Source: Rhododendron vialii
Taxonomy: Eukaryota > Streptophyta > Magnoliopsida > Ericales > Ericaceae
Direction of reading: 5' to 3'
DNA length: 64,000 bases
Assembly (NCBI RefSeq): GCF_030253575.1
Contig: NC_080558.1
Span: 9,930,001 to 9,994,000, forward strand
Position 1 is the stretch's first letter. Each line of letters opens with the position of its first letter. Below, piece after piece: positions 1 through 64,000 of this stretch. Under the pieces are notes generated by a model. It had not been told where the DNA came from, did not search any database, and worked only from the letters and a program-made list of their open reading frames with translations. The translations under genes and the position numbers were made by a program.

Positions 1-143
1 TGATAGTAGCCAAAATTCCCACCACAACCAAGCAGTCCACCAGCAGATCTAAAATAAAAAAGGAAGAAGTCCACCATACTAATTTATCAGGTAATTTGGA
101 AAACTAGATAGATGCACATGTTTGCATAAGGAATTCAGCCACA

Positions 144-2777
144 TTATTTAAGGATTGTGTACAAATCCCAGACCTTAAAGTTCAGAAATCTTAGGTTTGG
201 TGATTGGAGCCTATTACAATATATTTCTAATCTGAGGGTACTCCATGGTCGAACCAAATCTGAAATAAGATAACTCCGGTCACCAATTGTGAACTCGCTT
301 TCGATAGAGATGACCTCGTTGTAGACGTCAGCCATGTGTAACTCATCAGTATCCATCTGGACGGAATTTTCCCATGCCTCTTGCATTTGCAATGAAAATT
401 GAAGGCTACCCAACACATCGTTCATAGAAGGGCGTCGGATGCCCTCTTTAACCACGCAACTTAGTGCTATGTTGACATAATGCCTAAAACATTCCGGAGC
501 TATTTTTCCGATTAGATATGGATCAATGACCTCATCGATAGTTCCCCTTTCGATGCATGCGTGGAACCATTTAAGTAACAGAACGTCATCCCTGTTTCGT
601 CCGAAAGAAATAGGGGTCTTAGCACACAATACTTCGAACAACATGACACCGAAAGCATACACGTCACTTTTCTCTGTCACTTTATGAGTGTGCAGGTACT
701 CAGGGTCCAAATATCCCATCGTGCCCATAACACTTGTTTCCACGCCCTCGGTTGTGATGCCAGTGGGTGTCTGTATGGACATTTCAAAAGCAGCAATTTT
801 TGCGATCCATTCGTCGTCCAAAAAAATGTTTGATGGTTTTATGTCACGGTGGACAAATTGTTGCTCTACGTTCGTATGGAGGTATTCGAGACCTCGTGCA
901 GTGTCGATGCAAATCTTAAGCCTCTTTTTCCAATGAAGTGGATCCTTACCGGTTTCGTGGAGATGACTTTTCAATGTCCCGTTTACCATGTAATCGTACA
1001 CGAGGATCAACTCATGCTTTTCTTCACAAAATCCTATCAAAGAGACTGTGTTAAGGTGACGAGTCAGAGATTGTACCCCAATCTCGGCACTAACTGGTCT
1101 GGCCAAGTGTGCTTCTCTCAAATTGTACCGTTTGATCATTACCACACGAGTTCCCCCCTCCATACATCCCTTGTATAAACTAAACCAATTGCCTCGGCTG
1201 ACCAAAAGACCGTCACTGAAATCATTAGTGACAGCGCGAATCGCAGAAAGCGAGAAACGGGGGTATACCGATCGAATAAGGTCATCTAAAATTGGTCCTC
1301 CAAAACCGTTTGAAAGGTCATCTAAAATTGGTCCTCCACCATCGTTTGAACCGTTGCCCTCCCCTGCTCTCCACCAACGATTCATACCTTTAGGCACAAT
1401 TTTTATGCCCCGAAACGCCTTTGAGATGGATCCCTGCAATCTTCCCTTACGCCCATGCGAAGCCAATGCAATTTCAAGGCTCTCCACTACTTCAGCCATT
1501 GTAGGCCTTTCCTTCGGTTGAGTATGTAAACACTTGTTGGCAAGTTCGGCAAAGAACTTGAGACTTTGTGGTGTTGTTTCTCCATTCAGAGAGGGATCAA
1601 TGATTCGGTCAATCTTTCCCTTTCTAATGTACATTTGCGCCCAAAGAATTAGACTAATTTGTTCCTCCTCGAGTCTTGTATCTATTGGTGGCCGACCACA
1701 CAAGACTTCCAACAACACCACCCCAAAAGCGTAAACATCAGATTTCTTGGTTAGTCGCTTGGTCAAGAAGTAATCTGGATCATAATACCCAAACGTTCCT
1801 TTGACATTTGTGGTAACATGGGTGGTTGTATGACTTGGAATGCGTTTAGATATGCCGAAATCAGAAACCTTTGCAACCCAATTCTCGTCCAACAAAATGT
1901 TTGTGCTTTTTACATCTCGGTGTATGATACCTTGTTCGGTACCATTATGAAGGTAGTCGAGTCCGAGTGCAGCATCAAGGCAAATGTGGAGCCTTCGCTC
2001 CCATGTTAGATGAGATCTGCTTCCACCGCTTTCTTCTTTACGTGTTTTGTAAAGATGATTGGCGAGTGTTCCACGAGCTATGTATTCATAAACAAGAATC
2101 ATCTCTCGATGCTCGTTGCAATAGCCGATGAGCGAAACGAGATGTGTGTGCCGGAGCTTTGAAAGCAACTTTACTTCTGTCCAAAACTCTTCTACACCTT
2201 GGTTGGACTTGGCATTCAACCGCTTTATGGCAGCAACGGTGGTTGTAGCACCTTCGCGGATGATTGCTTTGTATACCTTTCCGAATCCCCCAGTTCCAAT
2301 AACTAATGCTTCGTCAAAGTCATTAGTTGCTTTTAATATTTTGGATAGTGGAATAAAGGGACAAGACTCTTCCAATTGATCCATGCCACCATCAATTGCA
2401 ATCTCCCAGCTCTTCAAAGAGAGCGAGTCAGTGGACGAGGCCGCTCCCGATTGATCAAAGGGATTAGGAAACGGAAACGTGTGCGGAACGTCACCCAAGT
2501 TGGTGAACGAGGCTTCATCTTGATCAAAGGGATTAGGAAACACAAAGGGATTAGGAAACGGCGAGGCAGGCGGAATCTCACCCAAGTCAGTGGACGAGAC
2601 TCCTGCTTGATCAAAGGGATTAGGAAACAGTGAGGCATGAGGAATCTCACCCAAGTCAGTGGACGAGGCTCCCGCTTGATCAAAGGGATTCCTTAGATTA
2701 GGAATCGGCAATTTGTTAGCCGAAGCCGCACCACCAGAAATGCTATTGGGTAGTGGGCCTTGCACAAAAATCTCCAT
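144..2777 (-). CDS. Tandem kinase-pseudokinase protein, copy 1 (CrRLK1L-like, no ectodomain)
   Basis: Single open frame of 877 codons. I chose the Met at 2777 because the other copies start with the same Met-Glu-x-Phe-x-Gln block just after a conserved leader; the frame stays open to 2921, giving a possible longer form. The N-terminus (residues about 30-107) carries five NPF motifs in near-repeats of 23 residues. Kinase 1 spans about 155-440: loop GTGGFG, Lys in AAIK (about 185), HRDVKSTN (about 286), DFG (about 306) and a DPDY segment as in FERONIA-type kinases. Kinase 2 spans about 540-840: the loop is degraded (VSRGNWFSLYKG), Lys and HRD remain, but DFG is AFE, so it is probably a pseudokinase. 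It ends with RRPSMNDVL and QEAWENS, again CrRLK1L-like. No signal peptide or membrane span is seen, so it is probably cytoplasmic. The C-terminal tail after YLISDLV differs from the other copies. Likely signalling, perhaps immunity (inference). Confidence 0.85.
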   Translation of the reverse strand: MEIFVQGPLPNSISGGAASANKLPIPNLRNPFDQAGASSTDLGEIPHASLFPNPFDQAGVSSTDLGEIPPASPFPNPFVFPNPFDQDEASFTNLGDVPHTFPFPNPFDQSGAASSTDSLSLKSWEIAIDGGMDQLEESCPFIPLSKILKATNDFDEALVIGTGGFGKVYKAIIREGATTTVAAIKRLNAKSNQGVEEFWTEVKLLSKLRHTHLVSLIGYCNEHREMILVYEYIARGTLANHLYKTRKEESGGSRSHLTWERRLHICLDAALGLDYLHNGTEQGIIHRDVKSTNILLDENWVAKVSDFGISKRIPSHTTTHVTTNVKGTFGYYDPDYFLTKRLTKKSDVYAFGVVLLEVLCGRPPIDTRLEEEQISLILWAQMYIRKGKIDRIIDPSLNGETTPQSLKFFAELANKCLHTQPKERPTMAEVVESLEIALASHGRKGRLQGSISKAFRGIKIVPKGMNRWWRAGEGNGSNDGGGPILDDLSNGFGGPILDDLIRSVYPRFSLSAIRAVTNDFSDGLLVSRGNWFSLYKGCMEGGTRVVMIKRYNLREAHLARPVSAEIGVQSLTRHLNTVSLIGFCEEKHELILVYDYMVNGTLKSHLHETGKDPLHWKKRLKICIDTARGLEYLHTNVEQQFVHRDIKPSNIFLDDEWIAKIAAFEMSIQTPTGITTEGVETSVMGTMGYLDPEYLHTHKVTEKSDVYAFGVMLFEVLCAKTPISFGRNRDDVLLLKWFHACIERGTIDEVIDPYLIGKIAPECFRHYVNIALSCVVKEGIRRPSMNDVLGSLQFSLQMQEAWENSVQMDTDELHMADVYNEVISIESEFTIGDRSYLISDLVRPWSTLRLEIYCNRLQSPNLRFLNFKVWDLYTILK

Positions 2778-2987
2778 CTCTGAAGCTGAAATGGTCTGGA
2801 GGGATTTCTGAGAAACACTAGACAGTGGGGAATGAGTGATATTGATGAAACCACGTTGATGATAGTTGAGGAAGACTACTAGAACAGGACATGGTAGTGT
2901 GGTCGTCTCCAAGTGTCCCACACTTTGTACTCTGCAGCAACCTTCAACTAGTAAAAAAGCTCCCGATCAATTGAAGAGAAAGAACGT
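2778..2987 (-). promoter_or_regulatory. Leader / proximal upstream region of copy 1
   Basis: This roughly 210-base block directly upstream of the copy 1 start is repeated, with divergence, before copies 2, 5 and 6 and at several orphan sites (for example 7370-7600, 13370-13510 and 24131-24300). It is probably 5' UTR and core promoter. Its frame happens to be open back to 2921. A retroelement starts at 2988 and separates it from the rest of the conserved upstream DNA, which resumes at 5447. Confidence 0.5.
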
Positions 2988-3401
2988 TGTTGGAAATTGA
3001 CTAGAATTCCTAAATTGACTAGGATTCCTTTTCCTATTCGGTTTAGGTTTATTTAGTGTTTTCCTATAAATAGGGACCTTGGGGGTTTCTAGGGTTATGG
3101 TCTTTTGTTCAAGGGCTTAGATATTAGGGTTTTGTTTATGCTCTTAGGGTTCCACCAAGGGTTTGTGTCTCCCTTTTGGGTTCCACCAGAGATTTGTCCC
3201 TAGATATCTGTTTGGTGCTTCAATTAGAGTTACGGGTATAGCCGGCTCTTTGTTTCTCTCCCCGTTTATAGTGAATCCTCTTGCTCTTTTCCCCGTGGAG
3301 TACATTCTTGCTTTGTGCTTGAACGGAACCACGTATATCCTTGTGTTCTTGTTTATCGCTTGTTGATTTATTATATTCTCAATTTCGTGTTCGGCACAAC
3401 A
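2988..3401 (+). repeat. 5' LTR of the copia-type element
   Basis: It is 414 bases long with TG...CA ends, and carries the TATA-like stretch CCTATAAATAGGGACC near 3063. It is nearly identical to the 3' LTR. Confidence 0.92.
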
Positions 3402-3477
3402 AATGGTATCAGAGCTCCGGGTTTCAATCCGAGGCTTTTGTTTTCCGCTGTATATTGTGCAATTTGGTGATCGTTTC

Positions 3478-4936
3478 AATGGCGACTCGTTTCGAAATTG
3501 CGAAGTTCGATGGGCAGAGCACTAGCTTCAGTTTATGGCGTATTAAGATGAAGGCTTTGCTTGTTCAACAAGGATTACACAAGACTTTGTTGGGAAAATC
3601 GAAGAAGCCTGCTGATATGCAGGATAGTGTGTTTGAGGATCTCGATGCGAAGGCGCTCAGTTCGATTCAGTTGTGTTTAGCCGATGATGTGCTTCGCGAG
3701 GTCGGGGAGGAGGATACTACTGCCGGTATTTGGTTGAAGTTGGAAAGCATCTATATGACGAAGTCTCTTACCAATCGGTTGTATTTGAAGCAGCGCCTTT
3801 ATACGTTTCGTATGAGGGAAGGTACGCCCGTAAAAGACCATCTAGATGAGTTAAATCGAATTATTATGGATTTAAAAAATATTGATGTTGTGATTGATGA
3901 TGAAGATCAAGCCCTTATTGTGTTATGTTCTTTGCCTGCATCTTATGAGCATTTTGTTACTACCCTACTTTACGGGAGGGATACGATTTCCATGGAGGAC
4001 GTTAAGTCTAGTTTGTATTCGAAAGAATTGAGGAAAAAAGTATCCGGTGAGGGTGGTGATTTTGATGCTCAAGGTTGGATGGTGCAAGGAAGAACTTCTG
4101 AGAGGGATTATGGCAGTAGAGGGGTTTCTGGCTCTCGTTCCACAAATCAGGAAGTAAAGTGTTTTTACTGTAGAAAATACGGGCACATGGTGAAAAATTG
4201 TCCTAGGTTGAAAAATAAGGATAATTTTGAAGAGAAGGTTGTTGCTGGTATTGTTGAAGAAGATTTCGACGATTCACTTATGGTTCTTTCTGTGAGTGTC
4301 GGTGATGTCTGTTCGAATACCGAATGGATTCTGGACTCTGGATGTTCTTACCACATGTGTCCGAATAAAGATTGGTTCGATACTTATGAATCGGTCAGCA
4401 GTGGTTCAGTTCTTATGGGGAATAACATGCCCTGTAGAATTGTTGGGATTGGAACAGTTAAAGTCAGAATGCATGATGGGTTTGTGAGGACGTTGTTTGG
4501 TGTTCGACATATACTAGATTTGAAGAGGAACCTTATCTCTTTGGGTACTCTTGACTCTTTGGGTTGGAAGCATACCGCTGAAGGTGGAGTCTTGAGGGTT
4601 TTGAAGGGTGCTCGTGTTTTGATGAAGGGTCGAAAATCGAATAACCTCTATGTGCTTGATGGTAGTACGATTGTGGGTGCTACATCTTTGGGTTCTTCAT
4701 CGGTGAATTCGAGGTTGACTCAGTGTTGGGTTTTTAACTCTGTGGTAGAGTCAGTAATTAACTCCGTGTGGAGTTTGAGCAGATCTTCAAGTGCATTCGG
4801 GAGGGATGCGTTGGGTGGGAGGTGCCCGTTGGAAGATAAAGGCTCAATTTGGAGGCATGTGCGGCTGGGTTTCCTGAGTCACGTTTACAAGGTCAAGCAG
4901 GTGTGCTTGAGCCTTGCTCGTTTGTGCCGTTGGTGA
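3478..4936 (+). other. Gag-protease region of the copia-type element (fossil)
   Basis: An open reading region inside the retroelement. The N-terminal part has the Gag features of plant copia elements (the segment around LWRIKMKALL, then a UBN2-like helical region). A zinc knuckle of the form C-x2-C-x4-H-x4-C (CFYCRKYGHMVKNC) follows, then a protease-like LDSGCS motif. The segment beyond resembles the pre-integrase region of copia polyproteins. No further enzyme domains are recognisable. It is described as a fossil element, not a host gene. Confidence 0.8.
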
Positions 4937-5032
4937 TCGCCCCGTAGGGGGGCTTTTGGGGGAGATGAGCGATTAAAGGAGAGGATTGCCTATAGTGTTG
5001 AATTCGATGGAAGTCAAGTCAAGGTGGAGATT

Positions 5033-5446
5033 TGTTGAAAATTGACTAGAATTCCTAAATTGACTAGGATTCCTTTTCCTATTCGGTTTAGGTTTATTTA
5101 GTGTTTTCCTATAAATAGGGACCTTGGGGGTTCCTAGGGTTATGGTCTTTTGTTCAAGGGCTTAGATATTAGGGTTTTGTTTATGCTCTTAGGGTTCCAC
5201 CAAGGGTTTGTGTCTCCCTTTTGGGTTCCACCAGAGATTTGTCCCTAGATATCTGTTTGGTGCTTCAATTAGAGTTACGGGTATAGCCGGCTCTTTGTTT
5301 CTCTCCCCGTTTATAGTGAATCCTCTTGCTCTTTTCCCCGTGGAGTACATTCTTGCTTTGTGCTTGAACGGAACCACGTATATCCTTGTGTTCTTGTTTA
5401 TCGCTTGTTGATTTATTATATTCTCAATTTCGTGTTCGGCACAACA
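5033..5446 (+). repeat. 3' LTR of the copia-type element
   Basis: It is 414 bases long and directly repeats 2988-3401. It is followed by the target duplication AACGT. Confidence 0.92.
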
Positions 5447-6280
5447 AACGTTCACAAGAAATGACTATAAAGAGAATGGACGTTCACTTTGGATAAACTT
5501 CACTGACACTCCTCGAGATTTGTATTAATGACAGATACCTCTCGCGGGAATATACATATATACACGAAAAAAGGGTGCTCGGATCAAGCACCTTACACAC
5601 CTCGGATGCCGTTGATTCCCGCGAGGGCCCCCTCGTTTTTTTTTTTTAAAATTTTTGGACGGCTCGGATCGGCCGTCCGGTGGCCGGAGACGGCCCACCG
5701 GCGGCCGGCGGTACGATTTCGGTACCGGGGAGGTCGGTACATGTAGCACTACTCAAAATTAAGTAGTCTAGTTGTTAATAAATGTGACCTTTTGCTTTTG
5801 TCAAAATAGCTTCTCCAAGGTAAAACAAAGTTGGCCAACTGATTCATTGTTGCGAGGAGGGTTGGGCTTATGCCCCCAGTTGCTGTTTCGCTGATTCAGT
5901 TGCTGTTTGCTTCGTTTGGCAATTTTGATTCAAAATAAATGAGAGTTGATAGTTTCGATTACTTTTTTGAAAGGGTTAATTTTTGGATGTAAGTAACTTT
6001 TGCATTGTTACATCACGTGTCTGGACAACAGTTGTCGATTGGGGGTGTTAGTGAAACGCACATAGATATCAAATCAGTTTATTGTAATGTACCCCTGTTT
6101 TTAATTAGGGTAACCAGATAAGTTAATGCACATATAGACCGGAGATAATTTTAAAGTCGACTAAATGAGATAAACCTTTAGACGTTTCTTGTTCTATATA
6201 TTTTCTCTCAAGTCCAAGATCCTTGGACTAGACAAGACAATCTATATTTCGACCATATATCGGTAAGCCCTGTATCGCTA
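5447..6280. repeat. Displaced upstream block of copy 1, with a GC-rich hairpin insert
   Basis: Bases 5447-5530 and 5760-6280 match, with divergence, the upstream blocks at 12260-13090 and 62830-63300. The middle (about 5540-5750) has no counterpart there. It is GC-rich and self-complementary around GGACGGCTCGGATCGGCCGTCC (5657 onward), like a small inverted-repeat element. No gene is supported here. Confidence 0.55.
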
Positions 6281-6494
6281 AGATTCTTATTTTTAAAATA
6301 CTTATTTCTTACTTTACGAGACTGGTTATTCACTCCAATACATTACCTTTAATTTAAAAAAAAAAAAAAGTACTCCGTCCGTTTATTTTGGTCCATTTTA
6401 TTGTTTTCAATTTTTTTAGGAAACATCATGATTGATTTGTAGAATTTTTGTCATTCCAAATTTACCCTTCAATCAATTAATTGAATATTGGGTT

Positions 6495-6720
6495 AGTTTT
6501 AGAAATAGTCCCTCTAGTTTTTGTGCAATCTCAATTTCATCCGTATAGTATTAATTGTGTCATTTTTAACCCTATAGTTTATATTTTGTCTCAATTTGGT
6601 TCCTCTCACTGACAGCATTATTAAAACTAACGGAACTCATGGGTAAAATTGACATTTCGCTCTTAGAATGACGAAATTGAGACAAAATACAAACAAGAGA
6701 GACTATTTTAGAAAATTTAC
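6495..6720. mobile_element. MITE-like inverted repeat
   Basis: The segment beginning AAATAGTCCCTCTAG with ATCTCAATTTC is complementary to the segment with GAAATTGAGAC and GAGAGACTATTTTAG at its other end. That gives terminal inverted repeats of about 35 bases around a 220-base unit. No coding capacity is seen. The preceding 6370-6490 contains one end (ACTCCGTCCGTTTATTTTGG) of another mariner-type MITE. Confidence 0.5.
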
Positions 6721-6885
6721 GTTTTTTTATTTGCAAAGACAAATTCACACCTAAAATCTTTCTCTGATTGAATAATCAAAATGTATTGAGGAAATTAAAA
6801 AATTTATTTTCAAATATATTGCAAATAATAATATGAAATTCGATAAGCATCCCTTAGTTAAATATCTTTGTATCGGTTTTTTTCT

Positions 6886-7146
6886 AATGGATTTATCTTA
6901 ATTTTTACAATCCCGTTATATATGTTCTTTTCTATGCGATTACAAAAAAAAAAAGTTGTTATGAAACACTTTGTTAATCTCTATATGAAACATTTTTCTT
7001 TCTTTTTAATAGCAAAAATAAAGAATTTTTTTTTTTGGTGAATAAGGAAAAAATTGTGATGAAACATTTTGTTACGAAACATTTTTCTTTTTTCTGATAG
7101 TGTAAAAAAGAACATAAAGGGATTGTAAAAATCAAGATAAATCAAT
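6886..7146. mobile_element. MITE with about 50-base terminal inverted repeats
   Basis: The left end (GGATTTATCTTAATTTTTAC, then AATCCCGTTATATATGTTC) is complementary to the right end (GAACATAAAGGGATTGTAAAAATCAAGATAAATC). The interior is AT-rich and non-coding. Confidence 0.6.
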
Positions 7147-7199
7147 TGAAAGAAAAAACCCAATGCAAAGAAACAATCGACGAAAAGAAACAAAAAACA

Positions 7200-7610
7200 A
7201 TAGAAGTTACCTTGTAAGATTTTAGATTCCGGAAGTTGATCGACGGCTTTCTCCTGCTAAAAGTTATCTGGCCTCCCACTTTTTCCGTCAATGCTTCGAT
7301 AACCTCTAGTGTAGAGAGAGTGAGAGAGAGAGAGGGGGGAAGAAATTGATGCAACGTGATCAAAATTCTCAACCTCTGAAGCTGAAATGGCCTGACAGGC
7401 CCGTAGAATTGCTCATAAACACTCAACAATGGGGGATGAGAGATATATATTGATGTAACCAAGTTGATGACATTGCCGAAGACTTAAAACAGGACAGGGG
7501 GTTTGGTCGTCTCCAAGTGGTTTCCAGTTTGTGGTCTGCTTTGACTAGTAAAAAAGCAAACGAACAAATGAAGAGAGAGAATGCATGTTCACAAGTTGGA
7601 GTATGCCCCA
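7200..7610 (-). pseudogene. Orphan leader fragment of the kinase family (L1)
   Basis: Bases 7370-7600 match the leader upstream of copy 1 (AGCTGAAATGG, the CACT...GACAATGGGG block, ACAGGACAGGGGG, GGTCGTCTCCAAGTG). Instead of running into the kinase coding sequence, the left part (7200-7340) is the other recurrent unit (TTACCTTGTAAGATT...TCAATGCTTCGATAACCTC), also seen at 13.13, 23.2 and 63.3-64 kb. On the minus strand that unit ends CAAG/GTAACTT, a good splice-donor match. No kinase domain is attached. Confidence 0.5.
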
Positions 7611-7619
7611 TTTCAGTTT

Positions 7620-8480
7620 TTGTTTTTGTTTTTATTTACTTTTAGGGTGTCATGGTAAGTTATGCACATCTCGATTAAATTTTAGAATATCAATTTGTAC
7701 ACTAAACAGAACCTGGGATTTCATAGAGAGCAAATTTCTAAGTCGGCTTGACAAGATAAACTTGCAGCAGTTTCTTGCACAAGACATTTAATATTTTCCG
7801 GTTTATTTCTATGTTTATAATTTGCTTGCTAGTTTTTACTTAAGGGGGAGTGTCAAGACTAAATGAATTATCTTGTAAGATAATGATTAAACCCTTTAGT
7901 GAACTTTTCTAGCAAGTGCAAGTGCTGTGGAGTCCCATAAACACTAGACAATGAGGGATGAGAGATCTTGGTCATGAAACCAACTGGAGTGTCAAAAATT
8001 CCAGTCAAAATGGAATTTACATGCAGCTGGAGAGCACACCGTCCATTCTTTTGACTCCTATGACTCGAACTAAGCAAAGCTCTTCATTAATTAATTGTGA
8101 AAAGCTTATCACGGACAAGGACTGAACGCTTGGTGGTACTCCCGACTTTTTCAAAACCACATATTTATGTGGGTTACACATATTTAATTAGGGACTCTAT
8201 GAGAACGTATGATTGTTTGTGGTGCCTCCAGACGACTGAATAATTTTACTTGAATAACAAACCCTTTTTGCGTACGTGATCTTTGCCAATTTGAGAACTC
8301 TAGAGCAAAGTTTGGATGTTTCGTAAATACTCTTACCGATACCGGATTAAGCTTATTTTTTTTAGGGACCATAAGCAAAGTATTTTAAACAAAATGAGCG
8401 ATTCCGATCTTTTTTTTGAGACCCAAAATGGGCCCAAAAAGAGGTTTGTACCCACTGGTACAGATTCTTTTATGTACCAG
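7620..8480. other. Duplicated spacer with a second leader scrap
   Basis: Bases 7840-7910 (AAGGGGGAGTGTCAAGACTAAATG and onward) match 13720-13780 and 24730-24800, so this is part of the tandem unit. Bases 7925-8000 repeat part of the kinase leader (CCATAAACACTAGACAATGAG). From 8330 to 8480 there are hairpin-like bases, including ACTGGTAC...GTACCAGT, at the broken 3' end of copy 2. I see no gene. Confidence 0.45.
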
Positions 8481-8492
8481 TAGACTTTCTGC

Positions 8493-10510
8493 TATTTTGC
8501 CGATTAGGTATGGATCAATGGCCTCATCCATGCATATGCGGAACCACTGAACTAACGAAAACTTATCCAGTGTTTCGGTTTCGGAAACAAGGTGTCTTGG
8601 CACACAATACTTTCAACACCACGACACCGAAAGCGTACACATCAGTTTTCTTTGTCACCTTACTAGTGTGCATGTACTCAGGGTCGAAATATTCCACCGA
8701 GCCAATATATCCCATCTCGTAAATAATACTTTTTTCCACGCCCTCGGTTGCCATGCTAGCAGGAATCAGTACGGAATGTTCAAAACCAGCAATTTTCACG
8801 ACCCATTTATCATCCAAAAGAACGTTTGATGAGTTTAGGTCACAGTGGACGAATTGTTGTACATTCGTATGGAGGTATTCGAGACCTCGCGCAGTGTCGA
8901 TGCAAATCTCAAGCCATTTTTTCCAAAGAAGTGGATCGTTATCGCTTCTGTGGAGATGACTTTTCAATGTCCCGTTTACCATGTAATCGTACACGAGGAT
9001 CAACTCATGCTTCTCTTCACAAAATCCTATCAAAGAGACTATGTTAGGGTGACGAGTCAGACATTGTACCCCAATCTCGGCACTAACTTGTCCGGCCAAG
9101 TTTGCCTTTCTCGATAGGTACCGTTTGATCATACCGCACGAGTTTCCCCCACCATACGTCCCTTGTACAAATTAAAGCAACTGCCTTGGCTGATCAAAAG
9201 GCCGACATTGAAATCATTAGTGGCAGCGCGAATCCCAGCAAGCGAGAAACGGGGGTATAACCGCACGAGTTTCCCCCACCATACGTCCTCCATTGTCATT
9301 TGATCCGTTTGCCTTCCCTGCTCTCCACCAACGATTCATACCTGGAAACGCCTTTGCAATAGTTCCCTGCGATCTTCCCTTACGCTCATGCGATAGCAAT
9401 GCAATCTCAAGGCTCTCCACTACTTCAGACATTGTAGGCCTTTCCTTTGGTTTAGTATGTAAACAATTTTTCGCAAGTTTGACAAACTACCTAAGACTAT
9501 GTCGTGTTGTTTCTCCATTAAGAGTGGGATCGATGATTTGGTCAAGCTTTCCCTTTTCGATGTACATTTTTTCCCAAAGAATTAGACTAATTTGCTCCTC
9601 CTCGAGTCTATCATCTAGAGGTGTTCGACCACACAAGACTTCCAACAGCACCACGCCAAAAGGCATACACATCAGATTTTCTAGTTACTCGATTGGTGTA
9701 GATATAATCTGGATCCCAGTATCCTCTTGTTGCTTTGACTTTTGTGCTAACATGGGTTGTTGTTTGGCTTGTAATGAGTTTGCATATCCCGAAATCAGAA
9801 AGTTTTGCTACCCAATTCTCGTCCAACAAAATGTTTGTGCTCTTCACATCTCGGTGTATGATATGTTGTTTAGTACCTGTGTGAAGATAGTCGAGTGCTC
9901 GTGCAACGCCAAGGCAAATGTTGAGCCTTTGAGCCCATTTTAGATGAGATATACTTTTACCGCTTTCTTCTCTACTTGATTTGTAAAGATGACTGGCAAG
10001 AGTCCCGCAAGCTATATATTCGTAAACAAGAATCATCTCCTGATTCTCATTGCAATAGCCAATGAGGGAAACGAGATTAATATGATGGAACTTTGAAAGC
10101 AACATTACCTCTTTCCAAAATTCTTCAGCACCTTGCTTGGACTGGGCATTCAACCTCTTTATGGCAACAACAGTGTTCGTAGCACCATCGTTAATGAATC
10201 CCTTGTATACCTTGCCGAATCCTCCAGTTCCAACGACTAATGCATCATCAAAGTCGTTTGTCGCTATTAGTACTTCATGCAGTGAAAAGCAATGACAAGA
10301 TCCCTTATCTTGAATCACGCCAGCATCGATCGGATTCTCCTTCTCAAAAGAGATTGGGGTGTCGGACAAGGCTTTCGCTTGATCAAAGTGATTTGGAGGC
10401 GGCAAGGCATGCGAAATCTCACCCATATTTTCCAGGAGGTGAATTTCGTGACTCGAATCCGCACCACTAGAAACGTTAATGGCAAGTGGGTATTGTGCAA
10501 AAGTCTCCAT
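8493..10510 (-). pseudogene. Tandem kinase-pseudokinase, copy 2 (pseudogene, 3' truncated)
   Basis: The start METFAQ lies at 10510. Kinase 1 is intact from there through the G-loop (GTGGFG), HRDVK and DFG to KSDVYAF. An extra T near 9660 then shifts the frame, with the rest of kinase 1 readable just downstream. A stop (TAG where the family has Tyr in SLKYF) lies near 9490. The linker holds a short duplicated copy of the GGTRAV segment at about 9255-9290. Kinase 2 (about 8563-9170) keeps the family pseudokinase form, with GFE for DFG and HCD for HRD. Another shift follows near 8570. Homology stops after IDPYLIGKIA near 8493, so the end of the C-lobe and the tail are missing. It cannot make the full protein. 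Confidence 0.85.
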
Positions 10511-13100
10511 CTCTAAATCTGAAATGGTCCGGAGAATCTCTAAGAACACTAGACAATGAGGGATGAGAGATATTGGTCATGAAACCGCGTATATGATAGT
10601 GACGGAAATATTGGTCAAAAGAATATCCTCATATCAGGATCCGGGAATTCTATAGCACGCTGTCGATGTTGTTTTGTTTCTCCCATATTAAAGGACGACT
10701 TGACGCGCCAACATCTTTCTTCCTTGCCTCGCTATTCTAAACAATTCAGTGGAAGAAGTTAGGGATCCAAGAAATTATACTCCCTTGCATCAAATTTGTA
10801 ATTAAACATTCAATGTCAAATCATAAGAAAATTAATTATACAATGTAAACAAAATAACTTTCTAATTAAACAAGACCAGTTTGTATGCTTCGTACACAAT
10901 CAAAAGGTTCATTGCTGTTATGGGCAGGGCCATGCACCATAACTCTTTTAGCTCTTCTATTACAAAAACAGAGAGAAACAGAGCATATAATACATACATA
11001 CAAATACGTGCATACAAACACAAACACAGTGGCGGTGTTGGGATTTAAAATTGGAGTGACACTAAAAATTATCAATTTTCTTTAAAGAGTACATGTTCTA
11101 AAGTTAACAAATCATAAAACCAAAATAATAATTAGTACCTATTTTCATAGTTTAATCATCAATCGACATAGAAAAAATAGTTTGACACTCTATTAAGCTG
11201 GAACTTGACGTTTTTTATTTCCAGAAATCGTTCATTACCAATTGCCTCGGCCCGTTACATACATAAATTCATGTATTTACAAATTTATATAGGCAGTGCC
11301 ATTCGCCATAGCTCTTTTAGCTCCTCTATTACCTGGACAGAGAAGAAACAGAGCACATATACATGCATACATTGACACAGCCAGGATTTAACATCGGAGG
11401 TTGCGTCCGAAACTGTAAAAAAGAAAAGAGTAAAATTATTTAAAGTTAAGTGTTCATGATATCAAAAAATTTATACATTCTGATAGTTTAATTCCCCTTC
11501 TAGTATCACAATCTGTCCGTACTGTATTTAGGAGAAACCTACCTCAGATAACTATACCACTCTGGGTTGGATCCGGTCAAGTTTCGTCTGGCCAGTTTGA
11601 TCCATTTTTTTCATCCGAACTATTTAAAAATATTTTGAACGACCCAGATTTGTTTGGGGTGTTTAGAATATTTTTTAATAAAAATTTACATAAACAAATC
11701 TGAGCCGTCCAAAATACTTTTGGACGGCTCTGATAAAAAAAAATGGACTGAACAAGTCTGGACCAAATTTGACAGGATCCGTTGTATACAGTACACTGGT
11801 TCTAATTGATACATTCATATCATGTTGCGGATAACTTTATCTCTATGAGTTGCACTCCTACACAGTGCTTATTTTCGCCAAGACAAGAAAGGGAAAAAAC
11901 TTTTCTCTCTATAAGTTGCTGTAAACACGGGGTCCCATCAGCTCACTGAGCCTAAAAAACTCAGGGATGGCCCTGTGCTTTCACCAATCCCATTTGTATA
12001 AATACCAATATCTGATAATAAGTTGTACTGGTGTTGACCTAAAATGTTCCTCAATCGAAATCGACAGAGTTTTGAGAAAACAACACTCGGATAATGTTTG
12101 ATATGATTTCTAAATGCATTATGTTTGTATTAAAAAAGTGTACAATATTGAATTGTAACTCATTTGACACAATTTTCTGAAGGTCAATATTCTCGACAAG
12201 CTTTAAAACTGGACCGAACTGGTTGGAGCAACACTTGACTGGACCATTGCCCTAAAAGCACCCGATCAATTGAAGAGAAAGAACGTTGACAAGGAATGAT
12301 CCTATAAAGAGAGAACGTTCCCTTTGGGTAAACTTTGTTCACCGAGGTTTGTCGTAGTGACAAATACCCTTCACGTGTGAGACCGACTATAAACCTCCTT
12401 TGGTTTTCAAGATTAATTTCATTGTTATCCAACCAACAACTATTCGACAATACACGTGATGAAATTAGTCAAAAGTGGCTTATATTGACAAATACACCCG
12501 TTTCAATAATAGAATAACTAATGAAAAGCTCTCAATTATCAGTTTTTTTGAACAAAAAGTAATAAATTTATACTTTAGAACAACAAAAAAATGGTTCTTT
12601 TTTAGTGGTAAAAATTCAGTAGTTGTTTATAGATTTTACGTTTTGTTTTTGTCAAAATAGCTTCTCCTTAACGGGTAAAACAAAGTCATTTTGATTCAAA
12701 ATAAAAAGAGAGTTGATAGTTTCTATTACTTTTTTATTATTCGAAAGGGTTAATTTTTGGATGTAATTAACTTTTGGATCTTTTCATCATGTGTTTGGAC
12801 AATAGTTGTCAACTAGGCGTGTCAGTGAAACACACATAGAAATCAAATGAGTTTATTGTAATTTACCCTTGTTTGTAACTGTAATAGTAGTATATTAGGG
12901 TGACCAGTTAAGTTATGTACGTCTCGATTATTAAGTTTACTTGATCAATTTATAGACCGGAGATAATTTTGAAGTGAGCTAAACAAGATAAACCTGTAGA
13001 TTTTTCCTGTTCTATATGTTTCTCCGCTAAGTCCAAGGATCCTTGGATTAGATGAGACAATCTAAATCTAAACCATATATCGGTGCAATTATTCCTCATA
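10511..13100. repeat. Upstream block of copy 2 (duplicated three or more times)
   Basis: The stretch shares long similar segments with 31080-32500 and 61000-63300: the TTAGGGATCCAAGAAATTATA segment, the CACGGGGTCCCAT...CCATTTGTA segment near 11930-12000, and CAATCGAAATCGACAGAG near 12053. It holds promoter and spacer DNA duplicated with the genes. The only likely insert I can place is the hairpin at 11564-11788. No coding region is supported. Confidence 0.65.
11564..11788. mobile_element. MITE-like hairpin inserted in the copy 2 upstream block
   Basis: The ends GGATCCGGTCAAGTTTCG and the complement of AAATTTGACAGGATCC form an imperfect terminal inverted repeat with GGATCC at both tips. The paralogous blocks near 31680 and 61975 lack this segment, which supports insertion. 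It is non-coding. Confidence 0.6.
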
Positions 13101-13129
13101 CTTGTAATAAGGTGGCCGAAAGAAACAAA

Positions 13130-13510
13130 AAAAGAAGTTACCTTGTAAGATTCCAGAAGTTGATTGATGACTTTCCCCTGCCAAAAATGTCAACTTGCCT
13201 CACTCTTTTTCCGTCAATGCTTCGATAACCTCGAGTATGGGGGGGGGGGGGGGGGGAAGAAATTGATGAAATGAAAAGGGGAGGACCAGATGCAACGTAA
13301 CATGATCGAAAGAAGGTTAATCCATGACTCGAACCTGCAACAGCAAGCGGGTCTTGTGCAAAATTCTCCATCTCTAAAGCTGAAATGGTCAGTAGGAGAA
13401 ACCGCGTTGATGAAATTGATTGCCGAACACTTGTAAAACAGGACAGGCGGTTTGGTCGTGGTTTTCAATTCGTGGTCTGCGGCAGTTTTATTACTAACTA
13501 GTAAAAAGCC
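13130..13510 (-). pseudogene. Orphan N-terminal/leader fragment (L2)
   Basis: On the minus strand it has the kinase leader, the start MENFAQDPLA at 13371, and about 18 related codons. It then diverges into a run of 18 G (C on the coding strand) at 13239-13256 and the recurrent CAAG/GTAACTT unit at 13136-13200. No kinase domain follows. It is probably a leftover of unequal duplication, though a transcribed short first exon cannot be excluded. Confidence 0.55.
13239..13256 (+). repeat. G18 homopolymer
   Basis: A run of 18 G between the GATAACCTCGAG segment and GAAGAAATTG. It occupies the place where (GA)n microsatellites lie in the sister units at 7.3, 23.3 and 63.5 kb. Confidence 0.9.
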
Positions 13511-14186
13511 ACATGCTGGAGTATGCCCATCTCAATTTTTGTTTTTGTTTATAATTACTTTTAGCTAATGAAATTTTTACTCATATTTTTACTTAAATTT
13601 AAGTGAAAATTTGAGTAAGTGATGGAGATGCTCTAACAAGATAAACTTGCAGCAGTTTTTTGCCCTAGACATTTTCATGTTTATTTATACGTTTATAATT
13701 TGCTTGCTAGTTGTTAAATTAAGGGGAAGTGTTTAGACTAAATGAATTATTTTGTAAGATAATGATTAAACCCTTCGCAAATTTTTTTCGCATTTGCTTG
13801 GGAAATTTGTTTCGGCGAGAGAAATTAAAATATTGTAAAAAGTATGGATTAGAATTGAAAAACAACAGAATAAAACAGCAAATAAGATTTAAAAACTATC
13901 TGTTGTGGATTGTATTCAGTTTTAGTGTACTTTTGTTCGCTCATAGGAGTACTTAATTTTTCACTTATAAAAATTCCTCCAGTCAAGACCAATTGAAAAA
14001 TATGCAAATAAAAAAAAAAGAAAAGAAAGAAAAGTGAAGGGATAAGATTTGAGAGGCAATTAAGGAGAGAGAACTTGTGGTTGATTTGACACTTTGACTA
14101 ATTGACTACCAATGAGAATGTTTGAGTACGAGTTCAATTTTGTTCACTCTCACCAAATAAGGGTGATGTTGGATTTTTTAGTCCCT
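13511..14186. other. Duplicated spacer
   Basis: Matches 24660-25140 with divergence (AGACTAAATGAATT...GATAATGATTAAACCC, then TTGACACTTTGACTAATTG). No gene is seen. Confidence 0.5.
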
Positions 14187-14800
14187 TTTTTTTTTTAACA
14201 CATTAAATTCATTTCATAACGAAACCTGTAGGCAATACAGATTTCATCAAAAAATACAAGAATAAGTCAAAACTACTCAGACTTCTATACAGGCACCCCC
14301 TGCAGAAGCAAAACCGGCGAAATCACCAGATGAGAACCAATCAAGGCCTAGATAGTATAGAATCCAAACGGACCGGACCTCAACTCAAACCCGATAAGCG
14401 CATATGAAATCTGGATGGCGAGAGCCGTTCACCGGAGCAGAAGTCAGTACTAGACCCTATCACCGACAACAGCACCTGGAAGAACCTCAACCCACCAATA
14501 ACCACAAACAACCCCAACTTCGGACGATCCTCAATAGGTGCCAGATTATTCGCCCACCTCCTCTTCCACACCAGATTTGGGGAAGCCAAACTGGTACCAA
14601 ACCGGACTGATTTGGGGGAAACCCAAATCAGCCGGTAGAAACCGAGCCAAACGGTCGGAAAAAAAGAAAGACAAAGAAAGAAAAACCCTAACCTCAACGC
14701 CGCCCCCCACCTCGTTGTTATTCGCAACCCACCACCTACGCCCCCTGAACCGTCAGCCCCGCCACCAGATCTTGAGGTCACCACAAAATCAAACAAGCAT
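14187..14800 (-). mobile_element. Possible LINE 3' fragment with poly-A tail
   Basis: Read on the minus strand, the segment ends in ...ATGAAATGAATTTAATGTGTT followed by a run of A, like a retroposed 3' end. The body is more GC-rich than its surroundings. No reverse transcriptase motif is visible, so the class is uncertain. Confidence 0.35.
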
Positions 14801-15307
14801 AAGAAAAAATAAAGAACACAGAATTTCGGTGGTTCATTCTCAATACCTACTCCACAAACAAAAGAGAAATTTCACTATATTAATTGAGTACAATGAGATA
14901 GGAAAATATTAATCTCTAAGCCAACGCTCAGTAATATTTTTTTATCTCTCCATCACTCTCACAACATATTTTGGGGGTGTTTGGCAACCCCATTTTCCCA
15001 TTCCCATTTTTGCATTTTGGGTGTTTGGCACCCCATTATGAGAACTCATTCTGGGAGAATGGATTCATGGGTTTTCACTTTAGAAGCAAAAACCCAAAAT
15101 CTGCTCAGGAGGAGCTATTCTCACTTTTGCCTTTTCCCATTTTCTAGTCAATTACCAAAATACCCACTTCTCCTTCCTTTATTTACCAGTTTTGCCCCCC
15201 TCCTCTTATCCACTTGTTTCCTCTCCTGTTCACACCAGACGGCAAATCCACTTATTTCCCATTTTCTTTTCTTTTTTTTTTTTTGCTTCAGTTCGTACGT
15301 ATTGGAC

Positions 15308-15317
15308 GTGGTGTGTG

Positions 15318-15348
<31 letters not shown>

Positions 15349-15351
15349 TTT
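15308..15351 (+). repeat. (GT)n-T(n) microsatellite
   Basis: About eleven GT units are followed by a run of about 20 T. Confidence 0.9.
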
Positions 15352-15501
15352 GCTTTAGTTGGTACTTTAATTTGTTTGCTAATATTAAGGGTTTGTGTTT
15401 GTTTTATTGTTCTTTATATTATGAGGTATGTGTTTGGCGTTAAATTAAAGTGGTGGAATTTCTTATTTCAAATATTACTTGTAACATGGTCTTATTATTT
15501 A

Positions 15502-15772
15502 CTCCCTCCGTCCCTTATTTATAGTCCGGTATTTCATTTTGGGCTGTCCCTTAATAAGTGTCCATTTTGTAAAGTTAGTAGGTAAAAGTTGGTGAATTGC
15601 CTATTTTGTCCCTAAAAGTAGATTACATTTTAAAAAGTAAGTGAGTAAAAGTGTAATGATGATGGGTAAGTAGGAAAAGTGGAGAAAAAAGTTGATGTGA
15701 AAGGTATAATGATGATGTCTTTTTAATAAGTTGGAATTACGAAGCAGAACACTTAAAAAGGGACGGAGGGAG
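15502..15772. mobile_element. Stowaway/mariner-type MITE
   Basis: Ends CTCCCTCCGTCCCTT and AAGGGACGGAGGGAG are exact inverted repeats flanked by TA on both sides. The element is 271 bases and non-coding. Confidence 0.85.
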
Positions 15773-16608
15773 TAAATTTTAAAATACCAAATAAAAAATT
15801 ATCGAATGTCTTCCTTACACCTCACATTTGAAAATGAAGAAATGAAAAAATTAAATATTATAAAAAAATATTTTAACACAATAATAACGGCCAAAGTCAA
15901 AAAGAAAACAAAATTGGTATACCTTTTAAAACAATAATAAAGGCCAAGGGCAACTTGGTAAAAAATCAATCCATAATTCATTTTCATCATTCATCTACCA
16001 AACACTACTACTGTTCCAAAATACATTCTGCACATATCTTCCAAACACTCTTTCATTCTTCAAAACACATTCTGACCATAATCCAAAAAGCTAAAAAGCC
16101 AAATAACTGAAAATGAAAAGCCAAAAAGTAGGCTCCCAAATACCCCATTTATCCCATTAATTGGTATTTATAAACTTGGAGAGATCCCCTTTCCTATTCG
16201 GACTAGGAAACACACTAAGAATGAAACTCTTCCAACTAAGTTATACCACCGAGTATGGAACTCTTCCAACTTGTCATAAGATTTGATTCTCTAACCAAAA
16301 CCGAATATACCATACCTACACGTGAATAATTACCAAGCATCACCTCAATAGATTATCACACATGGTTGAAGCCTAACAGGTGAACATTACCTCTACTTTT
16401 ACTAACGTCTTGCCTATTCGATACACAAGAACGGGGAAAAAAATATGAGTGAAAACTTTTTCCAACCCTATTGTCCTATGCATCAGTGAGTTGACATATA
16501 TGACTTTTAAAATTTATTTCATTTTCTCGCAAAAATAATAATAAATTCCACAACATTGAGAAAACAAAGATAGAAAGAAAAAAAATGATAGGTTTCATGC
16601 AAAATAAA

Positions 16609-16663
<55 letters not shown>
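16609..16663 (+). repeat. (GT)n(AT)n compound microsatellite
   Basis: Thirteen GT units run into about fourteen AT units. Confidence 0.9.
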
Positions 16664-16665
<2 letters not shown>

Positions 16666-17350
16666 GTTATTTATTATGCAAAATAAAATATAATTAGCGT
16701 CTTTTTTTTTTTTGCTTGGCAATATAATTAGCATCTTACTCGTTTGATGCACAAGGATCGAAAAAAATTAGTGAGAACTTTTACTCCCTTTCTCAGTGGA
16801 TTGGCGTGTATGGCTCTTTGAATTTACTCCCTTTTTTCACACAAAATCAAGAAAATTTCACAACAATAAAAAAATGAAGAAGACATAGGTTTCAAGGAGT
16901 ATTAATTTGTTACGTTATTCATTCATAACATGGTGGAAAATAGTGAAAACAAGTGTGACCCATGAATGTATTCAACTACACAATTGAAAAGTCACATAAA
17001 CCCCTTTTTGTCTCGTGTTCTCTTCTTCTTTTTTCTTAATTGAATGTTTGTTGGTTTGACCGATTGCTAATTACCCATTGGTGTTAATCTGGTATAGTTA
17101 TGCAAAAATGTTGATCATAGCAAGATACCCACCACAACCAAGCAGTCCACCAGCAGACCTTGAAAAAAAAAATTAATTATAACAGTCCACCATACTAATT
17201 TATCAGGTAATTTGGAAAACTAGATAAATACAAATATTTACATAAGAAATCAACCACATTATTTAAGGATTGTGTGAAAATCCCAGACCCTAAAGTGCAG
17301 AAATACTAGGTTAGTGATTGGATCCATTACAATTTCTACCCTGAGGATGA
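16664..17350. other. 3' flank of copy 4
   Basis: Bases 17110-17340 match the 3' flanks of copy 1 (1-230) and copy 5 (28575-28800), including ACCACAACCAAGCAGTCC and TTATCAGGTAATTTGG. This is probably the shared 3' UTR and downstream region. Part of 16440-16930 recurs at 25180-25400. Confidence 0.6.
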
Positions 17351-19732
17351 CTAGTATCCTGATGAGGATATAGCACTCCATGGTGGAACCAAATCTGAAA
17401 TAAGATATTTCTGTCTACCGATTATGAACTCGCTTTCGCCAGAAATGATGTCATTGTAGGATCTAGGGCCGTCGGCCATATGTAACTCATCACCCATCTC
17501 GATGGAATTTTCCCAAGCCTCTTGCATTTTCAATGAACATTGAAGGCTGTCTAACACATCTTTCATAGAAGGGCGTCGGATCCCCTCATAAGGCAGGCAG
17601 CTTAGAGCTAGATTGACATAGTGCCTAAAACATTCAGGAGCGATTTTTCCGATAAGGTATGGATCAATCACCTCATCGATAGTTCCTATTCCGACGCATA
17701 CGCGGAACCAATCAACTAACCAAATCTCATTCCACCAAAGCTCATTCTTGTTTTGGTTGGAAGAAAAAGGGGTCTTAGCACATAATACTTCCAACAACAC
17801 GATGCCGAAAGCAAACACGTCAGTTTTCTTTGTCACTTTAGAAGTGCGCAGGTACTCAGGATCCAAATATGCATATGTGCCACACACAGCTGTTTCCACA
17901 CCCTTAGTTGCCTTGCTATTGTGAATCGGTAAGGACATTTCAAAAGCGGCAATTTTCGCGACCCATTCATTGTCCAAAAAAACGTTTGATGATGTTATGT
18001 CACGGTGGACGAATTGTTGCTCTTTGTTTGTATGGAGGTATTGGAGACCTTGTGCAATGCCGATGCAAATCTCAAGCCGCTTTTTCCAATGAAGTGGATC
18101 GTTATGGGTTTCGTGGAGACGACTTTCCAATGTCCCATTTACCATGTAATCGTACACGAGGATTAACTCATGCTTCTCTTTACAAAATCCCATCAAAGAG
18201 ACTATGTTAGCGTGACGAGGAAGTGATTGTACCCCAATCTCGGCACTAACTAGTCTGGCCGAGTGTGCCTCTCTCGCTTCGTACCGTTTGATCATAACTG
18301 CACGAGTTCCCCCCGCCATACATCCCTTGTATGACCTAAACCAACTATATCGGCCGATCAAAAGACCGTCATTGAAATCATTTGTGGCAGCCTGAATCTC
18401 CGGAAGTGAGAAACGGTGGTATACCGATTGGGTAAGGACATCTAAAATTGGTACTCCACCATTGTTTAAACCGTTGCTCTCCCCTGCTCTCAACCAACGA
18501 TTCATACCCATACCCATAGGCACAAGCTTTATGCCCTGAAACGCCTTTGCAATACTTCCCTGCGATCTTCCCTTACGCTCATGCAATACCAATGCAATCT
18601 CAAGGCTCTTCGCTACTTCAGACATTGTAGGCCTTTTCTTTGGTTCAGTATTTAAACAATTGTTCGCAAGTTTTGCAAAGTACTTAAGACTATGTGGTGT
18701 TGTTTCTCCATTAAGAGAGGGATCGATGATTCGGTCAAGCTTTCCCTTTTCGATGTACATTTTTGCCCAATTAATTAGACTAATTTGTTCCTCCTCGAGT
18801 CTATCATCTAACGGTGGCCGACCACACAAGACTTCCAACAACACGACTCCGAAGGCATACACATCAGATTTCCTAGTTACTTGACCAGTGATGAAATATT
18901 CTGGATCCCAATATCCTCTTGTTGCTTTTACTTTTGTGCTAACATGGGTTGTTGCTTGGCTTGTAATGAGTTTACATATCCCAAAATCAGAAATCTTTGC
19001 TACCAAATTCTCGTCCAACAAAATATTTGTGGTCTTCACATCTCGGTGTATGATACGTTGTTCGGTACCAGTATGAAGATAGTCGAGTCCTCGTGCAGCA
19101 CCAAAGCAAATGTTGAGCCTTTGAGCCCATGTTAGATGAGATATACTTTTACTACTTTCTTTTCTACTGGATTTGTAAAGATGATTGGCGAGATTTCCAA
19201 GTGCTATATATTCGTAAACAAGAATCATCTCATGATTTTCGTTGCAATAACCGATGAGCGAAACAAGATTAAAATGATGGAACTTTGAAAGCAATTTTAC
19301 CTCTGTCCAAAATTCTTCAGCTCCTTGGTTGGACTCGGCATTCAACCGCTTTATGGCAACAACGGTAGTTGAGGCACCATTACTGATGAACCCTTTATAT
19401 ACCTTACCGAATCCCCCAATCCCGATAACCAATGCATCGTCAAAAATGTTAGTAGCTACTTGTACCTCATCCAGTGTAAAGCGACGACAAGATCCCTCTG
19501 ACTGAATCACACCACCAACGATTCGATTCTGACTCTTTGAAATGGGCAACCGGTAGGACGAGGCTCCAGGTAGAGCAGGGTCCGAAGAGGGTAAGACGTC
19601 GGAAACCTTCGTCTCATTCCTAGAAAGACTATTTCCGTTACTCAAATCCGTACCACTAGTGACATTGGTGGCAAGGCATACTGGTTGACTAACTTGCCCT
19701 TCTTCGAAATTCTGGCTGTCTAAAGATGACAT
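17351..19732 (-). CDS. Tandem kinase-pseudokinase protein, copy 4 (CrRLK1L-like, no ectodomain)
   Basis: Open from Met at 19732 to the stop at 17351, 793 residues in one exon. The N-terminal 90 residues are Ser/Asn-rich, without signal peptide or membrane segment, and lack the NPF repeats of copy 1. Kinase 1 (about 95-385) has loop GIGGFG, AIK, HRDVKTTN and DFG with a DPEYF segment, so it should be active. Kinase 2 (about 465-760) has a degraded loop (IGRYSWFRSYKG), retains MIKRY and HRD, and carries AFE where DFG belongs: a pseudokinase. The end has RRPSMKDVL and QEAWENS, then YLISDLVPPW. It shares 3' flanks with copies 1 and 5, but its region upstream of 19733 is unlike the others, so its control may differ. 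Function is inferred: kinase-pseudokinase signalling, possibly defence. Confidence 0.88.
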   Translation of the reverse strand: MSSLDSQNFEEGQVSQPVCLATNVTSGTDLSNGNSLSRNETKVSDVLPSSDPALPGASSYRLPISKSQNRIVGGVIQSEGSCRRFTLDEVQVATNIFDDALVIGIGGFGKVYKGFISNGASTTVVAIKRLNAESNQGAEEFWTEVKLLSKFHHFNLVSLIGYCNENHEMILVYEYIALGNLANHLYKSSRKESSKSISHLTWAQRLNICFGAARGLDYLHTGTEQRIIHRDVKTTNILLDENLVAKISDFGICKLITSQATTHVSTKVKATRGYWDPEYFITGQVTRKSDVYAFGVVLLEVLCGRPPLDDRLEEEQISLINWAKMYIEKGKLDRIIDPSLNGETTPHSLKYFAKLANNCLNTEPKKRPTMSEVAKSLEIALVLHERKGRSQGSIAKAFQGIKLVPMGMGMNRWLRAGESNGLNNGGVPILDVLTQSVYHRFSLPEIQAATNDFNDGLLIGRYSWFRSYKGCMAGGTRAVMIKRYEAREAHSARLVSAEIGVQSLPRHANIVSLMGFCKEKHELILVYDYMVNGTLESRLHETHNDPLHWKKRLEICIGIAQGLQYLHTNKEQQFVHRDITSSNVFLDNEWVAKIAAFEMSLPIHNSKATKGVETAVCGTYAYLDPEYLRTSKVTKKTDVFAFGIVLLEVLCAKTPFSSNQNKNELWWNEIWLVDWFRVCVGIGTIDEVIDPYLIGKIAPECFRHYVNLALSCLPYEGIRRPSMKDVLDSLQCSLKMQEAWENSIEMGDELHMADGPRSYNDIISGESEFIIGRQKYLISDLVPPWSAISSSGY

Positions 19733-19895
19733 ATTTCGTAGAATCTCTAAGGAACACTGGCAGCAACTTTAAGAATGGGGAATTTGGAGATCGAGTTCAC
19801 CGGTGATGGAGGAGAGAGAGGAAAGTGGATGAGAGAAGCAATTGGTAGTGTTTGAAGCCGCCTTTGAGGAATTGTTTAGGAAAACGGTGATCTTA
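19733..19895 (-). promoter_or_regulatory. Copy 4 leader, divergent from its paralogs
   Basis: Only the first bases upstream of the start (CGTAGAATCTCTAAGGAACACTGG) recall the family leader. Beyond about 19775 the bases (AATGGGGAATTTGGAGATCG, then GGAGAGAGAGG) do not match copies 1, 2, 5 or 6. A MITE-like repeat begins near 19905. Confidence 0.4.
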
Positions 19896-19904
19896 TGGAA
19901 AAGT

Positions 19905-20165
19905 CTACGATACACATATTTTAAATGGGTATACCATATGCACCTATTTTATGGTTCATTCATAACATTCTAGTATGTTTCGTAACTTTTGTTCTAGAAT
20001 TTATAACCTTTCAGCAGTACGATTCGTAACATTTTCATTATGATTCATAACATTTTGGTGTATCTCATAACCTTTATACGATTCGTAATTTTTTAACAAT
20101 ACGATTCATAACATTTTTTCTATAATTCATACATTTTGGGGGTGCATATGATACACACCTAAATA
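19905..20165. mobile_element. MITE-like element built of an ATTCATAACATTTT motif
   Basis: The motif (G)ATTC(A/G)TAACATTTT and close variants recur about eight times within some 200 bases. The outer ends (GTATACCATATGCACC and GGTGCATATGATACAC) are near-complements, suggesting one inverted-repeat element. It is non-coding. Confidence 0.5.
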
Positions 20166-20329
20166 AGGGGTGTTTATTGTAATCTTTCCCCTTAAATTTT
20201 TTTGAACAAGTCTTATTAAAGAAAACAAGTCTAATAAAGAAGGGTAAAGAAGCGGATCAAAAAAAAAAAAGAAGGGTAAAGAATCTTGCTGCTGACACAG
20301 CAAGTCTGTGCACAGATTGCGTTGTGGGG

Positions 20330-20615
20330 CCCACTAAAGATCCCATACAAATAATCCGATCTGTTAATTATGTTTAAAACATTTTTTCAAGGGCCTCCGC
20401 CAAAAATTAGCTCAATCCGATACCTATAAATGCTTTATCTAATCATCTAACTCTTCATTCAGGTTTTTAGAGAATGAAAAGTTAGTCGATTAGATCAAAT
20501 ACTTATAGGTATTGGATTGAGCTGATTTTTTTTTAGGGAGCCCTTGAGAAAATATTTTAAACATAATGAATGGCTCGAATCACTTGTGTGAGACCCGTGA
20601 TAGGCCCTACATAGC
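20330..20615. mobile_element. MITE-like inverted repeat, related to 25590-25875
   Basis: The left arm (GGGCCCACTA...GTTTAAAACATTTTTTCAAGG) is complementary to the right arm (CCTTGAGAAAATATTTTAAAC...GATAGGCCC). A second copy with the same plan lies at 25590-25875. Neither codes for a protein. Confidence 0.5.
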
Positions 20616-22660
20616 AATCTTTGCAAAGATTTACTCTGTCTACAAACTTTTTGAAAGAGAACCTACCTACAACTCTAAAGGGAAGTGTGAATCACTCCTC
20701 TCCTAACAATATACACTTTTCATACGTCCAAAAGCAGTATTGTAAATTTATATTAATAAAGATAAAAGAGAGTCTGAATTGTAAAAATGAAAGTGTGAAA
20801 ATCATTTTCCTTCTCTAAACAGGAAGCAATCATTTATCTCCTAGGCTTCTTTTGAAGAAACTAGCGTTAGCTGATCATTATAACGCAAAAAAATTCACAA
20901 TATACACGACCATGCCAAATTTGGTCATTGCAACCTCATGTAATACTTCAGTTTTTATAAATTAGGCCTAACTTCCCAAGAAGCCGGTTTTTTTTGTCTT
21001 TACTCAATTTTTTTTTGCATTTACTAGTTTTGCGTCAAACTTTTGTGGGTTATTGAGAAGAATCGAAAAAGTAAAAGATTGTGACTTTTACCTAATTCTT
21101 TTTGAAAATATTCATTAATTGGCACTTTTAGCCAAACTAAAAGTCATAATCTTTTACTTTTAAAATAAGTGCTAAATTTTAAATATTTTTTAATTTTTTT
21201 TTGGGTAGAGGCCCGGTTTGATTTGACTTGGTTTTAAAATTCATAATACTCTGAAATGTCTTGATCATTATTCCCTCTGTTCATGATTTAAAATTGCGTT
21301 GGCCGGGGCTGGGCACGGGCAGAGTTTTGGATGACTGATCCCAAACTTGGTCGAAGTTGGGGAAGTTGACGCACAATTTGGGCTGCCCTTTCATTGATTG
21401 AGAAATAATCTTGCGGTAAAATTTTAGTGTCAAATTTGGAGATGACAAATTTCTGTGCACTTTATGGAAAAAATGTTCTCTAAAAATTAAAAAGTTTCCA
21501 TGATTTGACTTGTCAACGCCATTACTGTAAATTCAATCCAGGAAACCCAATCAACGGTCCATGTTTAAAGAATTTTGGATCTTTGATAGGATTTCCGGGA
21601 GGATTTCTAGTTTTCTCTTTCCTAAACTGTACTAGGTCTAAAAGAAGTATTATGGCTTGTGATTTCGAAAGTGAAGATTGTATTCATTATTCCTTTTCTT
21701 CATCAATCACACTTCAATCTCCAATTACTGCAAACCATTACGATTAAGCCATGTGCATATGTACATTTACTATAAGGCTGACTATACTATGTTTAAATCT
21801 TGTTCTGAAAGGCAATTTTGGTTACAATTGTTAGGTTTGTGAAGCCTCATTTGGTTTAATTTGCGCTTTGCTGACTTTTTAGATTTCGATTTAGATAAGG
21901 GTATTTCGGTAACTGATGAAGTAAACTCGAAGTTATAAATACTTGTCATACGCAGCCAATGTAACTTGTAGTCCATATTCATTCACCACATAGTGAAAAA
22001 TAGTGAAAACTAGTGTGACATGTGAATGTATTCAACTACACAATGTCGTGTAATTAGCTGTATTTTCTGACTTGGTGGAGCAGATGCAGAAGATGAAGGA
22101 CCAGCAAATGTGGAATATACAGTAATCTAACTTTTTATTTAGCCCAACCAGGCCTGAACATATGTATGTCCCCTTATTTCTTTCTAAATTCTTTGATATA
22201 TCTTTGTATATACCATGGAAAAACTAAGGTACAAGACCCATTTTTACAACATATACATGCATATACATACATAAAGATAGACTAATAGATGAGAGAATGG
22301 AGGGTTACAGGGTCTATGAGGTGGTGAATTGAATGGGAGGCTATGGTGGGTTCAAGTGGAGGTGGCGGTGGGTGATGGCAATGAGTGATTGTGGATGCGA
22401 GTTGCTTATTGATGGTGGGTGCTAACAGACAAAATTTTTGGATTATTATTGTAATCTATTAAAAAAATAGCTTGGATAAAAAATATTATTTTTTGTCTAA
22501 ACCAATAATTCCACAAAATCTTACACAAAAATAAACAAATATGAAATAGCTGTGAATAAATCATGTAGCAATTGGGTAGGGGCTTAATTGTTATGCAAAT
22601 ATAAACGTTAAGGGTGATATTTGTAATTTATCCCATCAACATAAAAGAGAGAGGTGACGG
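20616..22660. other. Spacer with duplicated segments and a T-rich hairpin
   Basis: Bases 20970-21190 form an AT-rich inverted repeat related to the one at 34040-34400. Bases 21290-22050 match 25440-26270 (GGCACGGGC, AAATCTTGTTCTGAAAGGCA, GGGTATTTCGGTAA), so they belong to the tandem unit. No open reading frame here resembles a known protein. Confidence 0.45.
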
Positions 22661-22699
22661 CGTCAGACTCAATGACCTTCTAAACTCAAATTGCAAACA

Positions 22700-22995
22700 T
22701 TGGGAATGAAATTTGTGCAATTGATATGTTGGGGGACCAAAATGGCACGCAAAGAATACTTTGGAAACCAAAAATGTGACTTTGGGTTGGTACTATGCAG
22801 TGAGGTGCACAACAACATGCTGCACATCTCCGAGCCGTTGAATTGTATATCTAAAGACTCGGATTTCATCTCAGCAACCAACGATCAAGAGCCGTTCATT
22901 GCCGAGATGAGATTCAAGTTGTCAGATGCACAATCCGATGGCTTGGAGGTGCGCAGCACGGTACATCACTGCACAACACCATCCCCCAATTCATC
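22700..22995. mobile_element. Possible MITE (CCGAGCCGTTGAAT-type hairpin)
   Basis: Short self-complementary stretches such as CATCTCAGCAA...GCCGAGATG, and a GTGCACAAC...GTGCGCAGC layout, suggest a small inverted-repeat element. The ends are not clear. Confidence 0.3.
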
Positions 22996-23487
22996 AATAA
23001 GCTGTGTATCTCGATTAATAAGTTTAGAAGATCAATTTATAGACCGGAGATAATTTTGAAGTCTTTTAAACAAGATAAACCTACAGATGTCTCTTGTTCT
23101 ATATATTTTCTCTCAAGTCCAAGGAGTTGGACTAGACTCTAGATGATATAATCACAGTTAATCGACGAAAAGGAAAAAAAAAAAAGTCGAATTTACCCTG
23201 TAAGATTAATTCCGGAAGTTGATTAACGATTTTAAAAGGCAAACCCAGTGCACGAGACTCTCGTCATTACAGACTCTTCGCGACTCGGACCCAGAGAGAG
23301 AGAGGAGGGAAATCGGTGAAATGAGACGAGGAGGACCAGATGCAACGTGCTCAAAAGAAGGTTATTCAATGACTCGAACCTGCAACTCCAGAAACGTTAA
23401 TGGCAAGCAGGTCTTGTGCAAAATTCTCCATCTCTAAAGCTGAAATGGTGTGTAGACTTTTTCATAAACACTGGACAATGGGGGAGG
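22996..23487 (-). pseudogene. Orphan promoter and N-terminal fragment (L3, right part)
   Basis: Bases 23000-23170 match the distal promoter of the family (AGACCGGAGATAATTTTGAAG). Bases 23190-23290 are the CAAG/GTAA unit, and 23340-23487 the leader. The start MENFAQDLLA lies near 23430 and is followed by about 20 related codons and a stop. A solo LTR interrupts the leader at 23488. Confidence 0.5.
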
Positions 23488-24130
23488 TGATTACACCATA
23501 TTTTACCGCCTGTCGATGATCGACCAAAAGGTGACAATAATGAGAATGTTTTCTATTTTATTATTTCGTATTAATAATATAACTAGTTTTTATTCGTTTC
23601 TTTGTTTGTATTTTGATGGAGTGTAGGACACTTGGCATGCTCCTACACATTTAGAAGTTAAAAGGACACTTGTCATCGTCCTACACACTTTGAAGTTGAA
23701 GGGAAGTTATTTGGATACTTGGAAGCAAATTAGAAGAATGAAGAGTAGTGGAAAGTGAAGAAGTTATTTCCTACACATCTTTGTTTTCCTATAAATAGCC
23801 TTTTTAGGCCTCATTGTAAGACCCTCAATCAATCGCCCAAAGGCTTCTACTTTTATCTGTATTTTACATTTCTTGCTTTAGGAGTAGCTTGTAACGTAAT
23901 TGTCTGTTCGATTGTGTTCTCATCGTCGATCGACTTTTATCCCGAAGAATAATAAAGTCCATTTTGTTGTTCTTCTTTCATCTCTATTCACTTCATTAAG
24001 TTTGCTTCTAGAGAAGTCCTGAAATACGGCAAGGAACCAAACTCCACCATCATAAACACCCACATTCCAGCATACACGCATAACAACCCTTAGTCAATTC
24101 GTCGACTATAAGCGAGAAAATAGACAAACA
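23488..24130. mobile_element. Solo LTR in the L3 leader
   Basis: A 643-base unit starting TGATTACACC and ending GACAAACA, flanked by the 5-base direct repeat GGAGG (23483-23487 and 24131-24135). Inside are CCTATAAATAGCC near 23785 and AATAAAG near 23951, typical of LTR promoter and polyadenylation signals. The kinase leader continues on both sides. There is no internal region, so it is a solo LTR. The family is not determined. Confidence 0.8.
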
Positions 24131-24330
24131 GGAGGGATGAGTGATATTGATGAAACCCCGTTGATGATACTATTTGACTGCCGAAGAGTACTCTAGTAAA
24201 ACAAGACAGGGGGTTTGGTCGTCTCAAGTGGTTTCCAATTTGTGGTCTGCAGCAGCTTTAACTAGTATATGATAACATAACCACTTGAGGAGAAAGAACG
24301 TTCACAAGTTGGAGTATGCCCATCTTAAGT
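24131..24330 (-). pseudogene. Orphan leader fragment (L3, left part in gene orientation)
   Basis: Continues the leader after the solo LTR: GGGATGAGTGATATTGATG, ACAGGGGGTTTGGTCGTCTC, ACTAGTATATG and AGAAAGAACGTTCACAAG. It is non-coding. Confidence 0.55.
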
Positions 24331-24427
24331 TGGAGTGTGCCCACCTCAATTTTTGTTTTTGTTTTAGTAGGAGTAACTTTTAGTGTGTCATGGAGAGCAA
24401 ATTTCTAAGTCGGGTTGGGAAGTGGGA

Positions 24428-24645
24428 TTGGGACGGGCTGTAGTGCGGTTGCCGCACTACACCGTGTAGTGTGGTCAATCCGACTGTCCATGTCGGTATA
24501 GACGGCTCGGATTTAATCCGAGCTCCAAGTAATCCGAGCCGTCGATTGTTCGGATTCCAATCCGAGCCGTCCATTGCCGAGATGGATGGCCAGATTAGAC
24601 ACACTACACGTGTAGTGCGGGAGGTGCACTACAGCATCCCCGGAT
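24428..24645. mobile_element. MITE-like element with nested palindromes
   Basis: The outer arms GTAGTGCGG...CCGCACTACACCGTGTAGTGTGG and CACACTACACGTGTAGTGCGGG...TGCACTAC are mutual complements. The interior repeats CGGCTCGGATT and AATCCGAGCCGTC in opposite orientation. The DNA could fold into a long hairpin. It is non-coding. Confidence 0.6.
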
Positions 24646-26270
24646 CCATCAGCTTGACACGATAAACATGCAACTGTTTCTTGCTCTAGTCATTTTCATG
24701 TTTAATTCTATGTTTATAATTTGCTTGCTAGTTGTTACTGAGTGTTTAGACTAAATGAATTTACTCCTTTGTAAGATAATGATTAAACCCTTTAGTGAAC
24801 TTTTCTAGCATTTGCTTTTTAAATTTGTTTCTTTGAGGGAAATTAAAAATATTTAAAAAAGTATGGATTAGAATTGAAAAACAAAGAATAAAGCAACAAA
24901 TATGATTTTAATACTGTATGTTGTGAACTTTTGTTTGCTCATAGGAGTACTTATCATTTTTCACTTTTAAAAAAGTCCCCCAGTCAAGAGTAATTGAACA
25001 AAAAAGAAGAGAAAAGTGATCGAAAGGATAAGATTTGAGAGAAGGAGAGAACTTGCGGTTGATTTTGACACACTTTGACTAATTGGCTACCTATGAGAAT
25101 GATTGAGAGAGTACAGATCTGATTTTGTTGACTCTTACCAAATGACGGTTAACATTATGTTTACTTTTGCCTAGTATCTTGCATATTTGATGTACGGGGA
25201 TTAAAAAAAAATTGAATGAGAACTTTTTCCCTTGCCCTATGCATCAGTGAGTTGATATGGGATTCTTAAAATTTACTTCATCTTCTCACAAAAAAAAAAG
25301 AAAAAAGAAACATCAGCAAGATTAAGAAAAAAAAAAGATAGAAAGAAAAAAGATAGGTTTCATGAAATAAAAAAAGGTATATATTTATTTTATATAAAAA
25401 AAAGTAAGGTTATTGGCTTGAGAAAAAGTTTTACAGTCGAATTTAAAATTGGGTTGGTCAGGGTTCGGCACGGGCGGAGTTTCGGATAACCGATCCCAAT
25501 TTAAAAATGTTCTCTTAAGATTACGAGTACTACCATGTGTACAAATGCAGTGTACATATCATGTACATATGAATATTGTAGGGCACATTCCGTATTTCAG
25601 AAAGATGATTCGAACCGTCTACTATTTTTAAAACATTTTTTTATGAAATCCTATAAAAAATCAGCTCAACCCGATATAGGTAGGGATTTTAATTTTCTAA
25701 ATTTGTAGAGGCAAAACTGAACAGTTAAGTAGTTTCGCCCCCACACATTCAGAAAAATTCTAACCGATATCAAGTTGAGTTGATTTTTTTACGTGACTCC
25801 ATAAAAAAATATTTTAAAAATAATGGGCTATTCAAATCATTTTTGTCGGATCTGAGATGGACCCCACAAAATTCATATGTACATAGTATGTAAAAGCTCA
25901 TATGTGCCCATGACTTTTCCATAAAATTACTACATTACTGTACATTCATTCTGAAGAAGAATTATGTCTTGTGATTTCGAAAGTATCGATGCTGCGATAG
26001 CCATGGGTATGTACTCTAATATTGACAAAACTATGTTTAAATCTTGTTCTGAAAGGCATTTTTGGATTCATCGGTTTTTGAAGACCCATTTGGTTTAATT
26101 TGCGTTTTGTTGACTTTTTGGATTTCGACTTGGACAAGGGTATTTCGGTAATTGATGATGTAAACTCGAAGTTATAAAATACTTGCTATATGCCGCGAAT
26201 GTAACTTGTACTCTATTCTTCATTTATCACATGTACTCTATTCTTCATTTATCACATGGTGGAAAATAGG
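24646..26270. other. Duplicated spacer between L3 and the LINE
   Basis: A mosaic of segments found also at 13620-14160, 16440-16930 and 21290-22050, in the same orientation, plus the MITE-like repeat at 25590-25875. No gene is supported. Confidence 0.5.
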
Positions 26271-28460
26271 CGAATGGTTAGCAGGTCAGCTAGCTCGGAT
26301 CGTGATTGTACTGTACAGAATTAAGTGTCACACTATGACCACCAGAGGAAGGTTTGCCACCAAGTTGGAGAGATTGTAAGATCCCATATCGGCAAAAGAT
26401 GGAAGGTTTAAATGATATATAAGGATCCGCAAGCAGCTACTGAGATTGTAAGATCCCATATCGGCAAAAGGTGGGGAGATTCTGACTGCCCCTACGTTCG
26501 GCCGCGCGTTCGGCCTCTCCGGTGACTGGAAGTGCAGCTACTATTTCGTCTTGGTTTGTATTTTTCGAGTTCGAGCTTGATTTCAACGAAAGCAGGGCCA
26601 CGCATCTGGAATCGTTTCGGCGAGACTGATCTTCTATAGGGGTTTGCTTTTTCGGTCAGCCGTTATCTTTCTGATTGCTTTGCTTTGTTGTTGGTTTTCT
26701 GGTTCTGCATATTTCCGATTTAGGAGTTTCGGTGGGTGTCTCTTTTGTTCTTCGAATTAAGCGTTTGGATTCTGTTAATATAATTGTGTTTGGTTTGCCT
26801 CTAGTGTGTTTTGCTCTGCTGTGTGTGTGCTTCTTATCTACCGATTGGGTGTCCGGTTGTTTGTTCATGGCTAGGGGATTTCGGTTGTCAAAAGGGTTGT
26901 TGAAGACTCTTAAGGGTCGTTCCAATAAGGAGGCTAAGGGCAAGGCTCTTGCATTGTCCCACGATATAGACTCTTCCTGGCGTAATCGGGATCTTTTTCA
27001 GCCTTGGGTATAATGGAGAGGGCCCTTGTGATGGATGACTTTGGTTTGGATTGGGAGCTGGATTCGCGTATGATTAAAGCCAGGGAGGGTACCAAAGCCC
27101 GGATGCGTGATATTTTTTATCCATCCTACGAACCGTGGGAGGAGATTAACGATGATTCGGATCTCCACTCTGAGATGGATCACTCCATGTCGGGACAATC
27201 TGATTTGAAGTTTTCTAAGCTGTCTCGTGGGAAACTCATTCGGGTTGATGAAAATCATCCTCAAGTGTCCTTTCAATTTGATGGCGCTAAAGGGGAGGCA
27301 TGTGAGGCTTTGATGGCGAATACTTTCAGAGCCGGGACTATGAGTCGTGGAGGGGCTTCTTCTAGTTATGTTGTTTCCAGTGGTTTTGAATCTGTTGCTG
27401 GGTTTGACAAGGTTAATAATGAGATGAGATGAGGCCTCGTTTTATCGAGTCTCGTCGGCGTAAGAAAAAGGTCATCATAGGTCGAGACTTTCTCCTTGTT
27501 AACCGCATTTGTTTTCTGGGATCCGACATGGGTAGGACATTCCAGTTCTTCCATATACCAAGTCTCTCGGCTGTTGAAGTTAAAGTGAAGGAGTCTTCTT
27601 TTGAAGCAAATTGTCTTGGCATGCATGATTCCCCTATGCCTCCGGGGGTTTCTTTTAGTGTTCAGGACATCGAACATCGATGGTTAGTGTGGCAGACCCT
27701 CCTAGTCCTCCCCAGTTGGAATCCTTGTCAACTTGCGTATCTGTTTTCCCAATGCCTAAACCTCAGCAGCTTAGCTTTGAGGAGTTCTCGTCTGATCGGT
27801 CATCGTTCAGATGTGTGACTGCATCTACAATGCCTGGCCCTCATCAGTTTAGCTGTGCGAATTCCTTGTTTGACAGGGTGGGATAGGTCCTCTGTGATAC
27901 TGCTTCTGGACCACAGAATATGCGAGCAAAGAGGATCATGGCTGTCTGGCACGATCCAGTAGCGAACTGTGGCCCTACATCTGCCAAGCATCTCGCTAGT
28001 CGGGAACAGAAGAAACTAGACAAAGCCAAGGCTCGTTATGGTTGTGGCCAGGCTATTCGACACCCCAGTCAAAGAAAGCGGAAACGGGAAAGGGTTATAG
28101 AGGATGACCCGCATATGTATCGCATCCCTCAGCGTCGTGCATTTTGTTGAGTTAGCTAGTCCTTTTGCTCCTAATCTTTGTTTTGCAGGTGAGAAATCGT
28201 GCGCTTAGCGTTGAGTCTTGGATGCTCTTTTTTGTTGGGTCTTGGCGGGGTGTCTATTTAATTTGTTTGGGTTAGGGCTTTGTTGTGCGTCTGGTCTGCC
28301 TTATGTTGTTTTTATGGAGGTCTGGTGTATGAGTTGTATAACTGTAGATGTACTGTTTTAATTTGATATATATGTTAAGTTTGTGCTTCCTCAAAAAAAA
28401 TAAAATCTTTTGAGCTACGTGATTAGACGAATGGTTAGCAGGTCAGCTAGAGCGGATCGT
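26271..28460 (+). mobile_element. LINE-derived element lacking ORF2
   Basis: A 33-base direct repeat with two mismatches (26271-26303 and 28428-28460, beginning CGAATGGTTAGCAGGTCAGC) brackets the segment. It contains an ORF1-like coding stretch, a T/G-rich 3' region and an A-rich tail (TCAAAAAAAATAAAATC near 28391), the usual plant LINE 3' end. The left part has two copies of GATTGTAAGATCCCATATCG 76 bases apart (26368 and 26444). No endonuclease or reverse transcriptase is seen. Some 22 bases lie between the tail and the right repeat, so the repeat may not be a simple target duplication. Confidence 0.6.
26866..28150 (+). pseudogene. LINE ORF1-like coding remnant
   Basis: Open pieces in several frames. 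The first starts MARGFRLSKG at 26866 and stops at the TAA near 27011. An acidic stretch follows from 27012 (MERALVMDDFGLDWELDSR) to the stop at 27430. A basic C-terminal piece (27920-28150) contains LDKAKARYGCGQ, HPSQRKRKRER and the end RRAFC. The style and position before a LINE-type 3' end suggest ORF1 of an L1-like element, disrupted by stops and frame changes. I did not recognise a specific domain. Confidence 0.4.
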
Positions 28461-28574
28461 TACAATAAACCCTTTTTCTCTTGCGTTCTTTGATTTCTTT
28501 TCTTAATTGCATGTTTGTTGGTTTGACCGATTGCTGATTACTAATTCTTGTTAATCTGGTACAATTATATATGC

Positions 28575-28807
28575 AAAAATGTTGATAATAGCCAAATACC
28601 CAGCACAACCAAGCAGTCCACCAGCAGATCTGAAAAAAACAAAAAAACAAGCAGTTCACCATAATAATTTATCAGGTAATTTGGAAAACTAGATACATAC
28701 AAATATTTGGATAAGAAATTCAGCCACATCGTTTTAGGATTGTGTGAAAATCCCAGACCCTAAAGTGCAGAAATATTAGGTTCGGTGATTTGGTCCTATT
28801 ACAATTT
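28575..28807 (-). other. 3' flank of copy 5
   Basis: Matches 1-230 and 17110-17340, including CCACCAGCAGATCTG and TTATCAGGTAATTTGG. It is the shared downstream region of this family. Confidence 0.65.
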
Positions 28808-31074
28808 CTACTCTGAGGATGACGAGTATCCCAAGGAGGATATAGGAGTCGATGGTCGAACCAAATTTGAAATAAGATAGGTCTGTCCACCAATTGTGAA
28901 CTCGCTTTGGACAGAGATGATGTCATTGTTGAATCCGGAGACGTGGGCCATATGTAACTCATCACCCATCCAATAGGAATTTTCCCAAGCCTCTTGCATT
29001 TGCAATAAAGATTGAAGGCCACGCAACACATCGTTCATAGAAGGGCGTCGGATGCCCCCTTCAACCACACAACTTAGTGCTATATTGACATAATGCCTCA
29101 ATGACCCCATTGATAGTTCCTCTTTCGATGCATGCGCGGAACCAATCAAGCAACAAAACCTCATCCCTGTTGGGAGAAAAAGGGGTCTTAGCACACAATA
29201 CTTCCATCAACATGACACCGAAAGCATACACGCCAGTTTTATTTGTCACTTTACAATTGTGCAGGTACTCAGGGTCCAAATATCCCTTGGTGCCAAAAAC
29301 TCCCATCATGCCAATGATATTTGTTTCCATGCCCTCGGTTGCCATGCTAGTGGGAATAGGTACGGAAAAGTCAAAAGTGGCAACTTTCGCAGCACATTTA
29401 TCATCCAAAAGTACGTTCGATGGGTTTAGGTCACAGAGGACGAATTGTTGCTCTTCATTTGTATGGAGGTATTCGAGAGCTCGTGAAGTGTTGATGCAAA
29501 TCTCAAGCCGTTTTTTCCAAAGAAGTGGATCGTTATCGCTTCCGTGGAGATGACTTTTCAATGTCCCGTTTCCCATGTAGTCGTACACGAGGATCAACTC
29601 ATCCTTCTCTTCACAAAATCCTATCAAAGAGACTGTGTTAGGGTGATGAGTCAGAGATTGTACCTCAATCTCGGCAATAAATTGTCCGACCAAGTTTGCC
29701 TCTCTCAATACATATCTTTTAATCATAACCGCATGAGTTCCCCTCACCATATATCCCTTGTACAAACTAAACCAAATGCCTTGGCTTATCAAGAGTCCGT
29801 CATTGAAATCATTAGTGGCAGCGCGAATCTCAACAAGCGAGAAACGGGTAAGGTCGCCTATAATTGGTCATCCACCGTCATTTGAACCATTGTCCTTCCC
29901 TGCTCTCCACCAACAATTCATACCCTGAAACGCCTTTGCAATGGTTCCCTGCGATCTTCGCTTACGCTCATGCAATTCCAATGCAATCTCAAGGCTCTCC
30001 ACTATTTCAGACATTGTAGGCCTTTCCTTTGGTTTAGTATGTAAACAATTGTTCGCAAGTTTGACAAAGTACTTCAGACTATGTTGTGTTGTTTCTCCAT
30101 TAAGAGAGGGATCGATAATTCGGTCGAGCTTTCCCTTTTCGATGTACATTTTCGCCCAAAGAATTAGACTAATTTGCTCCTCCTCGAGTCTTGTATCTAT
30201 TGGTGGTCGACCATACAAGACTTCCAACAACACCACGCCAAAGGCATACACATCAGATTTCCTGGTTACTCTGTTGGTGTAGACATAATCTGGATCCCAA
30301 TATCCTCGCGTTGCTTTGACTTTTGTGCTAACATGGGTTGTTGTTTGGCTTGTAATGCAGAAATCAGAAACCTTTGCTACCCAATTCTCGTCCAACAAAA
30401 TGTTTGTGCTCTTCACATCTTGGTGTATGATATGTTGTTCAGTACCTGTATGAAGATAGTTGAGTCCACGTGCTGCACCAAGGCAAATGTTGAGCCTTTG
30501 AGTCCATGTTAGATGTGAGATAATTTTACCACTTTATTCTCTACTTGATTTGTAAAGATGACTGGCGAGAGTCCCATGAGCTATGTATTCGTAAAGAAGA
30601 ATCATCTCTGGATTCTCGTTGCGATAGCCGATGAGTGAAACGAGATTAGTATGATGGAACTTTGAAAGCAACTTTACCTCTGTCCAAAATTCTTCAGCAC
30701 CTTGCTTGGACTCGGCATTCAACCTCTTTATGGCAACAACAGTGGTTGTAGCACCATCGTATATTAAGCCTTGATATACCTTACCGAATCCCCCAATTAC
30801 AACAACATCATCAAAGTTGTAACTCGCTACGAGTACTTCATCCAGTGAAAAGCAACGACAAGATCCCTCTAGTTGAATCATGCCACCATCTATTGGGTTC
30901 TTCATCTCTAAAGAGAAGCTGTTGGTGGACGAGGCTTCTGCATGATCGAAGGGATTCGGAGACGGCAAGGCACGTGAAACGTCACCCATATTTTTCAGGA
31001 GGTGATTTTTGTGACTCGAATCCGCACCCACTAGGAACGTTAAAGGTAAGCGGGCCTTGTGCAAAATTCTACAT
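28808..31074 (-). pseudogene. Tandem kinase-pseudokinase, copy 5 (pseudogene)
   Basis: The expected start at 31074 is followed at once by a stop (ATG TAG), and a one-base difference follows in the N-terminal region. Kinase 1 has a shortened loop (VIGGFG, two residues lost), a stop at 30534-30536 after SSRE, and HQD in place of HRD. The linker contains a TGA near 29867. Kinase 2 is readable from about 29860 to 29100 with FVLCDL in place of FVHRDI and ATFDF in place of the DFG region, as in copy 6. A deletion of about 43 bases near 29100 removes the DPYLIGKIAPECF segment and shifts the frame. The C-terminus (28808-29100) is again well preserved, ending YSSSSE. One NPF motif (SPNPFDHAE) is present at the N-terminus. 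It is not functional as a dual kinase. Confidence 0.87.
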
Positions 31075-32500
31075 CTTCTGAAATGGTCCAGAGAATCTCT
31101 AGGAAACACTAGACAATGAGGAATGAGAGATATTGGCGAAACCGCCTTGATGATATTGACGGATATAACTAAAACAGGACAAGGGGATTTGGTCAACTTC
31201 AAGTAGCCCCCACCGTGCGCTATGCAACCTTAATTAAAGCTTGATAAAGTCAACCCACGACTTGGGAAAGTTATCGTCTGTGGGACTTGGTCAAAAAAAT
31301 ACCCTCAAATTAGAATCCGGGAATTCTATAGCACGCTGTTGATGTTGTTTTGTTGCCAATATTAAAGGACTTGCCGCGCCAACATCTTTCTTCCTCGCCT
31401 CGCTATTCAAAACAATTCAGTGGAATAAATTAGGGATCCAAGAAATTATATTCCCGTGCATCGAATTTGTAATTAAACAATCAATGTGAAATCATAAGAA
31501 AATTAATTCTAACAATGTAAACAAACTAACTTTCTAATTAATAAACAGGACCAGTTTGTATATTTCGTACACAGAAGCAATGTGAGTGCTACAAATTCCA
31601 ATTCCCCTTCTAGTATCCTAATACGCTCTCGCTGTACTTAGGAGAAAACTACATCAGATAGCTATACCACTTGTGGAATTTCAGTATAACCTCATTGTAT
31701 ACAGCAAACTGGTTCTAATTGATACATTCATATCATATTGCGGATGACTAAACTGTTGAGATGTGAAGAAAATTCAAGTGGGAGGTCGCAGTAAAATTGG
31801 CCCGTGCAGAAATCAAATTGGCCCGGGCCATTTTTTGCTTTTCGCCGGGCAGCCCCAAATTTGGCCCTGGTGGTCGGACACGAGAAAACATGCGGATTTT
31901 AGTGTTTTAAGGGTTTTTTGTGTATTGGCTTGGTTGTAACTATAAAAGCAAAGCTAGGGCTGTCTCCTATTGTAACTCTTACATACTTTCATCATAGTGA
32001 AACACCCTAACACCCCGTGAATGTACGATATATTAAGTAATCAGCTTAACTCGAAACCACGTAAATATCTGAGTCCTGTTATTTTCTTGCTTTAGATTGT
32101 TTTTTGTTCTTGGTATGTTCTTTGATTGTGTGAGTTTGCTTGCGGGTTTGGACGTTCGAATTCCCAACATTTATCTCTATAAGTTGCAAGTGGATCTACT
32201 CCTATGCATTTGACAGGGTTCAAATTAACTTCACTAACTACAACTAACAATGCTTACTTTTGCCGAGACAAAAAAGGGAAAAAAAAACTTCATCTCTATA
32301 AGTTACTGTAAACACGGGGTCCCATTAGCTGACTAAGCTCAAAAAACTCAGAGATGGCCCTGAGCTTTCACCAATCCCATTTGTACAAACACCAATATCT
32401 GATAATAAGCTGGACTGGTGTTGACCTAAAATGTTCCTCAATCGATATCAACAGGGTTTTGAAAAAACAACACTTGGAATGCTGGAATGTGATTTTTTAA
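31075..32500. repeat. Upstream block of copy 5
   Basis: Similar to 10511-12080 and 61000-62680: the leader, the GGGAATTCTATAGCACGCTG segment, the TTAGGGATCCAAGAAATTATA segment and the CACGGGGTCCCATTAGCTGAC segment. It is promoter and spacer DNA, interrupted by an LTR-like insert at 31754-32169. Confidence 0.65.
31754..32169. mobile_element. Solo-LTR-like insert in the copy 5 upstream block
   Basis: A 416-base segment beginning TGTTGAGATG and ending TTCCCAACA is absent from the paralogous site (GCGGATAACTTTATCTC near 11835). TG...CA ends, a TATA-like ACTATAAAAGC near 31940 and the length fit a solo LTR. The short flanks do not form a clean direct repeat, so the exact ends are uncertain. Confidence 0.55.
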
Positions 32501-33514
32501 TTTACGACTAGCTAGTTGTCTGGTGTGTTGCCGTGTTTCTAGAGTACTTCTTTGGATGCAAGTAGAAACTTTGAAGGATAATAAATAATCTTATTAATCT
32601 CGAAATCGGAACAATCGACAGTACTGCTGTATTTGAGAGGTATGAAGTCAAGTCTTTTTTTTTTTTTTTCACTTAAATTATGAAATTGCTTAAAAGGTTT
32701 GAATTCAAATCCTCATCGGCCATCAAGCAACCACCTTATACTCTTCTCCACCTGAAATGTTACGTTCAACGTCTTAAGAACTAGCCTAGTGTGAGTCAAG
32801 GCATGTCAAATTTATTAGTTTCCACGAATTAACGAATTTCAATTTCATTTCAAAATTAAAGCATACATCTCATATCATATCAATAACCGTTCGGGTTTGG
32901 TTCGGTTATGGTATCGACTGCCAATACTATCCAACATTTTAGGATTATGTTGCAACCGCTTCATTTGTCAAATATTGGCTCTTGCAGGCCCGTTTTAGTT
33001 CCATATAAGTCCGTCAATGACACTGTTCAACAGCCACCACTACTTAGGGAGTGACCCAAAATATATGTTCAGTGTGATGTCATGCGCGATCATCTAGCTA
33101 TGATCCCCCTTATTCCATCATCCTCGCTACTCTTATTCCCCAAGCAGTTAGGACACTATTCGAACTGCACATCATCAACAATGATACTTTCCAAAATAGT
33201 CAATTTTCATTTAATTCCTAGTATCTTTCGAAGGCATGCATTTCCATTTGATTTCCACGTAATCAGATATCAAATAATTATCAAATAAATCTTTCATCTA
33301 GCTCATAAGGAATATCCAATGTATTCTTTCAAAACATTGATAAGTAACAATTTCATATATTGACAATTCGTAAAATAGGCTACGCATGCTTTCTTAAGAA
33401 ATACGAGTATATAAGGCAAATAATTATAACAAGACTCACCGAAAGCCCACTAGCTCTCCGAAAGCATGAGAAAGATCATCGAGCGATTCTCAAACCTATC
33501 AAGGTTTACGATAC
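32501..33514. other. AT-rich spacer
   Basis: Nothing recognisable as a gene. Only short frames and scattered A/T runs are seen. Confidence 0.5.
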
Positions 33515-33522
33515 ATCACTAC

Positions 33523-33766
33523 TAGGGGTGGCAAATTGAACCCAAACCCATTAACTCATCAACTAAAAAATAGATCCAACCCAACTCATTTATTAGTTGG
33601 GTAAGATTGGGTCCAAACCCAGCTAACCCATTATTAGTTGGGTCTTAATTGGGCATCAATTGGGTCAACTTAAATGACCCATTGGGTCATGAAAGTAACC
33701 CACCAAATTCCCATCTCTTTACCAGGTTTCCCGTCTCTTTTGCAATTGGGGCGCCCAGGAGTATGG

Positions 33767-33846
<80 letters not shown>

Positions 33847-34619
33847 TTCCATTGTTCTGTGCTAAATCACACGCGTCCAAAAATTTTTTGTACGGTCCGG
33901 ATTAAAAACCAATTGTGACCGGTAATAATTATTTTGACCGGTCAAAATTGAAAACATATCTCATCCATTGATTGCGCAAATAGACCGGTGAAATTGCGCT
34001 CCGCTCTGAATAAGCTTCTCTAGTGGTAGTCCCGCATAGGGTTGGGATTAAAAAGTTAAGTGACTTATTTTTTTGTCCTTATTCAATTTTTTTTGCTTTT
34101 TTTGTTTTCTGTTAAACTTTTGTGACTAATTGATTTTTTTCGACGAGAGGAATCGAAAAAGTAAAAAAAATTTGATCAAAACTTACAATTTTTTTAATAA
34201 AGACAAAAATAAGTCAATAAGACAAAAAAAATTGACTTGTTCTTGTCTTTTTGAAAAAAATTATGAGTTTCGATCATAATTTTTTTTTACTTTTCCGATT
34301 TTTCTCAATGAGATGAATCACTAAATCACAAAAGTTTGATGCAAAACTATCAAATATGAAAAAAATTTGAATAAAGACAAAAAAAAATTACTGTTTAGTT
34401 TGGAAATACCTTAGTTATTTTAAAATTATATATGTGTGTGTGTGTGTGTGTGTGTAATTGGGCTAATGGGCGGGTCAGGTTCAATTTTAAATAAATGGAT
34501 CGGGTATAGGTCATTGACCTCATAACTAATGGGTTCTAAATGGGTCAATGACCCATTAAAGACCCAACTTACTTACATCTTACCCAATTTGGCTCATACC
34601 TGCACATTTGACACCCCTA
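33523..34619. mobile_element. Non-autonomous hAT element
   Basis: The ends TAGGGGTGGCAAAT and ATTTGACACCCCTA form terminal inverted repeats, and the 8-base target duplication ATCACTAC is perfect (33515-33522 and 34620-34627). The subterminal regions repeat TGACCCA/TGGGTCA and AACCCATTA motifs in both orientations. The interior has a 70-base (CT)n run, a (GT)n run (34433-34455) and an AT-rich hairpin at about 34040-34400 related to 20970-21190. No transposase is encoded. Confidence 0.9.
33770..33841 (+). repeat. (CT)n microsatellite
   Basis: About 70 bases of pure CT inside the hAT derivative. Confidence 0.95.
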
Positions 34620-34627
34620 ATCACTAC

Positions 34628-35690
34628 ACAAGTACATTAAGTGCCCACGGGTTTATCTAAGTCTTTCAAGACTCAAGTTATACAATTTTTCAAAACTAGA
34701 CATTCCCGGGAGATTAACGAAATCACATAACAAACTACCTCAGAAGATCATGAGATTTTACAGCACCATAGCTAACTATATGGATGATTTATATCATCGA
34801 CCATTTCAGCATATATTTTCAATGCAATATTCCCATTGTGTATGTAAATTAGAGAGTTCTTGACTCTGAAAGAAAAGAGACATACCTTTTAAGTAGATTC
34901 AAATCCTTGGCTTTTCCAAGCTGTTCGACATGAACTATCAATGGTTACCTATTGTTATCACTGCTGATTCAGAATAATCCATTTATTTGGATTTTGAACT
35001 TTGAAAATGTTTTCTTGATTAGTTGGTATAAATCATACGGAGACGAAATGATTCAATTATCTTGAATAATAACAGTATAAATAAACAGAACGAATAAGGG
35101 AGCATGATGCAAAATATTTAACGATATCTTGATCTCTAGCATTTAGACTAATATGTTTTATGAACCAATGTTGGTTATTTGCTTCACGGAAAAGAATCAA
35201 TTTTAATGACAATGGAAGTTTATGAAAATTTAAGATTGATAGCAAAGCGACAACTATGACCATTAAAAAAAATATAGATGCACTTATAATGATGAGAAAG
35301 TTCATTTAGCTGTTTGTCAGCTGATGCAACGTAGCTATATTTGGCAACGAAAGGTGCTATATTTGGCAATGTAGCTATATTTTACATGCTGAACAATACT
35401 AACAAAAGGTGCAGTGAGAATTATGACCATTGGCTAAACAAACAATCACTCAAATGAATGGAAGGGGGAATTACGATTCAGTGGAACAAGGGACAAATAA
35501 GTCTAAATTCATGGACTACTTTTTCGAAATTATGAAGTAATGGCAAGGAAACAAGTAATTACCAAGACATGGTATTTCAAACTTACATAGACAAAAATAC
35601 CCCTTCCCCTGTACGACATTTCATTGGCCCCCTTGTCCTCTGTATAGTGTAAGAACAAAACACAAATCCCCCTTCTCAGAATCTCAACCT
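34628..35690. other. AT-rich spacer
   Basis: No gene recognised. The minus-strand frame at 35057-35305 has hydrophobic residues but no family I know and no supporting context. Confidence 0.45.
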
Positions 35691-35699
35691 CTTCACCAC

Positions 35700-36230
35700 C
35701 ACCACCATCCCACGGCCAAAACACCTCTCTCTCTCTCTCTCTCTCTCACTAATTAATGTCCATTAATTCCACCAATTTCCCTCCCACCCCATTATTATAT
35801 ACAGTATACACACACATATACTCATACACACACACCCACCATTCTCCCCATCCCTCCTGTTCGGCAGAGAGAGAGAGAGAGAGAGAGAAAGGCAGCCATA
35901 GCCACCACCACCTTCGGTTCACCACCATAACCGCCGCCAGCCACCACCATCACCGGTCTCCCTCTCGGCCAGCCTCCTACCGCCGCACCACCCCACCTCC
36001 TCTCCTCCGGTCCAGTCACCACCTCCATCTCTCGGCCCTCCTCCACCACCACACACCTCCCTCACTTCCCCAAATCCCATTCTAGTGTTTAAAAAAAAAC
36101 ACAAAAAAAAAAAAAAACAGTGTGTGTGCCGTGTGTGATTGTGTGGCCGCCGCCGTTTAATCTCCGCTGAACGTCGACGACATTTCGAATTTTCTTTGAG
36201 CAGGAACGTTGATTGGATCTTGACAAAATT
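35700..36230 (+). promoter_or_regulatory. Promoter/5'-UTR-like segment
   Basis: A C-rich leader with CT and GA runs, a TATA-like ATTATATACAG near 35793, CACCACC-type repeats (35898-36060), and a TTTGAGCAG/GAACG stretch near 36195 that looks like a splice acceptor. This resembles a plant 5' UTR with a first intron. No coding sequence that I recognise follows, so it may be a captured or broken gene start. Confidence 0.3.
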
Positions 36231-36447
36231 GCGTGGGAATTATTCTGTACAAAAGGGAGAAATCCGTGGAGTTTAAATTAGATCCCTTTATGTCTAGACT
36301 TGTGCGCAAGATTGATAGAGAAATTCCGTGGAGATTAGATTGGTTTTGCTTGTGAAATTAGGGTCTCTGAAATGGATATTGGTTTCTTTATCACTGTTTG
36401 TGTCGAAATTTGAGATTTAAGTCATCAATTTGAGGATTTCAAAATTA

Positions 36448-36566
<119 letters not shown>

Positions 36567-37035
36567 CTCTGTATATGTAAGTATCTATATGTGTGCGTGG
36601 GTGTGCTTTTTTGCTAGAAAATCAGAATGATACTAAGGGGGGTATATTAGTCTTTTTGTGTGGCCCTTTTCATGTATTATGAATTTGTTTTCTCCATTTC
36701 ATATCCAGAAGAATTTCACAAAAACTACTCCATAACTTGGGACTTATTTGCCCTAACAGCCACTGAACCGTAATTCCCCCTAGAAACTATTGATAGCACA
36801 TGTAGTCACAAACCTGAGTTACATAATTGGCATAAACTAATATATGTTAATGAAATATAAAAGTTAGAATGAAAAGATTATGCTAGCATTCTGTTCTTGT
36901 TTGAGATTGATAATAGGATAAGCGTGCATAGTACATGGTTGTTCAGTACTCGAATGAAAGGTCATGTTACAAAATACAGGCCAATATAGTTATTACAAGA
37001 TGCGATTTAGTATATTATGAAATAGCTACAAAATC

Positions 37036-37415
37036 TTAGAGGGTGCCAAAAGTGTCAGATTCATTCATGCCATCATTACATTCTTCATTGATGTAATGTT
37101 CTGGCAATTCTGTGTAGTATTTGGCCTCAAGCTTCGAGAATTCTTTCTCAAACTCATGCTCAATAATGGAATGGCATTCTTGTACTAAATCTAACACAGG
37201 TTCTTGGAGAACAATATTCCTAATTTCTGAAAGCATCTTTGAATCAAGTGCTCTCAGACGTCGCATGAACTCAACAACTTGTTCTTTGAATATGTACAAT
37301 GGAATTGTTGGTTTGCTTGAAACTGATTCACTGGAAATTTGGTCATTTGGTGTAGCAATAAAACCATGTGAATCTTGATCACTTGGAGGTGAATCAGAAG
37401 CTTTGCTATCTTTTT
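37036..37415 (-). CDS. Hypothetical coding fragment, charged helical protein
   Basis: The minus-strand frame is open upstream of the Met at 37299, to about 37412 (SKASDSPPSDQDSHGF), and ends ESDTFGTL at 37036. The peptide is acidic and probably helical (EFMRRLRALDSKML, EHEFEKEFSKLEAKY), which is more protein-like than the neighbouring frames. A run of eight A just upstream separates it from a further open stretch in another frame (DQSPNEGSKLASCV), as if a frameshift or an exon end lay there. I do not recognise the family. It may be the last exon of a gene or a transposon-carried piece. Confidence 0.3.
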
Positions 37416-37419
37416 TTTA

Positions 37420-39280
37420 ACACAAGAGGCCAACTTGCTGCCTTCATTTGGACTTTGATCTTTAAATTAACCAAAAAGTTCATCATTAGTAATTAGCTAA
37501 TAATTTGTAAACGATAGCAAGCCTTATAACGTGGACTGAGTTATTATTGGTAATAGAGGATATTTGTTGACTACGAATAATTAGATTCGAATAGAAAGCA
37601 TCATGCTTGCAATGAAGTTACAACAAACGCAGTAACCTTTTCATCCAATAGCCCAAAGGCCCCAAAGTGATTCATAGATGGTTCTCTTAATCAATTGACT
37701 AACCAATTGGAGTATGTAACACTACTAAATACAACAGCAAATAATAGAGCTCAAATTCAAAAGCAATTTTGGCTAGACCTTGTAAGCAGAACGAATTATT
37801 AGAACCACACTATACTCCTCTTGATCACAAGCAAACACAACAGCAATGGCCTGCAAGTAATTGCCAGTATAAAAGCAAACACAAATGACATACCAATGCA
37901 AGATAATAAATGTAATTTCATATCTATTTGCTTATACCGCAACGGTCTTTGATATATTTTTTATTGTGATAATGAAATAGTCTCTTTTCCCACTGTGGAC
38001 TCTTCTTTTGCGAATCTGTCTAACCCCTCTTGGCTTTTTGTTTTTTAAATCCAAAAGGAATATAGCTCCGGTGTTCCTTGGTGTCACTTGTGAAAACTCT
38101 GAGCCCAAAAAAAAAATAAAAAAGAGTGTAGTTATAAAAGTTGGAGCATGATAAATCAATTACCAAAAGGATAATGTGGGGTGCCTAACATCATCTCCAT
38201 GTTTCAATGCAATAGATTTCATCCCTATAAATTTAGCATTAACTACACATGTACAACATATGTATGTATCAAAAAATATGTGTGCAGATTGCAATCTCTG
38301 ATCATCACTGATTGCAATACTTCTAATTATGCTACTACATGTTGGCAAATATGCAGGGCAAAGATGATGAAATTACCATAAAAACCTCTGTAAAGGGACA
38401 ATACAACAAAGAACAAAACAGCAATACGGGCCACAAAGGAAAAACAATGAAAGTCCAAAAATCCACTAAAGTAATTTGAAAAATCGCTTGCACAGAGCAG
38501 GTGCAAAAGCTATGACTTGTCATCAATGACCCTACTCAAACGCAAGATCGTGCTTTAAAGGGATATTTTGGTCAAATCAAGCCTAAATGGCTTCGTCGCT
38601 TACATTGGCCATAATTTCAATTGCATTACTCTTTTTGATACTAAGCGGATCAACTCTAGTCAAACGTATCACTTTTATTCATTTCATAGGGATCACCTGC
38701 TTGCATACAGCTCCACAAATCTTGTCACGCCTCGCCCCGCAAACGGCACCCAATGTGGGCCCGAGATGGTTAATATGGTTGGGTGCATGATTGGAATTCA
38801 TTTACGATTGGACATATGTGCATTGTGTATTGTAAGGATTTTTTTGGTTAGGGATGCAAAAAATAATCAATATGGAGGTAGAGATGGTTAAGGTTGATTA
38901 TGAACTAAATAGATAATCAAATGCTGACGTGACACATTTTGATTATTCCCATTGCGGATGCTCTAAGGAAATTACTCTCCCTCCTTCATTGCATGTTTCT
39001 ATAATGGGATTTATTAAAGTCTCTTTTAAACACAAGGCAAAATCCCTGTTGTTCTTTTGGAATGTTTGCACGAGCAAACAACACTACAAAAATTGAATGC
39101 TTATCTTGGAGACTACCATTATTTGATAATTTAATGTACAACAAAATGGCAAGGTCAAATGACACTGCCTCTCAATTGTTCTTCCCCTTGTTTCATACAG
39201 GATCATAAGCTATCAATTTGAATAATGGTTGCAGTGTTTTATTTTTTCACATAGTAATTATTAGAATGGAGACATAGTGA
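37420..39280. other. Spacer without recognised genes
   Basis: Only short frames are seen. The plus-strand frame at 38587-38790 starts with a hydrophobic signal-like segment (LAIISIALLFLILSG) but has no homology I can name, and the composition around it is non-coding. Confidence 0.4.
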
Positions 39281-39284
39281 TATA

Positions 39285-40266
39285 CTCTCTCCATTCTAAA
39301 TTGAGAGTCCATTATTTCATTCCAAAATGAAGGCCCTTTTTCCAAAAATGAAAGGAAAAATTGGTGATTTTCCAAAAGTGTCCCTCAAAGGTGAATATAA
39401 GTGTTATTAAGTAGAGTTTTTTTTTTTTTTATCCACTAAACTATGTACATTTTCTCTACTTAGTCGCTAAATTATTGATTTGATGATTTCATCTCCTTAA
39501 CTATCATACCATAACCTACTTAGTCCAATAGATAATGAAAATTAGAGATTTGGCTGGAAAATGTCACGTAAGGCCCTATTTGGGACCCTATAAAGCAAAT
39601 ACTTGATTACGAGAGCCTTAGAGATAAAAATTAATTATGACCCTTTAGTGTAAAATGATCAGAAAAATAAGACATTCGTATCGGTTCAAATAGATAGAAG
39701 AATGGAGCACTTAATTTTTTTTACAAAGTTCATATATTAGAATCTTACGTGGCATTTTATAGAGACCAACACATACATTTTTTTTTTAAAAGACTGAGTT
39801 ATTTATATATAATTTAGACTTTTTATATATAAAAAATATGGTTAAAAATTAAGCGCTTTAATTTTCAATCCGTGTGAACCGGTGTGAAGATCTTGTTCTT
39901 CTGATCATTTTATCCTAAAGGGTCATAATTAATTTTTATCTCTAAAACTCTCATAATTAAGTATCTGCTTTACAATGTCTCAAACATGCCTTACATGGTA
40001 TTTTCCGTCAAAATTCCTAACTTCCGTTATCTATTGGACTAAGTAGGTAATGGTATGATAGTTGAAGTGATGAAATTGTCAAATTGATAGTTTAGGGACT
40101 AAGTAGAAAAAAGGTGCATAGTTTGGGGGACAAAAAAAAAACTCTATAAAGTAGGAAGAATATATGGGTAATAGTGGAAATAATAGGCATTGTAGGTATA
40201 ATCATTGCATGTCTCCTTAAATAGTTAAAATCCCCAAAAGGGACTCTCAATTTGGAATGGAAGGAG
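39285..40266. mobile_element. Stowaway/mariner-type element with nested inverted repeat
   Basis: The outer ends (CTCTCTCCATTCTAAATTGAGAGTCC and its near complement GGACTCTCAATTTGGAATGGAAGGAG) are flanked by TA on both sides. Inside, about 39413-40150 forms a second inverted repeat (GAGTTTTTTTTT...CACTAAACTATG against CATAGTTTGGGG...AAAAACTCTATAAAG), whose arms continue through AGTCCAATAGATAA/TTATCTATTGGACT and TAAAAATTAATTATGACCC and its complement. The unit is 982 bases and non-coding, probably one MITE inserted in another. Confidence 0.75.
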
Positions 40267-41290
40267 TATTTTTATGTATTTTTAAGAGATCTAGATGTCA
40301 AACAATTTTTCAAATCATTTCTTCATATGATGGAAAAGATTTCTTAAGCATCATCTGATAAGAGTTGTGGTGTAGCTATTTTTTCTTTTTTTACATGGCG
40401 TTTTAAATTTTTAGGAGAATATTTGAAGAAAAATAAATAAAATAATTTTTAATTGACTGTTTGGTCAATATAGCCTTTAGTAGTAAGGGTGCTTTGGTTA
40501 AATAATTTTATTAACACGTCAAGCATGTAAAGCATAATGCATGCAAGCATGAAAAGCAGGAGACAGAGGATGATTTTTTTTTTAGTTCGACTGTCAGCGT
40601 TGTTCAGGTCTGCACACATCGATTAATCCTGTCTTGGATTCGGTTAAAGACATTCTATTCATGCCAGATTAGATGAGAGGATAAACAAATGTAGGCATTT
40701 CTCTCACAATGAGAATTCGAGAAAGTAAAAGAGCTGGGCTAGGTCAAAGGTTTATATTTCAATTTCAATTTCGGAATTCGAACCACAAGTGATATTTAAA
40801 AGCGATAGTAGAAAATTACCTTCTGAAATTAAATTCTTTTGGACGACAGAGCATGTAAATTTGTTATACATAGATTTATTTATGCAACATGAGACTTCAT
40901 AATATTTTCATAACCGGATATGAGTCAGCTTATGTGCACCTCAACTAATATCAGAACCCTCCTGAACAGGTATTTTTAATGAAATTTTGTTTTCTAACAT
41001 GAAATCCTCTCCAACTGAGATAGTATTACTTTTACCAAGGTTTCAAAGGTATGAATAGGCCAATACCTATGAGTTATCAACCTCAGCAGCTGATTTTTGG
41101 GCCAAATTAATTTCCTATGTTAGCTAGTCATTTTTTCACAAATACACAAAATTAGACTCTTTACCCCATTCTCTCTTTAAGTAAAATATCAGTATTTATC
41201 CTTTTCTTTGGAAAACCATTTTCACTTTCCAAACCCATTACTCAACAATACCATTTTTCCCCTTGCTTCGTCTGTTCCTACGAGAGCAAA
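40267..41290. other. AT-rich spacer
   Basis: No gene or complete element recognised. Confidence 0.45.
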
Positions 41291-41295
41291 ATACC

Positions 41296-41297
<2 letters not shown>

Positions 41298-41377
<80 letters not shown>
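41298..41377 (+). repeat. (CT)n microsatellite
   Basis: About 80 bases of CT. Confidence 0.95.
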
Positions 41378-41379
<2 letters not shown>

Positions 41380-41389
41380 ATTTTAATTC

Positions 41390-43800
41390 CCTCAAATTAA
41401 ACCTCTTCAAATTCTATCTTTCCAAATCAAGTAATGGCGAACTTCCCGCGAGATTTATCAGCCTTCATGATCACAACACTCATTGATCAAATTTAGCCAG
41501 ACTTAGTTTCATGAGCCTATGACCCAACTAAAGGCATTAAAGGTCAACAAACACTAATTAAATTTAAACTAGCGTAGCACTCTAATTTGTACTTTCGGGT
41601 ATATGTTTTAGTCGTTTGTGTGCATTTTGACTAATTCCAGGGCCTTAAAATTAACAACCAAGCAAATTCTCCAATGGCCTTAAGAATTGAAATGTTTGGC
41701 CTCCATAGAATATGAACATACATTCTTGTTGTTGGGGATTTGTTTTTGATGATGATGTTTTTTAGAATGAATTTCAATATTGTTGGGTATTTAATTTTGA
41801 TAATGATGTTAAAATGTTTTTAAATAGTATTTACAAGATATTGATATCAATTGGATATGATTATCTGGTGCTTGATTTTTGGATATGCAATGGTTTTTTG
41901 GGCTTTTTATAATTATTGGGTTCACTATTTCTTGGCCCATCATATTTATTATGTTTGTCAGACTTAATTTGGTGTTGGGTAGGTTTGTAATCATATTAGG
42001 GCTTTGGGCCTAATTTTTTTAATTGGGCTTTAATGGGCTCGATGGATTAGGAATCTAAGAATAAATTTGGGCAAGGCTCAATCTTTTGAGGATCTGGATC
42101 CTCTGTGAGCATTTCTCTGTAAAGATCTTGTGAGGATTTTAGCTTGACAACACACCAATAAGAAAATCTAATTGTAATAATCCAATTTTTACCTTAAAAA
42201 TTAAAAATACGATTATTGAAATTTTTTCTTGAAATACTAATACCGCAGTTAGATCCGAAATAATTTTTCTAGACTACGGTAAATTTTAGACAATTTTCTT
42301 AGTACGAAGTCTGAACAACGCAACCGATCGAAGACCAAATGTACTATGAGAAAAATATCAATTTTCCAGAACAATCAGTGTCGGCCAGATTTTTCCAGGG
42401 CAAATTATTTTATGGCAATGATTCAATTCATTTATTGAACCGACTGAACGAAAGGTTAAAAATGTGGTGAATCAGCAAGGATTAGTTTGATGAGTAAATT
42501 CTCATATTCAATTCTGTCGGAAATCATGGCCTTCTCCTCATAGTATAAATAATTTGTCTGCCATAGACTTGTTGCTCATAACTTTCATCAGCCATCACTC
42601 TCTCCCTCTCCTCCCCATCCACACAAACTTTTCCCTTTACCTTCCAGCCGAACACCCTCAATTCCGACACGACTCCGGCCAAAACAAACACCTCTCCGGC
42701 AACACATTTGTTTCTTCCGGTGAGCACTCTCTCTTTCATGGCTGTAAAAGAAAAAGAAGTAGTGGATTAGAGGGAATGGAAATGGAAAAGAAAACTATAT
42801 GCATACATACTTACCATGGCAGCTGCTGCCATCACCATTCCATTGCTTTTCTTTTCTCCTTTGTTCCATTTCTTTCTTTCTGCTTCACGGCTTGCACCAA
42901 AAGCCGCCTCCGCGCCGTGGCAATTCCGCACACGAGAATTACTCTGTTTCCCTCTTACTTCCATAGTTCTCGGCCGAACCTCTCTCTCATCTCTATCCTC
43001 TCGCCACCCCTTGAACCGCCACCACCTTCCTCTAGTCACCTGAACTACCACCCCCGCCGCGTATCACCTCGTGCCGTCACCGGCCGTTCACCACTTTTCA
43101 ACCACCACCATCACCGTGTATCACCATAACCACCACATTAACCGTCGCCACTCGGGCCCACTTCCGGACAACCCCCTCACCTCCCCCTAACTTTCCAGTG
43201 CTCTCTCTCTCTCTCTCGCACTGCCGTGACCCCTCTCGATCGCCCCGTAACTCAGTCTCTCTGCCCTCTCTTCCCCGTGCTCCTTTTCTCTCTCTATTGA
43301 CTATTTTCTCTCCTCATTATTTCATAGTATATAGTATAGATAATAATTATAATAGTACAAAAGAGGTTTTAATATGAATTGACTGGGCATCACCGAACCC
43401 CATTTTAGTGGTAAAAGTTATTGGGCGCGGCCGTTCGGATTACACTCGCATTCGATAATTTTTATCACCCGCGGGTATGCCTTCAGATTTATTTTGAAAA
43501 GGGGAGTAACTAATTAATTTTATCGCATAATTATGTGGCCTAATAAGTTTCGATAATTAATCAATTGTAAAGCATGTCTAATTGTGCTACATTGTTGAGA
43601 TGAGTTACAATTATACTCTGGCTACATATTGTTTCTGGTCGGGGAAGATATGTTTTTTTTCGCGCCAATTCAAAATTTCACAAAAATAAGGGCGGGCATT
43701 TTGGTAATCCATGACTAACTAGACTAACTAGTTAGTCGGCAAATGATTCTCCAACATGAAACGACACGGTTACACCTAATATAAACCCGCACCAATTATA
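41390..43800. other. Spacer with promoter-like and C-rich stretches, no assigned gene
   Basis: Bases 42540-43270 have a TATA-like AGTATAAATAATTT followed by C-rich, CACCACC-rich sequence with a long but low-complexity frame (42554-43129; Ser, Pro and His runs). It looks like a UTR or an LTR-type leader and not a protein gene. I could not define ends. Confidence 0.3.
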
Positions 43801-43994
43801 CGCTTCCCCTTTCTCCCTCACTTCATCAGTTCCTCCCTCTCAAGTCTCGTCTCCTCTCTTCGACCGCCACACCCTCTCAGCTCCCCCCTCCTCTCAATCA
43901 AACCCCCCACCAATGAAAGCCCCTCTCTCCTCGGACACTGCCTCCCCCGTTGCTTTTCCTCCGACTCTGTGCGCATCTCCAGCTGTGGTAGAGG

Positions 43995-44055
<61 letters not shown>

Positions 44056-44125
44056 CCGTGTCACTCCTACCAGGTATTCTCTCTCTTTCTCTCTCTCTCT
44101 CTCTATGTATATGTTTATCTAAGCC
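43770..44125 (+). promoter_or_regulatory. Possible gene start with CT/CG tract
   Basis: A TATA-like TAATATAAACCC near 43769 precedes a C-rich leader and a short frame (Met at 43913, 69 codons) that runs into (CT)n at 43998-44040, then (CG)n. It could be the 5' end of the decayed gene to the right or an unrelated leader. Confidence 0.25.
43998..44056 (+). repeat. (CT)n-(CG)n microsatellite
   Basis: Twenty-one CT units are followed by about seven CG units. Confidence 0.9.
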
Positions 44126-45076
44126 CTAGCCTTTTCAAACATATGTGAGCATATACATACAAGGATTGCTTGAAATCGTGAGGACTATCAGCGCTACTAA
44201 ATTAGGGCTTTTAACCGGTGACAATGTTTGCTTGTTTTTCTGTTTGATTAGGGCTTTTACTCGGTGATAGGTAAGCATATACATACAATTATTTCTTGTA
44301 ATTTAGTTTTGAGTGTTACTTGTATGCATGTCGGGTTTGAGCTAAATCTATCGGTCCTTGAGTTTCTTAAACTTGATTTGTTTGATTACTCCTAACATTG
44401 ATGCCTTGCTTTATCCCAAAGCTTAGAATTAAGGCTTTTTGACAGATCTGGTTCTGAATTAATGTAAGAATTGCAAACTTGAAGTATGTAGAAGGGAAGC
44501 TGTGAGTGAATACGTACTTTGTGGTCAAAAGATTTCAAATTCTACACTTACAGTAACACAATTAGTATGACAGTGTCTTCAAAAGAAAAAAAGTTTGTGC
44601 GATGTGACAGTATTGGGAAGCTGTAGGACGTGGCATTTTGGGGCTTCCTCTGGGTTAGTTTAAAATCTCAGCTATAATTTTTTATTTGTATTAGACATTT
44701 ATGCTATCAACATGACTAATGTGGCCATGTAGGTAAGGCTAAGTCACATAATGCAGGTGCGGGAGTGAGAGCGAGAAAGTGCATTTCGTAAATATTACAT
44801 ACTACTAAAATTTGTGAGAGCGAGAATTGAGAGTGAAAGTGCAAGAGTTCGTAAGGATTACGTGACCTAGTATGCATACCTGAACAATGTTTGTTTCCAT
44901 TTGGGAAATCTATGTGATGTTCTGGTGTATTAACTTTAAAGGGAAAACTATCATAATTATGCTAAGTGGATTAATAAACTAGGCATTATCGATTTCTCTC
45001 AGAGAAAAAGTACTTCATAGAGTTAAGAGTTAATAATGTGACTCATGAAAAGAAAAATGAAGAGAATTCTATTATA

Positions 45077-45291
45077 CTCCCTCCGTCCCAAATTCTTTGT
45101 CTGATCCGCAAAATGGAGTGTTAAAAATAATACAATTTTTGCAAGAAAAAATCAAAAGTTTTTCAACAACTTACTAGATATCAATGAGTATTTTTAATTT
45201 GTGAAAAAAGTTTGAATTTTTTCTTAAAAAAATTGCATTATTTTTAACACTCCGTTTTGCGGACCGGACAAAGAATTTGAGAATGAGGGAG
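45077..45291. mobile_element. Stowaway/mariner-type MITE
   Basis: Ends CTCCCTCCGTCCCAAATTC and GAATTTGAGAATGAGGGAG are inverted repeats that continue with TTTGTC/GACAAA and further inside. TA target duplications flank it. It is 215 bases and non-coding. Confidence 0.85.
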
Positions 45292-45663
45292 TATGATTTT
45301 AGGAAGATGTACAACTTTTTCCTATTTCATTGGAGGAAATGACTCTGTTTGTACTTGCCAAAAAAAATAATAGTGACTCCGTTTAGGCGTTTATGGTTGA
45401 AATTCAAATAATTGAGGTGAGATTTTTTGTGCATTGTTAAGATCTTTTAAATACGATCCTACACGAACACATGCTTATATGGGCTGGAATGGAAGAATGT
45501 AATTTTGGTAGAATGGATTATTGTTTGAACTAGTTTAAGTTAGTTTGTAGAGTCAGTCTACAGGTTGAGTTTCTCATTTTAATTAGTTCCATCAAAATCA
45601 TGATGTATTCTTCACTTAATTGCTTTATGTCCTTTAAAACTAATGGTTATTTGAATATGTTCG

Positions 45664-45967
45664 GTAGACAAGCCTAATGGAAAGGTGCCAGATTTCTGTG
45701 ATATATACAAGGCATCACATGCATTGAAAGATGGTGGATGGATCAATCCTCAATGCGAGGAGCTATATGTATGCATCTAACATTTGCCAACTTATGTTCT
45801 TCATTTTGTTTTTTCTTTTTCAATTAGTCTATTCCTTATATTTTCGTTGTTTCTTTTCTTGTTTTTTAACAAAAGGAGAGGATGGTGGCCATGCGAGACG
45901 AGGCATCTCAATCAAGATGTCCAAGTACGGCAAAATAAATTTCAAGGAGTGTTCTTGGGGAAACAAG
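45664..45967 (+). pseudogene. Plant transposase-like (CACTA/En-Spm associated) exon remnants
   Basis: Two adjacent pieces: 45669-45768 reads VPDFCDIYKASHALKDGGWI and then NPQCEELY, and after a GT...AG interval (45769-45875) comes ERMVAMRDEASQSRCPS, followed by a stop codon. The wording recalls the conserved C-terminal region of the plant transposase proteins carried by En/Spm elements (a stretch of the type K-x-DG-x-W-x(n)-A-x-E, then EM/ML-x(n)-EA). No element ends are visible. Assignment rests on memory of the family. Confidence 0.4.
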
Positions 45968-47682
45968 GTATTACTGGTAGCAAAAATTGAAATAAGTACC
46001 TTTTTACAAGCAGAATTAAAGATATGCTAATATAGTATTTAAGATATATTGTTGGGCTGGGCTTTTACGCATGCACTTTTTCAGATGAATGATATTTGGC
46101 CCCACAGAAATCGATACTCTTTCTATTTCCTGTTACTAATCCCCCTCAATATTCTAACCCCCACATAATTGCTCCAAAAATGGAAGAGAAATAGCCAGAA
46201 GAACATGGGGCCTCAGTGCTGTACGTGGACCCCACCAAAACTATAAAGCAAGACCCAGCAATCGTCTGGAAACTGAATGGGCTCTTGGTAGCTAGTGGAA
46301 AAACCTCCTTTGCCTCAGAGTTTCTGTATTTTGACTCCCTCTAACATTAGGAACTCTGTTTACGTCATATAGCTTTTCAAATCAGCATTATTCACAGAGG
46401 GAAAATGTCAGTTGATACTTGATAGTACGCGCATTTGTGGCAGTCTGTGCTTTTCTCTTGCTTTCAATTCATGAGGACCAAGTGGTTCTCATAGGATGTC
46501 TGTTTCATGTGATTGTGTATGATACTTAAACAGAGAGAACACTCTGCTTGATAATCTGACCTTATAGTTCTATTAGATCTTTCCATCATCAAGTTTGAGT
46601 TAAGATTCGGAACAAATTTTCCATACAATTTGGCATCTATTGATTCTCTTGGTGACTGTTCTGCTTACAGCAGTTTTCCGACTTAATTCCATGTTGTGAA
46701 TCACTAAGAATTTCGAGTTATTGCTTTGTCAGGTTGCAACAGGTGGTGGTTTTCACTTACTATGTTCTGATCCTACTATGGTATGTTAAAATTACTAAAA
46801 TCTATCTGCAAATTCTGAACCTTCGCGACCTTTGTTTGCTTTGCTTTCCTTCTTCTCGTTAAGGTATACAAGATTTTATAGTACATAGATCAATACTGTC
46901 AAGAAAACCAGCTCCCACCTCTTCCAGTCATTTTATGCGGGTAAGATCTAAGCCACCTTAGAACTAAGATAAAATAATAATGCTCTCCTCTCTCTTTCTC
47001 AAATGAGGAAATAATGTTTTATCTGACTCATCTGTCTTTGTAAAACTTTTTGCAGGGATTGGAATGGAAGTAAAAAGGGGAATGTATATAAGTTTCTGCA
47101 ATCAAAAGGTTTCATCTCAGCCTATGATATTGCTCATCCATGCACCAATGGCAGCGAAGATTTCTCTAAGGTGGTTTGGTGTTCGTGTTGTGCTTTAATA
47201 GACATATTGTAAGAAGTATGCTAAAGATATAGATTGTTTTGCAGTAGATTAGCCATTGTAACCACAGAAGCAATATGTACGGTGTAGATTTTATTTTGCT
47301 TCGCAATCCCAGCAAACATCTGAAGCCACTAAAAGAAAGCTTGATGGAAGCAGTTCTTAGGAACATCAATGTATGCACACTAATTTTATTGACTAGTTCT
47401 ACTGTTGGCACCAGTTTATGTTTTTGATAGAGAATTGCTCAATTTTTTTCGTAGAACCTGTCACTAAAATTGTCACTAGAGGCCATCGGCCCATTACACC
47501 TTCTTGAAGCTGATGGCAGTCACATAAACTATTCTTAGTTCTTGCAAGTTCTAGCTCAGGTATTTCCCTGTTCATGTTTGAGAATATTTTAAAATTTTTT
47601 TTTGTCCGAGTTGTTAGTTGTTTGTCGTATGCTTTTGATTTATAATTGTTTTATGGTTTTTTTAATGGTCAGCTGGGAACCA

Positions 47683-47815
47683 GGGATCTGTTGAATTTCA
47701 AGTATTCCGTTTTACCAATAAGATACGACGACTTTCCTTACATCTAGAATTGCACAAAAAAGGACTATTTATCTCAAAGAGGTCTATGAAAAAATCCAAA
47801 ATCGTTGTAGACAGA
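47683..47815 (+). pseudogene. rps15: Plastid rps15 fragment (nuclear plastid DNA)
   Basis: Translates [16 protein letters not shown] and then LHLELHKKG, which I recognise as chloroplast ribosomal protein S15 (family: [20 protein letters not shown]). Frame breaks follow soon after. The start and end of the gene are missing. It lies inside the decayed EEP gene. Confidence 0.75.
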
Positions 47816-47903
47816 GCCAATCATTAGTTCCCACCCATGAGTCGAATGGTATCTGGTACAGAAATCAGAAAATCGAAGAAAGGATCGACGTAGCAGTTAA
47901 ACT

Positions 47904-47929
47904 GGGGGGGGGGGGGGGGGGGGGGGGGG
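47904..47929 (+). repeat. G26 homopolymer
   Basis: 26 consecutive G within the plastid-derived insert. It could form a G-quadruplex, or could be a length error in the assembly. Confidence 0.85.
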
Positions 47930-47944
47930 ATGATTTAGTAGTGG

Positions 47945-48320
47945 TGGGCGGCAATGCATCATCAGGATTGTGCCATAGCCAACAGATATCCATCAGCCGG
48001 CGCTCACCACCAACGCGACGAGCTTACCTCTCAGCAAGGAAGCATCCCCTAAAAGGAGCACCAATGCATCATGGAGGAAGATTACCAAAGGGACATTGCC
48101 GTAGCCAATGGATGAGATCCATCGGTTGACGCTCGCCGCCCATCTCATTGAAATAGATGACGAGCTTACCTCTCAACAAGGAGGCATCCCACAAGAGGAA
48201 CATCAATGCATCATGGAGGAAGATTACCGAAGGGATAGTGCCATAGCCAACAGAGAACCATCAACCGGCACTCACCGCCTAGGCGACAAGCTTCTCCCTC
48301 AACAAACCTATTCCATTAGG
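47945..48320 (+). repeat. Tandem repeat of about 125-142 bases, 2.5 units
   Basis: Units share TGCCATAGCCAACAGA, GACGAGCTTACCTCTCA, AATGCATCATGGAGGAAG and ATTACCAAAGGGA. The second unit begins near 48091 and a partial third near 48238. Parts are open (48108-48350: DELTSQQGG, HQCIMEEDYRRD), and the relaxed frame is typical of repeats in variable plastid genes, but I cannot name one. Confidence 0.6.
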
Positions 48321-48439
48321 AACTGCAGATTTTTTGGTCCATCACATTAAAGATAATACAGGAGACCAATAAAAAAATTCTACTGGCAAGGCTTATTTTT
48401 TTAGTAACTTGAAGTGCCAAAGCGTGCGTACTGTCCCCC

Positions 48440-48715
48440 TCTTAAAAAATAATCGCAAAAATCCAAACATTTATCTATCCAGCCATGAGGTAGATCCGCA
48501 ACTATTCCTTCAATACAAAAATAATTATGCATCATTCGCATACCAGTGGCAACTTTGAATAAATCATATATCAATTCTCTTTCACAAAAAATATAGAAGA
48601 AGAGAGTTTGCGTACCAATATCTGCCATAAAAGGTCCAAGCCATAATAAATGAGAAGCTATACAACTCAATTCTAAGATAATTACTCTGATATAGCTCGC
48701 CCGTTTAGTTATTTG
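48440..48715 (-). pseudogene. ndhH: Plastid ndhH fragment (nuclear plastid DNA)
   Basis: The minus strand translates [47 protein letters not shown] and [18 protein letters not shown], the middle of plastid NADH dehydrogenase-like subunit H. Several substitutions (for example Cys where plastids have Arg) show it is not an expressed plastid gene. It sits opposite in strand to the rps15 piece 0.6 kb to the left. Confidence 0.9.
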
Positions 48716-48809
48716 AAGTTGTATAGGTACCAAAGACATGAAAGAATTATGGGAACAGATAGATACAGATGGGGATGGTGTGATTGATATATCAGACTTT
48801 TCTGTATGT

Positions 48810-50020
48810 CCATCGCCCTTTTGTTATTTCCTACTCTGTTGTTTTTCTTCTTCAACTTATTTCTTGATGCCTTATGGTCCATTTGATTAGCAAGAAAATG
48901 AGAGAATGGGATGGAAAGAGACAAATATATCTACTTCTGATGTGTTTGAATTAGGAAGAGAATGAGAGAGAGTGCAAGAAACTAAACTTTCCTGTACAAC
49001 TTATGCATCTGGATTTTTTTTTCTTTGCATAAAACACCGGAAACTTTAAACCTTCTCGTGGAATTAGTCACCAACAATTTGTATTTCAAACTTTGTCTCT
49101 TTCAATAACTTGCTCCCTTGTCTCATACTAGTGGGTGTTAATTAATTAGATTGGGTCACAATAATGTGATGGTCAACAGAGAATTTTTGGTTTACTTTTT
49201 CAGTATGTTAATTTCTAGTGTGATAAGATGCCCCGTTGATGCCTTAGGTGTTTGAGTTTTGAGTGTCCATGTGTTCAATTCGGAAAAAGTTTATAGCTGC
49301 ACCATGACAAGGAAAATATACATGCACAATCCAGCAAAAAATGGCTAAAAGACTTACTGACCCGGAGGAAGATTGGATGATTCAATTAACTTGCTAAGTA
49401 GCTTGGTAGATTTGGTGGCTCCTATATAGGGTATGATAGTTTTTGCTTATGAAGTGTAGTGTCACTGATTTTGTTTTACTTTCGGTTGTATATGCCAAGG
49501 CCATCTCCTTCGTTTGCTTGTTCTTTTTTTGAGCTATAAAGAAGTGCATGCAGTACTCATCGAAAACAACAAAACCTTCAGAGTTATTTCTTTCTTAATT
49601 GAGTCCATCGAAAAAAAATGCTTTTTTTGTGTTTGTTTCTTAACCTTAGGCAATGACCAATACCCCAGTTGGTCTCCCGAGAGTTTCATTTTTTTCTTAC
49701 CTGATATGTGTTTGTCCATGTCCCATATATATTCTCAGCCCCTATTGCTCAGTGCTCATAGGTTGGAAATTAGAAGTTCAACTTTCTTTTTTGCCCATAA
49801 ATTTAGTTCTTTCTGAGAAGTGCCATTCATGTGTGATCCAGTTAAGGAAATTCTAGCAGAGCTGTTTTCTAGCTGCATTATCCGTGTTATAAGCTAAAAC
49901 CATGTTGTAGATTGCGTGGCTCTAACGTTAGGGTTATTTCTTTCTTAATTGAGTCCATACCCATAAGATGGACTCAATTAGCTTTTTATGCATTAAGAGG
50001 CACAAAATGTTAAGATAATT
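48810..50020. other. Spacer without recognised gene
   Basis: Some of it may be the 3' part of the decayed EEP gene (intron-like T-rich DNA). A segment TTATTTCTTTCTTAATTGAG occurs twice (49583 and 49934). Confidence 0.4.
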
Positions 50021-50024
50021 TTTT

Positions 50025-50255
50025 GTTTTGGCTTGTAATTAGTTAGTATCTACTTAAGAGTGAAATATCCTCAAACTGTTGGTACCATAGAGTTATAGCT
50101 TGTAATTCGTTAGTATCTACGTAAGAGTGGAAAATCCTCAAACTGTTGGTACCATAATTCGTTAGTATCTACGTAAGAGTGGAAAATCCTCAAACTGTTG
50201 GTACCATAGAGTTATAATGGAGAAAATCCTCAAACTGTTCGTACTATTGATTGTA
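50025..50255 (+). repeat. Tandem repeat, about 3.5 units of 50-66 bases
   Basis: Units contain GTTAGTATCTACGTAAGAGT and CCTCAAACTGTTGGTACCAT, with an optional AGAGTTATA joint. The last unit is partial. Confidence 0.8.
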
Positions 50256-51113
50256 GAGGAAAGCCTGGCAAAAATCAAATCAAAGGCTATTTTGACATGT
50301 ATTTATCTTTCTAGAAATCCCACATAGAAAATTCATGTTGAATGGTTTTAGTTTTTAGGTTTCGTGGTATCAAAGACGTGGTGTGTGAATATGTTTTACT
50401 ACCAAACAAGTGTAGGATTAAGTTGTTTATGTGGAAGCCCAAGTAGTTTAATGGTGGTACCAATTAAAAGGCATTGATAGAGAGTGATATCCAAATTCTA
50501 TACTCAATACTCTAAATGCTTAGATTTGCTTAGATGGCTCTCTTCATTCTTATACCCATACTAGGGATGGCAATCTCGACCGAACCAATGGGTACCCGAA
50601 CCGTAACCAATTTTTTTCCCTGAACCATAACCGAAAAAATCCCCGTTGGTGCGGATATGGTGGAGGTTGGAAGATAACCGAACCGTTCCCCGAACTAAAC
50701 CGAAATAGGTTAATTAGAAAAATACCCTTGTATATATATACACACACTTATGGCACTTAGGGTTTCATTTCCATTTTCCACATGTCTCGGCCACTCATCT
50801 CCAGAGCAAACTCCACAGCTCCAGTCTATAGCGGCGACATGCGACTCGATCTGGACTCACTCCTCTCCGATGTCTTCGTGAGAACTCCAGACCAGACTCC
50901 ACAGCACCTAAGGTTTTCAACTTTTCCTTTCATTCGGCCACTCCTCAGTTCTCTCCGGTCTCCAGACCAGACTCCACAACTCGAGAGCAGCAACTACTCC
51001 GTGAGATCTCTCTCTCTCTCAATCTCGATCTCTCTTAGTCTCTCTCTCAATTTGGACTCTCTAATCTCTATTGCACACTCTCATGTCTCTATAACTCTAT
51101 TTTTGCAAGCTAC

Positions 51114-53213
51114 TGTGGGTAGCATGCCCTTTGGAAATTTCTGGTTTTTCCAAAAATGCAAGGGCCCGAAATCAAGGGAACGCTTTTAGCTAGACAACAA
51201 GTGCTCGCAAAATACAGAGTCGCCACCTGGGTTTTGAAGCTCCGACACCTAAGGAACCGTATTTCGAAGCACTTGCTGCGCTAATTTGAAAAAAAGAATT
51301 AAGGAACCAATCCGTCATAACCATATCTGGGTTCGAGAGCCAGGTTACGAGAGGGGAAGGGTTTTAAGGCACCTCTCTCGCCCAATCCAGAGATTGGTCT
51401 CTACTCAAGCATTTTGTGGAAAAAGTTTGCGATTCTTCTTTTATTAATCAATTTTTAGCCAATTAGGGCGGGGGAACAGTTTAATGGGGATTAAAGCTGT
51501 AACATATTTGCAGGATGTGATTAAAGACAAAATAAATGGATGGCATGCTTGAAAGATAAACGAGATAAAATCCAACACCATTATCGGGCATCAAAACAGC
51601 TCGTTGGCATAAATTAGGCACAAGCTGCAGCCACCTTGCATGCATGGCTCTACCAGCATGCAAGTAAACTGTCGCATGACTAACTCACACCATCGCGTGA
51701 TGGTTGTATCCCTCCAAACAGGTTGAGTTTCATCCCCTTCTGGGCTCTGGAAGGACCAGTGCACACCTAGGATTCAAACCAAGCAGATTATATATACTGA
51801 AAGTCAATAATTATTACAAATAGAATGGATAAGAGATAAGAACAAACCCCTAAACAGTGGGGGCATTAAACAATGATCATGGACCAAGCTGCCCATGCAA
51901 GGGCAACTTCTGGAAACAGACCGACCATCGTGCGATGGAGTCACTTCATCGCGCGAGCATCACAACTGGACTTCCAGGAATTGCTTTGCATGCCTGAACT
52001 CTGAGACATGTTCAAGAGTGACCCAGGGGCATTCCAAAGTTAAATTACTAAGAGCTAGGAGTTAAACTACAAATCTTAGCATGCAAGACTAGTGGGTCTG
52101 GTTTTAAACATGCTTCACAATTATCCAAAGCACTATAAAACAGAAAATAACTAGCATCCCATCCCCACGAGGACTGTCACGTGCAGACTCAAAGCGTTGC
52201 GTGATGCAGTGAGTCCATCGCGCGTGGGTTTGCTTGTTACACGGCTCTTGTAACCCTGCTGACTTTAGAACCAGGACTGATATTGATTATCAGCCTTGGC
52301 TCTGCCAGCCCCCCTCAGGGATCAAAACAGTAAACAGTAAAGGAGTTATACCTTTGCTTGTGTGTTACGGTAATGGATCAAACTAGGTGGAGTGGCTTGA
52401 GAGATGAATGTAGGGGAATGACTTGAGTAAGGAAGTAGGAGGAGTGTTTGAAAGTAGTATTCTTTGTTTGGTTTAAGTCTTAGAAAGTTATTTTTGAGAG
52501 TTGAGTGGTAATAAGTGGAAAGAGATAGAAAGAGAGATTTATTGAAAATTGTGCCGAGAGTTAAAAGCTACTCCCAAAGTTGGGAACCAAACGGAGTGAT
52601 TGTTTTTCTTTCTTGATTTTTTTTGTAACCCTTTGCAAGATGAACAATGGGGGGTATTTATAGGACAAGAAAATGTGTGAGGTGGGTGAAGGACTTGGCC
52701 TAGTGACTAGCCAACAAGGCTGGCCAACCCCCCCTTGGTGGAGGAAGTGGCCAACAAGGTGAGGGGAGTGGTTATGAGGGTGGTGCAACCCATGCACCCG
52801 CTAACGCTGTTCAGCCCACGAAAATGGGGTTCCCAAGTCAGTAGCCCCCTGATCATCACAAAATCCAGCTGGAAAAAGGTGAAAACGACAGGAGTTGACC
52901 ATCGCGCGAGGGACTAGGTTCATCACGCGATGGTTTTACCCACCCACGCGACGGTCAACAGTCAAGGTTTGACTTTGACCAACACCTGGCAAGTAGAGCA
53001 TCACGCGATATACTCAATGGGACGCCCGATGGTCAACCCTTGAGGTTAGGGTTTTGACTTAGGTTTTTTTTTTTGGGCTCAAGATGGATTTTGCCTACTC
53101 CAAGCTCAAGCCACTTTTACACTCAATACTGTTTTGACCTGATTCATCATCCGGGAAACAAGAAACCGAAAAAGAAAGTAAATCAATTGGGAAACCAGAT
53201 TGGGGTGTCTACA
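51114..53213. mobile_element. Solo LTR of about 2.1 kb inside the hAT (probably Ty3/gypsy)
   Basis: Starts TGTGGGTAGC and ends GGGGTGTCTACA. The 5-base direct repeat GCTAC flanks it exactly (51109-51113 and 53214-53218). The length and the CAGAGTCGCCACCTGGGTTT segment near 51217 recall the long LTRs of plant gypsy elements of the Tat/Ogre type (lineage from memory). No internal protein region is present. Confidence 0.75.
51670..53040. repeat. Dispersed palindromic CATCGCGYGATGG motifs in the solo LTR
   Basis: Variants of the self-complementary motif CCATCGCGCGATGG recur about ten times: CACCATCGCGTGATGG (51690), ACCATCGTGCGATGG (51925), CATCGCGCGAGCATC (51949), CCATCGCGCGTGGG, ACCATCGCGCGAGGG (52899), CATCACGCGATGG (52921), ACGCGACGG, ATCACGCGATA and others. 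They are spaced irregularly in one LTR. Confidence 0.7.
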
Positions 53214-53248
53214 GCTACATTGATCAATTGAGCCACTGAGCATCTGTG

Positions 53249-53251
<3 letters not shown>

Positions 53252-53285
<34 letters not shown>
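53252..53285 (+). repeat. (CT)n microsatellite
   Basis: Seventeen CT units inside the hAT, just right of the solo LTR. A second, shorter run is at 53398-53428. Confidence 0.9.
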
Positions 53286-53288
<3 letters not shown>

Positions 53289-54265
53289 CTTGTCTCTCAT
53301 CTTTCGGTTTGTTCAGGAAATCGATTGCAGTAGCCCTAGCAGTCCACACTCTGCAGTCGCCACTCTTTGAAGCCCAGTTGTCTCTCATCTCTCGGTTTAT
53401 CTCTCTCTCTCTCTCTCCCTCTCTCTCTTATGTGCTCAAAAATATAATCTACTTCAGATCTATGTGCTTGAATTTGTTACATGTGGGCCAAGTGTTTGAT
53501 TTTGTTCATAGACTAGTGTACCAGTGGATGAGTTGACTGGACTAAAATTTGTTGCATGTGGATGTGTTCATAAATTTGTACCAGTGGATGTGTTCATAAA
53601 TTTGCTTAGCTGTTCAACTTCTGATGAATCAAGATAATTTTTTTTCTCTTGCCAATAGTCATTGTTTGTGCTTCTATAGTAGTAGGAGTTGGATTTCTTC
53701 AGTTTATTTCCACTCACAGTCACAAAGGAGGGTAAGGATATTTCTTATTGCTACTCCATTTAGGAAGCTTTTATAAAAGAATGAATAGTTATTGTTTGTG
53801 CTCCCTTTGTTTGCGTATATTGAGCTCAATTTAGCGGATACCTCTGACTGAGCCACCAATTCGACTTGAGGTGTAACGAAGCTAGATTGAGATCAATGTA
53901 CACAAATGGATACCTCCAGTCTGCGTAACTAGCTTGTGATCTGATTGTAGCTTGAACTATAATTGTAGTTTGAATCATGTCTGAATCTGCTGGTGTTTTT
54001 TTAGAACTAGATTAATTATGTCTGAATCACCTGACGGTTCGAGTGCTCAGTCAACAAATCCGGTTGATGGTTCTGGACCATCACAACCAAGTGGTAGCCC
54101 CGTACCATCATCATCCCTTCTTGATAACCATGCAAGTGACAATCCTACTCATCCAAGTGACAATCCTACTGATGAAGTTGAAGTTGTATCAGAAAAATCT
54201 GATGATGATGATGGTGGAAAAAGGTTAAGGAGTCCTTATTGGGCTCACTATAATAGGGTGAAAAT

Positions 54266-54810
54266 CTTAGTTGCAGAAACCTTCAACTATGCCCATGTTT
54301 CTTCGACGGAAATGCGTTTCCGCGTTCCCGTCGAAGGAAACTCCAAGAAACTCGTCCCAATGATAACGGAAACTCGTTCCTTACCTATACGGGAACTTAC
54401 ACCCAAAAAACGGTTGAGACTTACGATTCAAGCTCCAATTGGTACATTTAAAGTTGTTTTGTTCTTGTTGGTGTGCACATCTGATATTAACCTTCTAGAG
54501 TCATACTAATGCCTTTAACTTTTAAACCTACTTAATATGCACAAGAGCTCTATTGTATAATCATGTGCTACAATAAAAATGTTGAAATATAACTAGAAAC
54601 TTATAATTTTAATAACAATATTTTATGCTTTAGAATAATATTTTTATATTGACATTTAACAATATAAAATTTCAAAATATAATTATAATTTTAATAATTT
54701 TTCCTAACCACTTCCAATGGCGCTCCCACACTTCTATGATCATCCACACCCCCGCTCCCGCTCCCGCTCCCGCTCCCGCTCCCGCTCCCGCTCCTGCTTC
54801 GTGTAACTAA
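54266..54810. mobile_element. Small non-autonomous element inside the hAT transposase exon
   Basis: Exactly flanked by the 9-base direct repeat GGTGAAAAT (54257-54265 and 54811-54819). The ends (c)TTAGTTGCAGAAAC and GCTTCGTGTAACTAA are imperfect inverted repeats. A 9-base duplication suggests the Mutator-like superfamily. The interior has a hairpin (GTTTCTTCGACGG...CCGTCGAAGGAAAC, 54297-54341), AT-rich DNA and a hexanucleotide repeat. Its removal would rejoin the transposase reading. Confidence 0.75.
54750..54794 (+). repeat. (CCGCTC)n hexanucleotide repeat
   Basis: About seven units of CCGCTC near the right end of the nested element. Confidence 0.9.
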
Positions 54811-57796
54811 GGTGAAAATTAGCGGGGTTTACAAGGCCATTTGCAAGTATTGCGGAACAAAATTTCTGGAGAAACAAGGAATGGAACTTCGCATTTGAAC
54901 GAATACTATTTAAGGAAACACCAAAAGAAGGATAACATGAGACAACAAGTTCTAACAAACAATTTCATGAACAAAGACCGTCCTCCGCTACTAACTTCAT
55001 ATAGTTTTGATCATGAGACGGCACGGAAAGAACTTGCAAGTGCCATAATCATGCATGAGTATCCCCTTTCAATTGTGGACCATGTTGGATTTAGGAGGTA
55101 TTCAAATGCTCTTCAACCTTTATTTAAGGTGCCGTGTAGGAACACAATGAAAGCTGAAATATTTAAGATTTATGAGTACCGGAAGGGGAAGACAATGAGT
55201 TTGGTGGTGAGTAATGCAAGTAGATTAGCGATCACAACAAACATGTGGACTTCGAGTAATCAAAAGAAAGGCTTCATGACTGTCACAGCACACTTTATTG
55301 ATGATTCTTGGACTTTGCAAAGTCGCATTTTGAGGTATTTCTAACTTATATCGCTATATTTATTCCTTTATGCTATGTAAATCTTCATTTTTCCATTTTT
55401 AACTAAATATCAACGTTGCATATTAGGTTCATATATGTGCCATATCCACATACAAAAGAAGTTCTATGTGACCAATTGTTGAATTGTTTGATAGATTGGA
55501 ACATTGATAGAAAGATTTCAAGTATAACGGTTGATAATTGCTCTACCAATGATGCCATGATTGATCTTTTGTGGGACAAACTTTATAGTACGTCACTCAT
55601 GTTAGGTGGGAATTTGTTTCATATGCGTTGTTGTGCGCACATTCTTAATCTTATTGTTAAAGATGGGTTGGATGTTATCAAGGTGGGTACTAAGAAAATT
55701 CGGGATGACGTAGCTTATTGGACAGCATCACAAAAAAGAGAGGAAAAATTTGAAGAAACAGTCCGCCAATTGAATGTGACTAGTACTAAGAAATTAGGAC
55801 TTGATTGTGCGACTAGGTGGAATTCAACATTCTTGATGCTTCAAACAGCCCTACTTTATAAGGATGTGTTCATTCGCTTAAGCAAACGGGATGCTCAATA
55901 TAATTCCTTATTGAGTGAACGTGAATGGGGGTTTGCTAGAGATGTTTGTCAAAAGTTGAAATTTTTTTTTAAGGTGACAGAGTTGTTTTCTGGAACTAAA
56001 TACTCTACTACTAATCAATGCTTTCCAAATATACTTGAGATTAGACTTGAATTGAGAGATTGGCTCCGTTCTGAGAATTAGATGATTAGGGAAATGACCA
56101 AAAGAATGGTGGAAAAATTTGATAAGTATTGGTCTATGGTACATGGTGTTGTGGGGGTTTCTATTGTGTTGGATCCTAGGTATAAGATAAACGTGTTGGA
56201 GTTCTACTTTAAATTATTGTTTCCAACAACTTACAAGGAAGAAGTTGAGAAAGTTCATGCACTTTGTTATAAATTGCTTAAGGAGTATCAATGTCCTAGT
56301 TCAATGATGGAGAGTATTCGTGACTCTTCTTTCCAATCAAGTTCCATTGATGAAGATTCACTATCGAAGTATGATGTCTACATGCTTCGGGAGTCGAAGA
56401 GAAGTAGGACAATCGATACTGCAAAATTGGAGTTGGATCATCATTTGTCGAAAGTTGTCTTGCCAAAATCAGCAGGATTTGATGTCTTGAATTAGTGGAA
56501 ATCACATCAACCCAAGTATCCAATTTTGCAAGCCATGGCTAGGTATCTGTTAGCTATTCCGGTATCGACGGTTACTTCTGAGTCAGCATTTAGCACGAGT
56601 GGTAGGTTGGTGAGTCCACGTCGCAGTAGACTTCATCCCGATACGATGGAAGCCTTGATGTGTGCTCAAAGTTGGTTGTGGGCTGCCGAAATTAAAGGTA
56701 ATGAACTTAATATCTTGCATTTTTCTACTTTAGTAAACTCAAACTAGTACTTATGAATTTTTTACTTTATATTTGTTAGGTGAATCAACATCAGGGTACG
56801 CCACTATATTAGATGATGCTGAAACGAGGGATTCGTGCATGACTCGTGAGGTAATTGGCATTTGTCTTACGTCTCTCGTGCGTGACTCGTGAGGTAATTG
56901 ATATTAATTCACTTTTTCTGCCCTTCAATTTAACAGATATGAACTCAGCAAATGGAAGTTGGCATTTCAAGATGGAAATCAGAATTGATCCTATTGTTTT
57001 GTTTTTCCATCTCTTAATTCTACAAATGGAACTTTGTATTATTTCAAGATTTGTGATGTAGTGAGATTTGGTTGGCTGGACTGATTGGTGTGCATGTGGT
57101 GACTGGAGTCACTGGACTGACTGAACTTTGTATTATTTTTACTTTGCTTTGTAGTTGTTTTGTGGATTGATTGGCAGCATGTGGTAAGTGTTTTGTTGTG
57201 AATGTTGGTAGCTATTGTGTATTGAGAATGTTGGGGTATAAAATTGTCCACTGATGACTGGAGCCACTGGAACTCTATCTATTTCCATGGGGTATAAAAT
57301 GGTTGCGTGGAGCCTGCTACCGATGAATATGATCATGTGAGAGAGCCAGAGATTTTCTGATGCTTAGCATGCATGCTTCAGCTTTTTCATTCCTTGTACA
57401 AATCCAGTCCAGCTAGCAGAACTTATTCTATTTGTGGTATTTGTTAGCATTACATTTTAGCTTTAGTATCATAAAAATTTGGATACTAATTCCTCATAGG
57501 GGTGGGAATGAAATCTGATCCAGGATCAGTTTTTCTGCTTGATCAGTTTCTTTCTTTAACTTAAACTTGGCAGGATCAATTTTTTTGCTTGATTAAAAGG
57601 ATCAGTATTTTTGCTTCATTTCGGTTATCCGTTCGGTTCGGTTATTACCCGATATCCGTTTGGTTCGGTTATGGTTACCTAGTTCCCTCCCCGTTCGGTT
57701 ATCGGGGCGGATATGGGTGGTACTTTGGTTTCAGGTATCGGGTACGGAATACCCAATATCCGCCCCGTTTGCCCCAATGCCATCCCTAACCCATAC

Positions 57797-58266
57797 TCGA
57801 GAAATGTTGTATGTTCATGTATCAATATGATCATGGTGTTAGGTTTCTTTTCTCCCCTTGATGTAAGTTTGTATCGATAGCATGAGTCTTATTATTAAGT
57901 TTGTATCAATAGCATGAGTCTTATTATTGTGTTTTATTCTTTCCACAGATATTGGAGTATCTAGCATCTCGTTAAGTATTATATATGAAGAAGTTGGATT
58001 TCTGCCGTCAATTCTACCGTAATCTAGTTTTCTCGCTATTGAACTTTCCTATTATTTTGCGCTCTTGGGCTTGGATATGATATGTTTGATGTTACGTACA
58101 CTTTTCGTGGTACGATTTTTCGTTATTTTGTACTCTATGAATTCGGATACCGTTTGCTAAGTATTTGATGAACACTCTTTATTTATGGAAGTTATGAATG
58201 AATTGTTCTTGAATTTCAATACTTGATTACAGTAGATTGGTGAATAAATGTTGCTCAATTCAATTT
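57797..58266. other. Spacer right of the hAT
   Basis: AT-rich, with a doubled AAGTTTGTATC(A/G)ATAGCATGAG segment (57867 and 57898). No gene is seen. Confidence 0.5.
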
Positions 58267-58658
58267 ACTGTGAATCACCACAAAAAAAAAACTAAGTAGA
58301 TTTTAGAATTAGTTTTAAAATTTGTAATATTATATTTGCCGACTAAATACTTAGTTGGTAAAAGCTGTAATATGCCAACAATAAATGTAACATTTTCTGA
58401 CTAAATAATTAGTTGGTAATTAACTAAACATTTGCCGACTAAATAATTTTGCCGACTGAATACTTTGTCGACAATAATTCAAATTAGCTGACTAAATAAT
58501 TAGTCGGGAAAAACCAACATATGCCGACTAAATTTTTTTTAGTCAGTAATTACTTTTGCTGACCTTAATTACCCAACTAAATCGCCGACCAAAGTTTTTA
58601 TTCGGGAAATACTATTGCCGACTAAATTTCTACATTTTGTCGACTAAAAGGGTAATGT
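58267..58658. mobile_element. CACTA-type element or terminus with GCCGACTAAAT subterminal repeats
   Basis: The right end read on the minus strand is ACTACAAGACATTACCC, close to the plant CACTA terminus CACTACAAGA. The left end CACCACAAAAAA is similar. The interior repeats (TT)GCCGACTAAATA and its complement about ten times. It is non-coding and about 390 bases if both ends belong together. It abuts the broken C-terminus of copy 6. Confidence 0.6.
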
Positions 58659-58663
58659 CTTGT

Positions 58664-60999
58664 AGTTAAATTTGAAATAAGATAGCTCTGTCCACCGATT
58701 GTGAACTCGCTTTCGACAGAGATGACGTCGTTGTATGATTGGGGGACGTCGGCTGTATGCAACTGATCACCCATCTGGAAGGAATTTTCCCAAGCCTCTT
58801 GCATTTCCACTAAAGATAGAAGGCCACGCAACACATCGTCCATAGAAGGGCGTCGGATCCCCTCGGAAGCCAGGCAGCTTAGTGCTATATTGACATAGTG
58901 CCGAAAACATTCAGGAGCGATTTCTCCGATAAGGTATGGATCAATGACTGCATCGATTTCTGCACTTCTGATGCACATGTAGAACCAATCAAGTAACGAA
59001 GCATTGTACGGCCATTCTCGGGAAGAAGGGGTCCTAGCACACAATACTTCCAACAACACAAGACCAAAAGCATACACGCCAGTTTTTTCTGTCACTTTAA
59101 AATTGTACTGGTACTCAGGGTCCAAAAATTCCTTTGTGCCAAAAAATCCCATCATGCCAATAATATTTGTTTCCACACCTTCGGTTGCCATGCGAGTGGG
59201 TATACGTACGAAAAAATCAAAAGTGGCAAGTTTTGCGACATATTTATCATCAAAAAGTACGTTTGATGGGTTTAGGTCACAAAGGACAAATTGTTGCTCT
59301 TCATTCAAATGGAGGTATTCGAGAGCTTGTGCAGTGTCGATGCAAATCTCAAGCCACTTTTTCCAAAGAAGTGGATAGTTATCACTTCCGTGGAGAAGAC
59401 TTTTCAGTGTCCCGTTTCCCATGTAGTCGTACACAAGGATCGACTCATCCTTCTCTTCGCAATATCCTATCAAAGAGACTATGTTAGGGTGATGAGTCAG
59501 AGATTGTACCTCAATCTCGGCAATAACTTGTCCGACCAAGTTTGGCTCCCTCAACACGTATCGTTTGATCATAACCGCATGAGTTCCCCTCACCATACAT
59601 CCCTTGTACAAACTAAACCAAATGCCTTGGCTGATCAAAAGATCGTCATTGAAATCATTAGTGGCAGCGTGAATCTCAGCAAGCGAGAAACGGGGATTTG
59701 AACCATTCCCTGCTTTCCACCAATGATTCGGACCTTTAGGCACAAACTTTTGGCCCTGAAACGCCTTTGCAATAGTTCCCAGTGATCTTCCCCTACGCTC
59801 ATGCGATACCAATGCAATCTCAAGGCTCTTCACTACTTCAGACATTGTAGGCCTTTCCTTTGGTTTAAGTTGTAAACAATTGTTCGCAAGTTTGGCAAAG
59901 TACTTAAGACTATGTGGTGTAGTTTCTCCATTAAGAGAGGGATCGATGATTCGGTCAAGCATTCCCTTTTCGATGAACAATTTTGCCCAATTAATTAGAC
60001 TAATTTGCTCGTCCTCAAGTCTATCATCTAACGGTGGCCGACCACACAAGACTTCCAACAACACCACGCCAAAGGCATACACATCAGATTTCCTAGTTAC
60101 TTGACCAGTGATCAAATATTCTGGATCCCAATATCCTCATGTTGCTTTGACTTTTGTGCTAACATGGGTTGTTGCTTGGCTTGTAATGAGTTTACATAAA
60201 CCGAAATCAGAAACCTTTGCTGCCAATTTCTCATCCAACAAAATGTTTGTGCTCTTCACATCTCGGTGTATGATACGTTGTTCGGTACCTGTATGAAGAT
60301 AGTCGAGTCCTCGTGCAACACCAAGGCAAATTTTGAGCCTTTGAGCCCACTGTAGATGTGATATACTTCTACCGCTTTCTTCTCTACTTGATTTGTAAAG
60401 ATGACTAGCAAGAGTCCCACGAGCTATATATTCGTAAACAAGAATTAATCATCTCCTGATTCTCATTGCAAAAGCTGATGAGCGAAATGAGATTAGTATG
60501 ATGGAACTTTGAAAGCAATTTTACCTCTGACCAAAATTCTTCAGCACCTTGGTTGGACTGGGCATTCAACCTCTTTATGGCAACAACGGTGTTCGTAGCA
60601 CCATCGTTAATGAACCTCTTATATACCTTGCCGAATCCTCCAGTTCCAAGAACTAATTCATCATCAAAGTCGTTTGTCGCTATTAGTACTTCATGCAATG
60701 AAAAGCAATGACAAGATCCCTTAACTTGAATCACGCCACCGTATGTCGCTATTAGTACTTCATGCAATGAAAAGCAATGACAAGATCCCTTAACTTGAAT
60801 CACGCCACCATTGATTGGATTCTCCTTCTCAAAAGAGATCGGAGTGTTGGACGAGGCTTCTGCTTTATCAAAGTGATTTGGAGACGGCAAGGCATGCGAA
60901 ATCTCATCCATATTTTCCAGGAGGTGAATTTAGCGACTCGAATCCGGACCACTAGAAACGTTAATGGCAAGCAGGCCGGTCTTGTGCAAAATTCTCCAT
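58664..60999 (-). pseudogene. Tandem kinase-pseudokinase, copy 6 (pseudogene)
   Basis: The start MENFAQ at 60999 is followed within 13 codons by a frame change (a 4-base CCGG insertion) and later a stop near 60930. A 69-base tandem duplication (60676-60813) repeats 23 residues just before kinase 1. A 4-base insertion after QEMI, near 60446, shifts the frame. The HRDVK and DFG region is well preserved, then TGA replaces the Arg of KATRGYWD at 60137-60139. From 60115 to 58664 the frame is open: end of kinase 1, linker, and kinase 2 with FVLCDL for HRD and ATFDF for DFG, as in copy 5. The last family residues are YLISNL; the tail that follows (TTRHYPFSRQ) is read from the CACTA terminus. Confidence 0.87.
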
Positions 61000-63300
61000 C
61001 TGTAAATCTTAAATGGTCCGGAGAATCTCTAAGAAGCACAAGACAACGAAGGATGAGGGATATAGATGATATTGACGGAGATAATGGTCAAAATATTACC
61101 CTCAAATCAGGATCGGGGAATCCTATAGCGCATTGTCGATTTTGTTTTGTTGCCCATATTAAAGGACGACTTAACGCGGCAACATCTTTCTTCCTTGCCT
61201 CGCTATTCTAAACAATTCAGTGGAAGAAGTTAGGGATCCAAGAAATTATGCTCCGTGCATCAAATTTGTAATCAAACCAATCAATGTGAAATCGTAAGAT
61301 AATTAATTCTACGAAGTACACAATCAAAAGGTTCATAGCTGTTATGGGCAGAGCCATGCTCCATAGCTCTTTTAGCTCTTCTATTACCTAAACAGAGAGA
61401 AACAGAGCACATAATACATACATACAAATATGTACGTACATACAAAAACAAGCACAGGGGCGGTGTCAAGATTTAAAATCGTAAGAATATCAATTTACTT
61501 TGAAGAGTACATGTTCTAAAGTTAATTATCACAAATTTTCATAGTCTAATCATCGATCAACATACAACAAATAAAATAACACTCTATTAAGTTGGAACTC
61601 GACGTTTTCATTTCCAGAAATCGGTCATTTCCAATTGTCTCTTCCCGTTACATACATAAAAACGTGTATGTACAAATTTATATTGGCAGGGCCATTCCTC
61701 ATAGCTCTGTCAGCTCCTCTATTACCTAGACAGAGAAGAAACAGAGCACATATACATGCATACATTGGCAAAGCCAGGATTTAACATCGGAGGTGGCATC
61801 CAAAACTATAAAAAAGAAAAAAAAGAAAAAAAAAAGATTACAATACTTTAAAGTTAAGTGTTCATAATATCAAAAAATTTATACATTCTGATAGTTTAAT
61901 TCCCCTTCTAGTATCCTAATCCGTTCTTACTGTATTTAGGAGAAACCTACCTCAGATAGCTATAAACCACTTGTGGAATTTCAGTATAACCACATTTTGT
62001 ATACAGTACACTGGTTCTAATTGATACATTCATATATATCATGTTGCCAAGTAGGGGTACCATGTACTCCTATGCTTATGATAGAGTTCAAATTAACATC
62101 ACTAACTACAAGTAGTGGCTTAGCCAGGAATTTAGCTGGGTGGTGCACCATTAATTAACATGGTCTTAGAATTTTCTATTATTTTCCATGGTAAACAACA
62201 ATAATATAAAAGAAATAAACTTAGAACGTAAACTTTGCTACAATATACAGATGGATAACGGGCCTTTATAAAAAACAAACGCATTTTGGGGAATTGGATA
62301 AAGATATTAGGAGATGTAAGTGTTACAAGAGGGAAAATGTAACTTTCCAATATAAATTATCATGGCCTTTATAATTTCAGAGGTAAATTTGATATTATTA
62401 AAAATTACAGTGGGGCCCGTGCCCCCACTGGTCTCTATGTAGCTCCGCCACTAACTACAACTAACAATGCTTACTTTGGTCGAGACAAAAAAGGAAAAAA
62501 ACTTGTATCTCTACAAGTTGCTGTAAACACGGGGTCCCTTAAGCTCACTGAGCCTAGAAAACTAAGGGATGGCCCCGTGCTTTCACCAATCCCATTTGTA
62601 CAAATACCAATATCTGATAATAAGTTGTACTGGTGTTGACCTAAAATGTTCCTCAATCGAAATCGACAGAGTTTTGAGAAAACAACACTCGGATAATGTT
62701 CGATAGGATTTCTAAGTGTATTAGGTTTGTAAGAAAAAAAAAGTGTGCAACATTGAATTGCAACCCATTTGACACAATTTGAAAAAAAGTGTACTGTTTT
62801 TTTTTTATAACCAACAAAAAAAAGGTTCTATTTTGATTAGTAAAAATTCAGTAGTTGATAATGAATTTTACGTTTTGTTTTTTCAAAATAGGTTCTCCAA
62901 CGGGTAAAACAAATTAAGTCATTTTGATTCAAAATAAAAAGAGAGTTGATCGTTTCTATTACTTTTTTATTGTTCAAGAGGATCAATTTTTGGATGTAAG
63001 TAACTTTTTGATCTTTACATAACGTGTTTCGACAATAGTTGTTGACTGGACATGTCGGTGAAACGCATATAGAAATCAAATGAGTTTATTTTAATTTACC
63101 CTTGTTTGTAACTGCAATAGTAGTAACTAATTAGGGTGACCAGTTAAGTTATGCACATCTCAATTAATAAGTTTAGAAGTTTAATTTATAGACCAGAGAT
63201 AATTTTGAAGTCGGCTAAATAAGATAAACCTGCAGATGTTCCTTGTTTCTATATATTTTCCCGACAATTTAAATGACTAAATCTGAACCATATATGGGTG
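61000..63300. repeat. Upstream block of copy 6
   Basis: Matches 10511-13090 over most of its length: GAGAATCTCTAAGAA, CATATTAAAGGACGAC, the TTAGGGATCCAAGAAATTATG segment, the ACAGAGAGAAACAGAGCACA segment, CACGGGGTCCC and the distal AGAGATAATTTTGAAGTCGG part. It has one extra segment at about 62110-62460 that the others lack (flanked by CTAACTACAA on both sides), perhaps an insertion. No gene is seen. Confidence 0.65.
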
Positions 63301-63319
63301 CAATTAATCGACGAAAAGA

Positions 63320-63552
63320 AGCAAAAATAGAAGTTACCTTGTAAGATTCTGGAAGTTGATCGATGAGTTTCCCTCGCTAAAAAGTCAACTTGCCGCACTC
63401 TTTTTCCGTCAATGCTTCGTTAACCTCGAGAGAGAGAGAGAGACAAAAATAGAAGTTACATTGTAAGATTCCGGAAGTTGATCGATGAGTTTCCTCCGCT
63501 AAAAAGTCAAGTTGCCTCACTCTTTTTTCGTTAATGCTTCGATAACCTCTAG

Positions 63553-63631
<79 letters not shown>

Positions 63632-63806
63632 AATGAAAAGGGGAGGACGAAATGACTAAATCTGAACCATAAATGGGTGCAATTAATCAATGAAAAGAAA
63701 CAAAAATAGAAGTTACCTTGTAAGATTCCAGAAGTTGATTGATGAGGTTCCCCTGCTAAAAAGTCAACTTGTCTCACTCTTTTTCTGTCAATACTTCGAT
63801 AACCTC

Positions 63807-63846
<40 letters not shown>

Positions 63847-64000
63847 GAAAAGGGGAGGACGAAATGACTAAATCTGAACCATATAATATATATGGGTGCA
63901 ATTAATCGACGAAACGGAACAAAAATAGAAGTTACCTTGTAAGAATCAGGAAGTTGATGATGAGTTTCCCCTGCTAAAAAGTCAACTTGCCTCACTCTTT
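63320..64000 (-). repeat. Array of four leader/exon-like units (L4) with GA tracts
   Basis: The unit AAGTTACCTTGTAAGATTCC, then GAAGTTGATCGATGAG, CCCTGCTAAAAAGTCAACTT and TCAATGCTTCGATAACCTC starts at 63331, 63453, 63710 and 63929. Longer copies include GAAATGAAAAGGGGAGGACG and AAATCTGAACCAT...GGGTGCAATTAATCGACG. A (GA)n tract closes each complete unit: short at 63429, 75 bases at 63554-63628 and about 35 bases at 63807-63841. On the minus strand each unit has CAAG/GTAACTT, a splice-donor match. Single units occur at 7.2, 13.1 and 23.2 kb. The array continues beyond the window. Confidence 0.75.
63554..63628 (+). repeat. (GA)n microsatellite
   Basis: 75 bases of GA within the L4 array. Confidence 0.95.

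What the first reader, a model, noticed from the sequence alone, without database searches (positions are those of the whole stretch)
144..60999. Cluster of CrRLK1L-derived kinase-pseudokinase genes
Five copies (two open, three broken) share an unusual plan: a canonical FERONIA-type kinase followed by a second FERONIA-type domain without DFG, with no ectodomain or membrane span. Cereal tandem kinase proteins such as those of Yr15 and Rpg1 have a kinase-pseudokinase plan and confer resistance. Copy number change, decay and transposon load here look like a rapidly evolving defence locus. The immune role is inference; the domain plan is read directly.
Basis: partly seen in the sequence, partly recalled or inferred. 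Interest (0 to 1): 0.85.

Follow-up and report, generated by a model that had tools for sequence, protein, structure and literature searches.

The report
FERONIA-type tandem kinase-pseudokinase gene cluster
A plant chromosome carries a row of related genes, some broken, that fuse an apparently working kinase to a dead copy of a kinase; similar cereal proteins give disease resistance, so these are candidate immune genes of a kind already reported in sunflower and lettuce.

Summary
The window carries five head-to-tail copies on the - strand (two open, 877 and 793 aa; three broken) of a single-frame gene for a kinase plus a second kinase domain without DFG, with no ectodomain or membrane span. 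Both domains are CrRLK1L/FERONIA type; none of 67 Malectin_like matches lies on this contig. The array continues outside: an open sixth copy just to the right, a broken one about 42 kb left. Elsewhere in the genome are at least six ectodomain-free tandem genes on C10 (five open), one more on C2, and three malectin tandem-kinase loci (two in one open frame). All 16 pseudokinase domains in the tree form one clade (99.4/100), so the plan predates the cluster and perhaps arose in a membrane receptor. In c1, c3 and c6 kinase 1 is constrained (omega 0.36); the pseudokinase changes faster (0.69, CI 0.52-0.93). Closest known: ectodomain-free two-kinase CrRLK1L-1 proteins of sunflower and lettuce (PMC8866362) and cereal tandem kinase proteins. 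The immune role stays inference; no expression or pathogen data were available. New member of a known kind.

The parts
147..2777 (-). Copy c1: open 877-aa kinase-pseudokinase gene
   Evidence: Open frame; two Pfam kinase stretches, no malectin
1452..2366 (-). c1 kinase 1 (residues 138-442); G loop, AAIK, HRD, DFG intact
   Evidence: HMM boundaries, residue table
354..1259 (-). c1 kinase 2, pseudokinase (residues 507-808): degenerate G loop, VMIK, HRD, DFG replaced by AAF
2456..2690 (-). c1 N-terminal tandem repeats with five NPF motifs
   Evidence: Tandem repeats; motif positions
8472..10486 (-). Copy c2: broken kinase-pseudokinase gene
   Evidence: tblastn pieces in two frames with stops
17354..19732 (-). 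Copy c3: open 793-aa kinase-pseudokinase gene
   Evidence: Open frame; Pfam
18563..19492 (-). c3 kinase 1 (residues 81-390), catalytic motifs kept
   Evidence: best solved-structure match FERONIA kinase
17498..18418 (-). c3 kinase 2, pseudokinase (residues 439-745): AAF in place of DFG
   Evidence: best solved-structure match FERONIA kinase
28732..31211 (-). Copy c4: broken (two in-frame stops, a frame switch)
58625..60971 (-). Copy c5: broken (frame switch and stops upstream of the 504-aa open frame; 69-base tandem duplication)
2988..5446 (+). Young LTR element (copia-like by eye) with one gag/protease-like open frame (by eye), about 210 bases upstream of the c1 start codon; LTRs 415 of 417 identical; flanked by the same five bases, AACGT

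Best explanation
This is a cluster of intracellular tandem kinase proteins derived from the CrRLK1L (FERONIA) receptor family, with copies gained and lost. Shown by sequence: the open copies encode kinase 1 with its catalytic motifs, joined to a pseudokinase without DFG; malectin receptors in the same genome carry relatives of the same two domains in the same order. Inferred: the pseudokinase arose as a tandem duplicate of the cytoplasmic kinase of a CrRLK1L receptor, and the ectodomain and membrane span were later lost. Most likely working (inference, by analogy with cereal tandem kinases): kinase 1 is the signalling half; the faster-changing pseudokinase, a mimic of a FERONIA-type kinase, is the sensing or regulatory half that an effector aimed at CrRLK1L kinases would bind, releasing kinase 1 to signal, possibly through a helper NLR.
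For: Plan and residues. Both c3 domains match FERONIA best among solved structures (K1 6.3e-99, K2 8.9e-79). Tree of 47 domains: 16 of 16 K2 in one clade, 99.4/100; K1-type plus K2 together 99.7/100. Tandem receptors: C8 1284-aa and C10 1349-aa open frames with Malectin_like, a membrane-span-like stretch and two kinases; a third C10 locus has the same plan but with a stop in the malectin part, its 1005-aa frame holding the end of Malectin_like, the span-like stretch and two kinases. Selection, c1/c3/c6: K1 omega 0.36 (CI 0.27-0.48), K2 0.69 (0.52-0.93). Under drift by substitution alone a K2 frame stays free of stops with P 0.06-0.09 at 0.08 substitutions per site, 0.014-0.034 at 0.115 and 0.007-0.015 at 0.15. 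Effector binding and, for some, helper-NLR dependence of cereal tandem kinases: passages of PMC12830362. Dual-kinase CrRLK1L-1 genes among the candidates at a sunflower broomrape-resistance locus: passages of PMC8866362.
Against: No expression, pathogen or interaction data. Relaxed constraint explains K2 omega 0.69 as well as sensing does, and at the lowest divergence simulated an open K2 frame is not very surprising (P 0.06-0.09). No NB-ARC match within 1.9 Mb on C2 among those scored, but only 124 of 589 candidates were scored. A separate origin of K2 beside FERONIA is not firmly rejected (AU p 0.081, or 0.048 for the wider group). Many relatives have a single K1-type kinase and no second domain in their frame (six of them in the tree), so loss or late fusion of K2 must be assumed for some. 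A wholly non-immune role is open.
Confidence: 0.5

Rival explanations
1. Intracellular regulators of CrRLK1L signalling: the tandem protein competes with or scaffolds FERONIA-type kinases in cell-wall or growth signalling, without an immune sensing role.
For: Both domains are FERONIA-like; the same tandem plan sits in malectin receptors; the five open C10 relatives are constrained in both domains (omega K1 0.22, K2 0.31), which fits a conserved regulator.
Against: The C2 cluster has broken copies and a K2 with about twice the omega of K1, unusual for a conserved growth regulator (general knowledge).
Confidence: 0.27
2. A decaying family: copies are largely relics after duplication, the open ones by chance or by recent youth.
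For: Three of five window copies are broken; c0 to the left is broken too; K2 omega 0.69; a young LTR element sits about 210 bases upstream of c1.
Against: Three complete open copies (c1, c3, c6); K1 omega 0.36; 0.7% of 2000 codon bootstraps of K2 reach omega 1; open K2 frames rather unlikely under drift.
Confidence: 0.18
3. A misread receptor gene: the kinases are exons of a spliced malectin receptor.
For: Family relatives are receptors; three malectin tandem-kinase loci exist elsewhere.
Against: 0 of 67 Malectin_like matches on contig C2; c1 and c3 are single open frames with their own N-terminal start and no span-like stretch before the kinases. No transcript was seen.
Confidence: 0.03

Closest known systems
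Two-kinase CrRLK1L-1 proteins of sunflower (OrDeb2 interval) and lettuce, PMC8866362 (passages read)
   Same: CrRLK1L-1 kinase homology in both halves, one active site and one ATP site, both in the left domain, no membrane span or ectodomain, clustered
   Different: [quoted passage not shown]
Cereal tandem kinase proteins, Yr15/WTK1 and Rpg1 (PMC6170490; passages and one section read)
   Same: Kinase-pseudokinase plan, no other domains or membrane span
   Different: WTK1 is a WAK/RLCK_8 fusion; the families named there for the 92 proteins do not include CrRLK1L; resistance is proven there, not here
FERONIA and other CrRLK1L receptors
   Same: Sequence of both kinase domains
   Different: One kinase, with malectin ectodomain and membrane span; no Malectin_like match on C2
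Pto (tomato cytoplasmic kinase)
   Same: Kinase-only relative, next after FERONIA among solved structures (the chain is labelled 'Protein kinase' there, the name Pto is recalled)
   Different: Single kinase; its immune role is stated in PMC8866362

Membership tests
Plant tandem kinase-pseudokinase proteins (TKP, PMC6170490) | Two kinase domains in tandem in one protein | tested here: met
   Pfam two stretches in c1 and c3, HMM boundaries
Plant tandem kinase-pseudokinase proteins (TKP, PMC6170490) | One domain keeps key residues, the other is divergent at them | tested here: met
   K1 intact; K2 glycine loop and DFG lost in c1 and c3, though HRD and the VAIK Lys are kept there
Plant tandem kinase-pseudokinase proteins (TKP, PMC6170490) | No further conserved domains or membrane span | tested here: met
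   Only kinase-type Pfam families in c1 and c3; hydropathy
Plant tandem kinase-pseudokinase proteins (TKP, PMC6170490) | Disease resistance (shown for some members only) | not testable with these tools
   No phenotype data
CrRLK1L family | Kinase domain falls in the CrRLK1L clade | tested here: met
   Best match FERONIA, other RLK kinases lower; tree. The outgroup was Pto only, so distant RLK families were not in the tree
CrRLK1L family | Malectin-like ectodomain and membrane span | tested here: not met
   0 of 67 Malectin_like matches on C2; no span-like stretch before the kinases. Hence a derivative, not a receptor of this family
Two-kinase CrRLK1L-1 proteins of sunflower/lettuce | Orthology to those genes | not tested
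   Their sequences are not held here; architecture compared by paper text only

The most novel reading that the evidence does not exclude
The genome preserves the route by which a tandem kinase immune-type protein arose: a FERONIA-family receptor doubled its cytoplasmic kinase, the second copy lost catalysis inside a membrane receptor (malectin, span, kinase, pseudokinase), and cytosolic kinase-pseudokinase proteins then shed the ectodomain and expanded, with a fast-changing pseudokinase and an N-terminal NPF-repeat module shared with a group of genes whose second kinase is RLCK-like.
Probability: 0.45. Interest if true: 0.65.

Novelty: new member of a known kind. Interest (0 to 1): 0.45.

Why it matters
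Tandem kinase proteins are a recently recognised class of plant resistance proteins, proven in cereals. A genome holding receptor, tandem-receptor and cytosolic tandem forms of one kinase lineage would let the order of duplication, loss of catalysis and loss of the ectodomain be tested directly, and it names concrete genes (c1, c3, c6) for tests of function.

Tried and rejected
Rejected: hidden malectin exon. Of no use: two AlphaFold jobs with window sequences only, mean pLDDT 31.2 and 31.9, so no fold search was run. Linked NLR: none close among 124 of 589 scored candidates, not conclusive. Number of ectodomain losses: K1 groups the C10 cytosolic genes with the malectin genes of C8 and C10 (100/100), K2 groups them with the C2 genes (85.7/64; UFBoot 88 with one more domain); unresolved. 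A chimeric origin of c1 was considered: its N-terminal part resembles a C1 gene and not c3 or c6, but common retention from an ancestor would look the same, since by eye c2, c4 and c5 also have N-termini of the C1 kind, so it is not claimed.

Literature: nine searches listed no paper that by title or start of abstract describes malectin receptors with a kinase-pseudokinase tail; passages of five papers were read and one section. [quoted passage not shown] The plant-wide survey of tandem kinase proteins (Reveguk et al. 2025, seen only as a citation) is not held, so it may describe these genes.

Rows dropped before counts: the RLCK-like fragment of C1_150 was left out of the tree; K1 pieces of c4 and c5, the C10 copy with a stop and many single-kinase hits were not put in it. 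In the K2 residue counts c0 gives no data from HRD on, c2 none for the glycine loop, and C10_MTK1 does not align cleanly at DFG.

Full report
Observation. The window is C2:9930001-9994000 of a 532.6-Mb, 13-contig plant assembly. Five copies of one gene lie head to tail on the - strand. c1 (147-2777, 877 aa) and c3 (17354-19732, 793 aa) are open; c2, c4 and c5 have frame switches and stops. Pfam finds only kinase-type families, with two stretches in c1 and in c3.

Extent. With c3 kinase 2 (K2) and kinase 1 (K1) as queries, the assembly shows a sixth open copy just right of the window (c6, C2:9995399-9997372, 868-aa frame) and a copy about 42 kb left (c0, C2:9886048-9887963) whose frame ends inside K2 and continues in another frame. 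Counts from these searches are lower bounds: 130 of 2181 and 128 of 2731 first-look candidates were scored.

Ectodomain. The Malectin_like model gives 67 matches in the assembly, none on C2. c1 and c3 have no span-like stretch before the kinases; the one stretch over the cut-off in c3 (639-657) lies inside K2.

Catalytic residues. All 22 K1-type domains tabulated (tandem and single-kinase genes together) keep the VAIK-type Lys and the Asp of HRD and DFG; one, C10_992, reads QRD. Of 15 K2 domains with data, none reads DFG; one (C10_MTK2) has DLM, and one (C10_MTK1) does not align cleanly there. None of 15 keeps the glycine loop. HRD is whole in 2 of 15 (c1, c3) and its Asp is kept in 7 of 15; the VAIK Lys is kept in 9 of 16. 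So K2 is a pseudokinase by sequence; ATP binding cannot be excluded, least of all in c1 and c3.

Origin. Both c3 domains match the FERONIA kinase best among solved structures, the Pto chains next. In a maximum-likelihood tree of 47 domains all 16 K2 form one clade (99.4/100), the 22 K1-type domains form another with weak support (50.9/85), and the two together 99.7/100 within CrRLK1L. Placing K2 with FERONIA instead is not firmly rejected (AU p 0.081; wider group 0.048). The outgroup was Pto alone and the K2 branches are long.

Related forms in the genome. Two open frames encode a malectin-like ectodomain, a span-like stretch and two kinases (C8 1284 aa, L051; C10 1349 aa, L048); a third C10 locus (L050) has the same plan with a stop in the malectin part. 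C10 also has six near-complete ectodomain-free tandem genes, five open and one with a stop, and a more decayed seventh. C2_985 (L041) is another tandem gene with a very divergent K2. Many relatives are single K1-type kinases of about 400 aa; six of these and one malectin gene with one kinase (C10_992) are in the tree and fall among the K1 domains. On C1, three genes with a K1 79-80% identical to c3 K1 share an open frame with the start of an RLCK-VII-like kinase; one of the three was read (L027), the other two are judged by matching frame lengths and positions, and the RLCK-VII label is recalled. So the kinase-pseudokinase plan is older than the cluster, K1 also occurs alone, and it has another partner on C1.

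Selection. For c1, c3 and c6: K1 omega 0.36 (95% CI 0.27-0.48), K2 0.69 (0.52-0.93; 0.7% of 2000 codon bootstraps reach 1). Forty-codon windows of K2 starting at 21 and 41 have dN above dS (0.44/0.29, 0.35/0.24). For the five open C10 genes: K1 0.22, K2 0.31. K2 is thus under weak constraint in this cluster and clear constraint on C10. Relaxation and selection for change cannot be told apart here; pairs that include the truncated c0 K2 reach 0.88-1.21 on about 126 codons.

N-terminal module. In the first part of the alignment (windows starting at 31-181) c1 is 73-87% identical in DNA to the C1 gene but only 28-66% to c3 and c6; through the rest of K1 all three are about equally close, and K2 is shared with c3 and c6. 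K1 and K2 of c1-c3 also differ in dS (0.43 and 0.23). Exchange between copies or retention of an old N-terminus would both fit; no formal recombination test was made. The c1 N-terminus has five NPF motifs in tandem repeats; NPF as an EH-domain ligand in endocytosis is recalled, and its meaning here is a guess.

Function. By analogy with cereal tandem kinases, which bind effectors and in some cases need a helper NLR (passages of PMC12830362), the protein may sense effectors that target CrRLK1L kinases. No result here tests this. Two-kinase CrRLK1L-1 genes without ectodomain are among nine candidate genes in a sunflower broomrape-resistance interval (abstract start, passages of PMC8866362), which shows that the kind is known and places it near, not at, proven resistance.

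Verdict. Real, well described, and wider than the window; a new member of a known kind. The tandem malectin receptors are the most interesting part and lie outside the window.

Noticed in passing
G000:C8:7339321-7342782 (L051), C10:5984260-5987778 (L048), C10:6023824-6027369 (L050): Malectin-like receptors with a membrane-span-like stretch and two intracellular kinase domains, the second degenerate (the third locus has a stop in its malectin part).
   Followed up: yes
G000:C1:14930185-15030906 (L027 holds one): Three genes appear to fuse a CrRLK1L-type kinase in frame with the start of an RLCK-VII-like kinase; one was read, and whether later exons complete the second kinase was not seen.
   Followed up: partly
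2988-5446: Very young LTR element (2 differences in 417 LTR bases, flanking repeat AACGT), copia-like by eye with one gag/protease-like frame, about 210 bases upstream of c1; it may disturb the c1 promoter.
   Followed up: partly
2456-2690: Five NPF motifs in tandem repeats at the c1 N-terminus; the one C1 fusion gene that was read (L027) has similar repeats with NPF motifs.
   Followed up: partly
53985-56492: Pieces that look like a decayed hAT-type transposase gene (label by eye, not searched).
   Followed up: no
L059 (G000:C2:11464801-11465800): A K2-type pseudokinase frame about 1.5 kb downstream of a separate K1-type gene, grouping with C2_985 K2 (UFBoot 100): a split tandem gene or a second gene that lost K1.
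   Followed up: partly
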